Shown here: positions 1 through 64,000 of the stretch, piece after piece
Numbering within the stretch: the first letter of the stretch is position 1
Layout of the letters: every line of letters starts with the position of its first letter
Source: Raphanus sativus
Lineage: Eukaryota > Streptophyta > Magnoliopsida > Brassicales > Brassicaceae
Direction: 5' to 3'
Assembly: GCF_000801105.2 (NCBI RefSeq)
Contig: NC_079511.1
Location: forward strand, 16,019,792 to 16,083,791
DNA: 64,000 nucleotides
The notes under the pieces: model-generated
What the model saw: the letters and a program-made list of their open reading frames with translations, nothing else
The model's database searches: none
What the model was told of the DNA's origin: nothing
Translations under genes and position numbers: made by a program

Positions 1-1071
1 TACAGTAAAGAGGAGATAGATAATATGGTGACTGATGTATGGAGAGCTCAGGCACACCTTGAGGCAAACATGCACACATTGGTGGAAGACACTTTCCAGC
101 CTTTGGAAGTCAGTTACAAGGACTTCCAGAATGATATGGCTGAGATAAGAGTGGAGCTTGGAAACATATTGACCATGCTTGAGAAAGAGGCTACGCCACC
201 AGTATCGACCGACAGAGTACAAGTACCATAGATCGACATCGGCAAGACTACATCCATGGACCGACTAGAATGTTCATCACCTAAGAAAGATGAATGGGAG
301 GTTGCTTACATCAATACACGGAGTTGAGACGTCTACAGCCCTCTCAACAACAATGTCGAATGGTTAAGCAAGATGATCGATCTTCTACAGAAAGAGTTGG
401 ACACAATTCGCCAGAATGACCAAGCTAAGAATGCTACCTTTTCTTCGATCGACAGGCCTAGACAAATATCGATCGACATCGAACCACCACCAGCGAGAAA
501 AGCATGCACTACAGCAGAAGTTGATGAGCTTAAAGATGAGCTGTACGAGGCTATGGATGCTATGGAGAGGAGACTCAACGGGACCTGTTATACCATTGAC
601 TACACTGTTAACGAACGAGTTAACAGCCTATGCAGAACTACTCGCCATATGAAGGGCAATATACGTGCTCTGCAGTACCAAGGACAGTGCTCACAGTCGA
701 TCGACACAGTAGATTCTGAGTCGACCGACAGACCCCTCAGCAAAATGACCGACGCGCATCTCGTAGCATCGATCGACACCGAGTCTTTAGCAGACTGAGA
801 TCAGTTTATTCTTGACAGGATCGATGCATTACAGAGTGAGCTGAAGGAATTGTCCGTACATAATACCTACCAGACCATCGACAGGAAGGTTGACAACATC
901 AAATACATTGAGAATTCTGTGAGGAAACTTCAAGATACAGTCCTCCAGATAGATAAGAAACAACTACGAGCGGATGATGCCACAAGAAGCTTCGTCGCCA
1001 CATGGTTCAATAGTAGGAGACACAAGATTGATGATTGCTGTCTGGCAATCAGCAGTTTCTGCACCCCATGA
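1..1071 (+). pseudogene. Retrotransposon ORF remnant, coiled-coil and 'SID' motif rich
   Basis: One reading frame (frame 1) runs from the window edge to a TGA at 1069-1071 and is broken by in-frame stops at 229-231 (TAG), 325-327 (TGA) and 796-798 (TGA). The translation is charged and heptad-like (for example around 373-430 and 520-580), suggesting coiled coils. Ser/Thr-Ile-Asp-Thr/Arg triplets recur because ATCGATCGAC-type motifs are read in one frame. It lies upstream of a polypurine tract and an LTR on the same strand, so I infer it is the 3' internal ORF of an Athila/Tat-like Ty3/gypsy element. I see no catalytic motif. The element start lies outside the window. Confidence 0.6.
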
Positions 1072-1119
1072 GTCACTCACCTACCACAGTCAAGCTAAAT
1101 GACTATAACAAAGCGCTGA

Positions 1120-1135
1120 GTGGGAGGCAACCCAC
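1120..1135 (+). other. Conserved gypsy post-ORF motif, copy 1
   Basis: GTGGGAGGCAACCCAC follows the ORF by about 50 bases and is itself an inverted repeat (GTGGG/CCCAC). Nearly the same motif recurs at 4941-4955 after the integrase remnant. This kind of motif is commonly seen just downstream of pol or ORF stops in plant Athila/Tat elements. Its function is unknown to me. Confidence 0.6.
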
Positions 1136-2432
1136 TATTAGGTTTTCTTTTATTTTTCTTTATTTTACTTTATTTTTCATTTTTGCTTTTATTTTTTTTT
1201 CGGATTTATTTTTCAGTTTTTATTAGATCCAAGTAGAATGATGATTCCATCGACCGACATTCACCATTCATATCGCTCGACACCACACAACAATTACTAA
1301 CGATCGACGTACACCACTACGAATCGATCGACACCTTGTCGATCAGGTTTATTCATTCTAACTTATTATATTTATTAATTATGATTTATTTTATTTACCT
1401 CACCACCGGCTGTGTTACACTGGGACAGTGTAATTTAAGTCTGGGGGGGGGAGTTTACTAATATGTGTTTTTATTATGGTTTTTATTCAAATTGTTTTTT
1501 CAAAATTATTTTTCGTATAAGTATTAAATAAGAACATTGATATAGATTTATATTTAATTGTCTGACCACTCTTTAGCACCATTCTAGATTACTGATTGCA
1601 GATAGTACTAAATATGCTAAAGTGGATCAACCTGTCACCTATATTCACTAGCTAAGATTGTTTGAAGGAACCAAAGCTGACCTCCAACACTAATACTGAC
1701 TTATTTGCTTGTCTTGGGGCTTGGAAATCACTGGATCGGAATCCTCCTACAAGTCTGGAAGGTAAAAAGTCTGTGTGTTTCTGGTTCCATTCCTTCTCTC
1801 TCCTCAGCGTCTGGAGATCTAAGTTTATGTTATAAAAGATTGAAATGATTTCTTGAGAGGCAGAGGGGTAGGAGTGATTCCTGCGACCCCAGTATTCTAA
1901 ATCTCAAGGATGATCACACATTGGGGAAACAAAGGATAGGTTGAGTACCGAACCCCATTATTCGCTACACTTTGCCAAAAAAATGTATGAGTTACAATGC
2001 AAATGTCAATGAGATGGACTAGATGACCTATGTGGCATCGAAACCTGTTGAAATTGAAACTAATAAGAGATTCAGAGAAGAGAGAAGAGGGGAGAAAGGG
2101 ACCAGAGAAGACTAGCTGTGTGTTCAGATACTTGTTTGAGTTGAATCCATGTGTCCTTTGATCGATACTCCCAAGGTAAAGCCTGCACTTTTATTTTATG
2201 TTAAGAAATGAGGTTAGTAGAGGGGAATGTCAAATGAGATTTGCTAAGTTGTTGACTAGATGAGTTTGGTTGCTAAGCTAGGATAAGGCATAATGAACTT
2301 CTGTGATTAGGATGTCTAGACATGTATTGCAAACCCATAGAGTGATGACTTCAATATTTTGAATCTTTGAGTTCCTGCTGTTTTCAAACCTTTTCCAAAA
2401 CTACTGTTTTTGCTTGAGGACAAGCAAATGAG
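1136..2432 (+). other. Noncoding 3' internal region of the Athila-like element
   Basis: There is no convincing coding sequence here. The stretch holds more ATCGATCGAC-type motifs (1245-1345), a first G-rich tract at 1441-1453 that resembles a polypurine tract, and AT-rich filler leading to the second polypurine tract at 2433. A long noncoding 3' region with extra polypurine-like tracts fits Athila/Tat elements. Confidence 0.5.
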
Positions 2433-2447
2433 TAAGTCTGGGGGAGT
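2433..2447 (+). other. Polypurine tract before LTR
   Basis: AAGTCTGGGGGAGT lies directly before the TG that opens the LTR. This is the expected position and composition for the plus-strand primer of an LTR retrotransposon. Confidence 0.7.
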
Positions 2448-3806
2448 TGATATACCATGGATTTTACCCGTTTTTAACCATGGTATACTAGTATTTTATT
2501 ATATATTTAATCTGTTTTCTAGCCTGTTAGGTATGTTTTCAGGTTCAGGAGCATTTTGTGAGAAAGTGATGTTTTTGGAGCATTTTGGAGTGCAAGAGAT
2601 GATACACCCGAGTTGACCATTCAAGACTAAGTCGGAAGTCAACATTGCGATTATAATCGATCGATACTCATCCTGAGTTGTCGATCGATGTAGCTGAGAA
2701 GATCCGCGTACTAGAAGATTATAATCGATCGATACACATCCAGTGTTGTCGATCGATATCGAAGACGAAATGGTTTAGCCGACTACTTCACCAAGACTTC
2801 ACCAAATTACGAGATTGCCCCTGACGAGTTTTTAACCTAATGGAAATGCTTAAATATTCCTGCTAAGTGTTTTTTGACGGCAACCTTCGAAAGAAGCAAG
2901 CTTTTGACAACCCTCAAGAGAAAAGCAGAGAGTGTGAGAGAGAGACTAGATTTTTATTTGTTTTGAGAGATTGGAGAGATTTCTCATCTCCTTTTGTATT
3001 TCTACTTTATTCTATCTATGCAATTCTTTCATCTATCTATTGTTATGAATTGTTTAGCTATGTCTGAGTAGTCTACTTGTTAGATCTAGGGTTCAAATAG
3101 GTTTGTGGGATTAGCCCCAAACTATAATTGCTAAGTTGTGGTACTCATCAAATGGATTGCACCCTATGCTTGTTTTAGATTAGCTAACTAGAACATAGAT
3201 CACTAGGATCTTTGATTATCTTGAATTATCCATTTGAGCTTGCTTGTCTCCCGTTGAGAAGAGCGACAGCTCCTCCTTGAGACCTTGTGTTCATATTCGG
3301 CTCGCGCCTAGGCAGATCTAGAAGCCGTCGATCGATATCCCGACAGGTGAATCGATCGGCGCTGCGAAAGGTGTATCGCTCGATATCTCAAAAGGATATC
3401 GACCGACTCTTTTTCTGCGCCAACATTACGACAGTTGAGGCCAGAGATCTAGATTATTTAACCAGTGATACTTCACTTGAGTTAAGCGGCTGAGATCTAT
3501 AGTATCATGCAAGCAACTTGTTAAAGCATTTATAGAGATTATAATCTCCATTCCTGAATAGAAACCCTATGTCTAGCACTCTTTATCACATTTAAACAAC
3601 CCATCATATTGTTAGTTAGAGCAACTACCTTGCTCATTTTAGGAATTATTACTTTTATTTCCATCATATAAACCAACCTTGCCTAGGATTGATTAGTAGA
3701 TTTTATTTAATTGGTTCCCTAGCTCCTCGTGGTTCGATCCCTAAGTACTACAGCTGTACCTCTTATTTGAGAGAGTAAGCTCTACTGGGTAATTTGAGCA
3801 CTATCA
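2448..3806 (+). mobile_element. LTR of Athila/Tat-like element (probable 3' LTR)
   Basis: The segment starts TGATATACC just after the polypurine tract and ends CTATCA, giving TG...CA ends and a length of about 1.36 kb, which suits Athila-class LTRs. Near the 5' end is an inverted repeat (ATACCATGG at 2452 and CCATGGTAT at about 2478). ATCGATCGAT palindromes recur at 2655-2755 and 3325-3400. Integrase sequence starts immediately after, so internal sequence was lost or two elements were joined. No second LTR is in the window for comparison, so the 3' border is inferred from the CA end and the abrupt switch to coding sequence. Confidence 0.6.
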
Positions 3807-4857
3807 ATCACATCCATTGTTCTTCTTATGCTGGACACTTTGCAGCATTCAAAACCGTCTCCAAGATCCTACAAGCCGGTTTATGGTGGCCCACCATGTT
3901 CTTTGATGCCCAAGCTTTCATCTCCAAGTGCAACTCATGCCAACGACAAGGGAACATCAGCAAGAGGAATGAGATGCCCCAGAACTTCATACTTGAGATT
4001 GAGGTGTTCGACTGTGGGGAATTGAGTTCATGGGACCATTCTCACCTTCCTACAAGAACGAGAACATTCTAGTAGCGGTGGATTATGTCTCAAAGTGGGT
4101 GGAAGCAATCGCCAGCCCCACCAATGATGTGCGTGCAGTGACCTAGATGTTCAAATCAATCATCTTTCCAAGGTTCAGAGTACCTAGGGTGGTCATAAGC
4201 GATGGTGGCACCCAATTCACCAACAAGGTCTTCCAAGGCCTCTTGAAGAAGAATGGTGTAAAGCATAAGGTCGCAACCGCATATCACCCCCAAACCAGTG
4301 GCCAAGTGGAAGTGTTTAATAGAGAGATCAAGAGCATTCTACAGAAAACAGTCAGAACAACCCGCAAGGACTGGTCTCTAAAACTAGATGATGCGCTGTG
4401 GGCTTACAAAACATCCTACAAGACACCACTCGGAACCACTCCCTATCACCTGGTCTATGGCAAGGCGTGCCAGCTCCAGGTGGAACTTGAATACAAGGAA
4501 GCATCGGCTGTCAAACTGCTCAACTTCGACATCAAATCAGCCAAGAAGAGGCGATCAATCCAGATCCACGAGCTGGAAGAGATCAGGCATCTGGCCTACG
4601 AGAGCTCAAAGATCTATAAGGAAAAGACCAAGGCATATCATGATAAGCAGAAACTTTGAACCAAACGATCAGGTCTTGCTCTTTAATTCCAGGTTGAGGC
4701 TGTTCCCTGGCAAACTGAAGTCAAAATGGTCCAAACCCTTTACAATTAAAGAGGTTCGACCATATGGAGCAGTTGTGTTGCTGTACAAAAATGGAGGATA
4801 ATTTGTTGTGAATGGTCAGCGTATCAAGCCTTACCTTGCAGAGACAACAATTGCATA
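3806..4857 (+). pseudogene. Ty3/gypsy (Athila/Tat-type) integrase, broken
   Basis: Order: an H2C2 zinc-binding region (His near 3812, His near 3835, then the CNSC pair near 3930-3945), a core with DYVSKW and the SDGG acid motif (near 4200), the HPQTSGQVE catalytic-Glu block (near 4285), and a C-terminal part with FPGKLKSKW (near 4705). It is not functional. A one-base loss near 4014 shifts frame before the core, a TAG stands at 4144-4146, and the frame shifts again near 4650 before a TGA. The C-terminal motif continues in another frame to about 4857. The reverse transcriptase and RNase H that should precede it are missing; the preceding sequence is an LTR. Confidence 0.85.
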
Positions 4858-4940
4858 AGGTGAAGAAATTCCCTTAGGCGATCCCTCCACAGCTTAATAG
4901 GCTAACCAAAGTCAAGTTAGTGACTTAAACCAAGCACTTG

Positions 4941-4955
4941 GTGGGAGGCAACCCA
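4941..4955 (+). other. Conserved gypsy post-pol motif, copy 2
   Basis: GTGGGAGGCAACCCA occurs about 85 bases after the integrase remnant, matching the copy at 1120. Two copies about 3.8 kb apart, each following a coding remnant, suggest the motif marks the end of each coding block in this element type. Confidence 0.6.
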
Positions 4956-5039
4956 TTTGTAAGTTTAAATAATTCTTTTCTTTTATTTTTTCTTTAGATT
5001 GTTCTTAATTTATTTTTCAGGAAAAAGAAAATCCGTAAT

Positions 5040-5828
5040 TTCCTGAAGGAACAATCCATTGACTGTTCTCGCTGGAGAACAGCTGCTCTTCCAGGTAAGT
5101 TTTCGGACACATAAAAAAAATTAGCAAAATGAAATAAATAAAAAAGGAAGAGGAAGCGGTTAGGGTTTGCCCATTAAAGGACGACCCGACCACTCCCCCT
5201 TCTCTCTCGCCGCAAAGCCCTCTCCTTTAGAGAAAGAACCCTAAAATCGAAACCTCATTCCTCAATTGTTTTTGCGATTTTTGGTTATAATCTCTTGGAT
5301 TCTCGAGTTTCATTTGTTTTTGCAGACATCACTCTCTTCAACAAGGTAAGCAACTCGAAAACCCAACCCACAATCGATGATGCAAATCGCGATTTTGGGT
5401 TATCCCCTCTTGTTTCTTCTCACACTTTATTTGATTGGTTCTAGTTAGCATTGGCTGTGAATCACTCCATCCTAGGTTTCTAGTTTGATTAGGAGAACAA
5501 AAGCTGAAAGGGAATATGAACCGCCTTGTTTGAGTTAATAGATGGAAATCGAGGATGACAATGTGACCGTCGGAATTCGCGATTGGTGTAGTTCTTGATG
5601 TGTTTTGAAACTAATCGCTTGCATGATCTAAGATCGATAGACTCAACTGTTCGTATCCTTAATGAAAATCGATTGATTTGCATGTTGAGTTACTCTGTTG
5701 TGTGTTTGATCTCAGGTTGTTTGGAAGTTGATGGACTTAAACGTAAATGAGAATGGTTAGAAATCCACCACTTTTCTAAACAACCCATGAGCTGAACTGA
5801 TTTTTTCATTGCTTTATTGTTTTTGCAG
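5040..5828 (+). other. Spliced-looking leader of the Athila ORF-1-type gene
   Basis: CCAG|GTAAGT at 5095 is a strong donor. TTTTTGCAG ending at 5325 and AAG|GTAAGC at 5346 would frame a 20-nt exon (5326-5345). TTTTTGCAG ending at 5828 is an acceptor directly abutting the ATG at 5829. Together these suggest the downstream ORF was expressed from a spliced subgenomic RNA. This is inference from splice-site shape only; nothing else coding is visible in this stretch. Confidence 0.45.
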
Positions 5829-6527
5829 ATGCCTCCACGAACCAAGGTGAAGTCGGTCAAGACACCAAAGGTCACTGGCGAGAACTACACACCTCATCCG
5901 AACCACAACGCTCCAGCTTCTTACCCATGGCCACGCCTAGAGGAGGGACAACCAATTAATCTCGACGACCCACTGATCCTTGACTTTAACTGCGAAGGAT
6001 GGGACAAGGAATCCACAGCACCCTACAACTACCTGCTCCACGCTGAGATCCTGCCCACTAGATTCGGCCATGCAGAAACACTTGTTGCCCTTGGGTTCGA
6101 CACGAACGTGTTCGATACACTACAAGCTATGGGGATTGCACCGCTCTGCTACCAGATTCACGAGCTATACCCAGACCTCGTCCGTCAAGAACTTGCCACA
6201 GCTCACATCGGGTACGACAACCCATCAGAACCTACCTACGAGAACTGCTCTTTTTCCTTCATGGCCGATGGGAAGTTCTGCTCGCTCTCCCTCGACATGA
6301 TCAATAAGATCTATGAGATCGCAGAAGACCCAAATGAGGTAGCAGTAGAAAAGAAGTTCTCACCATCCAATGCATATTGGGACCTCATCGCGACCGGAAC
6401 ATTCATGTCCTGCAAGGCGTACCAGTCGCAGATCAGGAACCCCACTCTGAGGGCTATCGCGAAGATGATCTCCAACCTCCTGTTCGCAAAGGAGCACACC
6501 TCTAAGGTCACCAACGGAGTGATATGA
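5829..6527 (+). CDS. Athila ORF-1-type retrotransposon protein, truncated
   Basis: The frame is open for 232 codons from an ATG that abuts a splice acceptor to a TGA at 6525-6527. The acidic N-terminal third is followed by blocks that resemble the Arabidopsis retrotransposon ORF-1 (ATHILA) family: a YNYLLHAEILPTRFGH stretch (residues about 74-89), a central segment ending in ELATAHIGYD (about 121-133), and an LSLDMINKIYE block (about 158-168). Family members are much longer, so the C-terminal part was lost before 6528. It follows the integrase remnant, the position of the env-like ORF in Athila elements. The biochemical role is unknown. Family membership is from recognition of residue patterns. 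Confidence 0.6.
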   Translation: MPPRTKVKSVKTPKVTGENYTPHPNHNAPASYPWPRLEEGQPINLDDPLILDFNCEGWDKESTAPYNYLLHAEILPTRFGHAETLVALGFDTNVFDTLQAMGIAPLCYQIHELYPDLVRQELATAHIGYDNPSEPTYENCSFSFMADGKFCSLSLDMINKIYEIAEDPNEVAVEKKFSPSNAYWDLIATGTFMSCKAYQSQIRNPTLRAIAKMISNLLFAKEHTSKVTNGVI

Positions 6528-6641
6528 GCCTGTCGCCTTATCTGAGCTCGAGTAACCGGAGCCGTAGCTTTGTAAGTAAGAACTGAGAACTTTGTTTGTA
6601 AAGCTTCATTTAACTCTAGTCTCTCTTGAGAATAAGGTTAA
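6528..6641 (+). other. Remnant between two gypsy elements
   Basis: The short AT-rich tail of the Athila-like fragment ends at GGTTAA, where the chromovirus LTR begins with TGTTGG. I see no gene here. Confidence 0.4.
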
Positions 6642-6832
6642 TGTTGGAAGATGATTCTTTATTGATAATTATATATGTTTATATAGGGCTATTACAAATC
6701 ATAACCCTAAGTAAGAAAGAAAAATTACTTAATATCTATAATAGGAAAAATACCAAATCTCTATTAATGCTTCTAAGGAAAATACTAGTTTCTGGTCTTC
6801 TTTCTCTGGTACGTGATACCATAAGTGTATCA
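6642..6832 (-). mobile_element. Short 3' LTR of the chromovirus
   Basis: On the minus strand it begins TGATACACTTATGGTATCA, itself nearly palindromic, after a purine-rich GAGGAGGGGAG tract (6833-6845), and ends CCAACA at 6642. At 191 bp it is short. It holds a TATA-like CCTATATAAAC (about 6677-6689) and an AATAAAG signal near the end. With the 5' LTR missing, the LTR pair cannot be compared. Confidence 0.65.
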
Positions 6833-6839
6833 TTACTCC

Positions 6840-7151
6840 CCTCCTCGACAAGGAGCTTGTCCTCAAGCTCTATCTCTGGAAATGCTTCACCTAACTTCTC
6901 TGCATCTTCCCACGTTGCAGTCTCTGATGCTTCATTCCACTTGACCAAAACTTGTCGAACACCTCCATGAATGCGAGCTCAAAGAAACTTGATTGGTGTA
7001 GTCGGTAACACTCGTCCCTGAAAAACCGGTGGTAGCAGAGGCTCTGCATTGGGTCGGTCTCCTTTGTGCGCTTTAAGCAGTGAGATGTGGAAAACATCAT
7101 GAATTTGAGACCCAGCCGGAAGATGGAGAAGATAGGAAACTGTTCCCACAC
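6840..7151 (-). pseudogene. Integrase C-terminus with chromodomain-like tail, broken
   Basis: Two overlapping minus-strand frames carry the pieces. The more 5' one has the LRLGLKF-like and LPAGSQIHD-like linker region near 7120. The more 3' one has VKWN...ATWEDAE.L...FPE..LEDK (about 6945-6860), the characteristic chromodomain pattern of chromovirus integrases. A frameshift near 6950 separates them. In living chromoviruses this domain is thought to steer integration to particular chromatin; here it is a fossil. Confidence 0.7.
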
Positions 7152-7250
7152 GAGCTAGTATACAAATGGTCTATAAAACTTGGGATATAGCTTTGTGAAT
7201 GCCCTCTTTGCGACGGTGAGCTGTCGGTAAGGATGTAACTTCAACCAAAC

Positions 7251-8124
7251 CTAGTCCCCAATCTTGAATTCAGCTGCGCGATGATGTTTATCATATACAG
7301 CTTTCATTCTGTTATGAGCGTCCATCAAACGTTCCCGTGCCACTGCTAAGAACTCATCTCTTCTTTCCAACTCAACATTAACCGCTTCAACTTTGGAACT
7401 CCCTGTAGTATAGTCTAAAAGGCGAGGTGGTTCTCTCCCATAAACCATTCTAAATGGTGTGTCTTTGAGACTAGTGTGGTAGGATGTATTGTAGCAATAC
7501 TCAATCCAAGGGAGCCAAGTAAGCCATTTACGTGGTTCATCTCCTGTAACACACCTAAGATACATCTCCAGTGTCCTATTAACCACCTCTGTTTGTCCAT
7601 CAGACTGCGGTTGATAGGCAGTTGTAAAACACAGGTTCGTACCCATAAGCCTGAATAATTCACGCCAAAAAATGCTTCGAAAGACCTTGTCTCTGTCAAA
7701 GACAATTGTTTCTGGCATTCCATGCAATCTTACAATGTCTCGGAAGAACGCTTGGGCTACAAAAACAGCAGTATAAGGGTGGCTTAAGGCTATGAAGTGC
7801 GCGTACTTAGAGAAGTGATCGACCACCACCAGAATCCCTCTCTTTCCCGAAACTTATGGTAATGCTTCAACGAAATCCATAGAGATGTCAGCCCATATCT
7901 TTGTAGGAATCGCCAGAGGTTTGCATCAATCCTGCTGGCTGGAGTGTTTCCCATTTATTTTTCTGACAAATCTGACATGTACTCACAAACTCTTGAATAC
8001 TCTTTTTCCAGCCTTTCCAATAAAAATCCTTACGAATCCGTTCCAGAGTCTTCTGGACACCTTCATGGCCAAAGTTATGAAAACCAGTCATTACTTCTCT
8101 AACCAAATCTGAACTGGAGTCCAA
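7251..8124 (-). pseudogene. Chromovirus integrase zinc-binding and catalytic core
   Basis: The H2C2 domain lies at 8124-7888: FHNFGHEG supplies the histidines and CQICQ the cysteines. The core at 7829-7251 shows VVDHFSKYAHF for the first Asp, FDRDKVF for the second and QSDGQTEVVNR for the Glu, so the DDE residues are all present. The SDRD context of the second Asp is changed to FDRD. The two parts lie in different frames with a gap near 7840-7888 and a stop at 7248. The pieces are recognisable but not joined in one ORF. Confidence 0.85.
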
Positions 8125-8448
8125 ATAAACAACTCCTTTACGAAATATAAGACCATCATTCGCTTCCCATAGTTCTGATTCTTCCCCATGAATGATTCTA
8201 TCTCTGAGTTTTCCAAGTCTCTCGTTGGTGTAATCTCTTGGCGGATTCGGGACAGAATACCGCTTGTAGAGCTTTGTAGTGCATGAAGTTCACTAACCTC
8301 CTCGGGTCCGTTGTCATCACATCTAGATAGGGCATCAGCGACCTTATTGGTCATCCCAGAACGAATCTCGACTGACAAAATCGAAACCGAGAAGTTTACT
8401 AATCCAATGAATTTGTGGAGATGTAGAGAGCCGCTGTTCCAACAAATA

Positions 8449-8800
8449 CTAAAGACTGTAGTGATCTGTTCGTATGAGGAATCGGCGCCCCCACAAATAT
8501 GGTCTCCAGTGGAGCACTGCCTTTGCCAACCCAATTAATTCTCTCTCATACGCTGCGAGGTTGACGTGACGAGCTTCTAACGTTATGCTAAAAATGCAAT
8601 AGGATGTCCTTCCTGCTGCAGAACTGCCCCAATACCACTTCCCGAAGCACATATTCCACAAAAAAATCTTTAGTGAAATTTGGTAATGCCAACTGAACCG
8701 TGCCTTCTTTAATAGTTGAGTCAATGGAGCAGCAATGACGCCATACCTTGTATGAATTTTCGGTAATAACCTGACAGGCCCAAAATCCTCTCAATGCACG
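8449..8800 (-). pseudogene. Chromovirus RNase H fragment
   Basis: The frame 8724-8449 contains LAAYERELIGLAKAVLHWRPY then FLIRTDHYSL, matching the YERELxA...W.HYL...F...TDH.SL pattern of gypsy RNase H. The upstream half of the domain (8800-8600) is spread over two frames. It lies directly after reverse transcriptase, as expected. Confidence 0.75.
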
Positions 8801-8898
8801 GATTGTCGCCAGTTGAGGCCACTGTGTAATCGCCTCAATTTTTTTTGATCAACTTGGACACCTTCATGCGAAATAACATGTCCAAGATAGCCTACCTC

Positions 8899-9549
8899 TT
8901 ACTTCCCAAAAGAACACTTAACCCTTTTTATTAGCAACTGATGTTCTTGTAACACCTGTAACACATACTCAACATGTCGTACATGATCTGCCCATGTCTT
9001 GCTATAGATTAAAATATCGTCGTCAAACACCAAGACAAACTTTCGAAGCACATTTGTAAACACCAAATTCATCAAGCTCTGAAAGGTGGATGGGGCATTC
9101 ACAAGGCCAAACGGCATTACCAAGAACTCATAATGACCATGATGTGTGCAGAAGGCCGTTTTCTTAATGTCTTCTTCAAACATGCGGATTTGATGGTAGC
9201 CTGATGTTAAATCGAGTTTTGTAAAGAACCGAGCTCCATGTAGTTCATCCAGCAATTCGTCCACAACCGGAATTGGGAACTTGTCTTTCACCATGATATT
9301 ATTCAGATCTCAATAATCAATGCAGAAACTCCAAGTATTGTCTGTTTTCTTTACTAGTAGCACCGGTGAAGAGAATGGAGAACTACTTGGTTGAATCACC
9401 CCGTTGTGAAGCATCTCAGTGCACTGTTTTTCTATTTCATCTTTAAGGAGGTGCGGGTAATGGTATGGACGTACTGCCACCGGATTTGACCCTTGAAGCA
9501 AACGAATCCTATGATCGTAATCCCGGTGGCAGACCAACTGGTATCGCAA
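8899..9549 (-). pseudogene. Chromovirus reverse transcriptase, broken
   Basis: The N-terminal piece (9549-9310) has the GVIQPSSSPFSSPVLLVKK block and stops at CIDY near the usual CVDYR. A second piece (9294-8899) continues through [23 protein letters not shown], the SGYHQIRM and [19 protein letters not shown] blocks, and the catalytic FDDDILIYS, where both catalytic Asp residues remain. A stop near 9308-9310 separates the pieces. Downstream comes the [11 protein letters not shown] connection segment. The enzyme would have copied element RNA into DNA. Confidence 0.9.
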
Positions 9550-9860
9550 ACACCGAACTGAATATCTGGAGTACCCTATCGAGCAAGTCCGACGCTGGTT
9601 TCGGGTTTAGAGCCGAAATGCTCTGTTTTGGCTTCTGTGGTATGCGTCGTATACTAGTTCCCGGTGTCGTAAACACTTCTTCTTCATCGGAGAACCAATG
9701 TTCCAATCCCCCCGAGTGATAACCTAACGCGTGAAGAGACATATTTGTCTTGTCACGTTCTTCTGCTTCACCGTGCCATATAACTGGCATGGAGCCATGA
9801 TTGAACTCGATAGTATTGTTTGGTCCATCTCATATTACTCTTCCTAATGCATTCAACCAT

Positions 9861-10313
9861 CTAATCAGCACCACATCCTGTCAAAGGAATTGCAAAGCAG
9901 TCAACTTTGAATTGGTGCCCTTGTACTGTTATTGACAAGCCTTGACAAAATCCTTCAATTGGACATCGCCCTCTGTTGGGAAGACCTACGAATCGGCCGG
10001 GTTTACGGTGTATCGGTATTCCCAACTTCTCTACCAAACTGCTCTTGATACAGTTGTGAGTGCTCCCCGTATCAAGCAATACCCAACCTCTTCCTGTCAA
10101 GATATCAGTTTGTACTTGGAAGGTTCGCTCGTTTTGTTCCCCATTCATGGCGTTTATGGAGATTTCTAACTCGTCTTCCTCAATCCACTCATCGTCTTGA
10201 TTATCTCTCTCCATGACTGGCATAATATGAAAGAGAACTGGAGTACAAACATTAGTAGGCGTATATAAGTCATCGCAATTGAAACAAATCCCTTTCGATT
10301 TTCGATCCGCCAT
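9861..10313 (-). pseudogene. Gag zinc knuckle and aspartic protease fragment
   Basis: The translation starts MADRKSKGICFNCDD, the beginning of a CCHC-like knuckle whose His is no longer in place. It then reaches VLLDTGSTHNCI (near 10080), the DTGS aspartic protease active site, followed by the KLGIPI and C-terminal strands. This is the usual gag-to-protease order of chromoviruses. The frame is closed at both ends relative to its neighbours. Confidence 0.75.
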
Positions 10314-10626
10314 CTCTGCTGGCGTTAATTTTTTCTAGAATCTCTTCTGGCCCGTTTGCTTTTGAGGTCCTAGTTTTGTTGTTTTTACTTCTGACCCTCG
10401 ATTCTCTTGCCGAGCTGATACCCCAAGTGTCTTAGTGATAGCGCTAGATGACCACCAAATGTCCTGGCGCGTTTATCACTGTCAATCTTGTACTCGTTAT
10501 CTCTAGAATACTCTATGGCTTCAAAGATTGTTTCAGGGCGCAGATATTCAACTTATTTCCGTAAGTTATCTGTCAACCCTGCACAGAATTTCCATTGTTG
10601 ATCACCCGAGAGTCTTGTTTGTCGGC

Positions 10627-11486
10627 TTAGACATTCTTCAAACTGCTGCAGTACTCATCCACGGTTCCAGTGTGTCTAAGATTCGACAATTCACCCACTG
10701 GATTCACTGCATCTGCCTTTCCAAATCGACTTTTGCAGATCCTTTTAAACTCCTCCCATCCAAGTTTATGTGTTACCAATCGTCGCAAGTTGAGGTACCA
10801 GTGGTACGCTTGTCTAACTTTCGTATCGTCGCTGAATATTCTTTGATCCGCAAAGAAATCATCACACTTTTGTAACCACTCCGTAGCATATGTTGTCTCA
10901 TCAAATGGTGGAAACTTTATTTTGGCTGCTTTCACACATCTTCTTTCGAAGTGGTTGCTTCTGTCCTCACGAGTTTCGTAATATCCTCCCTCCATCAACC
11001 CTTCGGTGTTCGATAATCCCCTGAATTTTGATTAGAGTCGTGTGGTGCCGCACCAATTGGTCTAACATTCCAGTCTCCTCCTCCATCGGTTCTCCTATGC
11101 CCTCGTTCTCTTACTACAGCTCGGTGTGGCCATGGTCCCCCGGAGAACCCATAATTGGACTCGTTTACCAAGCTGCAACTCCTCACCGGAATGTTTTTCT
11201 CAGCTTTGGAGGGTGTAAAACTCGTACCAACTTTGGTATCGGATGATATCGCCCCTTTGCTCCCTTTACTCCCATCTAATATTTCCACTTCAGAAAGTTC
11301 TTTGGTTGAGAATTTGATCGCCTTACCGCGATCCAAGTTAGCAGTTTCATGACGCACCATTCTCTCTTGTAGAGTTCTCATGTTCGCATTCTGAGTTTTC
11401 CTGTTATCATCTATCTTTGGATTCATCGATTGCATCATCTCCATCATCTTTGCCATCTGTTTCAAAAGCGCCTCAGTGTCCCCCAT
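10627..11486 (-). pseudogene. Chromovirus gag, two frames
   Basis: The first frame (11486-10995) starts MGDTEALLKQMAKMMEMM, a Met-rich coiled-coil typical of chromovirus gag N-termini, and closes at a TGA overlapping the next Met. The second frame (10998-10627) carries the capsid-like block IKFPPFDET...WLQKCDDFF...AYHW...WEEFKRICKSRFG. A frameshift at about 10995 separates them. The gag start sits only a few bases from the junction with the peptide array. Confidence 0.75.
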
Positions 11487-11730
11487 TGAATTGTTGGTAA
11501 TAGATATTTTTAGATGATGACATATTGTATCAAAAACTAAAAAATGTTTTGAATAAAATTTGACATAAATACTTTAGGATAGAAAGAAAATAAAATCAAC
11601 CAATCAATTTAAAACAGTATTTCTGGATAATTCTAAAAATAGTCTCAAAGAATTATATATATGTACATGTTCAAATCGAAGGTTTCCTACAATAAACACA
11701 AGAAACATTTATTTAAAGTTGAGAGTTACA

Positions 11731-12037
11731 ATGGCAGCATCCAAAGTTGCTTTATCTTGTATTGTTCTAGCTTGTCTTGCTAGTCTTCATGAATGTATGT
11801 CATATATAGCTTACGTTCCATCCAATTCTCTAGCATCAGTACCATTAAAATAATATTAATATACTCCATTATCTTTTAATTGTTTTATTCTTTCAATTTT
11901 ATGTAGGTGCCAGCTCTAAAAAAAAACCTAACGGAACATGCTCTAAAACACCAAAGTTTGGTTGGTGTTGCAGCTCCACTACACAATGCCGAAGCACCAA
12001 AGCGGAATGTGACAAACATTGCATCTGGGGCCTTTGA
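11731..12037 (+). CDS. Secreted Cys-rich peptide, copy 1 (most divergent)
   Basis: Exon 1 is 11731-11794, a GT-AG intron of 112 nt follows, exon 2 is 11907-12037; 64 residues. A hydrophobic signal peptide (VALSCIVLACLASL) is followed by a basic Lys/Pro stretch and the Cys framework C-X10-C-X8-CC-X5-C-X6-C-X3-C, whose first Cys (residue 22) is created at the splice junction (T|GT). It differs from the other copies in MAAS at the start, SSKKKPNG after Cys22, and a C-terminus of I-W-G-L: it lacks the 10-bp duplication that gives copies 2-5 and 7-12 an earlier stop. CCAAT (11600) and TATATATAT (11654) precede it. Family unknown; extracellular signalling or defence is the natural guess. Confidence 0.85.
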
Positions 12038-13672
12038 ATTTTTCTGAAGAGAATTTCCATTATTATATGTTTCAAATATTTTCATACTTCACAAATTTAA
12101 ATTTGAATAATAAATAATATTCCTATTCCACAGGACGAGGAGCTAGTATTATGTACTAAATGTTTTGGAATTTCTTTGAAAGTTCAATAAATAGTTATTT
12201 TCTGACTTTCTTCAATTGTATTTAAGAATTTTATAAATGTTACATAAAATGAGAATAAAACCATTTAAGACTATTTAACTGTATTTAAATGTTGTTAACA
12301 CTTGTTCTATTGTATAAAATAAAAATATGTAACTTTAAACTATAGTATAAATTAATACGACATCAAAAATTTAAGATCACGTAAATAATAATTTTCACCC
12401 CGCCCGGATTGGACTAGTTTAAAATATTTTTATATGATTATATACTGTATTAAAATCGATAAAAGTGTGGGTCTTCTCAAATATAGTCCCACTAAAAATT
12501 TTATAAAAACATACATGATAAATTTTGTATAAATATAATCAAAACATTTTTTCACAATGAACTATATCGCTAATTATTGTTAAACATTCAAAAAACAATT
12601 TCATATTGTTTTCACATTTACATTGAAAACACATTTGTATTATATAATCCATATCTTATATACATAAAATAATAGATAAAGACTAAGTTTTAATTAATTA
12701 ATATATAAACCATGACAAATATTATTTTTCTTATTTTACATAAAGTATTTATAATTATGTGAATGACAAAAATGAATTTTTGGTAAACTAATAATATATC
12801 ATATTTACACCATTTCTACATGCAGACATTTTATCATAGAATAACTTAAAGACATAATTTGGTGTTTATGCATCTTATGAGAAACAATATATTATTGATA
12901 TGAACAAGCTTATCATTGACAAAGTTTTGTCTTATCTAATTAAAAATGAGGTTCTAACAGTTATTACTATTAATTTTATTAAGTTATTTTTACGTAAGAT
13001 GGGTCATTTGATAACTTATAATAGCCGTCTCGGCGTTAGTTTTTATTAGATACATAATTTTTTAAAATATACTCTTTCAGTAAACTAGAAATGTTATGCC
13101 AACTATTACCTACAATAATATTTCACTTCAATCAACATATTCAAGACTTGCATAATATATACAGATTCATCCTTTAAGAATCGAAAAATATATTTTTCAT
13201 CTATAAAGATTTAGTGAATAAATATTTGGCCACATATTTAATCTTTCAACTTGGCAATATATATGTGGCTATCAGTAATTGATATTTTTAGGTGGTGATA
13301 TATCCTACGAAAAAATAAAATGAGAATTTAAAACGACTTTGTAACAGAAATATTTTAGGATATAAGGATAATAAGGGTAACCAAAAAAATCTAATTTTAG
13401 ATTCTACGTATCATGACGCGGCAATTTTTCAGGGACATATACACATGTTATAGTTTAATGGTATTGATGTGAAATTAGTAAATGCTAAAATTGGTAGTTA
13501 ATCTATTGTTAATTGTATTTTATCCACATATTTAATTATTCAACGTTACATATATATATGGTCGTTGATAATAGATATTTTTAGGTGATGACATATTGTA
13601 TCAAAAACTAAAATAAATGTTTTGAATAAAATTTGACATAAATATTTTAGGATAGAAAGAAAATAAAATCAA

Positions 13673-13736
13673 CCAATCAATTTAAAACAGTATTTCTGGA
13701 TAATTCTAAAAATAGTCTTCAAAGAATTATATATAA
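13673..13736 (+). promoter_or_regulatory. Promoter of the peptide genes (copy 2 as example)
   Basis: A CCAAT box (13673-13677) and TATATATAA (13728-13736) lie about 134 and 79 bases before the ATG at 13807. The same pair precedes copies 1, 4, 6, 7, 8, 10, 11, 12 and 13 at nearly the same distance, and is absent from copies 3, 5 and 9. The block between the boxes is among the best conserved noncoding sequence of the unit. Confidence 0.65.
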
Positions 13737-13806
13737 GTACATGTTCAAATCGAAGGTTTCCTACAAAAAAAACACACTAAAATTTTATTTAAAGTGGAGA
13801 GTTACA

Positions 13807-14107
13807 ATGTCGGCATTCAAAGTTGCTTTATTTTGTATTGTTCTAGTTTGTCTTGCTAGTCTTCATGAATGTATGTCATATATAGCTTACGTTCCATCCA
13901 AATCTCTAGCATCATTACCATTAAAATAATATTAATATACTCCATTATCTTTTAATTGTTTTATTCTTTAAATTTAATGCAGGTGCCAGCCCTCAAAGAA
14001 AACCTAAGGGAACATGCTCTAAAGAACCAAAGTATGGTTGGTGTTGCAGCTCCACTACACAATGCCGAAGCACCAAAGCGGAATGTGACAAACATTGTAT
14101 CTGGTAG
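13807..14107 (+). CDS. Secreted Cys-rich peptide, copy 2 (type A)
   Basis: Exon 1 is 13807-13870, the intron 13871-13982 (GTATGT...TGCAG), exon 2 is 13983-14107; 62 residues. It starts MSAFK and has the Lys/Pro-rich PQRKPKG segment and KYGWCC in place of the KFGWCC of types B and C, ending I-W-stop. Cysteines fall at residues 22, 33, 42, 43, 49, 56 and 60. An AATAAA lies at 14272-14277. An in-frame ATG at 13741 would add 22 residues, but it lies only a few bases after the TATA box, so 13807 is preferred. Confidence 0.85.
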
Positions 14108-15117
14108 CATCTGGGGCCGTTGAATATTTCTGAAGAGAATTTCCATAATTATATGTACCAAATATTTCATACTTCATAAATTTAAATTTGAATAATAAAT
14201 AATCATTCCTATTCCACAGAAGGAGCAGCTAGTATTATGTACTAAATGTTTTGGAATTTCTTTGAAAGTTCAATAAATAGTTATTTTTCTGACTTTCTTC
14301 AATTGTATTTAAGAATTTTATAAATGTTACATAAAATGAGAATATACCCATTTAAGACAATTTAACTGTATTTAAGTGTTGTTAACACTTTATCTATTGT
14401 ATAAAATAAAATATGTAACTTTAAACTATAGTATAAATTAACACTACATAAAAAAATTTAAGATCACATAAATAATAATTTTCACCCGCCCGAATTGGAC
14501 TAGTTTAAAATATTTTTATATGATTATATACTGTATTAAAATCCATAAAAGTGTGGGTCTTCTCAAATATGGTCCCACTAAAATTTTATAAAAAATTAAA
14601 TGATAAATTTTGTATAAATATAATCAAAACATTTTTCAGAAATGAACTATATCGCTAATTATTGTAACCATTCAAAACAATTTCTTATCGTTTTCTCATT
14701 TACATCTAAAACACATTTGTATTATATAATCCATATCTTATAAACATAAAATAATCAAACAAGAACAATATAAAAGACTAAGTTTTAATTAATTAATATA
14801 TAAACCATGACAAAAATTAGTTTTCTTATTTTACATAAAGTATTTATAATTATGTGAATGACAAAAATGAGTTTTTTGGTAAACTAATAATATATCATAT
14901 TTACACCATTTCTACATACAGAATTTTTATCGTAGAATAACCTAAAAGACATAATTTGGTGTTTATGCATCTTATGGGAAACAATATATTATTGATATGA
15001 ACAAGCTTATCATTGACAAATGTTTTTCTTATCGAATTAAAAATGAGGTTTTAACAGTTATTACTATTAATTTTATTAAGTTATTTTTACGTAAGATAGG
15101 TCATTTTTATTGTCCAC

Positions 15118-15417
15118 ATGTCGGCATCCAAAGTTGCTTTATTTTGTATTGTTCTAGTTTGTCTTGCTAGTCTTCATGAATGTATGTCATATATAGCTTA
15201 CGTTCCATCCAATTCTCTAGCATCATTACCATTAAAATAATATTAATATATTCCATACTTTTTAATTTTTTCATTCTTTAAATTTTATGCAGGTGCCAGC
15301 CCTAAAAAAAAACCTAAGGGAACATGCTCTAAAACACCAAAGTTTGGTTGGTGTTGCAGCTCCACTACACAATGCCGAAGCACCAAAGCGGAATGTGAAA
15401 AACATTGTATCTATTAG
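15118..15417 (+). CDS. Secreted Cys-rich peptide, copy 3 (type B, promoter lost)
   Basis: Exons are 15118-15181 and 15293-15417, in frame after splicing. Protein type B: MSASK start, PKKKPKG, KTPKFGW, Glu instead of Asp in the AECEKHC segment, ending I-Y-stop. The bases before the ATG (TTGTCCAC) belong to a segment normally about 290 bp further upstream, so CCAAT, TATA and 5' leader are gone. A further deletion of about 530 bp upstream (compared with the copy 4 to 5 interval) brings the copy 2 intergenic region next to it, and another of about 770 bp lies downstream near 15667. It is probably silent unless read through from copy 2. Confidence 0.7.
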
Positions 15418-16488
15418 CATCTGGGGCCGTTGAATATTTCCGAAGAGAATTTCCATAATTATATGTCCCAAATGTTTTCATACTTCATAAATTTAAATTT
15501 GAATAATAAATAATAATTCCTATTCCACAGGAAGAGCAGCTAGTATTATGTACTAAATGTTTTGGAATTTCTTTGAAAGTTCAATTAAAATAGTTATTTT
15601 CTGACTTTCTTCAATTGTATTTAAGAATTTTATAAATGTTACATAAAATGAGAATATACCCATTTATAACTTATGATAGCCGTCTCGAAGTTAGTTTTTA
15701 TTAGATACATAATTTTTTTTAAAATACTCTTTCAGTAAACTAGAAATTTCATGCCAATTATTACCTACAATAATATTTCACTTCAATCAACATATTAAAG
15801 ACTTGCATAATATATACATATTAATCCTTTAAGAATCGAAGATATATTTTTCCATCTATAAAAAATTAGTGAATAAATAATTAGTAGCTAATTCATTGCT
15901 AATTGATTTTGGCCACATATTCAATCTTTCAACGTGGCAATATATATGTGGCTATGAGTAATTGGTATTTTTAGGTGGTGATATATCCTACGAAAAAATA
16001 AAATTAGAATTTAAAACGACTTTATAACGTAAATATTTTAGGATATAAGGATAATAAGGGTAACCCAAAAATCTAATTTTAGATTCTACGGATCATGACG
16101 CGGCAATTTTTCAGGGACATATACACATGTTACAGTTTAATGGTATTGATGTGAAATTAGTAAATGCTAAAATTGGTAGTTAATCTATTGTTAATTGTAT
16201 TTTATCCACATATTTAATTATTCAACGTTACATATATATATGGTCGTTGATAATAGATATTTTTAGGTGATGACATATTGTATCAAAAACTAAAATAAAT
16301 GTTTTGAATAAAATTTGACATAAATATTTTAGGATAGAAAGAAAATAAAATCAACCAATCAATTTAAAACAGTATTTCTGGATAATTCTAAAAATAGTCT
16401 TCAAAGAATTATATATATGTACATGTTCAAATCGAAGGTTTCCTACAAAAAAAACACACTAAAATTTTATTTAAAGTGGAGAGTTACA

Positions 16489-16790
16489 ATGTCGGCATTC
16501 AAAGTTGCTTTATTTTGTATTGTTCTAGTTTGTCTTGCTAGTCTTCATGAATGTATGTCATATATAGCTTACGTTCCATCCAAATCTCTAGCATCATTAC
16601 CATTAAAATAATATTAATATACTCCATTATCTTTTTAATTGTTTTATTCTTTAAATTTAATGCAGGTGCCAGCCCTCAAAGAAAACCTAAGGGAACATGC
16701 TCTAAAGAACCAAAGTATGGTTGGTGTTGCAGCTCCACTACACAATGCCGAAGCACCAAAGCGGAATGTGACAAACATTGTATCTGGTAG
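16489..16790 (+). CDS. Secreted Cys-rich peptide, copy 4 (type A)
   Basis: Exons are 16489-16552 and 16666-16790. The protein is identical to copy 2 as read. The full promoter is present (TATATATAT near 16410). It forms an A-B pair with copy 5, and the pair matches copies 8-9 in spacing (1,841 versus 1,839 bp), indicating a larger duplication. Confidence 0.85.
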
Positions 16791-18329
16791 CATCTGGGGC
16801 CGTTGAATATTTCTAAAGAGAATTTCCATAATTATATGTTCCAAATATTTTCATACTTCATAAATTTAAATTTGAATAATAAATAATCATTCCTATTCCA
16901 CAGAAGGAGCAGCTAGTATTATGTACTAAATGTTTTGGAATTTCTTTGAAAGTTCAATAAATAGTTATTTTCTGACTTTCTTCAATTGTATTTAAGAATT
17001 TTATAAATGTTACATAAAATGAGAATATACCCATTTAAGACAATTTAACTGTATTTAAGTGTTGTTAACACTTTATCTATTGTATAAAATAAAATATGTA
17101 ACTTTAAACTATAGTATAAATTAACACTACATAAAAAATTTAAGATCACATAAATAATAATTTTCACCCCGCCCGAATTGGACTAGTTTAAAATATTTTT
17201 TTATGATTATATACTGTATTAAAATCCATAAAAGTGTGGGTCTTCTCAAATATGGTCCCACTAAAATTTTATAAAAAATTAAATGATAATATTTTGTATA
17301 AATATAATCAAAACATTTTTTCAGAATGAACTATATCGCTAATTATTGTTAACCATTCAAAACAATTTCTTATCGTTTTCTCATTTACATCTAAAACACA
17401 TTTGTATTATATAATCCATATCTTATAAACATAAAATAATCAAACAAGAACAAGATAAAAGACTAAGTTTTAATTAATTAATATATAAACCATGACAAAA
17501 ATTAGTTTTCTTATTTTACATAAAGTATTTATAATTATGTGAATGACAAAAATGAGTTTTTGGTAAACTAATAATATATCATATTTACACTATTTCTACA
17601 TACAGAATTTTTATCGTAGAATAACCTAAAAGACATAATTTGGTGTTTATGCATCTTATGGGAAACAATATATTATTGATATGAACAAGCTTATCATTGA
17701 CAAATGTTTGTCTTATCGAATTAAAAATGAGGTTTTAACAGTTATTACTATTAATTTTATTAAGTTATTTTTACGTAAGATAGGTCATTTTTATAACTTA
17801 TGATAGCCGTCTCGAAGTTAGTTTTTATTAGATACATAATTTTTTTAAAAATACTCTTTCATTAAACTAGAAATTTTATGCCAATTATTACGTACAATAA
17901 TATTTCACTTCAATCAACATATTCAAGACTTGCATAATATATACATATTAATCCTTTAAGAATCGAAGATATATTTTTCCATCTATAAAAAATTAGTGAA
18001 TAAATAATTAGTAGCTAATTCATTGCTAATTGATTTTGGCCACATATTCAATCTTTCAACGTGGCAATATATATGTGGCTATGAGTAATTGGTATTTTTA
18101 GGTGGTGATATATCCTACGAAAAAATAAAATTAGAATTTAAAACGACTTTGTAACGTAAATATTTTAGGATATAAGGATAATAAGGGTAACCCAAAAATC
18201 TAATTTTAGATTCTACGGATCATGACGCGGCAATTTTTCAGGGACATATACACATGTTACAGTTTAATGGTATCGATGTGAAATTAGTAAATGCTAAAAT
18301 TGGTAGTTAATCTATTGTTAGTTGTCCAC

Positions 18330-18631
18330 ATGTCGGCATCCAAAGTTGCTTTATTTTGTATTGTTCTAGTTTGTCTTGCTAGTCTTCATGAATGTATGTC
18401 ATATATAGCTTACGTTCCATCCAATTCTCTAGCATCATTACCATTAAAATAATATTAATATATTCCATTACCTTTTTAATTTTTTCATTCTTTAAATTTT
18501 ATGCAGGTGCCAGCCCTCAAAAAAAACCTAAGGGAACATGCTCTAAAACACCAAAGTTTGGTTGGTGTTGCAGCTCCACTACACAATGCCGAAGCACCAA
18601 AGCGGAATGTGAAAAACATTGTATCTATTAG
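18330..18631 (+). CDS. Secreted Cys-rich peptide, copy 5 (type B, promoter lost)
   Basis: Exons are 18330-18393 and 18507-18631, open after splicing, ending I-Y-stop, with PQKKPKG and KTPKFGW. The upstream sequence reads TTAGTTGTCCACATG, a direct fusion of far-upstream DNA to the start codon that removes the promoter block present in copies 4, 7 and 8. Copy 9 has the same fusion, so both descend from one deletion. Confidence 0.7.
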
Positions 18632-20474
18632 CATCTGGGGCCGTTGAATATTTCCGAAGAGAATTTCCATAATTATATGTCCCAAATGTTTTCATACTTC
18701 ATAAATTTAAATTTGAATGATAAATAATAATTCCTATTCCACAGGAAAAGCAGCTAGTATTATGTACTAAATGTTTTGGAATTTCTTTGAAAGTTCAATT
18801 AAATAGTTATTTTCTGACTTTCTTCAATTGTATTTAAGAATTTTATAAATGTTACATAAAATGAGAATATACCCATTTAAGAATATTTAACTGTATTTAT
18901 ATGTTGTTAACACTTGTTCTATTGTATAAAATAAAAATATTTAACTTTAAACTATAGTATAAATTAATACTACATAAAATTTTTAAGATCACGTAAATAA
19001 TAATTTTCACCCCGCCCGGATTGGACTAGTTTAAAATATTTTTATATGATTATATACTGTATTAAAATCCATAAAGGTGTGGGTCTTCTCAAATTTGGTC
19101 CCACTAAAATTTTATAAAAAATAAAATGATAAATTTTGTATAAATAAAATCAATACATTTTTTCACAATTAACTATATCGCTAATTATTGTTAACCATTC
19201 AGAACAATTTCTTATGGTTTTCTCATTAACATCTAAAACACATTTGTATTATATAATCAATATCTTATATACATAAAATAGTCAAACAAGAACAAGACAA
19301 AAGACTAAGTTTTAATTAATTAATATATAAACCATGACAAAAATTATTTTTCTTATTTTACATAAAATATTTATAACTTTGTTAATGACAAAAATGAATT
19401 TTTGGTAAACTAATAATATATCATATTGACACCATTTCTACATGCAGAATTTTTATCGTAGAATAACTTAAAAGACATAATTTGGTGTCTATGCATCTTA
19501 TGGGAAACAATATATTATTGATATGAACAAGCTTATCATTGACAAATGTTTGTCTTATCGAATTAAAAATGAGGTTTTAACAGTTATTACTACTAATTTT
19601 ATTAAGTTATTTTTACGTAAGATAGGTCATTTTTATTACTTATGATAGCCGTCTCTGAAGTTAGTTTTTTTATTATATACATAATTTTTTTTAAAAATAC
19701 TCTTTCAGTAAACTAGAAATGTTATGCCAGTTATTACCTACAATAATATTTCACTTCAATCAACATATTCAAGACTTGCATAATATATACATATTAATCC
19801 TTTAAGAATCGAAGATATATTTTTCCATCTATAAAAAATTAGTGAATAAATAATTAGTAGCTAATTCATTGCTAATTGATTTTGGCCACATATTTAATCT
19901 TTCAACGTGGCAATATGTATGTGGCTATCAGTAATTGGTATTTTTAGGTGGTGATATATCCTACGAAAAAAATAAAATGATTATTTAAAACGACTTTGTA
20001 ACGTAAATATTTTAGGATATAAGGATAATAAGGGTAACCCAAAAATCTAATTTTAGATTCTACGGATCATGACGCGGTAATTTTTCAGGGACATATACAC
20101 ATGTTACAGTTTAATGGTATTGATGTGAAATTAGTAAATGCTAAAATTGGTAGTTAATCTATTGTTAGTTGTATTTTATCCACATATTTAATTATTCAAC
20201 GTTACATATATATATATATATATATATGGTCGTTGATAATAGATTTTTTTAGGTGATGACCTAATGTATAAAAACTAAAATAAATGTTTTGTATAAATTT
20301 TGACATAAATATTTTAGGATAGAAAAAAATAAAATCAACCAATCAAATTAAAACAGTATTTCTGGATAATTCTAAAAATAGTCTTCAAAGAATTATATAT
20401 ATGTACATGTTCAAATCGAAGGTTTCCTACAAAAAAAAAACACACTAAACATTTATTTAAAGTGGAGAGTTACA

Positions 20475-20538
20475 ATGTCGGCATCCAAAGTTGCTTTATT
20501 TTGTATTGTTCTAGTTTGTCTTGCTAGTCTTCATGAAT
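20475..20538 (+). pseudogene. Cys-rich peptide copy 6: orphan exon 1
   Basis: The promoter and exon 1 (signal peptide, MSASK type) with its GTATGT donor are intact. The intron, however, runs at about 20604 straight into sequence normally about 1.2 kb downstream of exon 2 (AAACTAGAAATGTTATGCC). Exon 2 is deleted and the distance to copy 7 is only 858 bp. Exon 1 could still splice to copy 7 exon 2 (acceptor at 21508) and give a normal peptide, but this is only a possibility. Confidence 0.85.
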
Positions 20539-21332
20539 GTATGTCATATATAGCTTACGTTCCATCCAAATCTCTAGCATCATTACCACTAAAATAATAT
20601 TAATAAACTAGAAATGTTATGCCAACTATTACCTACAATAATATTTCACTTCAATCAACATATTCAAGACTTGCATAATATATACAGATTCATCCTTTAA
20701 GAATCGAAAAATATATTTTTCATCTATAAAGATTTAGTGAATAAATATTTGGCCACATATTTAATCTTTCAACGTGGCAATATATATGTGGCTATCAGTA
20801 ATTGATATTTTTAGGTGGTGATATATCCTACGAAAAAATAAAATGAGAATTTAAACGACTTTGTAACAGAAATATTTTAGGATATAAGGATAATAAGGGT
20901 AACCAAAAAATCTAATTTTATATTCTACGGATCATGACGCAGAAATTTTTCAGGGACATATATACATGTTACAGTTTAATGGTATTGATGTGAAATTAGT
21001 AAATGCTAAAATTGGTAGTTAATCTATTGTTAGTTGTATTTTATCCACATATTTAATTGTTCAACGTTACATATATATATATATATGGTCGTTGCTAATA
21101 GATATTTTTAGGTGATGACATATTGTATCAAAAACGAAAATAAATGTTTTGAATAAAATTTGACATAAATAATTTACGATAAAAAAAAATAAAATCAACC
21201 AATCAATTTAAAACAGTATTTCTGGATAATTCTAAAAATAGTCTCAAAGAATTATATATATGTACATGTTCAAATAAAAGGTTTCCTACAAAAAAAAAAA
21301 CACGAAACATTTATTTAAAGTGGAGAGTTACA

Positions 21333-21633
21333 ATGTCGGCATCCAAAGTTGCTTTATTTTGTATTGTTCTAGTTTGTCTTGCTAGTCTTCATGAATGTAT
21401 GTCATATATACCTTACGTTCCATCCAATTCTCTAGCATCATTACCATTAAAATAATATTAATATACTCCATTATCTTTTTAATTGTTTTATTCTTTAAAT
21501 TTATGCAGGTGCCAGCCCTCAAAGAAAACCTAAGGGAACATGCTCTAAAACACCAAAGTTTGGTTGGTGTTGCAGCTCCACTACACAATGCCGAAGCACC
21601 AAAGCGGAATGTGACAAACATTGTATCTGGTAG
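21333..21633 (+). CDS. Secreted Cys-rich peptide, copy 7 (A/B hybrid)
   Basis: Exons are 21333-21396 and 21509-21633; 62 residues. It mixes types: MSASK start, PQRKPKG as in A and C, KTPKFGW as in B, and DKHCIW as in A. The mixture suggests gene conversion or recombination between units. The promoter is present (TATATATAT near 21253). The stop is TAG directly after the Trp. Confidence 0.85.
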
Positions 21634-23455
21634 CATCTGGGGCCGTTGAATATTTCTGAAGAGAATTTCCATAATTATATGTTCCAAATATTTTCATACT
21701 TCATAAATTTAAATTTGAATAATAAATAATCATTCCTATTCCACAGAGGGAGCAGCTAGTATTATGTACTAAATGTTTTGGAATTTCTTTGAAAGTTCAA
21801 TAAATAGTTATTTTCTGACTTTCTTCAATTGTATTTAAGAATTTTATAAATGTTACATAAAATGAGAATATACCAATTTAAGACTATTTAACTATATTTA
21901 AGTGTTGTTAACACTTTATCTATTGTATAAAATAAAATATGTAACTTTAAACTATAGTATAAATTAATACTACATAAAAAATTTAAGATCACGTAAATAG
22001 TAATTTTCACCCCGCCCGAATTTGACTAGTTTAAAATATTTTTATATGATTATATACTGTATTAAAATCCATAAAAGTTTGGGTCTTCCCAAATATGGTA
22101 CCACTAAAATTTTATAAAAAATTAAATGATAAATTTTGTATAAATATAATCAAAACATTTTTTTACAATGAACTATATCGCTAATTATTGTTAAACATTC
22201 AAAACAATTTCTTATTGTTTTCTCATTTACATCTAAAACACATTTTTATTATATAATCCATATCTTATAAACATAAAATAATCAAACAAGAACAAGATAA
22301 ATGAATAAGTTTTAATTAATTAATATATAAACCATGACAAAAATTTTTTCTTATTTTACATAAAGTATTTATAATTATGTGAATGACAAAAATGAGTTTT
22401 TGGTAAACTAATAATATATCATATTTACACCATTTCTACATACAGAATTTTTATCGTAGAATAACCTAAAAGACATAATTTGGTGTTTATGCATCTTTTG
22501 GGAAACAATATATTATTGATATGAACAAGCTTATCATTGACAAATGTTTGTCTTATCGAATTAAAAATGAGGTTTTAACAGTTATTACTATTAACTTTAT
22601 TAAGTTATTTTTACGTAAGATAGGTCATTTTTATAACTTATGATAGCTGTCTCGAAGTTAGTTTTATTAGATACATAATTTTTAAAAAAATACTCTTTCA
22701 GTAAACTAGAAATGTCATGCCAATTATTACCTACAATAATATTTCACTTCAATCAACATATTCAAGACTTGCATAATATATACATATTAATCCTTTAAGA
22801 ATCGAAGATATATTTTTCCATCTATAAAAAATTAGTGAATAAATAATTAGTAGCTAATTCATTGCAAATTGATTTTGGCCACATATTTAATCTTTCAACG
22901 TGGAAATATATATGTGGCTATCAGTAATTGGTATTTTTAGGTTGTGATATATCCTACGAAAAAATAAAATAATAATTTAAAACGACTTTGTAACATAAAT
23001 ATTTTAGGATATAAGGATAATAAGGGTAACCCAAAAATCTAATTTTAGATTCTACGTATCATGACGCGGCAATTTTTCAGGGACATATACACATGTTATA
23101 GTTTAATGGTATTGATGTGAAATTAGTAAATGCTAAAATTGGTAGTTAATCTATTGTTAATTGTATTTTATCCACATATTTAATTATTCAACGCTACATA
23201 TATATATGGTCGTTGATAATAGATATTTTTAGGTGATGACATATTGTATCAAAAACTAAAATAAATGTTTTGAATAAAATTTGACATAAATATTTTAGGA
23301 TAGAAAGAAAATAAAATCAACCAATCAATTTAAAACAGAATTTCTGGATAATTCTAAAAATAGTCTTCAAAGAATTATATATATGTACATGTTCAAATCG
23401 AAGGTTTCCTACAAAAAAAAACACACTAAAATTTTATTTAAAGTGGAGAGTTACA

Positions 23456-23757
23456 ATGTCGGCATTCAAAGTTGCTTTATTTTGTATTGTTCTAGTTTGT
23501 CTTGCTAGTCTTCATGAATGTATGTCATATATAGCTTACGTTCCATCCAAATCTCTAGCATCATTACCATTAAAATAATATTAATATACTCCATTATCTT
23601 TTTAATTGTTTTATTCTTTAAATTTAATGCAGGTGCCAGCCCTCAAAGAAAACCTAAGGGAACATGCTCTAAAGAACCAAAGTATGGTTGGTGTTGCAGC
23701 TCCACTACACAATGCCGAAGCACCAAAGCGGAATGTGACAAACATTGTATCTGGTAG
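23456..23757 (+). CDS. Secreted Cys-rich peptide, copy 8 (type A)
   Basis: Exons are 23456-23519 and 23633-23757. The protein matches copies 2 and 4 as read, with MSAFK start and KYGWCC. Full promoter. It pairs with copy 9 as copy 4 does with copy 5. Confidence 0.85.
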
Positions 23758-25294
23758 CATCTGGGGCCGTTGAATATTTCTGAAGAGAATTTCCATAATT
23801 ATATGTTCCAAATATTTTCATACTTCATAAATTTAAATTTGAATAATAAATAATCATTCCTATTCCACAGAAGGAGCAGCTAGTATTATGTACTAAATGT
23901 TTTGGAATTTCTTTGAAAGTTCAATAAATAGTTATTTTCTGACTTTCTTCAATTGTATTTAAGAATTTTATAAATGTTACATAAAATGAGAATATACCCA
24001 TTTAAGACAATTTAACTGTATTTAAGTGTTGTTAACACTTTATCTATTGTATAAAATAAAATATGTAACTTTAAACTATAGTATAAATTAACACTACATA
24101 AAAAATTTAAGATCACATAAATAATAATTTTCACCCCGCCCGAATTGGACTAGTTTAAAATATTTTTATATGATTATATACTGTATTAAAATCTATAAAA
24201 GTGTGGGTCTTCTCAAATATGGTCCCACTAAAATTTTATAAAAAATTAAATGATAAATTTTGTATAAATATAATCAAAACATTTTTTCAGAATGAACTAT
24301 ATCGCTAATTATTGTTAACCATTCAAAACAATTTCTTATCGTTTTCTCATTTACATCTAAAACACATTTGTATTATATAATCCATATCTTATAAACATAA
24401 AATAATCAAACAAGAACAAGATAAAAGACTCAGTTTTAATTAATTAATATATAAACCATGACAAAAATTAGTTTTCTTATTTTACATAAAGTATTTATAA
24501 TTATGTGAATGACAAAAATGAGTTTTTGGTAAACTAATAATATATCATATTTACACCATTTCTACATACAGAATTTTTATCGTAGAATAACCTAAAGACA
24601 TAATTTGGTGTTTATGCATCTTATGGGAAACAATATATTATTGATATGAACAAGCTTATCATTGACAAATGTTTGTCTTATCGAATTAAAAATGAGGTTT
24701 TAACAGTTATTACTATTAATTTTATTAAGTTATTTTTACGTAAGATAGGTCATTTTTATAACTTATGATAGCCGTCTCGAAGTTAGTTTTTATTAGATAC
24801 ATAATTTTTTAAAAAATACTCTTTCAGTAAACTAGAAATTTTATGCCAATTATTACCTACAATAATATTTCACTTCAATCAACATATTCAAGACTTGCAT
24901 AATATATACATATTAATCCTTTAAGAATCGAAGATATATTTTTCCATCTATAAAAAATTAGTGAATAAATAATTAGTAGCTAATTCATTGCTAATTGATT
25001 TTGGCCACATATTCAATCTTTCAACGTGGCAATATATATGTGGCTATGAGTAATTGGTATTTTTAGGTGGTGATATATCCTACGAAAAAATAAAATTAGA
25101 ATTTAAAACGACTTTGTAACGTAAATATTTTAGGATATAAGGATAATAAGGGTAACCCAAAAATCTAATTTTAGATTCTACGGATCATGACGCGGCAATT
25201 TTTCAGGGACATATACACATGTTACAGTTTAATGGTATTGATGTGAAATTAGTAAATGCTAAAATTGGTAGTTAATCTATTGTTAGTTGTCCAC

Positions 25295-25597
25295 ATGTCG
25301 GCATCCAAAGTTGCTTTATTTTGTATTGTTCTAGTTTGTCTTGCTAGTCTTCATGAATGTATGTCATATATAGCTTACGTTCCATCCAATTCTCTAGCAT
25401 CATTACCATTAAAATAATATTAATATATTCCATTATCTTTTTAATTTTTTCATTCTTTAAATTTTATGCAGGTGCCAGCCCTCAAAAAAAAACCTAAGGG
25501 AACATGCTCTAAAACACCAAAGTTTGGTTGGTGTTGCAGCTCCACTACACAATGCCGAAGCACCAAAGCGGAATGTGAAAAACATTGTATCTATTAG
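25295..25597 (+). pseudogene. Cys-rich peptide copy 9 (type B, frameshifted, promoter lost)
   Basis: Exon 1 (25295-25358) and both splice sites (exon 2 from 25472) are intact. The A-run after CCTC near 25484-25492 has nine A where copy 5 has eight. The added base shifts the frame and brings a TAA within a few codons, before the Cys framework. It also carries the same promoter-removing fusion as copy 5 (TTGTCCACATG). Confidence 0.85.
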
Positions 25598-28500
25598 CAT
25601 CTGGGGCCGTTGAATATTTCCGAAGAGAATTTCCATAATTATATGTCCCAAATGTTTTCATACTTCATAAATTTAAATTTGAATAATAAATAATAATTCC
25701 TATTCCACAGGAGGAGCAGCTAGTATTATGTACTAAATGTTTTGGAATTTCTTTGAAAGTTCAATTAAAATAGTTATTTTCTGACTTTCTTCAATTGTAT
25801 TTAAGAATTTTATAAATGTACATAAAATGAGAATATACCCATTTAAGAATATTTAACTGTATTTATATGTTGTTAACACTTGTTCTATTGTATAAAATAA
25901 AAATATTTAACTTTAAACTATAGTATAAATTAATACTACATAAAATTTTTAAGATCACGTAAATAATAATTTTCACCCCGCCCGGATTGGACTAGTTTAA
26001 AATATTTTTATATGATTATATACTGTATTAAAATCCATAAAGGTGTGGGTCTTCTCAAATTTGGTCCCACTAAAATTTTATAAAAAATAAAATGATAAAT
26101 TTTGTATAAATATAATCAATACATTTTTTCACAATTAACTATATCGCTAATTATTGTTAACCATTCAGAACAATTTCTTATGGTTTTCTCATTAACATCT
26201 AAAACACATTTGTATTATATAATCAATATCTTATATACATAAAATAGTCAAACAAGAACAAGACAAAAGACTAAGTTTTAATTAATTAATATATAAACCA
26301 TGACAAAAATTATTTTTCTTATTTTACATAAAATATTTATAACTTTGTTAATGACAAAAATGAATTTTTGGTAAACTAATAATATATCATATTTACACCA
26401 TTTCTACATGCAGAATTTTTATCGTAGAATAACTTAAAAGACATAATTTGGTGTCTATGCATCTTATGGGAAACAATATATTATTGATATGAACAAGCTT
26501 ATCATCGACAAATGTTTGTCTTATCGAATTAAAAATGAGGTTTTAACAGTTATTACTACTAATTTTATTAAGTTATTTTTATGTAAGATAGGTCATTTTT
26601 ATTACTTATGATAGCCGTCTCTGAAGTTAGTTTTTTTATTATATACATAATGTTTTTAAAAAATACTCTTTCAGTAAACTAGAAATGTTATGCCAGTTAT
26701 TACCTACAATAATATTTCACTTCAATCAACATATTCAAGACTTGCATAATATATACATATTAATCCTTTAAGAATCGAAGATATATTTTTCCATCTATAA
26801 AAAATTAGTGAATAAATAATTAGTAGCTAATTCATTGCTAATTGATTTTGGCCACATATTTAATCTTTCAACGTGGCAATATGTATGTGGCTATCAATAA
26901 TTGGTATTTTTAGGTGGTGATATATCCTACGAAAAAAATAAAATGATTATTTAAAACGACTTTGTAACGTAAATATTTTAGGATATCTATATATATAAAG
27001 GAGACTTTTCTGGCATCTCCCACAGCCACGTCGTCTCTGGAGGAGTGGGCATTTCGCGCCACGTGTCGTCGCGCTGAGCCGGCTGTGAAGGTCACGCGTT
27101 CTATTATTGTCCTGCGCGTAGCTCACCGTTTTCAGTTTACAAAGATTTCCAGATTTCTTCTGCGTTCTTCTTCTTACGACTGCCTCTTCATCTTCCAGGT
27201 TTCACCAACAAAAGCAACGCCTTTTCTTACCCGTAAGTCCGTAACGCCTCATAACTCCTTCAAATCCGTCATTTATTTCGATTTTTCCCTTGATAAATCC
27301 ACACTTTGATTTCTGAAGAGAGAGAGAATCGAAAAATATGTAGAATTTTAGGGTTCGGGCCGCCCATTCCTTGTCCTGATTTCTAATCATTTTTCCCGAT
27401 CCGACGAGAGGATGAAGAAGACGCAGTATCAAAACATTGGCGTGAATTTGGTTCTCTCGGATGCAACACTCGATCTAGATGAGCAGGTGCCTCCATTTCT
27501 CTTCCCACACTGGTTCTGTATCCCCTTTTCGTTTCTTGCTGTTTAAATGATGTTGAGTGGATCTCAGATTTTGTTTTAAATGAAAAGTTTGTTTTTTTCT
27601 TTCTTCTGTGAGTATGTGATTACTCGGTTTGATGTCTGAGTTGTGGAGAATGGCTTTTGGGATAGGTAGAGGTTGATGCATGTGTATATTAGCATTCAAG
27701 TCAGTTTTGCGGGTTGAAAATATTACTTTGTTATATAATTTCAAGGTAGATATGTATTGGGTTCGGAATAGGTGGTTCACTTGCACTTTGATAACCCTTT
27801 TAGTCTGGGTTTGCCTGACTCACATAATTTGATGATTGCTTCAAAATCTGATACATTGATGTTAATTTCGACAACTAATTGATGCAAGCAATATGTTACA
27901 TAGCATATTAGATCAAAGCTTAAACTTACCCAGCACAGAAGGAAGAGATGGGACAGATGGAGTATTGATTGCTTGACGATAAACAACAAAACCGGTGGGA
28001 TCTGGAACTCAAACGCGATCCAGAAGAATAGTTTATTCTAGCACGATTCTGACCATATGATCAGTTACTTGAGCTAGCAAACACGGGCAAACAACTCCCT
28101 GGTATGTATTTTCAATTTCAGTATTAAAGTTTTTATTTTAAGCGTGAGTTAACATAGTCCCATATAATATTTTCTCAGACATAATGGGGGAGCTTTGTTC
28201 AATTAGTAACACAATAGACAACCGTTTGCTGGGGAGACACAGCGTGTGTCGTGTGATGCTCACTTCGCGTCTAGAAAGGTACTTTAAGGATGTCTATTTT
28301 TCCTTGATGATGTTATTCGGATCATATTCCCCAGTGGTGATCTTTCTGTTTAGTTTCATTTTATTTCAAAGCAGATGTATAGTATTATCTCATAGAACAT
28401 ACCTCTCTCGGTATTCATGTTTAGTTACAATACTATTGTGACAACAATAGTTTCTAATAAAACACCAATTATGTGCAGTCATTCTGTCTCATATAAAATT

Positions 28501-28641
28501 TCCCGAGGACAAACTGAACTAAATATGTTGAGAACTTTCGATCTCATGTTGACTTCCTTTACTCTAACGTATCCCCCATTTGACTTTGTAGCATGATTTA
28601 TGTTCAGGGAAGCAAATGTTTGTGTTAGTATGTTTGACTCT

Positions 28642-29228
28642 TTGGGTTGGTGTTATATTGGGTGTTCAAAGAAACTCATCCGAGAGGAATATTCCTTTAC
28701 ATGTGTCGCATGCAATGAAACTAATGCTCTGGCTGAACTCAGGTGAGTAATTTTTATTTCTGTCTTTCTGCGTATTGTAAGAAAAACCAAAAATAATTTC
28801 CCTTTCAACAGGTAGCGGGTGATACTTTCTGTGTTAGACAACACTGGCACCGCGGTTTTCCTTGGCTGTGATATGGAGGTGGCTAAACTGACCCACGTTC
28901 TAGCTTCTGAGGCTGCACAGATTGTGGTATGAGAGCTTGCACCTATGCCAACTTTGCTGTGAGTGTTGCTCACTTCTCCTAACGTAATTAGTTTTTTATA
29001 AAAATAAATGGTCAGTCTTTGTTATGTTCATAACAGGAAGGTGTAAAGGTCCCTCAAGCAGCGCTTCCCGGAGCTGTGACACCAGGATCAGATGTCAGAG
29101 ATGCTAACACTTGCAAAGTTGCAGAGCAAGCAACTACACCTGATGGTTCACTTCCCGGACATTTACCAACAGTGAAAGAACAAGTTGATCTGGAAGAGAA
29201 TGCTCCCAAGAAAGCACGTGAGGAATGA
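28642..29228 (+). pseudogene. RPA70-like C-terminal fragment captured by the Helitron
   Basis: Three exon-like pieces keep frame over GT-AG introns. The first (to 28742) carries a zinc-ribbon pattern with WCYIGCSKKL then FTCVACNE. The second (28812-28926) reads VLDNTGTAVFLGCD and a KLTHVLASEAAQIV helix, the OB-fold C-terminal domain of the replication protein A large subunit family. The third (29037-29228) is a tail with a PKKAR nuclear-localisation-like motif and a TGA stop. The second exon opens with TAG at 28813-28815 where Tyr (TAC/TAT) is expected, a nonsense change. RPA-like genes are frequent Helitron-associated cargo in plants. Confidence 0.75.
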
Positions 29229-30053
29229 GACCCCTGTTAGAACCTAAACAACCATGTCTTCTCCTTATCAATTAAACTTTTAGCATCTTTCAACTTCGCT
29301 CAAGTCTATTCCCTTGAGGAAAAAAACTCAAGTGTCGTGGTTGTTGTCATTTCTTTTATCTATGCAAATTTTATTTCCCTATAAAAAAACTCAAGTGTCG
29401 TGGTTGTTATTTCTTTTATGAATGCAAGTCTTTTTAACAATATGCATCCACATGTCTTGGATTTATAATTCCGTGGTCTTCTGAATAAGCAACTTCTTCG
29501 GTGTCTTCTTGATCATGGGCATCAAATTCGGCATACATATTTCAGTGAGAGGTTATGAGTATCAAAAACATTCTAGGTGAGTTGAGTTCTACTATTGAAT
29601 TTCAGTTTAAGCTTCCACCATAATAGGTATTACTTCTCATTCATCCATACATACAAATGCTAAAAACATTTTACAGAAAAAATCTTCCAATTTATTACAA
29701 GAGGATTTTTTATGTTCTAATTTTCAGTTTCATTTACATATTGTTTTCGATTTTCGTTCCAATTTTCAAACAAAATATATAAATATTTTTACTCATTAAC
29801 TAATATATTTAAATTCTAACTAAATCAATTTTCTTACGACTTCCAAATTTTTATTTTATTTTTACTGAATCAGTTAGTCACAATCATTAATAATATTCCA
29901 CTTTGGACTAAACAATTTCAAAACAAAGTAATACATTACGATCGCTAACAATTATCAAATGGACGAAAAATATCACTCTTTCAACGTATTTTCATTTTCA
30001 TTTCTAAGACCATAAAATAAATTATAAATTCATTTCAAAAAAAATATACGAAC

Positions 30054-30070
30054 CCGGCGCGTAGCGCCGG
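30054..30070 (+). terminator. Helitron 3' terminal hairpin
   Basis: CCGGCGC-GTA-GCGCCGG forms a perfect 7-bp stem with a 3-base loop, 11 nt before the CTAG end at 30081. This is the standard Helitron termination signal. Confidence 0.9.
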
Positions 30071-30525
30071 AATACCACTAGTAAGGATAATAAGGGTAAC
30101 CCAAAAATCTAATTTTAGATTCTACGGATCATGACGCCGCAATTTTTCAGGGACATATACACATGTTACAGTTTAATGGTATTGATGTGAAATTAGTAAA
30201 TGCTAAAATTGGTAGTTAATCTATTGTTAGTTGTATTTTATCCACATATTTAATTATTCAACGTTACATATATATATGGTCGTTGATAATAGATTTTTTT
30301 AGGTGATGACCTAATGTATAAAAAACTAAAATAAATGTTTTGAATAAATTTTGACATAAATATATTAGGATAGAAAAAAATAAAATCAACCAATCAAATT
30401 AAAACAGTATTTCTGGATAATTCTAAAAATAGTCTTCAAAGAATTATATATATGTACATGTTCAAATCGAAGGTTTCCTACAAAAAAAAAACACACTAAA
30501 CATTTATTTAAAGTGGAGAGTTACA

Positions 30526-30827
30526 ATGTCGGCATCCAAAGTTGCTTTATTTTGTATTGTTCTAGTTTGTCTTGCTAGTCTTCATGAATGTATGTCATAT
30601 ATAGCTTACGTTCCATCCAAATCTCTAGCATCATTACCACTAAAATAATATTAATATACTCCATTATCTTTTTAATTGTTTTATTCTTTAAATTTTATGC
30701 AGGTGCCAGCCCTCAAAGAAAACCTAAGGGAACATGCTCTAAAGAACCAAAGTTTGGTTGGTGTTGCAGCTCCACTACACAATGCCGAAGCACCAAAGCG
30801 GAATGTGACAAACATTGTATCTATTAG
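30526..30827 (+). CDS. Secreted Cys-rich peptide, copy 10 (type C)
   Basis: Exons are 30526-30589 and 30703-30827; 62 residues. Type C: MSASK start, PQRKPKG, KEPKFGWCC, DKHCIY-stop. Full promoter (TATATATAT near 30446). It is the first copy after the Helitron, which left its promoter intact because the insertion lies about 440 bp upstream of the start. Confidence 0.85.
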
Positions 30828-32658
30828 CATCTGGGGCCGTTGAATAATTATGAAGAGAATTTCCATAATTATATGTTCCAAATATTTGCATACTTCATAA
30901 ATTTAAATTTGAATAATAAATAATAATTCCTATTCCATAGGAGGAGCAGCTAGTATTATGTACTAAATGTTTTGGAATTTCTTTGAAAGTTCAATAAATA
31001 GTTATTTTCTGACTTTCTTCAATTGTATTTAAGAATTTTATAAATGTTACATAAAATGAGAATAAACCCATTTAAGACTATTTAACTGTATTTAAAATTT
31101 GTTAACACTTGTTCTATTCTATAAAATAAAAATATTTAACTTTAAACTATAGTATAAATTAATACTACATAAAATATTTAAGATCACGTAAATAATAATT
31201 TTCACCTCGCCCTGATTGGACTAGTTTAAGATATTTTTATATGATTATATACTGTATTAAAATTCATAAAAGTGTGGGTCTTCTCAAATATGGTCCCGCT
31301 AAAACTTTATAAAAAATTAAATGATAAATTTTGTATAAATATAATCAAAATATTTTCTCACAATGAACTATATCGGTAATTATTGTTAACCATTCAGAGC
31401 AATTTCATATTGTTTTCTCATTTACATCTAAAACACATTTCTATTATATAATCCATATCTTATATACATAAAATAATCAAACAAGAACAAGATAAAAGAC
31501 AAAGTTTTAATTAATTAATATATAAACCATGACAAAAAATATTTTTCTTATTTTACATAAAATATTTATAATTATGTTAATGACAAAAATGAATTTTTGG
31601 TAAACTAATAATATATCATATTTAGACCATTTCTACATGCAGAATTTTTATCGTAGAATAACTTAAAAGACATAATTTGGTGTTTATGCATCTTATGGGA
31701 AACAATATATTATTGATATGAACAAGCTTATCATTGACAAATGTTTGTCTTATCGAATTAAAAATGAGGTTTTAACAGTTATTACTACTAATTTTATTAA
31801 GTTATTTTTACGTAAGATAGATCATTTTTATAACTTATGATAGCCGTCTCGAAGTTAGTTTTTATTATATACATAATTTTTTTAAAAAAAAAAATACTCT
31901 TTCAGTAAACTAGAAATGTTATGCCAATTATTACCTACAATAATATTTCACTTCAATCAACATATTCAAGACTTGCATAATATATACATATTAATCCTTT
32001 AAGAATCGAAGATATATTTTTCCATCTATAAAAAAATTAGTGAATAAATAATTAGTAGCTAATTCATTGCTAATTGATTTTGGCCACATATTTAATCTTT
32101 CAACGTGGCAATATATATGTGGCTATCTGTAATTGGTATTTTTAGGTGGTGGTATATCCTACGAAAAAATAAAATGATAATTTAAAACGACTTTGTAACG
32201 TAAATATTTTAGGATATAAGGATAATAAGGGTAACCCAAAAATCTAATTTTAGATTCTACGGATCATGACACGGCAATTTTTCAGGGACATATACACATG
32301 TTACAGTTTAATGGTATTGATGTGAAATTAGTAAATGCTAAAATTGGTAGTTAATCTATTGTTAGTTGTATTTTATCCACATATTTAATTATTCAACGTT
32401 ACATATATATATGGTCGTTGATAATAGATTTTTTAGGTGATGACATAATGTATAAAAAACTAAAATAAATGTTTTGAATAAAATTTGACATAAATATTTT
32501 AGGATCGAAAAAAATAAAATCAACCAATCAAATTAAAACAGTATTTCTGGATAATTCTAAAAATAGTCTTCAAAGAATTATATATATGTACATGTTCAAA
32601 TCGAAGGTTTCCTACAAAAAAAAACACACTAAACATTTATTTAAAGTGGAGAGTTACA

Positions 32659-32960
32659 ATGTCGGCATCCAAAGTTGCTTTATTTTGTATTGTTCTAGTT
32701 TGTCTTGCTAGTCTTCATGAATGTATGTCATATATAGCTTACGTTCCATCCAATTCTCTAGCATCATTACCACTAAAATAATATTAATATACTCCATTAT
32801 CTTTTTAATTGTTTTATTCTTTAAATTTTATGCAGGTGCCAGCCCTCAAAAAAAACCTAAGGGAACATGCTCTAAAGAACCAAAGTTTGGTTGGTGTTGC
32901 AGCTCCACTACACAATGCCGAAGCACCAAAGCGGAATGTGACAAACATTGTATCTATTAG
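32659..32960 (+). CDS. Secreted Cys-rich peptide, copy 11 (type C variant)
   Basis: Exons are 32659-32722 and 32836-32960. It differs from copy 10 by one visible change in the mature region (PQKKPKG instead of PQRKPKG). Full promoter and 112-113 nt intron. The spacing to copy 12 (2,134 bp) is that of an undamaged unit. Confidence 0.85.
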
Positions 32961-34792
32961 CATCTGGGGCCGTTGAATAATTATGAAGAGAATTTCCATA
33001 ATTATATGTTCCAAATATTTGCATACTTCATAAATTTAAATTTGAATAATAAATAATAATTCCTATTCCACAGGAGGAGCAGCTAGTATTATGTACTAAA
33101 TGTTTTGGAATTTCTTTGAAAGTTCAATAAATAGTTATTTTCTGACTTTCTTCAATTGTATTTAAGAATTTTATAAATGTTACATAAAATGAGAATAAAC
33201 CCATTTAAGACTATTTAACTGTATTTAAAAGTTGTTAACACTTGTTCTATTCTATAAAATAAAAATATTTAACTTTAAACTATAGTATAAATTAATACTA
33301 CATAAAATATTTAAGATCACGTAAATAATAATTTTCACCCCGCCCTGATTGGACTAGTTTAAGATATTTTTATATGATTATATACTGTATTAAAATTTAT
33401 AAAAGTGTGGGTCTTCTCAATATGGTCCCGCTAAAACTTTATAAAAAATTAAATGATAAATTTGTATAAATATAATCAAATATTTTTTCACAATGAACTA
33501 TATCGCTAATTATTGTTAACCATTCAGAGCAATTTCATATTGTTTTCTCATTTACATCTAAAACACATTTCTATTATATAATCCATATCTTATATACATA
33601 AAATAATCAAACAAGAACAAGATAAAAGACAAAGTTTTAATTAATTAATATATAAACCATGACAAAAAATATTTTTTCTTATTTTACATAAAATATTTAT
33701 AATTATGTTAATGACAAAAATGAATTTTTGGTAAACTAATAATATATCATATTTAGACCATTTCTACATGCAGAATTTTTATCGTAGAATAACTTAAAAG
33801 ACATAATTTGGTGTTTATGCATCTTATGGGAAACAATATATTATTGATATGAACAAGCTTATCATTGACAAATGTTTGTCTTATCGAATTAAAAATGAGG
33901 TTTTAACAGTTATTACTACTAATTTTATTAAGTTATTTTTACGTAAGATAGGTCATTTTTATAACTTATGATAGCCGTCTCGAAGTTAGTTTTTATTATA
34001 TACATAATTTTTTTTAAAAAAAAAAATACTCTTTCAGTAAACTAGAAATGTTATGCCAATTATTACCTACAATAATATTTCACTTCAATCAACATATTCA
34101 AGACTTGCATAATATATACATATTAATCCTTTAAGAATCGAAGATATATTTTTCCATCTATAAAAAATTAGTGAATAAATAATTAGTAGCTAATTCACTG
34201 CTAATTGATTTTGGCCACATATTTAATCTTTCAACGTGGCAATATATATGTGGCTATCTGTAATTGGTATTTTTAGGTGGTGGTATATCCTACGAAAAAA
34301 TAAAATGATAATTTAAAACGACTTTGTAACGTAAATATTTTAGGATATAAGGATAATAAGGGTAACCCAAAAATCTAATTTTAGATTCTACGGATCATGA
34401 CGCGGCAATTTTTCAGGGACATATACACATGTTACAGTTTAATGGTATTGATGTGAAATTAGTAAATGCTAAAATTGGTAGTTAATCTATTTTTAGTTGT
34501 ATTTTATCCACATATTTAATTATTCAACGTTACATATATATATATGGTCGTTGATAATAGATTTTTTTAGGTGATGACATATTGTATAAAAAACTAAAAT
34601 AAATGTTTTGAATAAAATTTGACATAAATATTTTAGGATAGAAAAAAATAAAATCAACCAATCAATTTAAAACAGTATTTCTGGATAATTCTAAAAATAG
34701 TCTTCAAAGAATTATATATATGTACATGTTCAAATCGAAGGTTTCCTACAAAAAAAAACACACTAAAAATTTATTTAAAGTGGAGAGTTACA

Positions 34793-35093
34793 ATGTCGGC
34801 ATCCAAAGTTGCTTTATTTTGTATTGTTCTAGTTTGTCTTGCTAGTCTTCATGAATGTATGTCATATATAGCTTACGTTCCATCCAAATCTCTAGCATCA
34901 TTACCACTAAATAATATTAATATACTTCATTATCTTTTTAATTGTTTTATTCTTTAAATTTTATGCAGGTGCCAGCCCTCAAAGAAAACCTAAGGGAACA
35001 TGCTCTAAGGAACCAAAGTTTGGTTGGTGTTGCAGCTCCACTACACAATGCCGAAGCACTAAAGCGGAATGTGACAAACATTGTATCTATTAG
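34793..35093 (+). CDS. Secreted Cys-rich peptide, copy 12 (type C)
   Basis: Exons are 34793-34856 and 34969-35093. The encoded peptide is as copy 10, with synonymous changes (for example ACT in the RSTK segment). It is the last complete member. The following intergenic unit lost about 0.5 kb at about 35800, where the ATG ACA AAA region joins the TTTCAACGTGGC region. Confidence 0.85.
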
Positions 35094-36366
35094 CATATGG
35101 GGCCGTTGAATTTCTCTGAAGAGAATTTCCATAATTATATGTTCCAAATATTTTCATACTTCATAAATTTAAATTTGAATAATAAATAATAACTCTTATT
35201 CCACAGGAGGAGCAGCTAGTATTATGTACTAAATGTTTTGGAATTTCTTTGAAAGTTCAATAAATAGTTATTTTCTGACTTTCTTCAATTGTATTTAAGA
35301 ATTTTATAAATGTTACATAAAATGAGAATAAACCCATTTAAGACTATTTAACTGTATTTAAATGTTGTTAACACTCGTTCTATTGTATAAAATAAAAATA
35401 TTTAACTTTAAACTATAGCATAAATTAATTCTACATAAAACATTTAAGATCACGTAAATAATAATTTTCACCACGCCCGGATTGGACTAGTTTAAAATAT
35501 TTTTATATGATTATATACTGTATTAAAATCCATAAAAGTGTGGGTCTTCTCAAATATGGTCCCACTAAAATTTTATAAAAATTAAATGATAAATTTTGTA
35601 TAAATATAATCAAAACATTTTCTCACAATGAACTATATGGCTAATTATTGTTAACCATTCAGAACAATTTCATATTGTTTTATCATTTACATCTAAAACA
35701 CATTTGTATTATATAATCCATACCTTATATACATAAAATAATCAAACAAGAACAAGATAAAAGACTAAGTTTTAATTAATTAATATATTAGCCATGACAA
35801 AATTATTTCAACGTGGCAATACATATGTGGCTATCAGTAATTGGTATTTTTAGGTGGTGATATATCCTACGAAAAAATAAAATGAGAATTTAGAACGACT
35901 TTGTAACGTAAATATTTTATGATAGAAGGATAATAAGGGTAACCCAAAAATCTATATTTAAATTCTACGGATCATGACACGGCAATTTTTCAGAGACATA
36001 TACACATGTTACCATTTAATGGTATTGATGTGAAATTAGTAAATGCTAAAATTGGTATTAATCTATCGTTAGTTGTATTTTAGCCACATATTTAATTATT
36101 CAACGTTATATATATATATATATGGTCGTCGCTAATAGATTTTTTAGGTGATGACATATTGTATCAAAAACTAAAATAATGTTTTGAATGAAATTTGACA
36201 TAGATTTTTTAGGATGGAAAGAAAATAAAATCAACCAATCAATTTAAAACAGTATTTCTGGATAATTATAAAAATAGTCTTCAAAGAATTATATATATGT
36301 ACATGTTCAAATCGAAGATTTCCTACAATCAACACACAAAACATTTATTTACAGTGGAGAGTTACA

Positions 36367-36405
36367 ATGTCGGCATCCAAAGTTGCTTTATTTTGTATTG
36401 TTCTA
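36367..36405 (+). pseudogene. Cys-rich peptide copy 13, cut in exon 1 by an LTR element
   Basis: The promoter and first 13 codons (MSASKVALFCIVL) are intact; after TTCTA the sequence becomes TGTTGGGGTC, the TG end of an LTR. The remainder of exon 1 and exon 2 are not found in the window. The array therefore ends at this insertion, or continues beyond the nested elements outside the window. Confidence 0.85.
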
Positions 36406-37647
36406 TGTTGGGGTCGAAACCGGTCACGACGGAATCAATGCCTGAAAGTTCCCGGAAAACCATTCCCTGAACTAAGTCTTTAAAAATTATCATATCTTTC
36501 CGGGAAGAAGTCATCCGACCAAAGGATAGCCCTTATTCCCCCGGGAAATAGCGAGGGCTGATCCAGACCAATTAAGGCCTTATCCGGGAACAAACGTAAG
36601 TTGGAACAGGTTATCCGCCTCGTCCACAGGCAAGAATCGAGTCAGCCAGGTCACCTCGCCCACGGGCGAGGACCGCATGATCAAGGTCACCTCACCTGTG
36701 GGCGAGGACCACCAAACGGAGGTCAACTCGCCCGTGGGCGAGGACCGCGAAACCGTGAGCACCTCGCCCGTAGGCGAGGTTCACGATACCGTGGGCACCT
36801 CGCCCGTGGGCACCTCGCCTGTGGGCGAGGATCACGGGACCGTGGGCACCTCGCCCATGGGTGAGGACTGCGGGACTGTTGGCACCTCGCCCGTGGGCAA
36901 GTTCCATCCATCCCGATCGCCCCTCTCTCGAGCGAGCTCGGTCGTTTTTTTATTCCGTGCATCCTTGCCTAAGTTTTCATAACCCGATGCTCGAATCCGC
37001 GAGCTTAACCTTCCTATTTCATTTCGATTAAGATCATCGAGGAAAACTTCGGGAAAGGTCATGAAAGATCTGGTTGACGAAAGGATTTCAATCCATCGTA
37101 TATAACAATCACGGTTATCTCGAACACCAGTCATCTCAGTTATACAAAGGATTGAGATCCTTAAGAGAAACCGACATTACGTCAAAGATGATTTCTTAGA
37201 AAAATCGTAAAAACGTACAAAGTCTAAATCGGCCCGGAAGGGCCTGGACACGACCGAACGGCCCACTTACGGTTTTAGAATAAGATTAAGCCCAAGACGG
37301 ATATGACGGTCTATCTTTTATTTTTTATTTTACAGGAAGAGATAAATTTCAAGTTTCCCGAAGATAAATGTCAAGTTTCTTGAAGATAAATGTCAAGTTT
37401 CCCGATAAACACGAAGATTCGGCCCAAGGGCAGAAGGGGAAGAGGGTAAACCGACCTTAAGGAAGTATATAAGGAGAGCTTGGGGCAAGGAACAGAGGAA
37501 GAACTTTTTCAGAGCAAACTTAGCACTTAGAGCAATTTAGGCAATTTTCCGTTTTTATTGAGCTGCGACTCAACTAGGTTAGAACTTAGGTTGCTAGACT
37601 AGGGAACTTACCGACAGCTCTCGTAGTCGATGTTATGGTATTTTTGT
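36406..37647 (+). mobile_element. LTR fragment interrupting the array
   Basis: It begins TGTTGGGGTC inside copy 13. A GC-rich U3-like part holds the hairpin array (36650-36903). GAAGTATATAAGGAGAG near 37463 looks like a core promoter, followed by an R/U5-like segment. The 3' border is unclear, because a second element in the opposite direction seems to begin near 37648. The frames open across 36580-36980 on both strands come from the repeat, not from a gene. No target duplication can be identified. Confidence 0.55.
36650..36903 (+). repeat. Array of GC-rich 18-bp hairpins
   Basis: Units based on CCTCGCCCGTGGGCGAGG (8-bp arms, GT loop) recur about eight times, roughly every 30-45 bp, with changes such as CCTCACCTGTGGGCGAGG and CCTCGCCCATGGGTGAGG. 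Some changes on one arm are matched on the other. The high GC content stands out from the surroundings. Confidence 0.85.
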
Positions 37648-38071
37648 GTAGGGTCGTTTTAGTACTACGGAACATTAGAAGATTTGAATCAAGAGTAAGA
37701 AATCGAGGCTAGAAGAGATGTATTATTGAGTATATGATTTGGGACTACAACGTTGGTGTATAAACCCTAGTTCTAATCGCCCAAACTCTAATCTCTTAGC
37801 CACTGAAAGTAGATCCCTTGTTCTAGGGTTTGGGCTCCCCTTTTATAGATGTAGATGTCGGCTTCAAGTAGGGCGAACTCTTCCATAATCGGAAAAATGG
37901 AAGTTTCCCCTTAGGCGGAAAACTTCTATTTTGCTTCAAGGGTCGGTCCGATAGAAGGGGTTGGACCGATGGCAGGGGTCGGACCCTGGTTTCTTTTCAA
38001 GCAGGGGTCTGGAAGTCGAGGGCCTATCCGGAAGCTAGAGGAAACTAGTGCTTGGATATTTTTCCTCAACA
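37648..38071 (-). mobile_element. LTR of a - strand retroelement (probable 3' LTR)
   Basis: On the minus strand it begins TGTTGAGGAAAAATATCC at 38071 right after a purine-rich AAGGGGCAAAC tract, has a CTATAAAAGGGGAG core promoter near 37850, and plausibly ends CCCTACA at 37648. The left border is uncertain. Confidence 0.5.
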
Positions 38072-38626
38072 GTTTGCCCCTTATTTCTTGATTTTATCAT
38101 TGGAATCAAGGGATAATTTGTGATCTTGGACCTTGTCTTGGTAGTTTTCTCCTAGGCTGGAGATTGCTTTAGACGCCTTGGTTTCTCATGCTGATTTAGA
38201 CAATGGCGTAGCTGAGCATACCGCGGCGGATGTTCCTTCTATTTCGCCAAGTAAAGCTCTTGGGGGTCGTATTGATGACTAGAGTTATTTGCATGGGGGA
38301 TATCGGTCTCGTCGGTTGTGTTCGGGTTAGGGAACTGTCGATTGGGAGTCTATCTCCAGTGCGATTCCAGACTCGGGTCCCGTATCGATCTGAAGCCGTG
38401 ATCCCGGCTGGAGGAGCTTGTGGGATCTGAGTTGGGTCGTTGATCCCGCTGGTGTTGGTTGATCCGATAGGGAGGGTCCTTTGCTCGACTCCGATGGGAT
38501 CGGCGTCGTCTGTTCTCTGTTTAGGGATTCCGGATTGATTTGGATCCATAATCCTGCTTAGAAATCCTATATCGGGCTCTTAGCGAGGATGTTTTTCGTT
38601 TATCTTCCCCACAGTCGGCGCCAAAA
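38072..38626 (-). mobile_element. Collapsed internal region, polypurine tract to PBS
   Basis: Only about 555 bp separate a polypurine tract (38072-38085 on the minus strand) from a primer-binding-site-like TTGGCGCCGACTGTGGGGAA (minus strand, 38606-38625). A minus-strand frame of 117 codons (38549-38196) starts MDPNQSG just after the PBS and probably is the N-terminus of gag. All of pol is missing, so this was a deletion derivative. Confidence 0.55.
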
Positions 38627-38870
38627 TGTAGAACCTAAAATCTACACTCAGTAGTTTGTAGTGTTTGTAAAGTAAACTGGGGAATGACAAAGGATGTAGG
38701 CAACGATATCCTTAGAACACAACGATGTAATCGGAAATCAGTTGACGAAAATGGACTTTTATTGAATAAGAGATCGATTACAAAGAATAACAAAGAGATT
38801 TACTATAACAAAGAGATCGAACAAGATCGAGGTCTAAGACAAAGAAAAAAAGGTAAAAGTGTGTAATGTG
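38627..38870 (-). mobile_element. LTR-like sequence next to the PBS (5' LTR, - strand)
   Basis: It begins TGTAGAACC (minus-strand end ...TTCTACA) immediately outside the PBS. It resembles the left LTR only weakly by eye, so the pair may have diverged or be chimeric. The outer border is not defined. Confidence 0.35.
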
Positions 38871-39204
38871 CATGTTGTAAATAAAAGAAGAATAGAGTAA
38901 AACAGGTTAATTTTTTAATTAACTTCAAGTTTTAGTTCATGTTTTCAAAACTCCCTATAATAATGGAAATGTTGTAAATAAAAGAAGAAGATGATGATAG
39001 AATAAAACAATCACTTTCAAAAAAAAAAGTTGTATTTTTGTGAAGATGAACTTCAGAGGTGATTATGGCAAATGAAAATTCCAAAAGAAAAATAGGTTAA
39101 TTTTTTAATTAACTTCAAGTTTTAGTTCTTTCAAAACTCCCTATATTTTAAAGCTCGGTCTGGCTCTAATATAGTTTAGGCTTCTCGAGATAACTTATTA
39201 TAAT
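38871..39204. other. AT-rich stretch without recognised gene
   Basis: It contains a repeated block (AGGTTAATTTTTTAATTAAC at about 38904 and 39093, each followed by TTCAAGTTTTAGTTC). It may be decayed copia sequence left of the integrase remnant, but no coding pattern is visible. Confidence 0.4.
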
Positions 39205-39288
39205 ATTGTATCTGGCATTTTCACCATTTTAAAACATCAAAGTTTTCATTAAACATAATATTTTGAGATGATTCATTGTGACGTCTGG
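39205..39288 (+). pseudogene. Ty1/copia integrase, left part before insertion
   Basis: The last nine codons read FEMIHCDVW, the conserved copia segment just before GPYR; the upstream bases resemble the preceding SFK-like stretch with frame damage. The reading resumes with GPYRVQS at 45279 after the inserted element, so this and the right part were one gene. Confidence 0.7.
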
Positions 39289-39949
39289 CCCGTCCCTTGC
39301 ATAAAGCTCATGAAGCATATGCTTTAGGCCACAATAAAATAAATTGTTTTAGGGGAAAATTGCTAAAACCAACCCAAATATTGATTGCAACCCTAAAAGT
39401 AAACCCCATATTCAATCAATTGCAAACCCAACCTAAAGTAGTGTTAAAACTACTATTTAGCCTTTGTGACCAAACAAAAAAACATAAAGTCATTTTACTA
39501 TTCTGTCCTTCGTAAGTCTACACATAACAAACATAGTCTACATATCCGTAGACGTCGTACACAGTCTACACTGTTGACTTAATTTGTAGTCTACATTTTA
39601 ATTTGATCTAGTTAATTACGTTTAAAAATATATAAAATTATTTTTTGTGAAATTATTAATTAATCATCAATTTAAAGGTTAATATAAAGTTTATAAACTA
39701 AATTTGTATATAAGTGAACAACTAAAAAGAATATATGTTGATTTGGTAACCATGTGAGACAATGTTTATGATTTAGTAACAAAAGGTCACATAACATGTT
39801 ATATCTTTAAAGGTTAGATCTTTAGGGTTAGATTTAGATTGATTTTTCTTTTGTTTAAATTAACATATTATTACTGAGTAGTTTATATTTTGTAAATTTG
39901 ATATTTGATACAATAAAATTGAGACTCTTTTGATTATCAAATAAACATT

Positions 39950-40310
39950 TAGGGTTGAGTTTTGTGGTTTAGGGTTTCGTAGACTTACAAATCAGTCTAC
40001 TTTGGTGAGTGTAAACTATCTTTAAGTTCTATTCTCATCGAATTTAACCTAACCCGATTTAACCAAGTAAATTCAAACCTAATCCAATTTAAATTAAGCC
40101 TTTACATTTAGGGTTTTGAGTTTGTGGTTTAGGGTTTCGTAGACTTACAAATCAATCTACTTTAGTGAGCGTAGACTATCTTTAAAGTTTATTCTCATCG
40201 AATTTAACATAACCGGATTTAACCAAGTAAATTCTAACCTATTCAATTTAAACCAAGCCTTAAAATTTAGGGTTTGAATTTTGTGGTTTAGGGTTTCGTA
40301 GACCTACAAT
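39950..40310. repeat. 158-bp tandem repeat inside the MULE
   Basis: GTGGTTTAGGGTTTCGTAGA recurs at about 39963, 40122 and 40281, followed each time by ACTTACAAATCA(A)TCTAC or a close variant. The intervening CTCATCGAATTTAAC and AACCAAGTAAATTC strings repeat too. About 2.3 units are present. Confidence 0.75.
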
Positions 40311-40628
40311 AAAGTCTTTATATCTGGAGACGTATTTTTCAGTTTGCATTTTTAAATTTTGTTTACAAAATATCATTATTTTTAAATTAAGTGAGTTCCT
40401 TAAGAATAAAAATGTAAAATCATATACTATAACTATTAAAAATAAAGAAAAAAATTTAATAAATCATATATTAAAATTATCAAAAATAAAGAAAAAATAA
40501 ATAATGAAATTATTATAGTAAACTTTCTAAAAGGTCTACTAAGTTATACTCTAAGAATTTTAATTTAAGTAGACTTCAAAAGAAGTCTACAGTGTCGTAA
40601 ATTTTAACCTAGTTTCATTTTTGTCTTC

Positions 40629-40637
40629 CTATATAAA
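40629..40637 (+). promoter_or_regulatory. TATA-like box before a CT-rich leader
   Basis: CTATATAAATG is followed by a CT-rich stretch (about 40650-40760, CTCTCTCCCTTCTCTC units) with a short ATG frame at 40664 that ends after 15 codons. This looks like a promoter and 5' leader driving the mini-exon array downstream. Confidence 0.4.
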
Positions 40638-40784
40638 TGAAATTTACACAACCTCTCTCCAAAATGGCTGCATATTTCACTTCTCTCTATAACTCTCTCC
40701 CTTCTCTCTAAAATTCTCTCCCTTCTCTCTAAAATTCTCTCACTTCTCTCATATCTTTCTCATTATATTATCTTGTTATATTAG

Positions 40785-41419
40785 GTATTATGATTCATGG
40801 TTTCATATTATCCTTTACAAATGTAAGTTTTAGATCTATAGATTTTAAATATGTACTTTTATCTTATTTATTTCTCACAATATTATTTTTTTGTAGGTAT
40901 TATTATATATGTTTTTCATCTTCTCCTCTAAAAATGTAAGTGTTAGATCTATAGATTTTAAATGTATAATTTTATGTTATTTCTTTCTCACAACTCTTTT
41001 TTTTGTAGGTATTATCATTCATGATTTTCATCTTCTCCTCTAAAAATGTAAGTTTTAGATCTATAGATTTTAAATGTGTATTTATATGTTATATTCAAAT
41101 AAAATTATAGATCAATCTCTGTGAATTTAATTTGCTACTATTTTATCTTATAAATTCTATTTTGAAGTATTTCCAGATTTAAACTAGAATTACATTTAAA
41201 ATGTAAACATTTTTCCAGATCTGAAAAATATCAGATAGTGTAGACTTCTAATGAAGTTTGCTTATAAGCTAAGGCTAATAGACTTCATATTAAACCACAA
41301 GATTTTTAGTAGACTTCATCTACAAAAAATATGAATAATTTTTCCTATGTTCTTTAAATAATTTTATCTAATTTTGCAGATATTTTTCTCCATGGTTGTT
41401 ATCTCCTCCTCCCAAAAAT
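40785..41419 (+). repeat. Tandem mini-exon array with splice signals
   Basis: Units at 40785-40822, 40897-40935 and 41009-41047 are spaced exactly 112 bp. Each lies between a (T)TAG or TGTAG acceptor and an AAAT|GTAAG donor, and each holds a 38-39 nt segment related to TATTATCATTCATG...CTCCTCTAAAAAT. A diverged fourth unit lies at 41380-41419, and a further acceptor at 41771-41777 (TTTGCAG) opens a possible last exon. The sizes (38, 39, 39 and 40 nt) mean inclusion of different numbers would change frame. Confidence 0.65.
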
Positions 41420-42453
41420 GTAAGATTTACATCTATAGATTTTAAATATGTTCTTTATACTTATATTTAAAGAAAATTACATATTAAAACTATATGTCTT
41501 TAATTTATTACTATTTTCTTATAAAATATATTTTCTAAAGTTTTTTTGATTTAAACTTATTTCATATTTTTAATGTATATATTTTTCATACTTCCAGAAC
41601 AAAAAAGTATTTCAAATTTTCTTAATGTACACTAATAGATCTGAAAATTTTCCGCTAGTGTAGACTTCAACTAAAGTCTACTAAACCATAAACTTTAAGT
41701 AGACTTAATAAAAAGTCTACTAAATTATGATTTATATTTATTCTTATGTTTTCTCATAACTTTATCTTATTTTGCAGGTACTCTTTTCCAAGACTTTATT
41801 TGAAGCATCAAGATTATGAAAAATCAAACACACTAAAAACATATTTTTAATAAAATGATTTGTAATAATTTTTGTAATAAAATATTCATTTGTAAATAAT
41901 TGTTTGATGCATAATTTATAAATAGTGTATTAATTTTTAAGTTGTGTTTCACTTGTATGATATTATTAATTTTTGTTAGCTGTCAATTTTTTACATAAGA
42001 TATTCTAATCAACCAAACAATTAAAACTGATGTAGTAGGCTTTTGTATCAGACTTGTGGCTGTAACAGACTATGTAATTTGCATGCAGCAGACTTCTGTG
42101 AAAGTCTTCTATAAAAGAAGACTAATACTTAAGTCTGCTGCTAGACTATCATGCAGCTTCTTTTGTATCAGATATTATCAGTATTACTCTTGTTTTCGAA
42201 ATATTCATCACAAATTCAACAAAAATACAGTAGACTAACCAAGAAGTCTATGTTAAAAGAAGATTAAAACGTAAGTCTGGTCGGCCGAAATCAGTCATGC
42301 AATAAACATGTCAAAAGACCTATAAACTCAACATTCATCACATAAGACATCATCCAAAGCAACAATACAACTCATAAGTTCAACACTGACTAAAGACCCA
42401 CAAATCAAACATAAGTTCAACACATAAGACAACATCCAAAGCAACAATACAAG

Positions 42454-42810
42454 TCATAACTCGTCGTCACCTTCAGCTTCTAGTTGACACTGGCTTGATA
42501 CACAAAGGCATACAATATGGGTCTTACATAATTCGATAAAGTTTTGTACTTGTCTATCACTCGTGACATGCATAGGAGTAGTATCCGGATCCATTTTCTC
42601 TAAAAGTACGTCTTGTAAGGAACATGTCAGCTCCACCTTCTCGGTTTTCTTGTCCAGATCATAATCTTCTTGTGCCATTTCAAGAAGTTCACCATATGTA
42701 CAACCATCATGCACAAAGCACATTCTCCATTTTTTCCATTTATCAACCACAAACTCCCACAAAAAGCCTTTCACCACCCATTCTCCATACACAACATGCA
42801 AATTAACCAT
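42454..42810 (-). pseudogene. MuDR-type transposase N-terminal domain, isolated
   Basis: From ATG 42810 (just inside a TGCAGGTA junction on the minus strand) the frame gives 118 residues: VVYGEWV near the start, then CTYGELLEMAQEDYDLD, VELTCSL, and HVTSDRQVQNFIELCKTH, ending in an acidic EGDDEL. This order resembles the plant MuDR N-terminal (PB1-like) domain found before the MULE transposase. The DDE transposase and SWIM zinc finger are missing from the element. It might be a decoy or DNA-binding remnant; more simply it is what survived internal deletion. The frame is open, so it could still be translated. Confidence 0.6.
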
Positions 42811-44492
42811 TACCTGCAAAAATAATACAGATTCAAAATTAGTGAACAATAATTTTATGTTTGATAAAATTATAAACGTAGACTTCCAGAGACGTCTACA
42901 CATGCTATCTAACTACATACTCAAACCAAAAATTCGATAGTTTCCTAATTATAAAATATTATCTTTTAAAAATAGTTAAGAACAATTAGTATTAACTAAT
43001 ATACAATTTGAAACAAAAAAATCTTGAAAATATAATATAAATAATACACAAATTCACTTTTTATAGATTTTCAAGAGTAGACTTTTGTTTCTGTCAACAA
43101 AAACGTAGACTATCATATAGGTCTACAGTTTGGGTTAGTTTTTGCAATTGCAAAATTCACGGGTTACTATCTGTATTAAAAAAAACGTGATTTTACACAA
43201 GTAGACTTAGTTTTCAGTCTACATTTTGAAAAGGTTAGTTTTTGAAATTGACCAGAACTCATCCCAAATTTGACTTTGAAAAGTAGACTTCAGAAACAGT
43301 TTACAGTTGAAAAGTAGACTTCATGAACCGTCTACATTTTTTTTATTTTCCTGAACAGGTTAGTTTTTGCAATTGACTAAATTGACTTTCTAAAATTAGA
43401 CTGACACAAACGTCTACAACTGTGTAGATGTTATATGAAGTCTACGCGATAATCTGATGGGTTACTTTTGCATTTGACCAAAATAAAATAGTAGACTTCA
43501 TATGCAATCTATTTTTTTTTTATGAGTTCAGTAGACTGAATAAGAAATCTACACCTTTTTTCCATCCTGGTCAATTTTTAAAAAATTTAGTCAAATACAA
43601 AACTAACTTAATCAACGGAGTCAAAGTTTGGGTCAAATGCAAAACTAACCTTCTGTAGACTGTACTAGCAGTCTACAGTTTGTAGACTGTTTCGGAAGTC
43701 TACTTTGAAAAGTCAAAAATTCGGTCAAATGCAAAAACTAACCTCTTTACGTAGACTTCTTGGTAAGTTTACATACTATTTTTTTTTGTTATCAAAGGAA
43801 AAGTCGTAGACTTCCAAGAAAGTCTATTTTATAGGTTTTTAGCATTTTGGTCAATTGCAAAACTAACCTGTCCGTTGACTTGTAGACCGCAATGTAAGTC
43901 TACATCTTCCCGTAGACGTACAAAACAGTCTACTGTCGCGATACAGATCTGAAAAAATGACGAAAACCATGAAAACATTAACCTTTTTCCGATGTAAAGC
44001 TTGTTTCCACCCTTTTCCACCGTCCAAGCTCCAAATATGAGTAAAAGGATCCAACTTTGCCTACTCACAACAGTGTACACTCGAAAATATGAAATTATGG
44101 TTATGAAAATGAAAGTTATGGGAGTTTTTAATATTAGAATGGAGAGGAAAAGAGAGGAAATAAGAGGAAATTGAAGTTTTTTTGTTTAGAATCACAACAA
44201 AGTGATTGAATATTGAAATCTTGAGGTTTAATGAGCTTAAAAATGGTTGTTAATGGTGGTTGAAAAATTGATGATAATGGCATTGTTGTAAATAAGAAGA
44301 TATGTTTAGGGTGTAATAGGTTTTTTATTATTTTCAAAATTATTAAATAATTAAATAATAATGGCAATTTTGTAAATAATTTAAAAACATAAGGATGGTT
44401 TGGAATTTTCTATGGTGAATAGTAATGACAAAAAAAAAAGAGGTTGGTTTTGGGGTTGAATTGAATTTGTAGGTTGGTTTTGAAAGAAGCCC
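42811..44492. other. MULE right arm, motif-rich noncoding
   Basis: GTAGACTT/AAGTCTAC motifs recur densely (for example around 43080-43130, 43195-43340, 43660-43710, 43745-43920). Repeated TTAGTTTTGCATTTGACC-like strings occur beside them. A minus-strand 83-codon frame (44080-43829) has no family resemblance that I recognise and overlaps the motif array, so I do not call a gene. Confidence 0.6.
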
Positions 44493-45270
44493 TTGTTTTA
44501 GAGGCCACAAATAAATTGATTATAGATTGTTTGCTAATACTCGTGACGTGGTTAGTTCAACTCCTATTATGCACCCTTTTAAAAACATACCCATTCTTTG
44601 ACTAATTTTTCTGTCAGTTGTCATATAAAAAAATATAATATATTGCTTACTTAACAATATGACTTTTGTTGACAAAAAAACAATATAACTCTCTTAGATT
44701 ATTTTAATTCCTTAATAATTTTATATATCATATGTTTTATTTATTTAAAATGAATTCTTGATCTTGTTTCATTATATTACTGCTTAAATTTTTATAACTT
44801 TATATTACTAACTTTAACTGCCATAATTATAATTTTCCTACTAATTTTTTAAAAATATTATTATCTTGCTAAATATTGATTCATCTTTGAAAAATATATT
44901 TTAAATATTACTTAATTCTAATATATAACTGTTTGATGTTGTCAAAAAAAAAACCTACTCTCTCCGTTTCGAATTATATTTTGTTTTAGAGCAAAAATTT
45001 TGTTTCAAAATAAGTGTCGTTTTATGATTTCAATGCAAAATTTATTGACTTTTTGTTCTAGACTATTTTCTATTGGTTGAAATCTGGTTAGTTGTATTGG
45101 TAATGATATTTTTATCTAGTAAATATACAAACTTAAATGTTTTATTAATCTATGTGTCGAATTCTAGAACGACAAGTAAAATGAAAAACGGAGGGAGTAT
45201 TTGATAGTAAAATATATGAGGCCACATATGTTTATGTGCTTTAAGCCACCAAATTAATAGGGACGGCACT

Positions 45271-47505
45271 GCGTCTGGGGTCCGTATCGAGTACAATCTT
45301 CCTGTGGAACTCGGTATTTTTTAACAATAGTGGATGATTATTCACGCTCTGTCTGGACCTATTTGCTTCTGGAGAAATCGGAAGTTCAGTCAGTTCTTAA
45401 AAATTTATGTGCAATGGCGATGAAACAATTCAATAAAGAAGTCAAGATAGTTCGCAGTGATAATGGCACAGAAGTTATGTGCCTCTCTAGTTATTTTCTT
45501 GAACAAGGTATCATCCATCAAACATCCGGCGTCGCAACTCCTCAGCAGAACGGTCGGATTGAGAGAAAGCAAAGACATATTCTAAATGTGGCTCAATTAT
45601 TGCTGTTTGAAGGAAACATGCCTATTCGTTTCTGGGGCGAGGCAATCTTGACTGCTTCTCATCTCATAAACAGAACTCCATCAGCGGTACTTAACAATGT
45701 GTCTCCGTACAAGTTGTTATACAGGACTCCACCTTCGTATGAGCATCTTTGAGTATTTGGATGCTTATGTTTTGTTCATTCTAAGTCAAGAGACAAAGAT
45801 AAATTCGGATCAAGGAGCAGAAGATGTGTGTTTTGTTGGATATACATTCACTCAGAAAGGATGGAAAGTGTTTGATTTAGAAACAGAAGAGTTTCTAATA
45901 TCACGTGATGTTATATTTAAAGAAACAGAATTCCTGTTTTCTTCTCAGTCTCCGGTTCCGATGAGTAACCAAGTCAACTCACAGACGAAGACTGGAAAAT
46001 TAGACATGTATTGTCTATAACATACAGGGGGAGTACAACGGAGGTTAGTGATCAACCAATGTTGACTCCTACTTCAACTCCAGAACATCCCTCTGAGAAT
46101 ACAACCAATACGCAAAAATAGAATCTTTCAGTTTCACAGGATGAGTCATTACCATCAACTACTCGAGCTTATGATAACGATTCAGAACCAGTACATGTTG
46201 CAGCGCCGTCTGATCCTCCAAACAATATTGTCTTAGTGAAACAACTGGTCGTGGACAGCGTTCTCGTCTTCCATCGATTAAGCTGAAAGACTGCATCACA
46301 TATAATGCCGTCTGTCTTGAAAAAAAAAACATCTCTCTCATGCCTGCTATGATTCATCGTCTTCGGGAAACAATCCAGGTATGACACCTTACGCTTTGAA
46401 TGCTTATGTGTCTGATCTAAATGTTTCTATCTCCCAACTAGCGTACTTAGCTGATGTCACATCTGGAGTCGAACCAAGATATTCAGAAGCTATTAAAGAA
46501 AAGGTATGGCGAGACTATGAAACTTGAGGTGGTAGCACATGAAGAAGTTGGCACATGGGAGTTAGCAACTCTGCCTCCTCGCAGAAAAGCTATAGCCTCT
46601 AAATGGATACATCGGATCAAGTATAACGCTGATGGTACAGTTGAAAGTCACAAGTCACGACTTATTTCCTGTGGTAATAAACAAGCCGCAGGTGATGATT
46701 ATGATGAAACGTTTTCCCCGGTCATGAAAATGGCAATGGTTCAAAGCTTGTTGAGTCTTGTAGAAGCTACGGATTGGGAGGTGCATCAAATGGACGTTCA
46801 CAACGCCTTTCTCCATGGCGATTTGAAAGAAGAATTTTATATTTGATTACCACCTTGATTCACTCATTCTGATCCTCGCAAAGTTTGTCGCCTTCGTAAA
46901 GCCATATATGGTCTAAATCATGCGCCTAGATGCTAGTTTGCAAAGTTATCTGAAGGAACAAAAGAAGTTCGTGTTCTCGTCTATGTAGACGACCTGATTC
47001 TTGCAAGCAATGATATCGAGTTACTAAACAAGTTCAAGAAGTATCTGGGAGATTGTTTCCGTATGAAAGATTTAGGATAGTTGAAATACTTCTTGGGGAT
47101 AGAAGTTGCTCGAGCTGATGAAGCTATTTTTCTTCGCAACGCAAGTATGCGTTGGACATCATCAAAGATCGCAGCTTACTTGGCGCTAAACCTGTGGCCA
47201 TCACAGTTGAGCATAACCACCATTTAGCCGCAGACAATGGACCTTTGTTTTCAGACCCAAACAAGTATAGACGTCTTGTAGGTCGTCTTGTAAACTTGTT
47301 TGTTACTCGTCCTGAACTCTGCTATGCTATTCACTTATTGTCTCAGCTTATGAAGGCTTCTCATGTGACTCATTGGGAAGCAGCATTACATATGGTCAGG
47401 TTTCTTAAATTTTGTCCTGGACAAGGCATTCTCCTACGGAATCGGAGCTGGGAATTGACCCGTCTATATGATGTGTTTTGGGCTGTAGATTTTGATGGTG
47501 TGTAG
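45271..47505 (+). pseudogene. Ty1/copia integrase and reverse transcriptase, right part
   Basis: GPYRVQSSCGTRYFLTIVDD begins the integrase core; SDNGTEV gives the second Asp and QQNGRIERK the Glu block (45540-45560). The gene continues with the usual RFWGEAILTASHLINRTPS. Reverse transcriptase starts near 46545 (VGTWELATLPP, KWIHRIKYNADG), keeps FSPVMKMAMV and QMDVHNAFLHGDL, and has the catalytic VYVDDLILAS near 46980-47010. Frameshifts and stops lie near 45750, 46020, 46340, 46845 and 47080. The last recognisable part is the RPELCYAIHLLSQLM segment near 47310-47350. LTRs and gag are absent. Confidence 0.85.
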
Positions 47506-48105
47506 GGCCCGAAAAAATGGGTTCGTCCCTAACCTTAAACGATCGACGGCAACACAGCAACTCATGAGCTTCTGACTGCAATCTCTGAAACCGTCCGAGT
47601 TATTCATTTAATGAAGCATTTATATATGTATATATAAAAATAAAAAGATGTAGATTTTGGGATCAAAGAGGGTCCATAATGAAGGTATATTATGCCTAAT
47701 GATTATTAAAATAATTGTAGATATATTATAAGATGTCATTCAAGCCTCTCTTTCAAGTATATAAAAATTATGTGTTCGTTTAAAAGTTTATTTGCCAATT
47801 TATTTTTGTACAAATGACATTTGGTGTCTATATTGTTTTATTCTATGAGAAAAAGCATCACTTACATATCATGTATTATCTTTTTTTATATGAATGAATG
47901 CAATTTTTTTTTTTAAGAAAAATGTGAAAGTACATATCATGCATTATCATAAGACATCCAAAGACACCTATAAGTATAATTCTAACCACAATAAATAATT
48001 GGTTATACTTTCTAATAACTATTTTGTTCAAGAAAATAACAATATTATGAAAAATACGATTATGACCATTGTTAAAAATTGATTATATATTATATATATA
48101 TATAT
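47506..48105. other. AT-rich stretch after the copia remnant
   Basis: Bases 47510-47620 may be decayed copia RNase H sequence (a HELLTAISETVRVIHLMKHL-like stretch). The remainder is AT-rich, ending in a TA-repeat at about 48084-48105. No gene seen. Confidence 0.4.
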
Positions 48106-48550
48106 GGGAATTTTCAAAAACACCAGTTCGAAGGTACCATTATTCATTTTTACCACCAGTAAAGACACATTTTCAAAAATACTTTATTTATTAAAAGGTT
48201 AAAGACCATTATATCTTTGTTTTTATATGCTTTTCAAAATTCTAACCCCAAACTCTAAATCCTAAGCCCCTAATTCTAAACCCTAAATTCTAAATCTTCA
48301 ACTATAAACCCTAAACCCTAAACTCTATACCCTAAATTCAATACAATAAACCCTAAACCCTAAAACCTCAACTATAAAACCTAAATCCTCAACTCTAAAC
48401 CCTAAACTATATACCCTCAACCCTAAAACATCAAATCTAAACCCTAAATCCTAAACCTTCAAATATAAACCCTTCATTAAAAATGGTGGTAAAATTGGTT
48501 AGTGTAAACATGAAAAGTGGTACTATGAAAATAGTATTTTTGGCAATTTC

Positions 48551-48552
<2 letters not shown>
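48106..48552. mobile_element. MITE with telomere-like interior, inserted in a TA repeat
   Basis: The ends are inverted: GGGAATTTTCAAAAACACC on the left and GGGAAATTGCCAAAAATAC inward from the right, with matching subterminal GGTACCATTATTCATTTTTACC / AGTACCACTTTTCATGTTTA blocks. Size is 447 bp. The flanks are (TA)n on both sides, so the target duplication cannot be measured. End sequence and size suggest a Mutator-type MITE. The interior (48240-48475) is made of CCCTAAA-like units. Confidence 0.7.
48240..48475 (+). repeat. Degenerate CCCTAAA telomere-like repeat
   Basis: Many units of AAACCCTAAAC, AACTCTAAACC and AATCCTAAACC occur in tandem, related to the plant telomere unit CCCTAAA but irregular. 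They lie wholly inside a MITE, so they came with the element rather than from a chromosome end. Confidence 0.8.

Positions 48553-48608
<56 letters not shown>
48553..48608. repeat. TA microsatellite
   Basis: A run of TA dinucleotides flanks the MITE on the right and continues the TA run on its left, showing the MITE inserted within the microsatellite. Confidence 0.9.
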
Positions 48609-48611
<3 letters not shown>

Positions 48612-49379
48612 TGGAAAATATAGATGATACAAATAAATCAAAATAAATGTAGGACATGTTGAAGAAAAAAACTTCAAAAATAAATGTTCTAGGACCCTTA
48701 AAATTATGAAATTATTGGTTCTAAAGATAAGTAAAATTTAACAATTTTATTATAAAATAAATAACTTCAAACTAAAAAATAAATAAAAATTATATTACCA
48801 TTAAAATGAAAACAGAATAAAACTTCAAATAAATAATCTTATTAATCGTAAGGAAAATTAAGTTAATTGTAATGAGAATGAAACTGACTAAAGAATAACA
48901 ATCAATAAAATAATGATTCATACTAATATAGAACAAAAAAAATAAAATAAAAAAAATTAAACAAAAATAGAAAATATCTACTCTAGCTATTTAAGTTATT
49001 TTCAAATTATCATCTCACCGTAGGGTGGATCGGTTCTAGTTTCATTATAAACAGTTGTTTTAGGTGTTGTGATATTTTCCGTAAAACACGCCAATTTAAA
49101 AAAAAAACATGAAGAGACCATTTTAATAGATTGTCTCAAGTGTTGCTTATGCCCCCAAAAAGGTTTCGCACGTCGTGCTAACAAAAAATCTGGAGGCACT
49201 TCGCACATCATGCTAACAAAAATCTGGAGGGATGCCTCACTCGTACTATGTAATTTAGTCAACCACACCTACTTCAGCTCTCAGTATTGAAACATGTTAT
49301 ATAAAAAAGATCACATATCAATAATGTTTCATAAAATAGATAACTAATTTTTCAAAACTAAAAACAAAATGTATGTTCT
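48609..49379. other. AT-rich region, small direct repeat, no gene
   Basis: The only structure is a duplicated block of about 33 bp at 49167-49230 (TCGCACGTCGTGCTAAC and TCGCACATCATGCTAAC, each followed by AAAAATCTGGAGG). Frames open here on both strands show no domain pattern. Confidence 0.5.
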
Positions 49380-49396
49380 AAACACTTAACTACGTC

Positions 49397-49721
49397 GTGG
49401 AAGCACCGTGGCCTAGTGGTCAAGGTTTAAAGGCTTCTACACCCAGGTCTGGGGTTCGAATTCCAGGCGACGCAATTTCTACACCAGGAGGTCTGGGTTT
49501 CAATTCCCGGAGAAGGAGAATTATGCAGAATATTGAAGACAAGTCTTACAGGGGATCTTCAGCATGGCGCAAAGAATACCATCAGGAATGGATCTCATAG
49601 AACGGCTTAGGGTGATGCAGTCAGACATGAATTTTCATAAAGCAGGTAGAATGGTCAGCTGTAATATCATCTATGTAATGTTTCTCATAGTTTCTAATAG
49701 CATAATATACCCGACAAAAAA
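49397..49721 (+). mobile_element. tRNA-derived SINE with 17-bp target duplication
   Basis: Perfect direct repeats AAACACTTAACTACGTC flank it (49380-49396 and 49722-49738). The 5' part has an RNA polymerase III A box (TGGCCTAGTGG, about 49410-49420) and B box (GGTTCGAATTCC, about 49453-49464). The 3' end is an A-rich tail. Size is 325 bp. A second B-box-like string (GGTTTCAATTCCCGG) at about 49495 may be a partial duplication of the head. The perfect duplication implies fairly recent insertion by LINE machinery. Confidence 0.9.
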
Positions 49722-49735
49722 AAACACTTAACTAC

Positions 49736-49738
<3 letters not shown>

Positions 49739-49782
<44 letters not shown>
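49739..49782. repeat. TA microsatellite
   Basis: A run of TA dinucleotides directly follows the right SINE duplication; it may also form the 5' end of the candidate Helitron. Confidence 0.85.
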
Positions 49783-49783
<1 letters not shown>

Positions 49784-50511
49784 GTCTCTCTATTTCTAGG
49801 CTTTCCATGTCATCGCCACGTCATAAAGTCGAAGGCTCATGTCCCGACATGTGTTCTTTTGTTCAAACAAATATGGTCTTTTGTTTTCTAAAATGGACTC
49901 CAACTATACTTTCTCTTTATGATATTGAGCTTCAATTTTGCATATGTACTATATAGAAATCTTATTGAACGAAATCTACCAAATTCTAGGCCCATCACGC
50001 CTTAAGTTTCTTCCTGGTTTTTTAAATTTCTAGGGTTCATCGGCGCATCCTAGATTACTACCATCAACCAACAATGGCGATTATGAGCTCTCACTCTCTA
50101 TTCTTCACGTCATGGATCAAATTAATAGACCCCCATAAACTGAACTTAAATCTTCATCACCACTACACCCTCGATCTTCCATTAAATGGTTATTATTCTT
50201 CATCCAGTCAGTGATCCTCACCTATAAAAGGTATGGATTTATCATTTTAAATGATTATTTTTTTTTAAAATGATTAATATTCTTCATCCAGTCAGTGATT
50301 CTCACCTATAAAAAGGTATGAATTTATCCTTTTATCCAGAAAAAGGTATGTATCATCTTCCTATTATTCAGAATTTTTTTATTTTCAGTATAATGCCTGC
50401 CTCAACTATCTTACTCTCCGATTTGAAGGCTCGACGGCATTCTTCCATGGTAGTGGTGTGGTTTTGAGACTCTGGAAAGCAAGGGAAGCTATCACTCAGA
50501 TAGGTTGGGGG

Positions 50512-50718
50512 CAGAGCCCGTCCTAGGAAATATTGGGCTAGAAGCAAATATAAAAAAATATGTCCGATGTAACTCGAACCCACAACCTAGAACTCTAACA
50601 GTACTAAACCAAATCACTATGATACAAAGAACTTTCTGTACTAATGTGGCCGTTTAAAGTCATAATATTTACGGCCGGAAGAAAAAGCTTCATCCGCTTC
50701 CCTCCAAAGCCGGCTCTG
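50512..50718. mobile_element. hAT MITE, 207 bp, perfect 8-bp duplication
   Basis: GTTGGGGG flanks both sides (50504-50511 and 50719-50726). The ends are CAGAGCCCGTCCTAGG and, inward from the right, CAGAGCCGGCTTTGG, typical hAT termini. It splits a coding-like stretch (...ACTCAGATAG then GGTGGTTTCTTAGCTC). Confidence 0.85.
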
Positions 50719-50943
50719 GTTGGGGGTGGTTTCTTAGCTCAAGACTTGGACGATATAACTCCAAAAGACCTCAGTTTCAATTCTGTCTCGGATAAGACCC
50801 GTCTGAAAGCTTACTTGCGGATAAAATCAATTAATCAATACACATGAAACTAAACAATACCTAATAAACAATGCTTTTACCTTTCTTTTCAAATGAAAAT
50901 GACACATAATCCAAATTATCCGCGCAGCACGGACCGATCCTAG

Positions 50944-52052
50944 TTAAAATAATATTTGGTTGTTATTTTTACTGTATCATTTTCTTTAGTTTAAATTTAT
51001 TTGAAGAATTATATAACGTTGTGATTAGTATCTATATATATAAGTAATAGTTGGTTTTGTTTGTTTTAGTGATCATTATTATTAAATAAATTTCGTGGTA
51101 ATAGAGTAATTTTTTGAAAAATTTAGTGTATTTTAGAAACAAAAAAAACTCTCAAAATAATAGAAAAAATCGTAAGTAAATCTTTAATATAAAAAATTAT
51201 TCAAATAAACAATAACAATTTTTCTTAAATATGACCTCTAATTAATATTTTTATATTTTATAGGAATAACAGAAAAATCATAACCAGACCTTGGGAATTA
51301 TGAAGTTAGAAATATATATATATATGAGTCTTTAACGTAGGCATTGGAAATATGGGGTTTAATTAATATTATTCTTTGATCAACGCGTCCACGTGGATGT
51401 ATTTTTTTAAAATATATTTCTTTCTATTTTTCATGTCAGTATTATATATCATATGTGTGTCATCATATAATTAATCGTATTTTATACATATCATCATATA
51501 AGTAATCATATAGTTAATAGTATTTTATACGTACCATCATATAAACAATCACATATATTATATTTTTAAAACTTAATGTGAAATATAAAAACCATAATTT
51601 AAGTTAGTGTTTGAAATTGAACTTTGTATTTTATTTTTCTTATATATATTAAAATATTTTTTTATAATGGTTACTGAAAAATATTTTAATAAAAATCAAT
51701 TTTTGAATAGATGTATATTTTTAAATCAATTTTTCATATAAATCAATTTTAACTTATTATTTTAATCTAAAATATGATATAAAATTTAAAAAAAAATTTA
51801 TGATTATTTTAGATAAAATATTCTTTTACGTAATTAGATTGAGCTATTTTCTTATATTTTTAAGCTGGTCCAGATAGATAATATTCATAATTTAATGGAT
51901 TTCTAATTTTTCTTAATATAAACCTATTACCCTTTTTAATTAATATACTGCTATTTATATTTTCAAACAATATTATTTTTTCTAATATTTTGTGATTCTC
52001 TGTAGACATTTAATGCAGAAAAAACATCTAAAGGTACTCACTTTGTCATATA
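50944..52052. other. Very AT-rich region without gene
   Basis: A run of AT-rich DNA with short TA repeats (51313-51325). It may contain decayed transposon ends. I found no frame with a recognisable pattern on either strand. Confidence 0.5.
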
Positions 52053-52236
52053 CAGTGAAACCTCTATAAGTTAATATTGTTGGGACTACACCAAAACAAT
52101 AATATTTTATTAATTTATAGAGATTATTAATTTATCGAGATATTAATTGAACCAAAAACTCAATTTGAAATTATGAAATTATATTAATTTATAGAGATAT
52201 TAATTTATAGATTATTAATTTAAAGAGGTTATACCG
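52053..52236. mobile_element. hAT-like MITE remnant
   Basis: The left end CAGTGAAACCTCTATAAGTT and the right end read inward (CGGTATAACCTCTTTAAATT) form an inverted pair. The interior repeats TTAATTTATAGAGATATTAA. This matches a common Brassicaceae MITE type by end sequence. No clear duplication is seen. It interrupts the eIF2-beta fragment. Confidence 0.6.
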
Positions 52237-52239
52237 TAT

Positions 52240-53275
52240 GTAATCCAATATATCACTTTCCTCCCAGGAATAATGTTGCTCCCTCTGCAACTTCCTAGTC
52301 ATTAGCAGGCTCTGCAATGTATTTTCTGTAAGCTACAAACATAGAAAACATTTTTTCCACTAAAAACAATTAAAAATAAGCAAAGAAAATAATATAAAAA
52401 ATACAATCCAAATCTTCTGCATCATCTAGACTTTCTTCATTCATGAGCTTGAAATTTCAACCTAGCTATCAAAACAAAAACAGTATGAGACACAGAGTCA
52501 TGAAGACACCAGTAACTTAAAAAATGGAAAAAAAAGAAGACACCAGTAACTTTTTTTTTGTCAACGAAAGACACCAGTAAACTTAAAAGACAAAAATCGT
52601 CCAAAACACTCACATGCTTCTTCTTCTTTTTCTTCAGTCCAGCAAATGAACTCTTGCTATCTGCCGGGAAAATAAATCAGACACAAAGTAACGTGCATTC
52701 CATTAAAGAGAAACTCAAAAAAAGTTTCACAGCATATAGACTCAGATCAACATACCAGGCAATGAATCAGATTTTCCCACTTGTGACTCCGTTGAGTCCT
52801 CGATAGAATGCGGAGTGACGACTTTCTTCTTTTTCTTTGGATCAAAGGGTACGAGCTAAGGATAACTAAACAGTTTTAAACCACACAATAAGACTAATCA
52901 AACAAAAAAAGTCTTAACTTGAGCCTTATTGAAATCTCTAATACTCCTTCTGTTTCAAAATACTCGAAGTTTTAGGATTATGCATAATTATTAAGATATT
53001 TGTTTTTTATATAAAAATATTATTAAAATATAAATTAAAAATTATTCAACCAATCACAAAACATATTATTTTATATTGGTTAGAAGGTTTTTTATAAAGT
53101 TAAAAAGTACATTGATATATGAAAACATCAACTATTTTGAAACATCAAAAACTCTCTAAAATATCGTCTGCATAAAAACAGAGAGAGCATAAAAAAGGAT
53201 CGCTTATAAACCAAAAAAAACTCAACTTACCTTTTACTCGTCCTTCACCTCCTTCATCTCATTATCATCAGGCAT
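52240..53275 (-). pseudogene. Truncated eIF2-beta-like gene (N-terminal exons)
   Basis: On the minus strand, ATG at 53275 opens MPDDNEMKEVKDE, then an in-frame TAA precedes a GTAAGT donor. The next exon (about 52850-52755) reads PFDPKKKKKVVTPHS...ESQVGKSDSLP. Another (about 52665-52613) reads SKSSFAGLKKKKKHV, then ESLDDAEDL (about 52425), and the last (about 52300-52240) reads REQHYSWEESDILDY, like the RYPWEGSDRDY segment of translation initiation factor 2 beta. Lys-block motifs in this order are characteristic of the eIF2-beta N-terminus. The eIF5-like fold and zinc finger are missing; a MITE abuts the break. It is a nonfunctional gene copy. Confidence 0.7.
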
Positions 53276-53999
53276 GATTACTATTGAAAAAGATAATAAA
53301 CACGCTAGAACCAAAAGACTACACCAGCGATAACAGAATTAATAACGTAAAAGTGACTGCATTGATATCCCCAAAAATAAGGGTTGTGCACAATAGTGAT
53401 ATTCGCTAAGCAAAGTATAACAGAGCTAATATTCCATTATCTAAGAGATGAGATAACAAATTTCAGTCCCCAAAAACAATCAATACAAATGATTATACCC
53501 TAATAAATCTAGGTTAAGTTTTGACAATAGATTTATCAATATTTTCAATCATTTACTACGTCTGAGAAAAGAAAATGAATTCGAAAAGGAATCAATGAAA
53601 ACTCACCAACAATTTGAACGTAAAGAGATTTGATGCCAAAAGTGATGCATATTTGTATAACTAATAAGAAGTGATCACGTTGATTTTTGAAGTTTAAATT
53701 TACCTCTTTTAGTTGTAAATAATTTCAAAAAGTATAGATATCTCAACTGGTTCAAATTGAAGGATGATATTTAAATTAAATATAATGTTTTAAACTTTTT
53801 GGACTCGACTAAACCTAAACGGGTTTAAACTTAAAAAATTTAAAATCCAAATAGGTTAAACCCAGATGTCCAAACTTTTTTGAATTTATATAACTAAACC
53901 CAATCCCATTAATTTATAAGGCTATGTGAGTTTAAGTTGCAGATTATTCGGTCTTCATTGACATGTCTACTGCTGATGAGTGGCTTTTAGTCACTCTTA
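53276..53999. other. AT-rich spacer, one half of a tandem duplication
   Basis: No gene seen. The right end (53961-53999) carries CATGTCTACTGCTGATGAG and following bases, which recur at 54924-54962 on the other side of the Harbinger-like element, so a tandem repeat of about 40 bp existed before insertion. Confidence 0.5.
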
Positions 54000-54918
54000 G
54001 GCCTTGATTGGTAGAGCATTAGCATTAGCATTATGCATTACATTATTCAATCAACATTTGTTACAAAAGCATTTAGAAAAGCATTTACTAAATGCTAATG
54101 CTCTCCAAATGCTCTCTAGCAAATGCTTTCATATGAAACTTTTGGAAGAGCATTTGCATTTACAATTTATATATTTATGAAATAAATATAATTAGTTCAT
54201 TTATTTGATTTAATAATATTATAAAATAAATTTTATATCCAGAAAATGAAGTTTCATTTCTAAAATAAATTTACAATATAAATATTTTTTTTTTAAAAAA
54301 TAGTATTTCACATCTAAAATATAATATAATTATATAAATTATATTATATTTTAAATGCGAAATATACTTTTTTAAATAGATATTTTAATTGTAAATTTTA
54401 TTTTCTTAAACAAAATTTTCGATATAAACATAATTTTTGAAATTAGTAAATAAAATAAATTAATTATGTCTATTTTATATATTAATATATCCAAAAATAA
54501 ATTTATATTTTATTTATTTTATTTAATAATATTCATAATTATTTTATAACCAAAAATAAATTTATATTTTTTAAAAAATTACATTTATTTTTAAAATAAT
54601 AATATTTCACATTTAAAATTAAATTAAATTTATGTTATTAATTAAGATTCATTATTTTTAATAACAAATATTATATATATATATATATTATAATTAAATA
54701 AATAAAAAAAAATATATATATATATTATAATTTAATATATATTATTTTAAAATAAATATATTATATACTAACTTTTATAAAAAAATTTAAAATTGTATAC
54801 TAATACTGCTTTACCAATCATCTTATTAAAAGTTTTAATGAGAGCATACAGCTTCTGCAGCATACTGCTTCTACAGTATACTGCTACTGCTTCTTCATCT
54901 GCTGTACCAATCGAGACC
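54000..54918. mobile_element. PIF/Harbinger-like element, 919 bp
   Basis: TTA flanks both ends (53997-53999 and 54919-54921), the 3-bp duplication typical of this superfamily. Terminal repeats are GGCCTTGATTGGTAGAGC and, inward from the right, GGTCTCGATTGGTACAGC. Subterminal repeats of GCATTAG/AAATGCT (left) and TACTGCTTC (right) are present. The interior is AT-rich with no transposase. An equally short hAT reading is possible, but an 8-bp duplication is not seen. Confidence 0.65.
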
Positions 54919-54921
54919 TTA

Positions 54922-55719
54922 GTCATGTCTACTGCTGATGAGTGGCTTTTAGTCACTCTTAGTCACTGCGTCGTTAACTTTCTTCCGGTAAATTATTCTG
55001 GGCAAACCATTTATCATTTGGTTCGGTTTGGGTCACAATTTATTTATTGGTTTATAACATAAAGATAACTAAAACAAAATAGGTTGTTGAGCTGTTATTT
55101 AAAACAGAAACCAAATCCGTAAGCTTTTGATTTGTGTCGCCAACTCTTGTACATTATCATTGAAAAGAAGAAGAAAAAGCCACAGAGATGATTGGTGTGG
55201 TTTCATTCAACATCTGAGCTAAAACTTCTGGTTTAATTAAGCCGAGTTGAACTGGACATCTTTGAAAGTTGAAGTTATGTAAATGATCAAATGAAGGTAT
55301 CTTTTATAACGAATACAAACAAATGAATGGTGATGTTAATTCGTTTAGACAAATTTAGTGTGCAAGAAACAAAGGACCAAAGTTGTTAAAACCAACATGG
55401 GTTATTTAAATAACAAGGAACAATAAAGTTGCAACCACCATGTTGGTTCCTCTTAACACCTGTCTTGTTTTGGATCAATATTACTATTGCCCATCAGATC
55501 TTCTCTTTCAAGCATCATTTTTAAAACCAGAAATTTCCCCATTACGTTTCACATCTTCCAATTATTTATACATTATAATATGAAAATCAATTTGTTAGTA
55601 TATGAATTCACCACCAACTGCTGTTGTATTGGAAGAACAGCAAACTTAGTAGCTTTCATGTCCTCCTCAACTTCCTCAATCATTCACATTCTTTTCTCCT
55701 ACATTATACAATAACTCCT
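54922..55719. other. Upstream region of the methyltransferase gene
   Basis: Intergenic DNA with no second gene recognised. It contains the right half of the 40-bp tandem repeat (54924-54962) and the probable distal promoter of the gene at 55788. Confidence 0.4.
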
Positions 55720-55727
55720 CTATATAT
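55720..55727 (+). promoter_or_regulatory. TATA box of the DUF579 gene
   Basis: CTATATATG lies about 61-68 bases upstream of the ATG at 55788, a usual plant distance that would give a 5' leader of roughly 35 nt. Confidence 0.5.
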
Positions 55728-55787
55728 GTATTATACATTTCTCATTATTTTCAGAACCCTTCATTGTTGCATTTATTCATCGAGAAA

Positions 55788-56747
55788 ATGAGGACCAAAT
55801 CCCAATCTTCTGTTAATCTGAAGGTCATATTCACATGTTGCTCAATCTTGATCTTTCTTGTCATCTTCTTTGCAAGATCAAACATCTCTTCTTCAAAGCC
55901 CATCTCCAAAACCAATCTCTCACAAGAGAAAGAAGAGCAAAACCAGGCTACACCAGAAGGATGTCCAACAACACAACAATGCACGAAGATGCCAATTTCT
56001 TTATCCAACGCGTTGGTTCACTACGCCACCAGTACCGTCACTCCACAACAGACATTCGACGAAATCTCTGTCTCAAAGAGAGTCTTGGACAAGAAGTCAC
56101 CATGTAACTTCCTCGTCTTTGGTTTAGGTCACGACAGCCCGATGTGGGCTTCTCTCAACCATGGTGGTCGTACCTGTAAGTGTTCTTTATTCCTCTGTTA
56201 CTTACACAAAACAAAACAGATCTAACGAGATCTCTTGTGTTCAGTGTTTATTGAGGAAGACAAGGCTTGGATTGAGATAGTGACTAAGAAATTCCCAAGC
56301 TTGGAAGCTTACCACGTCGTTTACGACACGAAAGTGAAACATTCAGACAAACTGATGGAGCTAGGAAGATCAGAGGAGTGCAGATCCGTGACCGATCCAA
56401 GAAACTCGAAATGTGAACTATCGTTGAAAGATTTCCCGGCCGATTTTTACGAGACGAAATGGGATCTGATCATGGTGGATGCTCCGACTGGTTACCACGA
56501 GGAAGCTCCGGGGAGGATGAGTGCTATTTACACGGCGGGGCTTTTGGCTCGTAACCGCGAAGACGGAGAAACAGACGTTTTTGTTCATGACGTTAACCGT
56601 CCGGTGGAAGATGAGTTCTCGGCGACTTTCTTGTGTAAAGGTTACATGAGGGAGCAAAACGGGAGGCTAAGGCATTTCACCATCCCTAGCCATCGGGCTC
56701 GTGCTGGCAGACCGTTTTGTCCGGTGGATGTTAATAGCCGCCGTTGA
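55788..56747 (+). CDS. Glucuronoxylan 4-O-methyltransferase-like (DUF579)
   Basis: Exon 1 (55788-56175) and exon 2 (56245-56747) splice at ACCT|GTAAGT and TTCAG|TG to give 296 residues, the usual family length. A type II membrane anchor (LKVIFTCCSILIFLVIFFA, residues about 12-30) indicates a Golgi protein. A Ser/Gln/Glu-rich stem follows. The SAM-binding part begins FLVFGLGHDSPMWASLNHGG (about 107-126), then LFIEEDKAWI, and WDLIMVDAPTGY (about 205-216) supplies the acidic catalytic-region motif. GXM enzymes methylate O-4 of glucuronic acid side chains on xylan in secondary walls; the related IRX15 group shares the fold. The full SAM motif favours the GXM group. The reading frame is intact, the only ordinary host gene in the window that is. 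The preferred ATG is in AAAATGAGG context; an ATG 24 bases upstream is in frame but would put charge before the anchor. Confidence 0.9.
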
Positions 56748-57247
56748 TTTTGTGCCGGGAAATATCTCTGCGTTTATGGACCCAGAGTGACTATGCTTAG
56801 CTGGCTTTTTGTTTGTTTGTTTTTGCTTTTATCTTGATGATTACGTTTTTTTATGGATTCAGTGCATTTACTGAAACGCTATAGTAAAATAGTATTCTTC
56901 ATATAATTATTTGAATACAAAATAATGAATTACCAGATATGTTCTTTTTGTCAGATGAGAATATAAATTAAACATAAAAACAAAAAGCAAAAAAACACAC
57001 AATCATAATTCCATCCTAACACAATCATCTCATCTTATACTAGGATGGATTGATCATCAAACAAAACTTACGAAAAAGCTTAACAAAAGGTACGCTGGAT
57101 AGAAACTGGAGCTACAAGGTAGACATACCTTTTTTACAAAAAAAAGGTAGACATACCTGAAACTGAAACATTAAAACAACAAACTAGACCTTAAATTTAA
57201 AAGAAAAACACACTTCGCAAAGTATCACACGTAAACAATATCATCAT
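56748..57247. other. 3' region of the methyltransferase gene
   Basis: 3' untranslated and intergenic DNA. Nothing else coding is visible. Confidence 0.4.
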
Positions 57248-57525
57248 CAGAGCCGTCTAACCGCATGTGAAAGCGGTGCGGCCGAACATGGTCTAAGTTG
57301 AAAAATAAAAGAAAAAATAAAAAAAATTGAAAATAAATATATAAGTTATAATATAATATTTTAAAATTTTAGATATAGTACTAAATTTAAAGCCTATCAT
57401 TTCAAAAAAAAAATGTTAAATACATATAAATAAAAGCTATAAATTTGTAAAACTACTCTATTACATGTTAAATATATTATTAAATATTTTTGAATAGAAT
57501 CAATAAATAATTCGAAAAGGCTCTG
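57248..57525. mobile_element. Possible hAT MITE
   Basis: CAGAGCCGTCTAACC on the left and CAGAGCCTTTTCG inward from the right form short inverted ends around an AT-rich 278-bp interior. I cannot see a matching 8-bp flank duplication. Confidence 0.4.
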
Positions 57526-57639
57526 TATATATCATTAACGAGTCAATGAAGCAAAGTGTCGTAAAGGCACCATAAAAGCAACCAAAGAAGTCGGAAACTA
57601 GTACTAATACCTATTAAACGATTTCACACGAGGGCCAGC

Positions 57640-57847
57640 CAGTGGCAGAGAGAGAGAAAGAAGAAGGGGGCAGTTGCCCCCTATGAAATATTGAAACTTA
57701 AAAAAAAAAATTGAAACTTTTTGAATTTCCATTGATTGTTTAAAATTTTTATGGTTTTGGTGGTCAAATTTTTTCTCATGTCCCCTATAAATTTAGGTTC
57801 AAATCTTGTATTGCCTCTGGCGAAACCATTTTCTAGCTCCGCCACTG
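57640..57847. mobile_element. hAT MITE, 208 bp
   Basis: The flanks are GGGCCAGC (57632-57639) and GGGCCAAC (57848-57855), 8 bp with one mismatch. The ends are CAGTGGCAGAGAG and, inward from the right, CAGTGGCGGAGC. The interior includes GGGGGCAGTTGCCCCC, a 16-bp palindrome. A related GGGGGCAGCTGACCCC block lies outside it at about 57961. Confidence 0.75.
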
Positions 57848-58489
57848 GGGCCAACCTAACCAAATCGGAACCAAGACTTTTAGTTAGTGGGGGCAGTAGC
57901 CAATTAATCAGCTTTATCTTTTTATTATGGTAAAATATTTAATATTTTAAAATTTTCATTGGGGGCAGCTGACCCCTCCCTGCTTCATGTAGATCCACCC
58001 ATGTCCATAGCAAATAAGACACTACAAGAAAACACGTTTGTTGCAAGAGAAAAATTTCCTCATAAGAAACTGTGAGCCCATTTCGATGAGAAAAAAACCT
58101 CCCAAAACGCTAGCCAAAATTTGCGTCAAAAAGGTTTCCTCACAAAATTGCGACCAACTTGCGAGACACCGTCTCAAATGCATGCAAAACCATCACAAAT
58201 TTATGATAGAATAAGCGGTCGCAAATCCGTTACAATTTTGCGACAGATTTGTGTGTGAATTGTGATTCAATGTTCCTTCGTTGCAATTCTATCGTAGAAA
58301 ACAGATAGGTTGGTGATACACATTTTTTAGTGTAACTAATTTATAACAGGGATCAAGTCTTCCAAATTCCGTCGCAAAAAAAAACAGATAGGCTGGTGAA
58401 ACACGTTTTTTCTATGAGTGCATAAAAAATTAGAGAAGAAAAAAAGAAGAAGAAAAAAAAAAGAAGAAGAAAAAAAGTTGAGAGAAAAA

Positions 58490-59340
58490 TGGCATCTGAA
58501 CATGAAATATACGCGTTACGAGCATGTATGTGCAATCATAAAGATCTAGATACTGATGAAGTGACGAAAGAGTATCGGGCTGGGCTACGGGGTTTCTTAC
58601 AATAGGCAGCTAACCAACCATTCGCAAGGGAAAATGGTAAAATATTCTGTCCATGTATAAAATGCAAGAACGAGCCGTATTTAGAAATATATACTGTGAA
58701 GAGGCATATATTTTATAGTGAATTTAGACCAAACTACTACATATGGTTTTTGCATGGGGAAGGTGCATCAAGTACTAGTACGATTCAGGGATTTGAACTA
58801 CCACGTTATAATGCTAATTATTATGATCCTCGTGAGCCAAATATGTTTGGACATAATGCGGGTGATGGGTATGAGCAAAATATGTTTGGAAATAATGCGG
58901 GGGATGGGTATGAGCAACAAGGAAATATGTATCAGATATGGTTACAGATGCATTCAATGAAGCTGATATTCCTGATAATAGTAGGGAAGAACCTAACATA
59001 AACGCACAACGGTTTTATAATATGTTAGACGCTGCCAATGAACCCATCTATGAAGGATGTAGAGAAGGGCTTTCTAGATTATCACTAGCATCTAGGGTGA
59101 TGACAATTAAAAGTGATCATAATCTAAATGAGAAGTGCTAGGATTCCTGGGCTAGACTCATTAATGATTATTTACCTGAAGGTAATCTTGCTGTCGATAA
59201 TTTCTATAAATTTCAGAAGATAGTTGCGGGTCTTGGTCTACCATCTGAAATGATTGATGTATGCGTTGACAACTGCATGATTTTCTGGAAAGATGATGAA
59301 AGCCTGAAGGAATGCTGATTTTGTAAAACCCTAAACGAAT
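58490..59340 (+). pseudogene. TNP2-like CACTA transposase, N-terminal part, broken
   Basis: ATG 58490 opens MASEHEIYALRACMCNH and stops at TAG 58603-58605. The same frame continues with a zinc-binding CPCIKCKNEP (about 58655) and YYIWFLHGE (about 58733), the transposase-associated domain found at the start of En/Spm TNP2 proteins. A repeated N-G-D-G-Y-E-Q segment follows (58850-58920). After a frameshift near 58940 come LSRLSLASRV...IKSDHNLNEKC, a stop at 59139-59141, then LINDYLPEGNL and LPSEMIDVCVDNCMIFWKDDE (to about 59310), the block that leads into the TNP2 catalytic region. Everything after it is missing. Confidence 0.8.
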
Positions 59341-59640
59341 CCCTAAAACATATTAAATTGACGCTTTGCGAGGAATTTGCAAGGGAACCGTCGCAAGAGC
59401 TTGCAATTTTGCAAGAACATTGCGAAAACTCTTCGAAACCCTTGACATAACCTCAAATGAATACCTAAACACATTATATTTAAACTTTGCGAGGGATCTT
59501 AAACGAGACTCTCGCAAAGCGGTCGCAGAACACACACAAATTTGCAAGGGGACGTCGCTGCAATTTGCTCGCAAATTTGCAAGCGTTTGGCATCAGAAAT
59601 TAGGTAAATATATAAGGACACTTAACCCTTCTTCTCCAGA
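59340..59640. repeat. Subterminal-type TTGCRA repeats
   Basis: TTTGCGAGG, TTTGCAAGGG, CGTCGCAAG and related strings recur about a dozen times in both orientations, like the left end of the element. In En/Spm such arrays bind the element's own DNA-binding protein. Confidence 0.6.
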
Positions 59641-59649
59641 TACTTAACC

Positions 59650-60003
59650 CTTCTTCTCCATTACTCTCTGCCGTCAAAGAAAAAAAAAGGAAAACTCTCT
59701 CCTCTCCGATCTCTCCATCTCTCTCGTGCTTTCCTCTCCTTCTTGCAGTGCTCTCTCTCTCTGCCTCTCCTCTCCGCCGTCTCCCGCCTCTCATTTCCTT
59801 CTCGCCGTTCTCTCCACTCTCTCTCTCCTCACCGTGCTTTCTCTTGTACTCTCCTCTCTACTTTTCGTCGCCGGATCTCATTCTCTCCACTCTCTCTCAC
59901 CTTGTCGGATCTCCGCCTCCCTCTTTCTGGATCTCTCTACTCACATCCACCCTCATCCGCTGTCATTCTCGCCGGACTTCCGCCGGTTCTGTCCTTTTGA
60001 AAG
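59650..60003 (+). promoter_or_regulatory. CT-rich 5' leader exon of the second CACTA gene
   Basis: A pyrimidine-rich stretch (CTCTCTC units, 59690-59990) ends at AAAG|GTAATA (donor at 60004). An acceptor TTTTTTTTGCAG at 60421-60432 abuts the ATG at 60433, giving a 5' untranslated exon and a 429-nt leader intron. Frames open across the CT-rich part are compositional. Confidence 0.55.
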
Positions 60004-61088
60004 GTAATAGTTTTCTGTTTAGGTTTAGGTTTAATTATCAGTTTAGGTTATGGATTTGTGATGATTATGTGGTTAGGGTTTTAATTATTTAGGTTATGGT
60101 TAGTTTTTGGGATTAGTGTTTATGTTTTGTGATGGTGTTTTCTAAGTATTTTAATTATCAGTTTAGGTTTATGGTTATTTGTTATGATTCTGTCTTTGGT
60201 TAGGGTTTTAACTATTTAGTTCTTCAAATAACAATAGCCTTAAGTGGTAATTAAAATAAAATGTGGTTGTTGGCTATGTTTTGTTATGGTTATGCTTATG
60301 ATTTTAAGTATCACTTAAGGCTATTGTTATTTGTTATGATTATGTCTTTGGTTAAGGTTTAATTATTTGGATTAATTACAGTTACTAAAATTTAAAATAA
60401 TTGTATTAATCTTTTAATTTTTTTTTTTGCAGATGTTAGGAAGTGATTATAGCCGTTATCTATCTGCTGGTTTTAGAATGAGTTCTGGTAGTAAGAAGAG
60501 TTCATCCCGTCGTACCAATCCGGGTAGTTCTTCTAATTCCCAGATGGATGAGAGTTTAGCTGTTCCTAACAGCCAAACGCAAGCTCCCCCTCCAGCTCCC
60601 GCTCAAGCTCCTCCAGATCCAGCTCCCACTCCAGCTCCCGCTCCAGATCCAGCTCCCGCTCCAGATCCAGCTCCTGATGCTGCCCCAACCCCGTTTGCAG
60701 ATTTAGTGACAATCAATATGATTTTGGCTAGTCCTGGACATGATCGTCTTCCTCACCTCCATCCAGATCGCCCTCAAAATACGGTTTGGTAAGTTTTTTA
60801 ATTATAACTAGGTGTTTTCCTGCACCATGTGCAGTAAAAATTTTTTAAAATATTTTCTAACAGATAAACATAAATTATATTTATTTTTTATTAATATTAT
60901 AAATTTTCTTTTTCTTATTAATATTTTAATATAAATTTGATTTAACTGAACATTAAAATTAAGATAAAAACAATTTTGTTTATTTTGATATATATTTAAG
61001 AATGTGCATGTATATATTTAATATTATAATCTTAGGTAGATTTTTCTATCTATTTATTTTAATTAAATATATTAAATAAATATGTAAA

Positions 61089-62035
61089 ATTTCATAATTG
61101 TCAAAAATTAAAATTAAATTAAACAATATTTATAAAATCTGTAGATATATATATATATAAGAAACTAATGATTTTACGATTTAATTTGATTTTATGATTT
61201 AATTTTTATAATTTTCTAAAAATATGTATATATTTTTGAAATATTTTTAATTTAAATGATATTTCAAAATTTGAAATGCCATAATTGAATATATTTATTT
61301 TAATGATGATTTATGAGTTATTACCATATTTTTAAAAAGTCCAAAAATATAAATCGACAATACATGTAACACATGAGTTATTACCATATTTAAAAATTTT
61401 ACCAAAAATATAAATTAACATTAAATATAATTTTCCATGTCATATTAATCTATAAGACATGTCATCAATTTTAGTAGTCATGCCATATTACTTTTGTGAA
61501 AATGATTGTAGAAGACATGTGGTAAAATCACTTCTCAAATATAATCTAGGGGATGAAAATTTCATAATTGTCAAAAATTAAAATTAAAAAATATTTAGAA
61601 AACCTGTAGATATATATAAGAAACTAATGATTTTACGATTTAATTTGATTTATGATTTAATTTTTGTAATTTTCTAAAAATATGTATATATTTTGAAATA
61701 TTTTAATTTAAATGATATTTCGAAATTTGAAATGTCATAATTGAATATATTTATTTTAATTATGATTTATGATTTATTACTATTTTTAAAAAGTCCAAAA
61801 ATATAAATCGAAAATAAATGTAATATATGAGTTATTACCATATTTTAAAAAGTTTACCAAAAATATAAATTAACATTAAGTATAATTGTCCATGTCATAT
61901 TAATCTATAAGACATGTCATCAATTTTATTAGTCATGTCATATTATTTTTGTGAGAATGATTGTAGAGAAGACATGTGGCAAAAATTGTCCATGTCATAT
62001 TAATCTATAAGACATGTCATCAATTTTAGTAGCAA
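61089..62035. repeat. Tandem repeat of about 470 bp within the outer Helitron
   Basis: TTCATAATTGTCAAAAATTA begins units at 61089 and 61561. TAAGAAACTAATGATTTTAC, GACATGTCATCAATTTTA and GTAGA(GA)AGACATGTGG recur at matching distances. Each unit ends with Helitron 5'-terminal sequence, which explains the duplicated terminus. Confidence 0.75.
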
Positions 62036-63378
62036 CTAGATGATAACCCGCGCCTTGCGCGGGATGAACTTTTTTAAATATGTTGTATCTAAATAAATAA
62101 TACATTTTTTGTTATCAATAATTTTTTTTACATTTGATTAGGGATGACATATGGGTAGGTATCATTTGGTTTGGTTAGGTTCGGTTTGAATCTTTGCAAA
62201 TTTGGTTCGAATCTTTATATGTTCGGTTTGGTTTTAGATTCAGATAACCCATTTAATTTTTTAAAAACTTAAAGTTCATATATACTTTAAATTTCTCAAA
62301 ACATAAAAATAAAAATAATATGTTACATATAAATTTGAATAATGTATACCAAAATACTTAAATTTAACATAAAAATTGGTTTAACTAAAATATTTGGATA
62401 GAAAATGAATAGATATTTTCAGTATTTTGGTATTTTGAGTAATGTTTAGTTATTTTAAATATATAATTTTTACTATTTTACATATTTCTAAATATTTTGG
62501 ACAATTTAAAAACATCTTAAGTATATTGTTTATTTCTTTGAGATATTAGTTTTTTTAAATAATATATTTAAGTATATAAATTTGATTCGAATATACTCGG
62601 ATACCCAAAATATTTTGGTCCGAATCGGGTTCGGTTCTGGTTTTTAGATACCAAAATTTTAAACATGTTCAGATATCTAACCAAATTGATTAAAGTTCTA
62701 TACTATTTTGTAGATTGGATTTGGTTCGGTTATTTGGATTCAGATTTTTTTCCCAACCATATATTTTTTATTGTAACCAAATTTTAAATGAAAGTGACGA
62801 TGGTTCATACTGATTTTGGGTATGCAACAATTTTTAAACCAAAACACTTTCTTTTATGTACGTGATTTATTTAGTTAATCATTAAAAAATGTTCAAGACC
62901 CATTAAAAACGATAGGCTGAACTGAAAAAAAGTTACTATTGATCACAAAATTTTCAATGTGAGGTTTGTACCATTTTTAGTAATTTATAATCGTTTTAAA
63001 AAATTCGAAATACAACATATAAGAAAAAATATAAATTTTTTTTATTATATGCTTAATGTGATTGTTTAATTTATTTTAACAAATAAAATTAAACGAAAAG
63101 TATAGAGGATAAAAAATTATTATCAAATCTTTATTATTCATAATCATTAATGGTGATATATATGTCAATCATATTAGGAAGTTCCGTAGCTTTTATTTAA
63201 GGAAACAACAGAGAATATTCTTTTGTATATTAATAATTGATTTAATAGTTATTTAATAAAAACTATAATATATGTGTAGATGGACCAACTTATTTCTCTA
63301 ACAATCCTCAGAATAATTCTCATGATGACACGTGGCTACTAAACAATGTTGCAATGTTCCAGGATTAATATATAGGGA
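62036..63378 (-). mobile_element. Inner Helitron with precise A|T insertion
   Basis: On the plus strand it runs CTAG...GGGA between host A (62035) and T (63379). The neighbouring tandem unit gives the near-empty site (near 61942, ...AGTCATGTCATATTATTT). The 3' hairpin CCCGCGC-CTT-GCGCGGG (62047-62063) lies just inside CTAG; the 5' end reads TCCCTATATATTAATCC on the minus strand. It has no coding content that I recognise; 62140-62760 holds repeated GGTTCGGTTTGG-like strings. Confidence 0.85.
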
Positions 63379-64000
63379 TGTCATATTATTTTTGTGAGAA
63401 TGATTGTACAGAAGACATGTGGCAAAATCACTTCTCAAATATAGTCTAGGGGATTCATTGTAATTAATTATCATATTTTCATTTTTATAATTTAATTATC
63501 TCAATTGCCTTTAATTTTATGTGATAGGTTTGATGACAATGGGAGCGTTGCTGCATCGGTCCGTCAAATCTTTGAAAGAGATTTCAAAGAACCTCATGCT
63601 AATTGGAAGCAAACCCCTGTGAATGTCGTGAGACGTTGGTCTGAATCCTTTGTGGTAATTCATTTTTTTTTTTGAAGTTTAAAATTCTATAAAAAATAAT
63701 TTTATGTTCATTAATGTCTATAATTTTTTTTTTGTTATGTAAGCAGATGTATCATTGGGATTCCGGTATAACAAAACTTGTTCGCCAATGTTTCGAGGCA
63801 AATTGAAAGTCCAAATGACTCGCGAACGGTGGAAGGGTATCTGGAGGGCTAAAGGTGATGCAGCTATGCCTTTGTAGTTTAACCCAAATGTTTGGGATGG
63901 TCTCACGGCTTATTGGCTAGATCCAGGCACTAAAGTCCGGAGTTGCAACAGTCGGGCATCCCGTTACTCTGACCATGATGGACATGGACCGTCTAAGCAT

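What the first reader, a model, noticed from the sequence alone, without database searches (positions are those of the whole stretch)
11490..36405. Recently expanded 13-copy cluster of an unnamed secreted Cys-rich peptide
Each copy encodes a signal peptide plus a basic Lys/Pro segment and a fixed Cys framework (C-X10-C-X8-CC-X5-C-X6-C-X3-C), split by one short phase-1 intron. Eight copies keep promoter, splice sites and frame. Such clusters in plants usually encode reproductive-recognition, pollen-coat or defence peptides. The framework does not match SCR/SP11, LURE or classical defensin spacing as I know them. The visible variation is confined to a few mature positions (R/K, E/T, Y/F, D/E, W/Y).
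Basis: partly seen in the sequence, partly recalled or inferred. Interest (0 to 1): 0.87.

Follow-up and report, generated by a model that had tools for sequence, protein, structure and literature searches.

The report
Mustard-family secreted peptide gene array
The plant sequence holds a tandem cluster of 13 copies, eight of them complete, of an unnamed gene predicted to make a small secreted cysteine-rich peptide; relatives were found only in cabbage and mustard relatives, and the peptide likely works as a cell-to-cell signal similar to known pollen-coat and embryo peptides, although its use is untested.

Summary
Window 11493-36405 is an array of ~2.1 kb units with 13 exon-1 and 11 exon-2 copies. 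Ten copies keep frame and splice sites; eight of these also keep the proximal promoter. The finding reaches beyond the window: the same genome has a second, diverged array ~270 kb away in the opposite orientation, similar units on an unplaced contig, and one intact dispersed copy on contig C5. Annotated relatives occur in four Brassica species and Sinapis alba. No Pfam family is matched. The framework, C-X10-C-X8-CC-X5-C-X6-C-X3-C with an invariant Trp before CC, comes closest to the PCP-B/ESF1/MEG reproductive peptides but lacks the first cysteine of their CXCC motif, so I do not file it as a member. Within the array, exon 2 is about as variable as the intron. Between loci it diverges like 3' noncoding DNA while the cysteines and Trp stay fixed, which argues against a passive satellite. 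Best reading: a signalling-type extracellular ligand (confidence 0.42). Rivals: defence peptide, or largely unexpressed array. Expression was not testable here, and a direct search for PCP-B/ESF1 genes in this genome did not complete.

The parts
11493..36405 (+). tandem array 1, ~2.13 kb units (some shortened), 13 exon-1 copies
11731..12037 (+). copy 1: exon 1 11731-11794, exon 2 11907-12037; 64 aa, complete
13807..14107 (+). copy 2: exon 1 13807-13870, exon 2 13983-14107; 62 aa, complete
15118..15417 (+). copy 3: exon 1 15118-15181, exon 2 15293-15417; in frame, proximal promoter missing, unit rearranged
16489..16790 (+). copy 4: exon 1 16489-16552, exon 2 16666-16790; complete
18330..18631 (+). 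copy 5: exon 1 18330-18393, exon 2 18507-18631; in frame, proximal promoter missing
20475..20538 (+). copy 6: exon 1 only, exon 2 missing
21333..21633 (+). copy 7: exon 1 21333-21396, exon 2 21509-21633; complete
23456..23757 (+). copy 8: exon 1 23456-23519, exon 2 23633-23757; complete
25295..25599 (+). copy 9: exon 1 25295-25358, exon 2 25472-25599 frame-broken; proximal promoter missing
30526..30827 (+). copy 10: exon 1 30526-30589, exon 2 30703-30827; complete
32659..32960 (+). copy 11: exon 1 32659-32722, exon 2 32836-32960; complete
34793..35093 (+). copy 12: exon 1 34793-34856, exon 2 34969-35093; complete
36367..36405 (+). copy 13: first 39 nt of exon 1, then the array stops; what cuts it was not identified
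26986..30081 (.). Helitron-like insertion between copies 9 and 10, inside the unit spacer
   Evidence: read: starts TC, ends CTAG, CCGGCGC/GCGCCGG hairpin ~10 nt before the end, inserted between A and T of the unit sequence; class named from recalled Helitron hallmarks

Best explanation
The block is a tandem array of 13 copies (eight complete) of a gene family, found so far only in Brassica, Sinapis and this genome, that encodes a short hydrophobic leader followed by a basic ~40-residue Cys-rich segment, and the peptide likely acts as a secreted disulfide-folded ligand in cell-to-cell signalling, in the manner of PCP-B/ESF1 peptides. Shown: gene anatomy, copies, second array, dispersed copy, relatives, invariant cysteines and Trp. 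Predicted: secretion, and a strand-strand-strand-helix fold. Inferred: that the fast-changing residues between fixed cysteines carry specificity, that array copies raise dose and give near-identical variants, and that the receptor is a cell-surface kinase, as FERONIA is for PCP-B. Untested: tissue of expression; reproductive tissue is the likeliest guess.
For: Framework kept in 10 of 11 two-exon window copies and in 7 of 15 A-type copies of array 2 on C1 and 4 of 7 on C2419. The same seven cysteines and Trp, with first loops of X10-13 and X7-9, are in the C5 copy and in 7 of 18 annotated relatives; of the other 11, P0009 is cut, P0010 has another N-terminus and 9 are frame-broken. The 6 Cys and the Trp after residue 22: 7 of 7 kept between array 1 and C5 with 20 of 40 residues identical (P 0.004); 7 of 7 between C5 and P0003 with 16 of 42 identical (P 0.0004); weaker for array 1 against array 2 (P 0.048). 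Net charge after residue 22 is +5 to +7, hydrophobic core from residue 6 (three proteins). C-X6-C-X3-C and the aromatic residue before CC are as in PCP-B/ESF1 (PMC9856046 table passage; PMC5215366 passages; that Tyr-45/Trp-48 is the X of CXCC is my reading). Profile match to maize MEG14 over W-CC...C...C...C, P 0.0033; 4 of 150 shuffles with Cys fixed and 1 of 150 full shuffles score as high. AlphaFold2 gives E11-14, E18-21, E27-28, H31-37 twice; PCP-B models are a helix plus a three-stranded sheet. PCP-Bs bind FER with species preference (PMC9908550 passages).
Against: The first Cys of CXCC (third of the PCP-B framework) is Gly, Val, Leu or Ile here; mutation of conserved cysteines of this region is reported to abolish PCP-B activity (legend passage). 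CC-X5-C is shorter than the X6-9 of PCP-Bs. No Pfam match for window copies (only a chance-level O_Spanin hit); hhalign probability only 9.8. MEG likeness does not carry over to ESF1: PMC4236715 finds no similarity between the two beyond cysteines. No Foldseek or VIA match; only the best of five models reaches pLDDT 76.6 and 72.3, the others 49-64. Within-array substitutions look neutral. dN/dS between loci is below 1 (0.29-0.67 after residue 22), and the decayed B copy also shows faster exon 2 against C5 (44/121 vs 40/176, P 0.013), so adaptive change is not shown. No expression data.
Confidence: 0.42

Rival explanations
1. A defence peptide: a small basic Cys-rich antimicrobial with hevein- or knottin-like spacing, amplified for dose.
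For: CC-X5-C-X6-C-X3-C is the spacing of hevein-type domains (recalled); Pfam Chitin_bind_1 is the one family hit by more than one member: E 0.014 and 0.031 for the trimmed P0003 and array-2 segments, 0.41 and 0.84 for the full proteins, 2 of 12 members (best E 0.054); net charge +5 to +7.
Against: All those scores lie below the Pfam cut-off (best 16 against 27.8 bits); no window copy matches. The aromatic chitin-binding positions after CC known from hevein (recalled) are not aromatic here. The stretch from the second Cys to CC is 7-9 residues, not the 4-5 of hevein (recalled).
Confidence: 0.25
2. Mostly a passive tandem repeat: one or few copies are expressed, the rest are passengers kept alike by unequal exchange.
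For: Within the array exon 2 diversity 0.043 is close to the intron's 0.035, and 12 nonsynonymous to 3 synonymous variable codons fits no constraint. Five of 13 copies are incomplete. In array 2, 8 of 15 A-type copies on C1 lack the intact framework, and 0 of 14 and 0 of 7 B copies have AG at the acceptor site.
Against: Between loci the gene is not uniform: exon 1 plus intron 9/177 differ, exon 2 27/125, and the Cys and Trp are kept. An intact dispersed copy exists in this genome and groups with proteins of B. oleracea and B. rapa.
Confidence: 0.2
3. A developmental or nutritional peptide of the ESF1/MEG type acting in seed (endosperm to embryo or maternal tissue) rather than at pollination.
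For: The best likeness found to a solved structure's sequence is maize MEG14 (it was fetched by a PCP-B-type pattern, not by the family itself); MEG genes also expand locally, 11 of 13 after allotetraploidisation (PMC4236715 abstract passage).
Against: Same membership failures as above (no CXCC); no tissue data.
Confidence: 0.13

Closest known systems
PCP-B pollen-coat peptides (Brassicaceae; CRP5460/5500/5515)
   Same: small, basic, secreted, Brassicaceae; aromatic residue before CC; C-X6-C-X3-C end; B. oleracea members allow C-X(4-10)-C first; frequent gene duplication
   Different: first Cys of CXCC absent; CC-X5-C instead of X6-9; no sequence match found, though no PCP-B sequence could be obtained for a direct comparison; expression unknown
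ESF1 embryo surrounding factors
   Same: grouped with PCP-B in one family, conserved Trp-48 in ESF1.3
   Different: seven or eight cysteines there; six or seven here without CXCC; sequences could not be obtained for a direct test
Maize MEG peptides (7dab MEG14, Pfam PF24153)
   Same: W/Y-CC...QC..T.AEC...C likeness, P 0.0033; local expansion
   Different: CYCC, CC-X7-C in MEG14; Pfam Meg matched by none of the natural sequences scanned
Hevein-type chitin-binding domains
   Same: CC-X5-C-X6-C-X3-C spacing (recalled); weak Pfam scores for array 2 and relatives
   Different: below cut-off; chitin-binding aromatics absent (recalled rule); longer loop before CC
AtLURE1 / SCR / PCP-A (defensin-like)
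   Same: species-limited clusters of secreted Cys-rich peptides (PMC3525529, abstract start in listings only)
   Different: different cysteine spacing (PCP-A and SCR rows; LURE recalled)

Membership tests
PCP-B/ESF1/MEG | CXCC motif | tested here: not met
   [G/V/I/L]-W-CC in the window copies, array-2 A type, C5 and the relatives with that part intact; motif described in PMC4236715 and PMC9856046 passages
[quoted passage not shown]
   six certain; seven if C22 stays after signal cleavage; cleavage site not predicted by a tool
PCP-B/ESF1/MEG | C-X6-C-X3-C at the C-terminus | tested here: met
PCP-B/ESF1/MEG | conserved aromatic residue just before CC | tested here: met
   Trp invariant; role in PMC5215366 passages
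PCP-B/ESF1/MEG | CC-X(6-9)-C spacing of PCP-B | tested here: not met
   X5 in 11 of 11 sequences parsed; the wider MEG range X4-10 given in PMC8198727 would allow it
PCP-B/ESF1/MEG | sequence-profile match | tested here: inconclusive
   no Pfam Meg match for natural sequences; a test peptide with a cysteine added reached Meg only at E 0.47; hhalign to MEG14 P 0.0033, probability 9.8; no ESF1 or PCP-B sequence obtained, genome search for PF18209 (number recalled as ESF1) did not complete
PCP-B/ESF1/MEG | helix plus three-stranded sheet | tested here: inconclusive
PCP-B/ESF1/MEG | expression in anther, central cell or endosperm | not testable with these tools
   no transcript data held
Hevein / Chitin_bind_1 | Pfam score above cut-off | tested here: not met
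   best 16.0 of 27.8 bits, array 2 and relatives only
Hevein / Chitin_bind_1 | aromatic chitin-binding residues after CC | tested here: not met
   no aromatic residue between CC and the last Cys in the six sequences; the rule itself is recalled
SCR / PCP-A / nsLTP | published cysteine spacing | tested here: not met
   patterns

The most novel reading that the evidence does not exclude
A Brassiceae-born branch of the PCP-B/ESF1 ligand family that gave up one cysteine of the activity-critical CXCC motif and was then amplified into large, separately evolving arrays: a natural competitor or species-tuned variant ligand at FERONIA-type stigma or ovule receptors, and so a dosage-variable reproductive barrier locus.
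Probability: 0.15. Interest if true: 0.8.

Novelty: new variant of a known kind. Interest (0 to 1): 0.5.

Why it matters
Pollen-coat peptides of the PCP-B type govern pollen hydration and species barriers in Brassicaceae, and ESF1/MEG peptides act in seed. An array-amplified family with its own cysteine framework, unnamed in the libraries searched, would be a new candidate for reproductive isolation or seed traits in Brassica crops. Automatic annotation handles it badly: 9 of the 18 database entries found are, by my reading, frame-broken models of the repeated exons.

Tried and rejected
Pfam, NCBIfam, PDB sequence and PDB fold comparisons gave no family. Weak hits rejected as chance or composition: O_Spanin_T7, NDUB6, DUF6413, CFAP77, ILCR1_N, granulin, a trypsin inhibitor, HVO_2753. 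A pattern scan for PCP-B-type CXCC found none in the window nor in L009-L036, which include 200 kb beside the window. Four PDB pattern queries meant to fetch ESF1 returned MEG14 in three and nothing in one. Three X-pattern queries gave nothing in Pfam. Positive selection was considered and not claimed: exon 2 exceeds exon 1 plus intron, but not the 3' flank (27/125 against 110/565, P 0.62; 44/121 against 153/512, P 0.19), and synonymous sites are raised too. A first fuzzy-match script timed out; and part only waited.
Full report
What is there. Window 11493-36405 is a head-to-tail array of ~2.13 kb units. Thirteen exon-1 and 11 exon-2 copies lie on the + strand. Exon 1 is 64 nt, so the intron is phase 1; it is 111-113 bp with GTATGT...AG in 11 of 11. 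Ten of 11 two-exon copies read through to 62-64 residues: a hydrophobic leader, HEC at the splice junction, a Lys-rich stretch, then C33-X8-C42C43-X5-C49-X6-C56-X3-C60 with Trp41 just before CC. Copies 3, 5 and 9 have lost the proximal upstream sequence, 9 is also frame-broken, 6 has no exon 2, 13 is cut in exon 1; eight copies are complete. A 3.1 kb insertion (26986-30081) between copies 9 and 10 has Helitron hallmarks (hallmarks recalled). LTR-retroelement remains adjoin the left edge; on the right the nearest identified ones are at 45330-46846, and what cuts copy 13 was not identified.

How it grew. Pairs 4/8, 5/9 and 10/11 differ by only 0.5-0.7% over 1.4 kb, other pairs by 2-9%, and copy 12, with a truncated spacer, by 15-17% (10 of 13 copies compared, 3, 6 and 13 left out). 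So recent block duplications sit on top of an older array.

Beyond the window. The host genome is held: 433 Mb, unnamed, window at C1:16019792-16083791. The product finds 78 matches there, a lower bound by the tool's own note: the window array, a second array at C1:16327706-16366054 on the minus strand, unplaced contig C2419 with similar units, and one dispersed match on C5. The distance between arrays is 271.5 kb. Array 2 has ~2.3 kb units. Fifteen A-type genes were parsed on C1 and seven on C2419, with intact framework in 7 and 4; 14 and 7 B-type copies lie about 386 bp downstream of an A copy, and 0 of 14 and 0 of 7 have AG at the acceptor site. Many A copies differ by single-base indels in runs of one base, which could be assembly error. 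One edge copy pairs an A-type exon 1 with a B-type exon 2. The C5 copy (L016:3434-3744) is intact, with intron GTATGT...ACAG and a 65-residue product, and aligns with about 1.26 of the 2.13 kb array unit, upstream region included. Of the DNA between the arrays, 200 kb (L017-L036) held no other copy; the last 40 kb was not read, but the whole-genome search reported nothing there.

Relatives. A protein search with the single sequence gave 2 proteins, a small profile 3, and a profile with array 2 and C5 added 18, all from Brassica carinata, napus, rapa, oleracea and Sinapis alba (tribe Brassiceae for the two taxa looked up). Such searches reach only proteins sharing short exact words. Of these 18, seven are complete, P0009 is cut, P0010 has another N-terminus, and nine (P0002, P0011-P0018) are frame-broken models by my reading. 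P0001 stands for 12 sequences on one 58 Mb B. carinata contig, so an array there is likely. The first loop is X10-13, the second X7-9, the rest X5, X6, X3. A tree of 13 rows separates a dispersed type (C5, P0005, P0007, P0008; 97/95) from an array type, and array 1 forms its own group (100/99) (6 of 10 inner branches are weak). The species of the window is not known; that array-1-type proteins were not in the protein database suggests a less annotated Brassiceae genome (inference).

Selection. Inside array 1: diversity exon 1 0.018, intron 0.035, exon 2 0.043, 3' 400 bp 0.072 (11 copies), upstream 200 bp 0.036 (8 copies); 12 nonsynonymous and 3 synonymous variable codons for 147.5 N and 38.5 S sites, mean pN/pS 1.75. 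Between loci: array 1 against array 2 A, exon 1 plus intron 9/177, upstream 37/287, exon 2 27/125 (P 2e-5 against exon 1 plus intron); array 1 against C5, 34/176, 62/278 and 44/121 (P 0.0013); the excess is also seen at A/T sites alone. Against this: exon 2 does not exceed the 3' flank (P 0.62 and 0.19); dN/dS after residue 22 is 0.67, 0.29 and 0.41; A against its decayed neighbour B shows no excess (18/125 against 22/177, P 0.61), while B against C5 does (P 0.013). So the peptide-coding exon changes about as fast as 3' noncoding DNA and the 5' part of the gene is slower. Against that background the six C-terminal cysteines and Trp41 stay: 7 of 7 between array 1 and C5 (P 0.004), 7 of 7 between C5 and P0003 (P 0.0004), 7 of 7 between array 1 and array 2 (P 0.048); C22 is invariant too, though it also spans the splice junction. 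A fixed framework with free loops is what a disulfide-folded secreted peptide would show, and not what a passive satellite would.

What it is like. No Pfam, NCBIfam or PDB family is matched. PCP-B of B. oleracea is C-X(4-10)-C-X8-C-X-CC-X(6-9)-C-X6-C-X3-C (PMC9856046 table passage). The present family is C-X(10-13)-C-X(7-9)-CC-X5-C-X6-C-X3-C, with Trp where PCP-B-gamma has Tyr-45 and ESF1.3 Trp-48 (PMC5215366 passages; the placing is my reading). So, if C22 is kept, seven PCP-B cysteines have a counterpart and the first of CXCC does not. Maize MEG14 (7dab) aligns over this half with P 0.0033 but probability 9.8; with its cysteines held fixed 4 of 150 shuffles score as high. PMC4236715 reports no similarity of ESF1 to MEG beyond cysteines. 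Two AlphaFold2 runs give the same three strands and helix at moderate confidence for the best of five models; fold comparison of the first found nothing, which for 40 residues says little; the second model was not compared. Cysteines of the CXCC region are needed for PCP-B function (PMC9908550 legend passage), so I do not file this as a PCP-B. It may still work like one. Hevein-type spacing is the other lead, weaker because scores stay below the cut-off and the chitin-binding aromatics (recalled) are absent.

Mechanism proposed. The leader would direct secretion (hydrophobic core; no signal-peptide predictor was available); the oxidised peptide would fold into a small sheet-plus-helix core; loop residues would contact a receptor; many near-identical copies would set dose. 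Tissue and receptor are inference. Print check: nine literature searches, not all aimed at this family and covering only the held open-licence library, listed no paper on it; papers were seen as listings, abstract starts or passages only, none in whole.

Noticed in passing
window 26986-30081: 3.1 kb Helitron-like element (TC...CTAG, 3' hairpin, A/T target; hallmarks recalled) inserted in the array spacer.
   Followed up: partly
window 55764-56747: IRX15/GXM-type gene (PF21729 in the first part), split into two ORFs in one frame (55764-56225, 56235-56747), perhaps by an intron or a stop.
   Followed up: no
window 42454-42903 (-): 149 aa frame with a weak match to the C-terminal domain of telomerase reverse transcriptase (PF23119, E 1e-4, below cut-off), perhaps a TERT gene fragment.
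   Followed up: no
window 4147-11486: Athila and other LTR-retroelement remains; a minus-strand ORF, gag-like by eye, begins at 11486, a few bases from the array edge at 11493, leaving no room for an LTR.
   Followed up: no
P0011-P0018: Database models in Brassica that seem to join exon 1 to an internal acceptor of exon 2, some twice, in another frame; annotation artefacts of arrays or alternative splicing.
   Followed up: no
L009-L015: Array 2 keeps a decayed second gene copy (B) beside 14 A copies on C1 and 7 on C2419, a possible neutral control for selection tests.
   Followed up: partly
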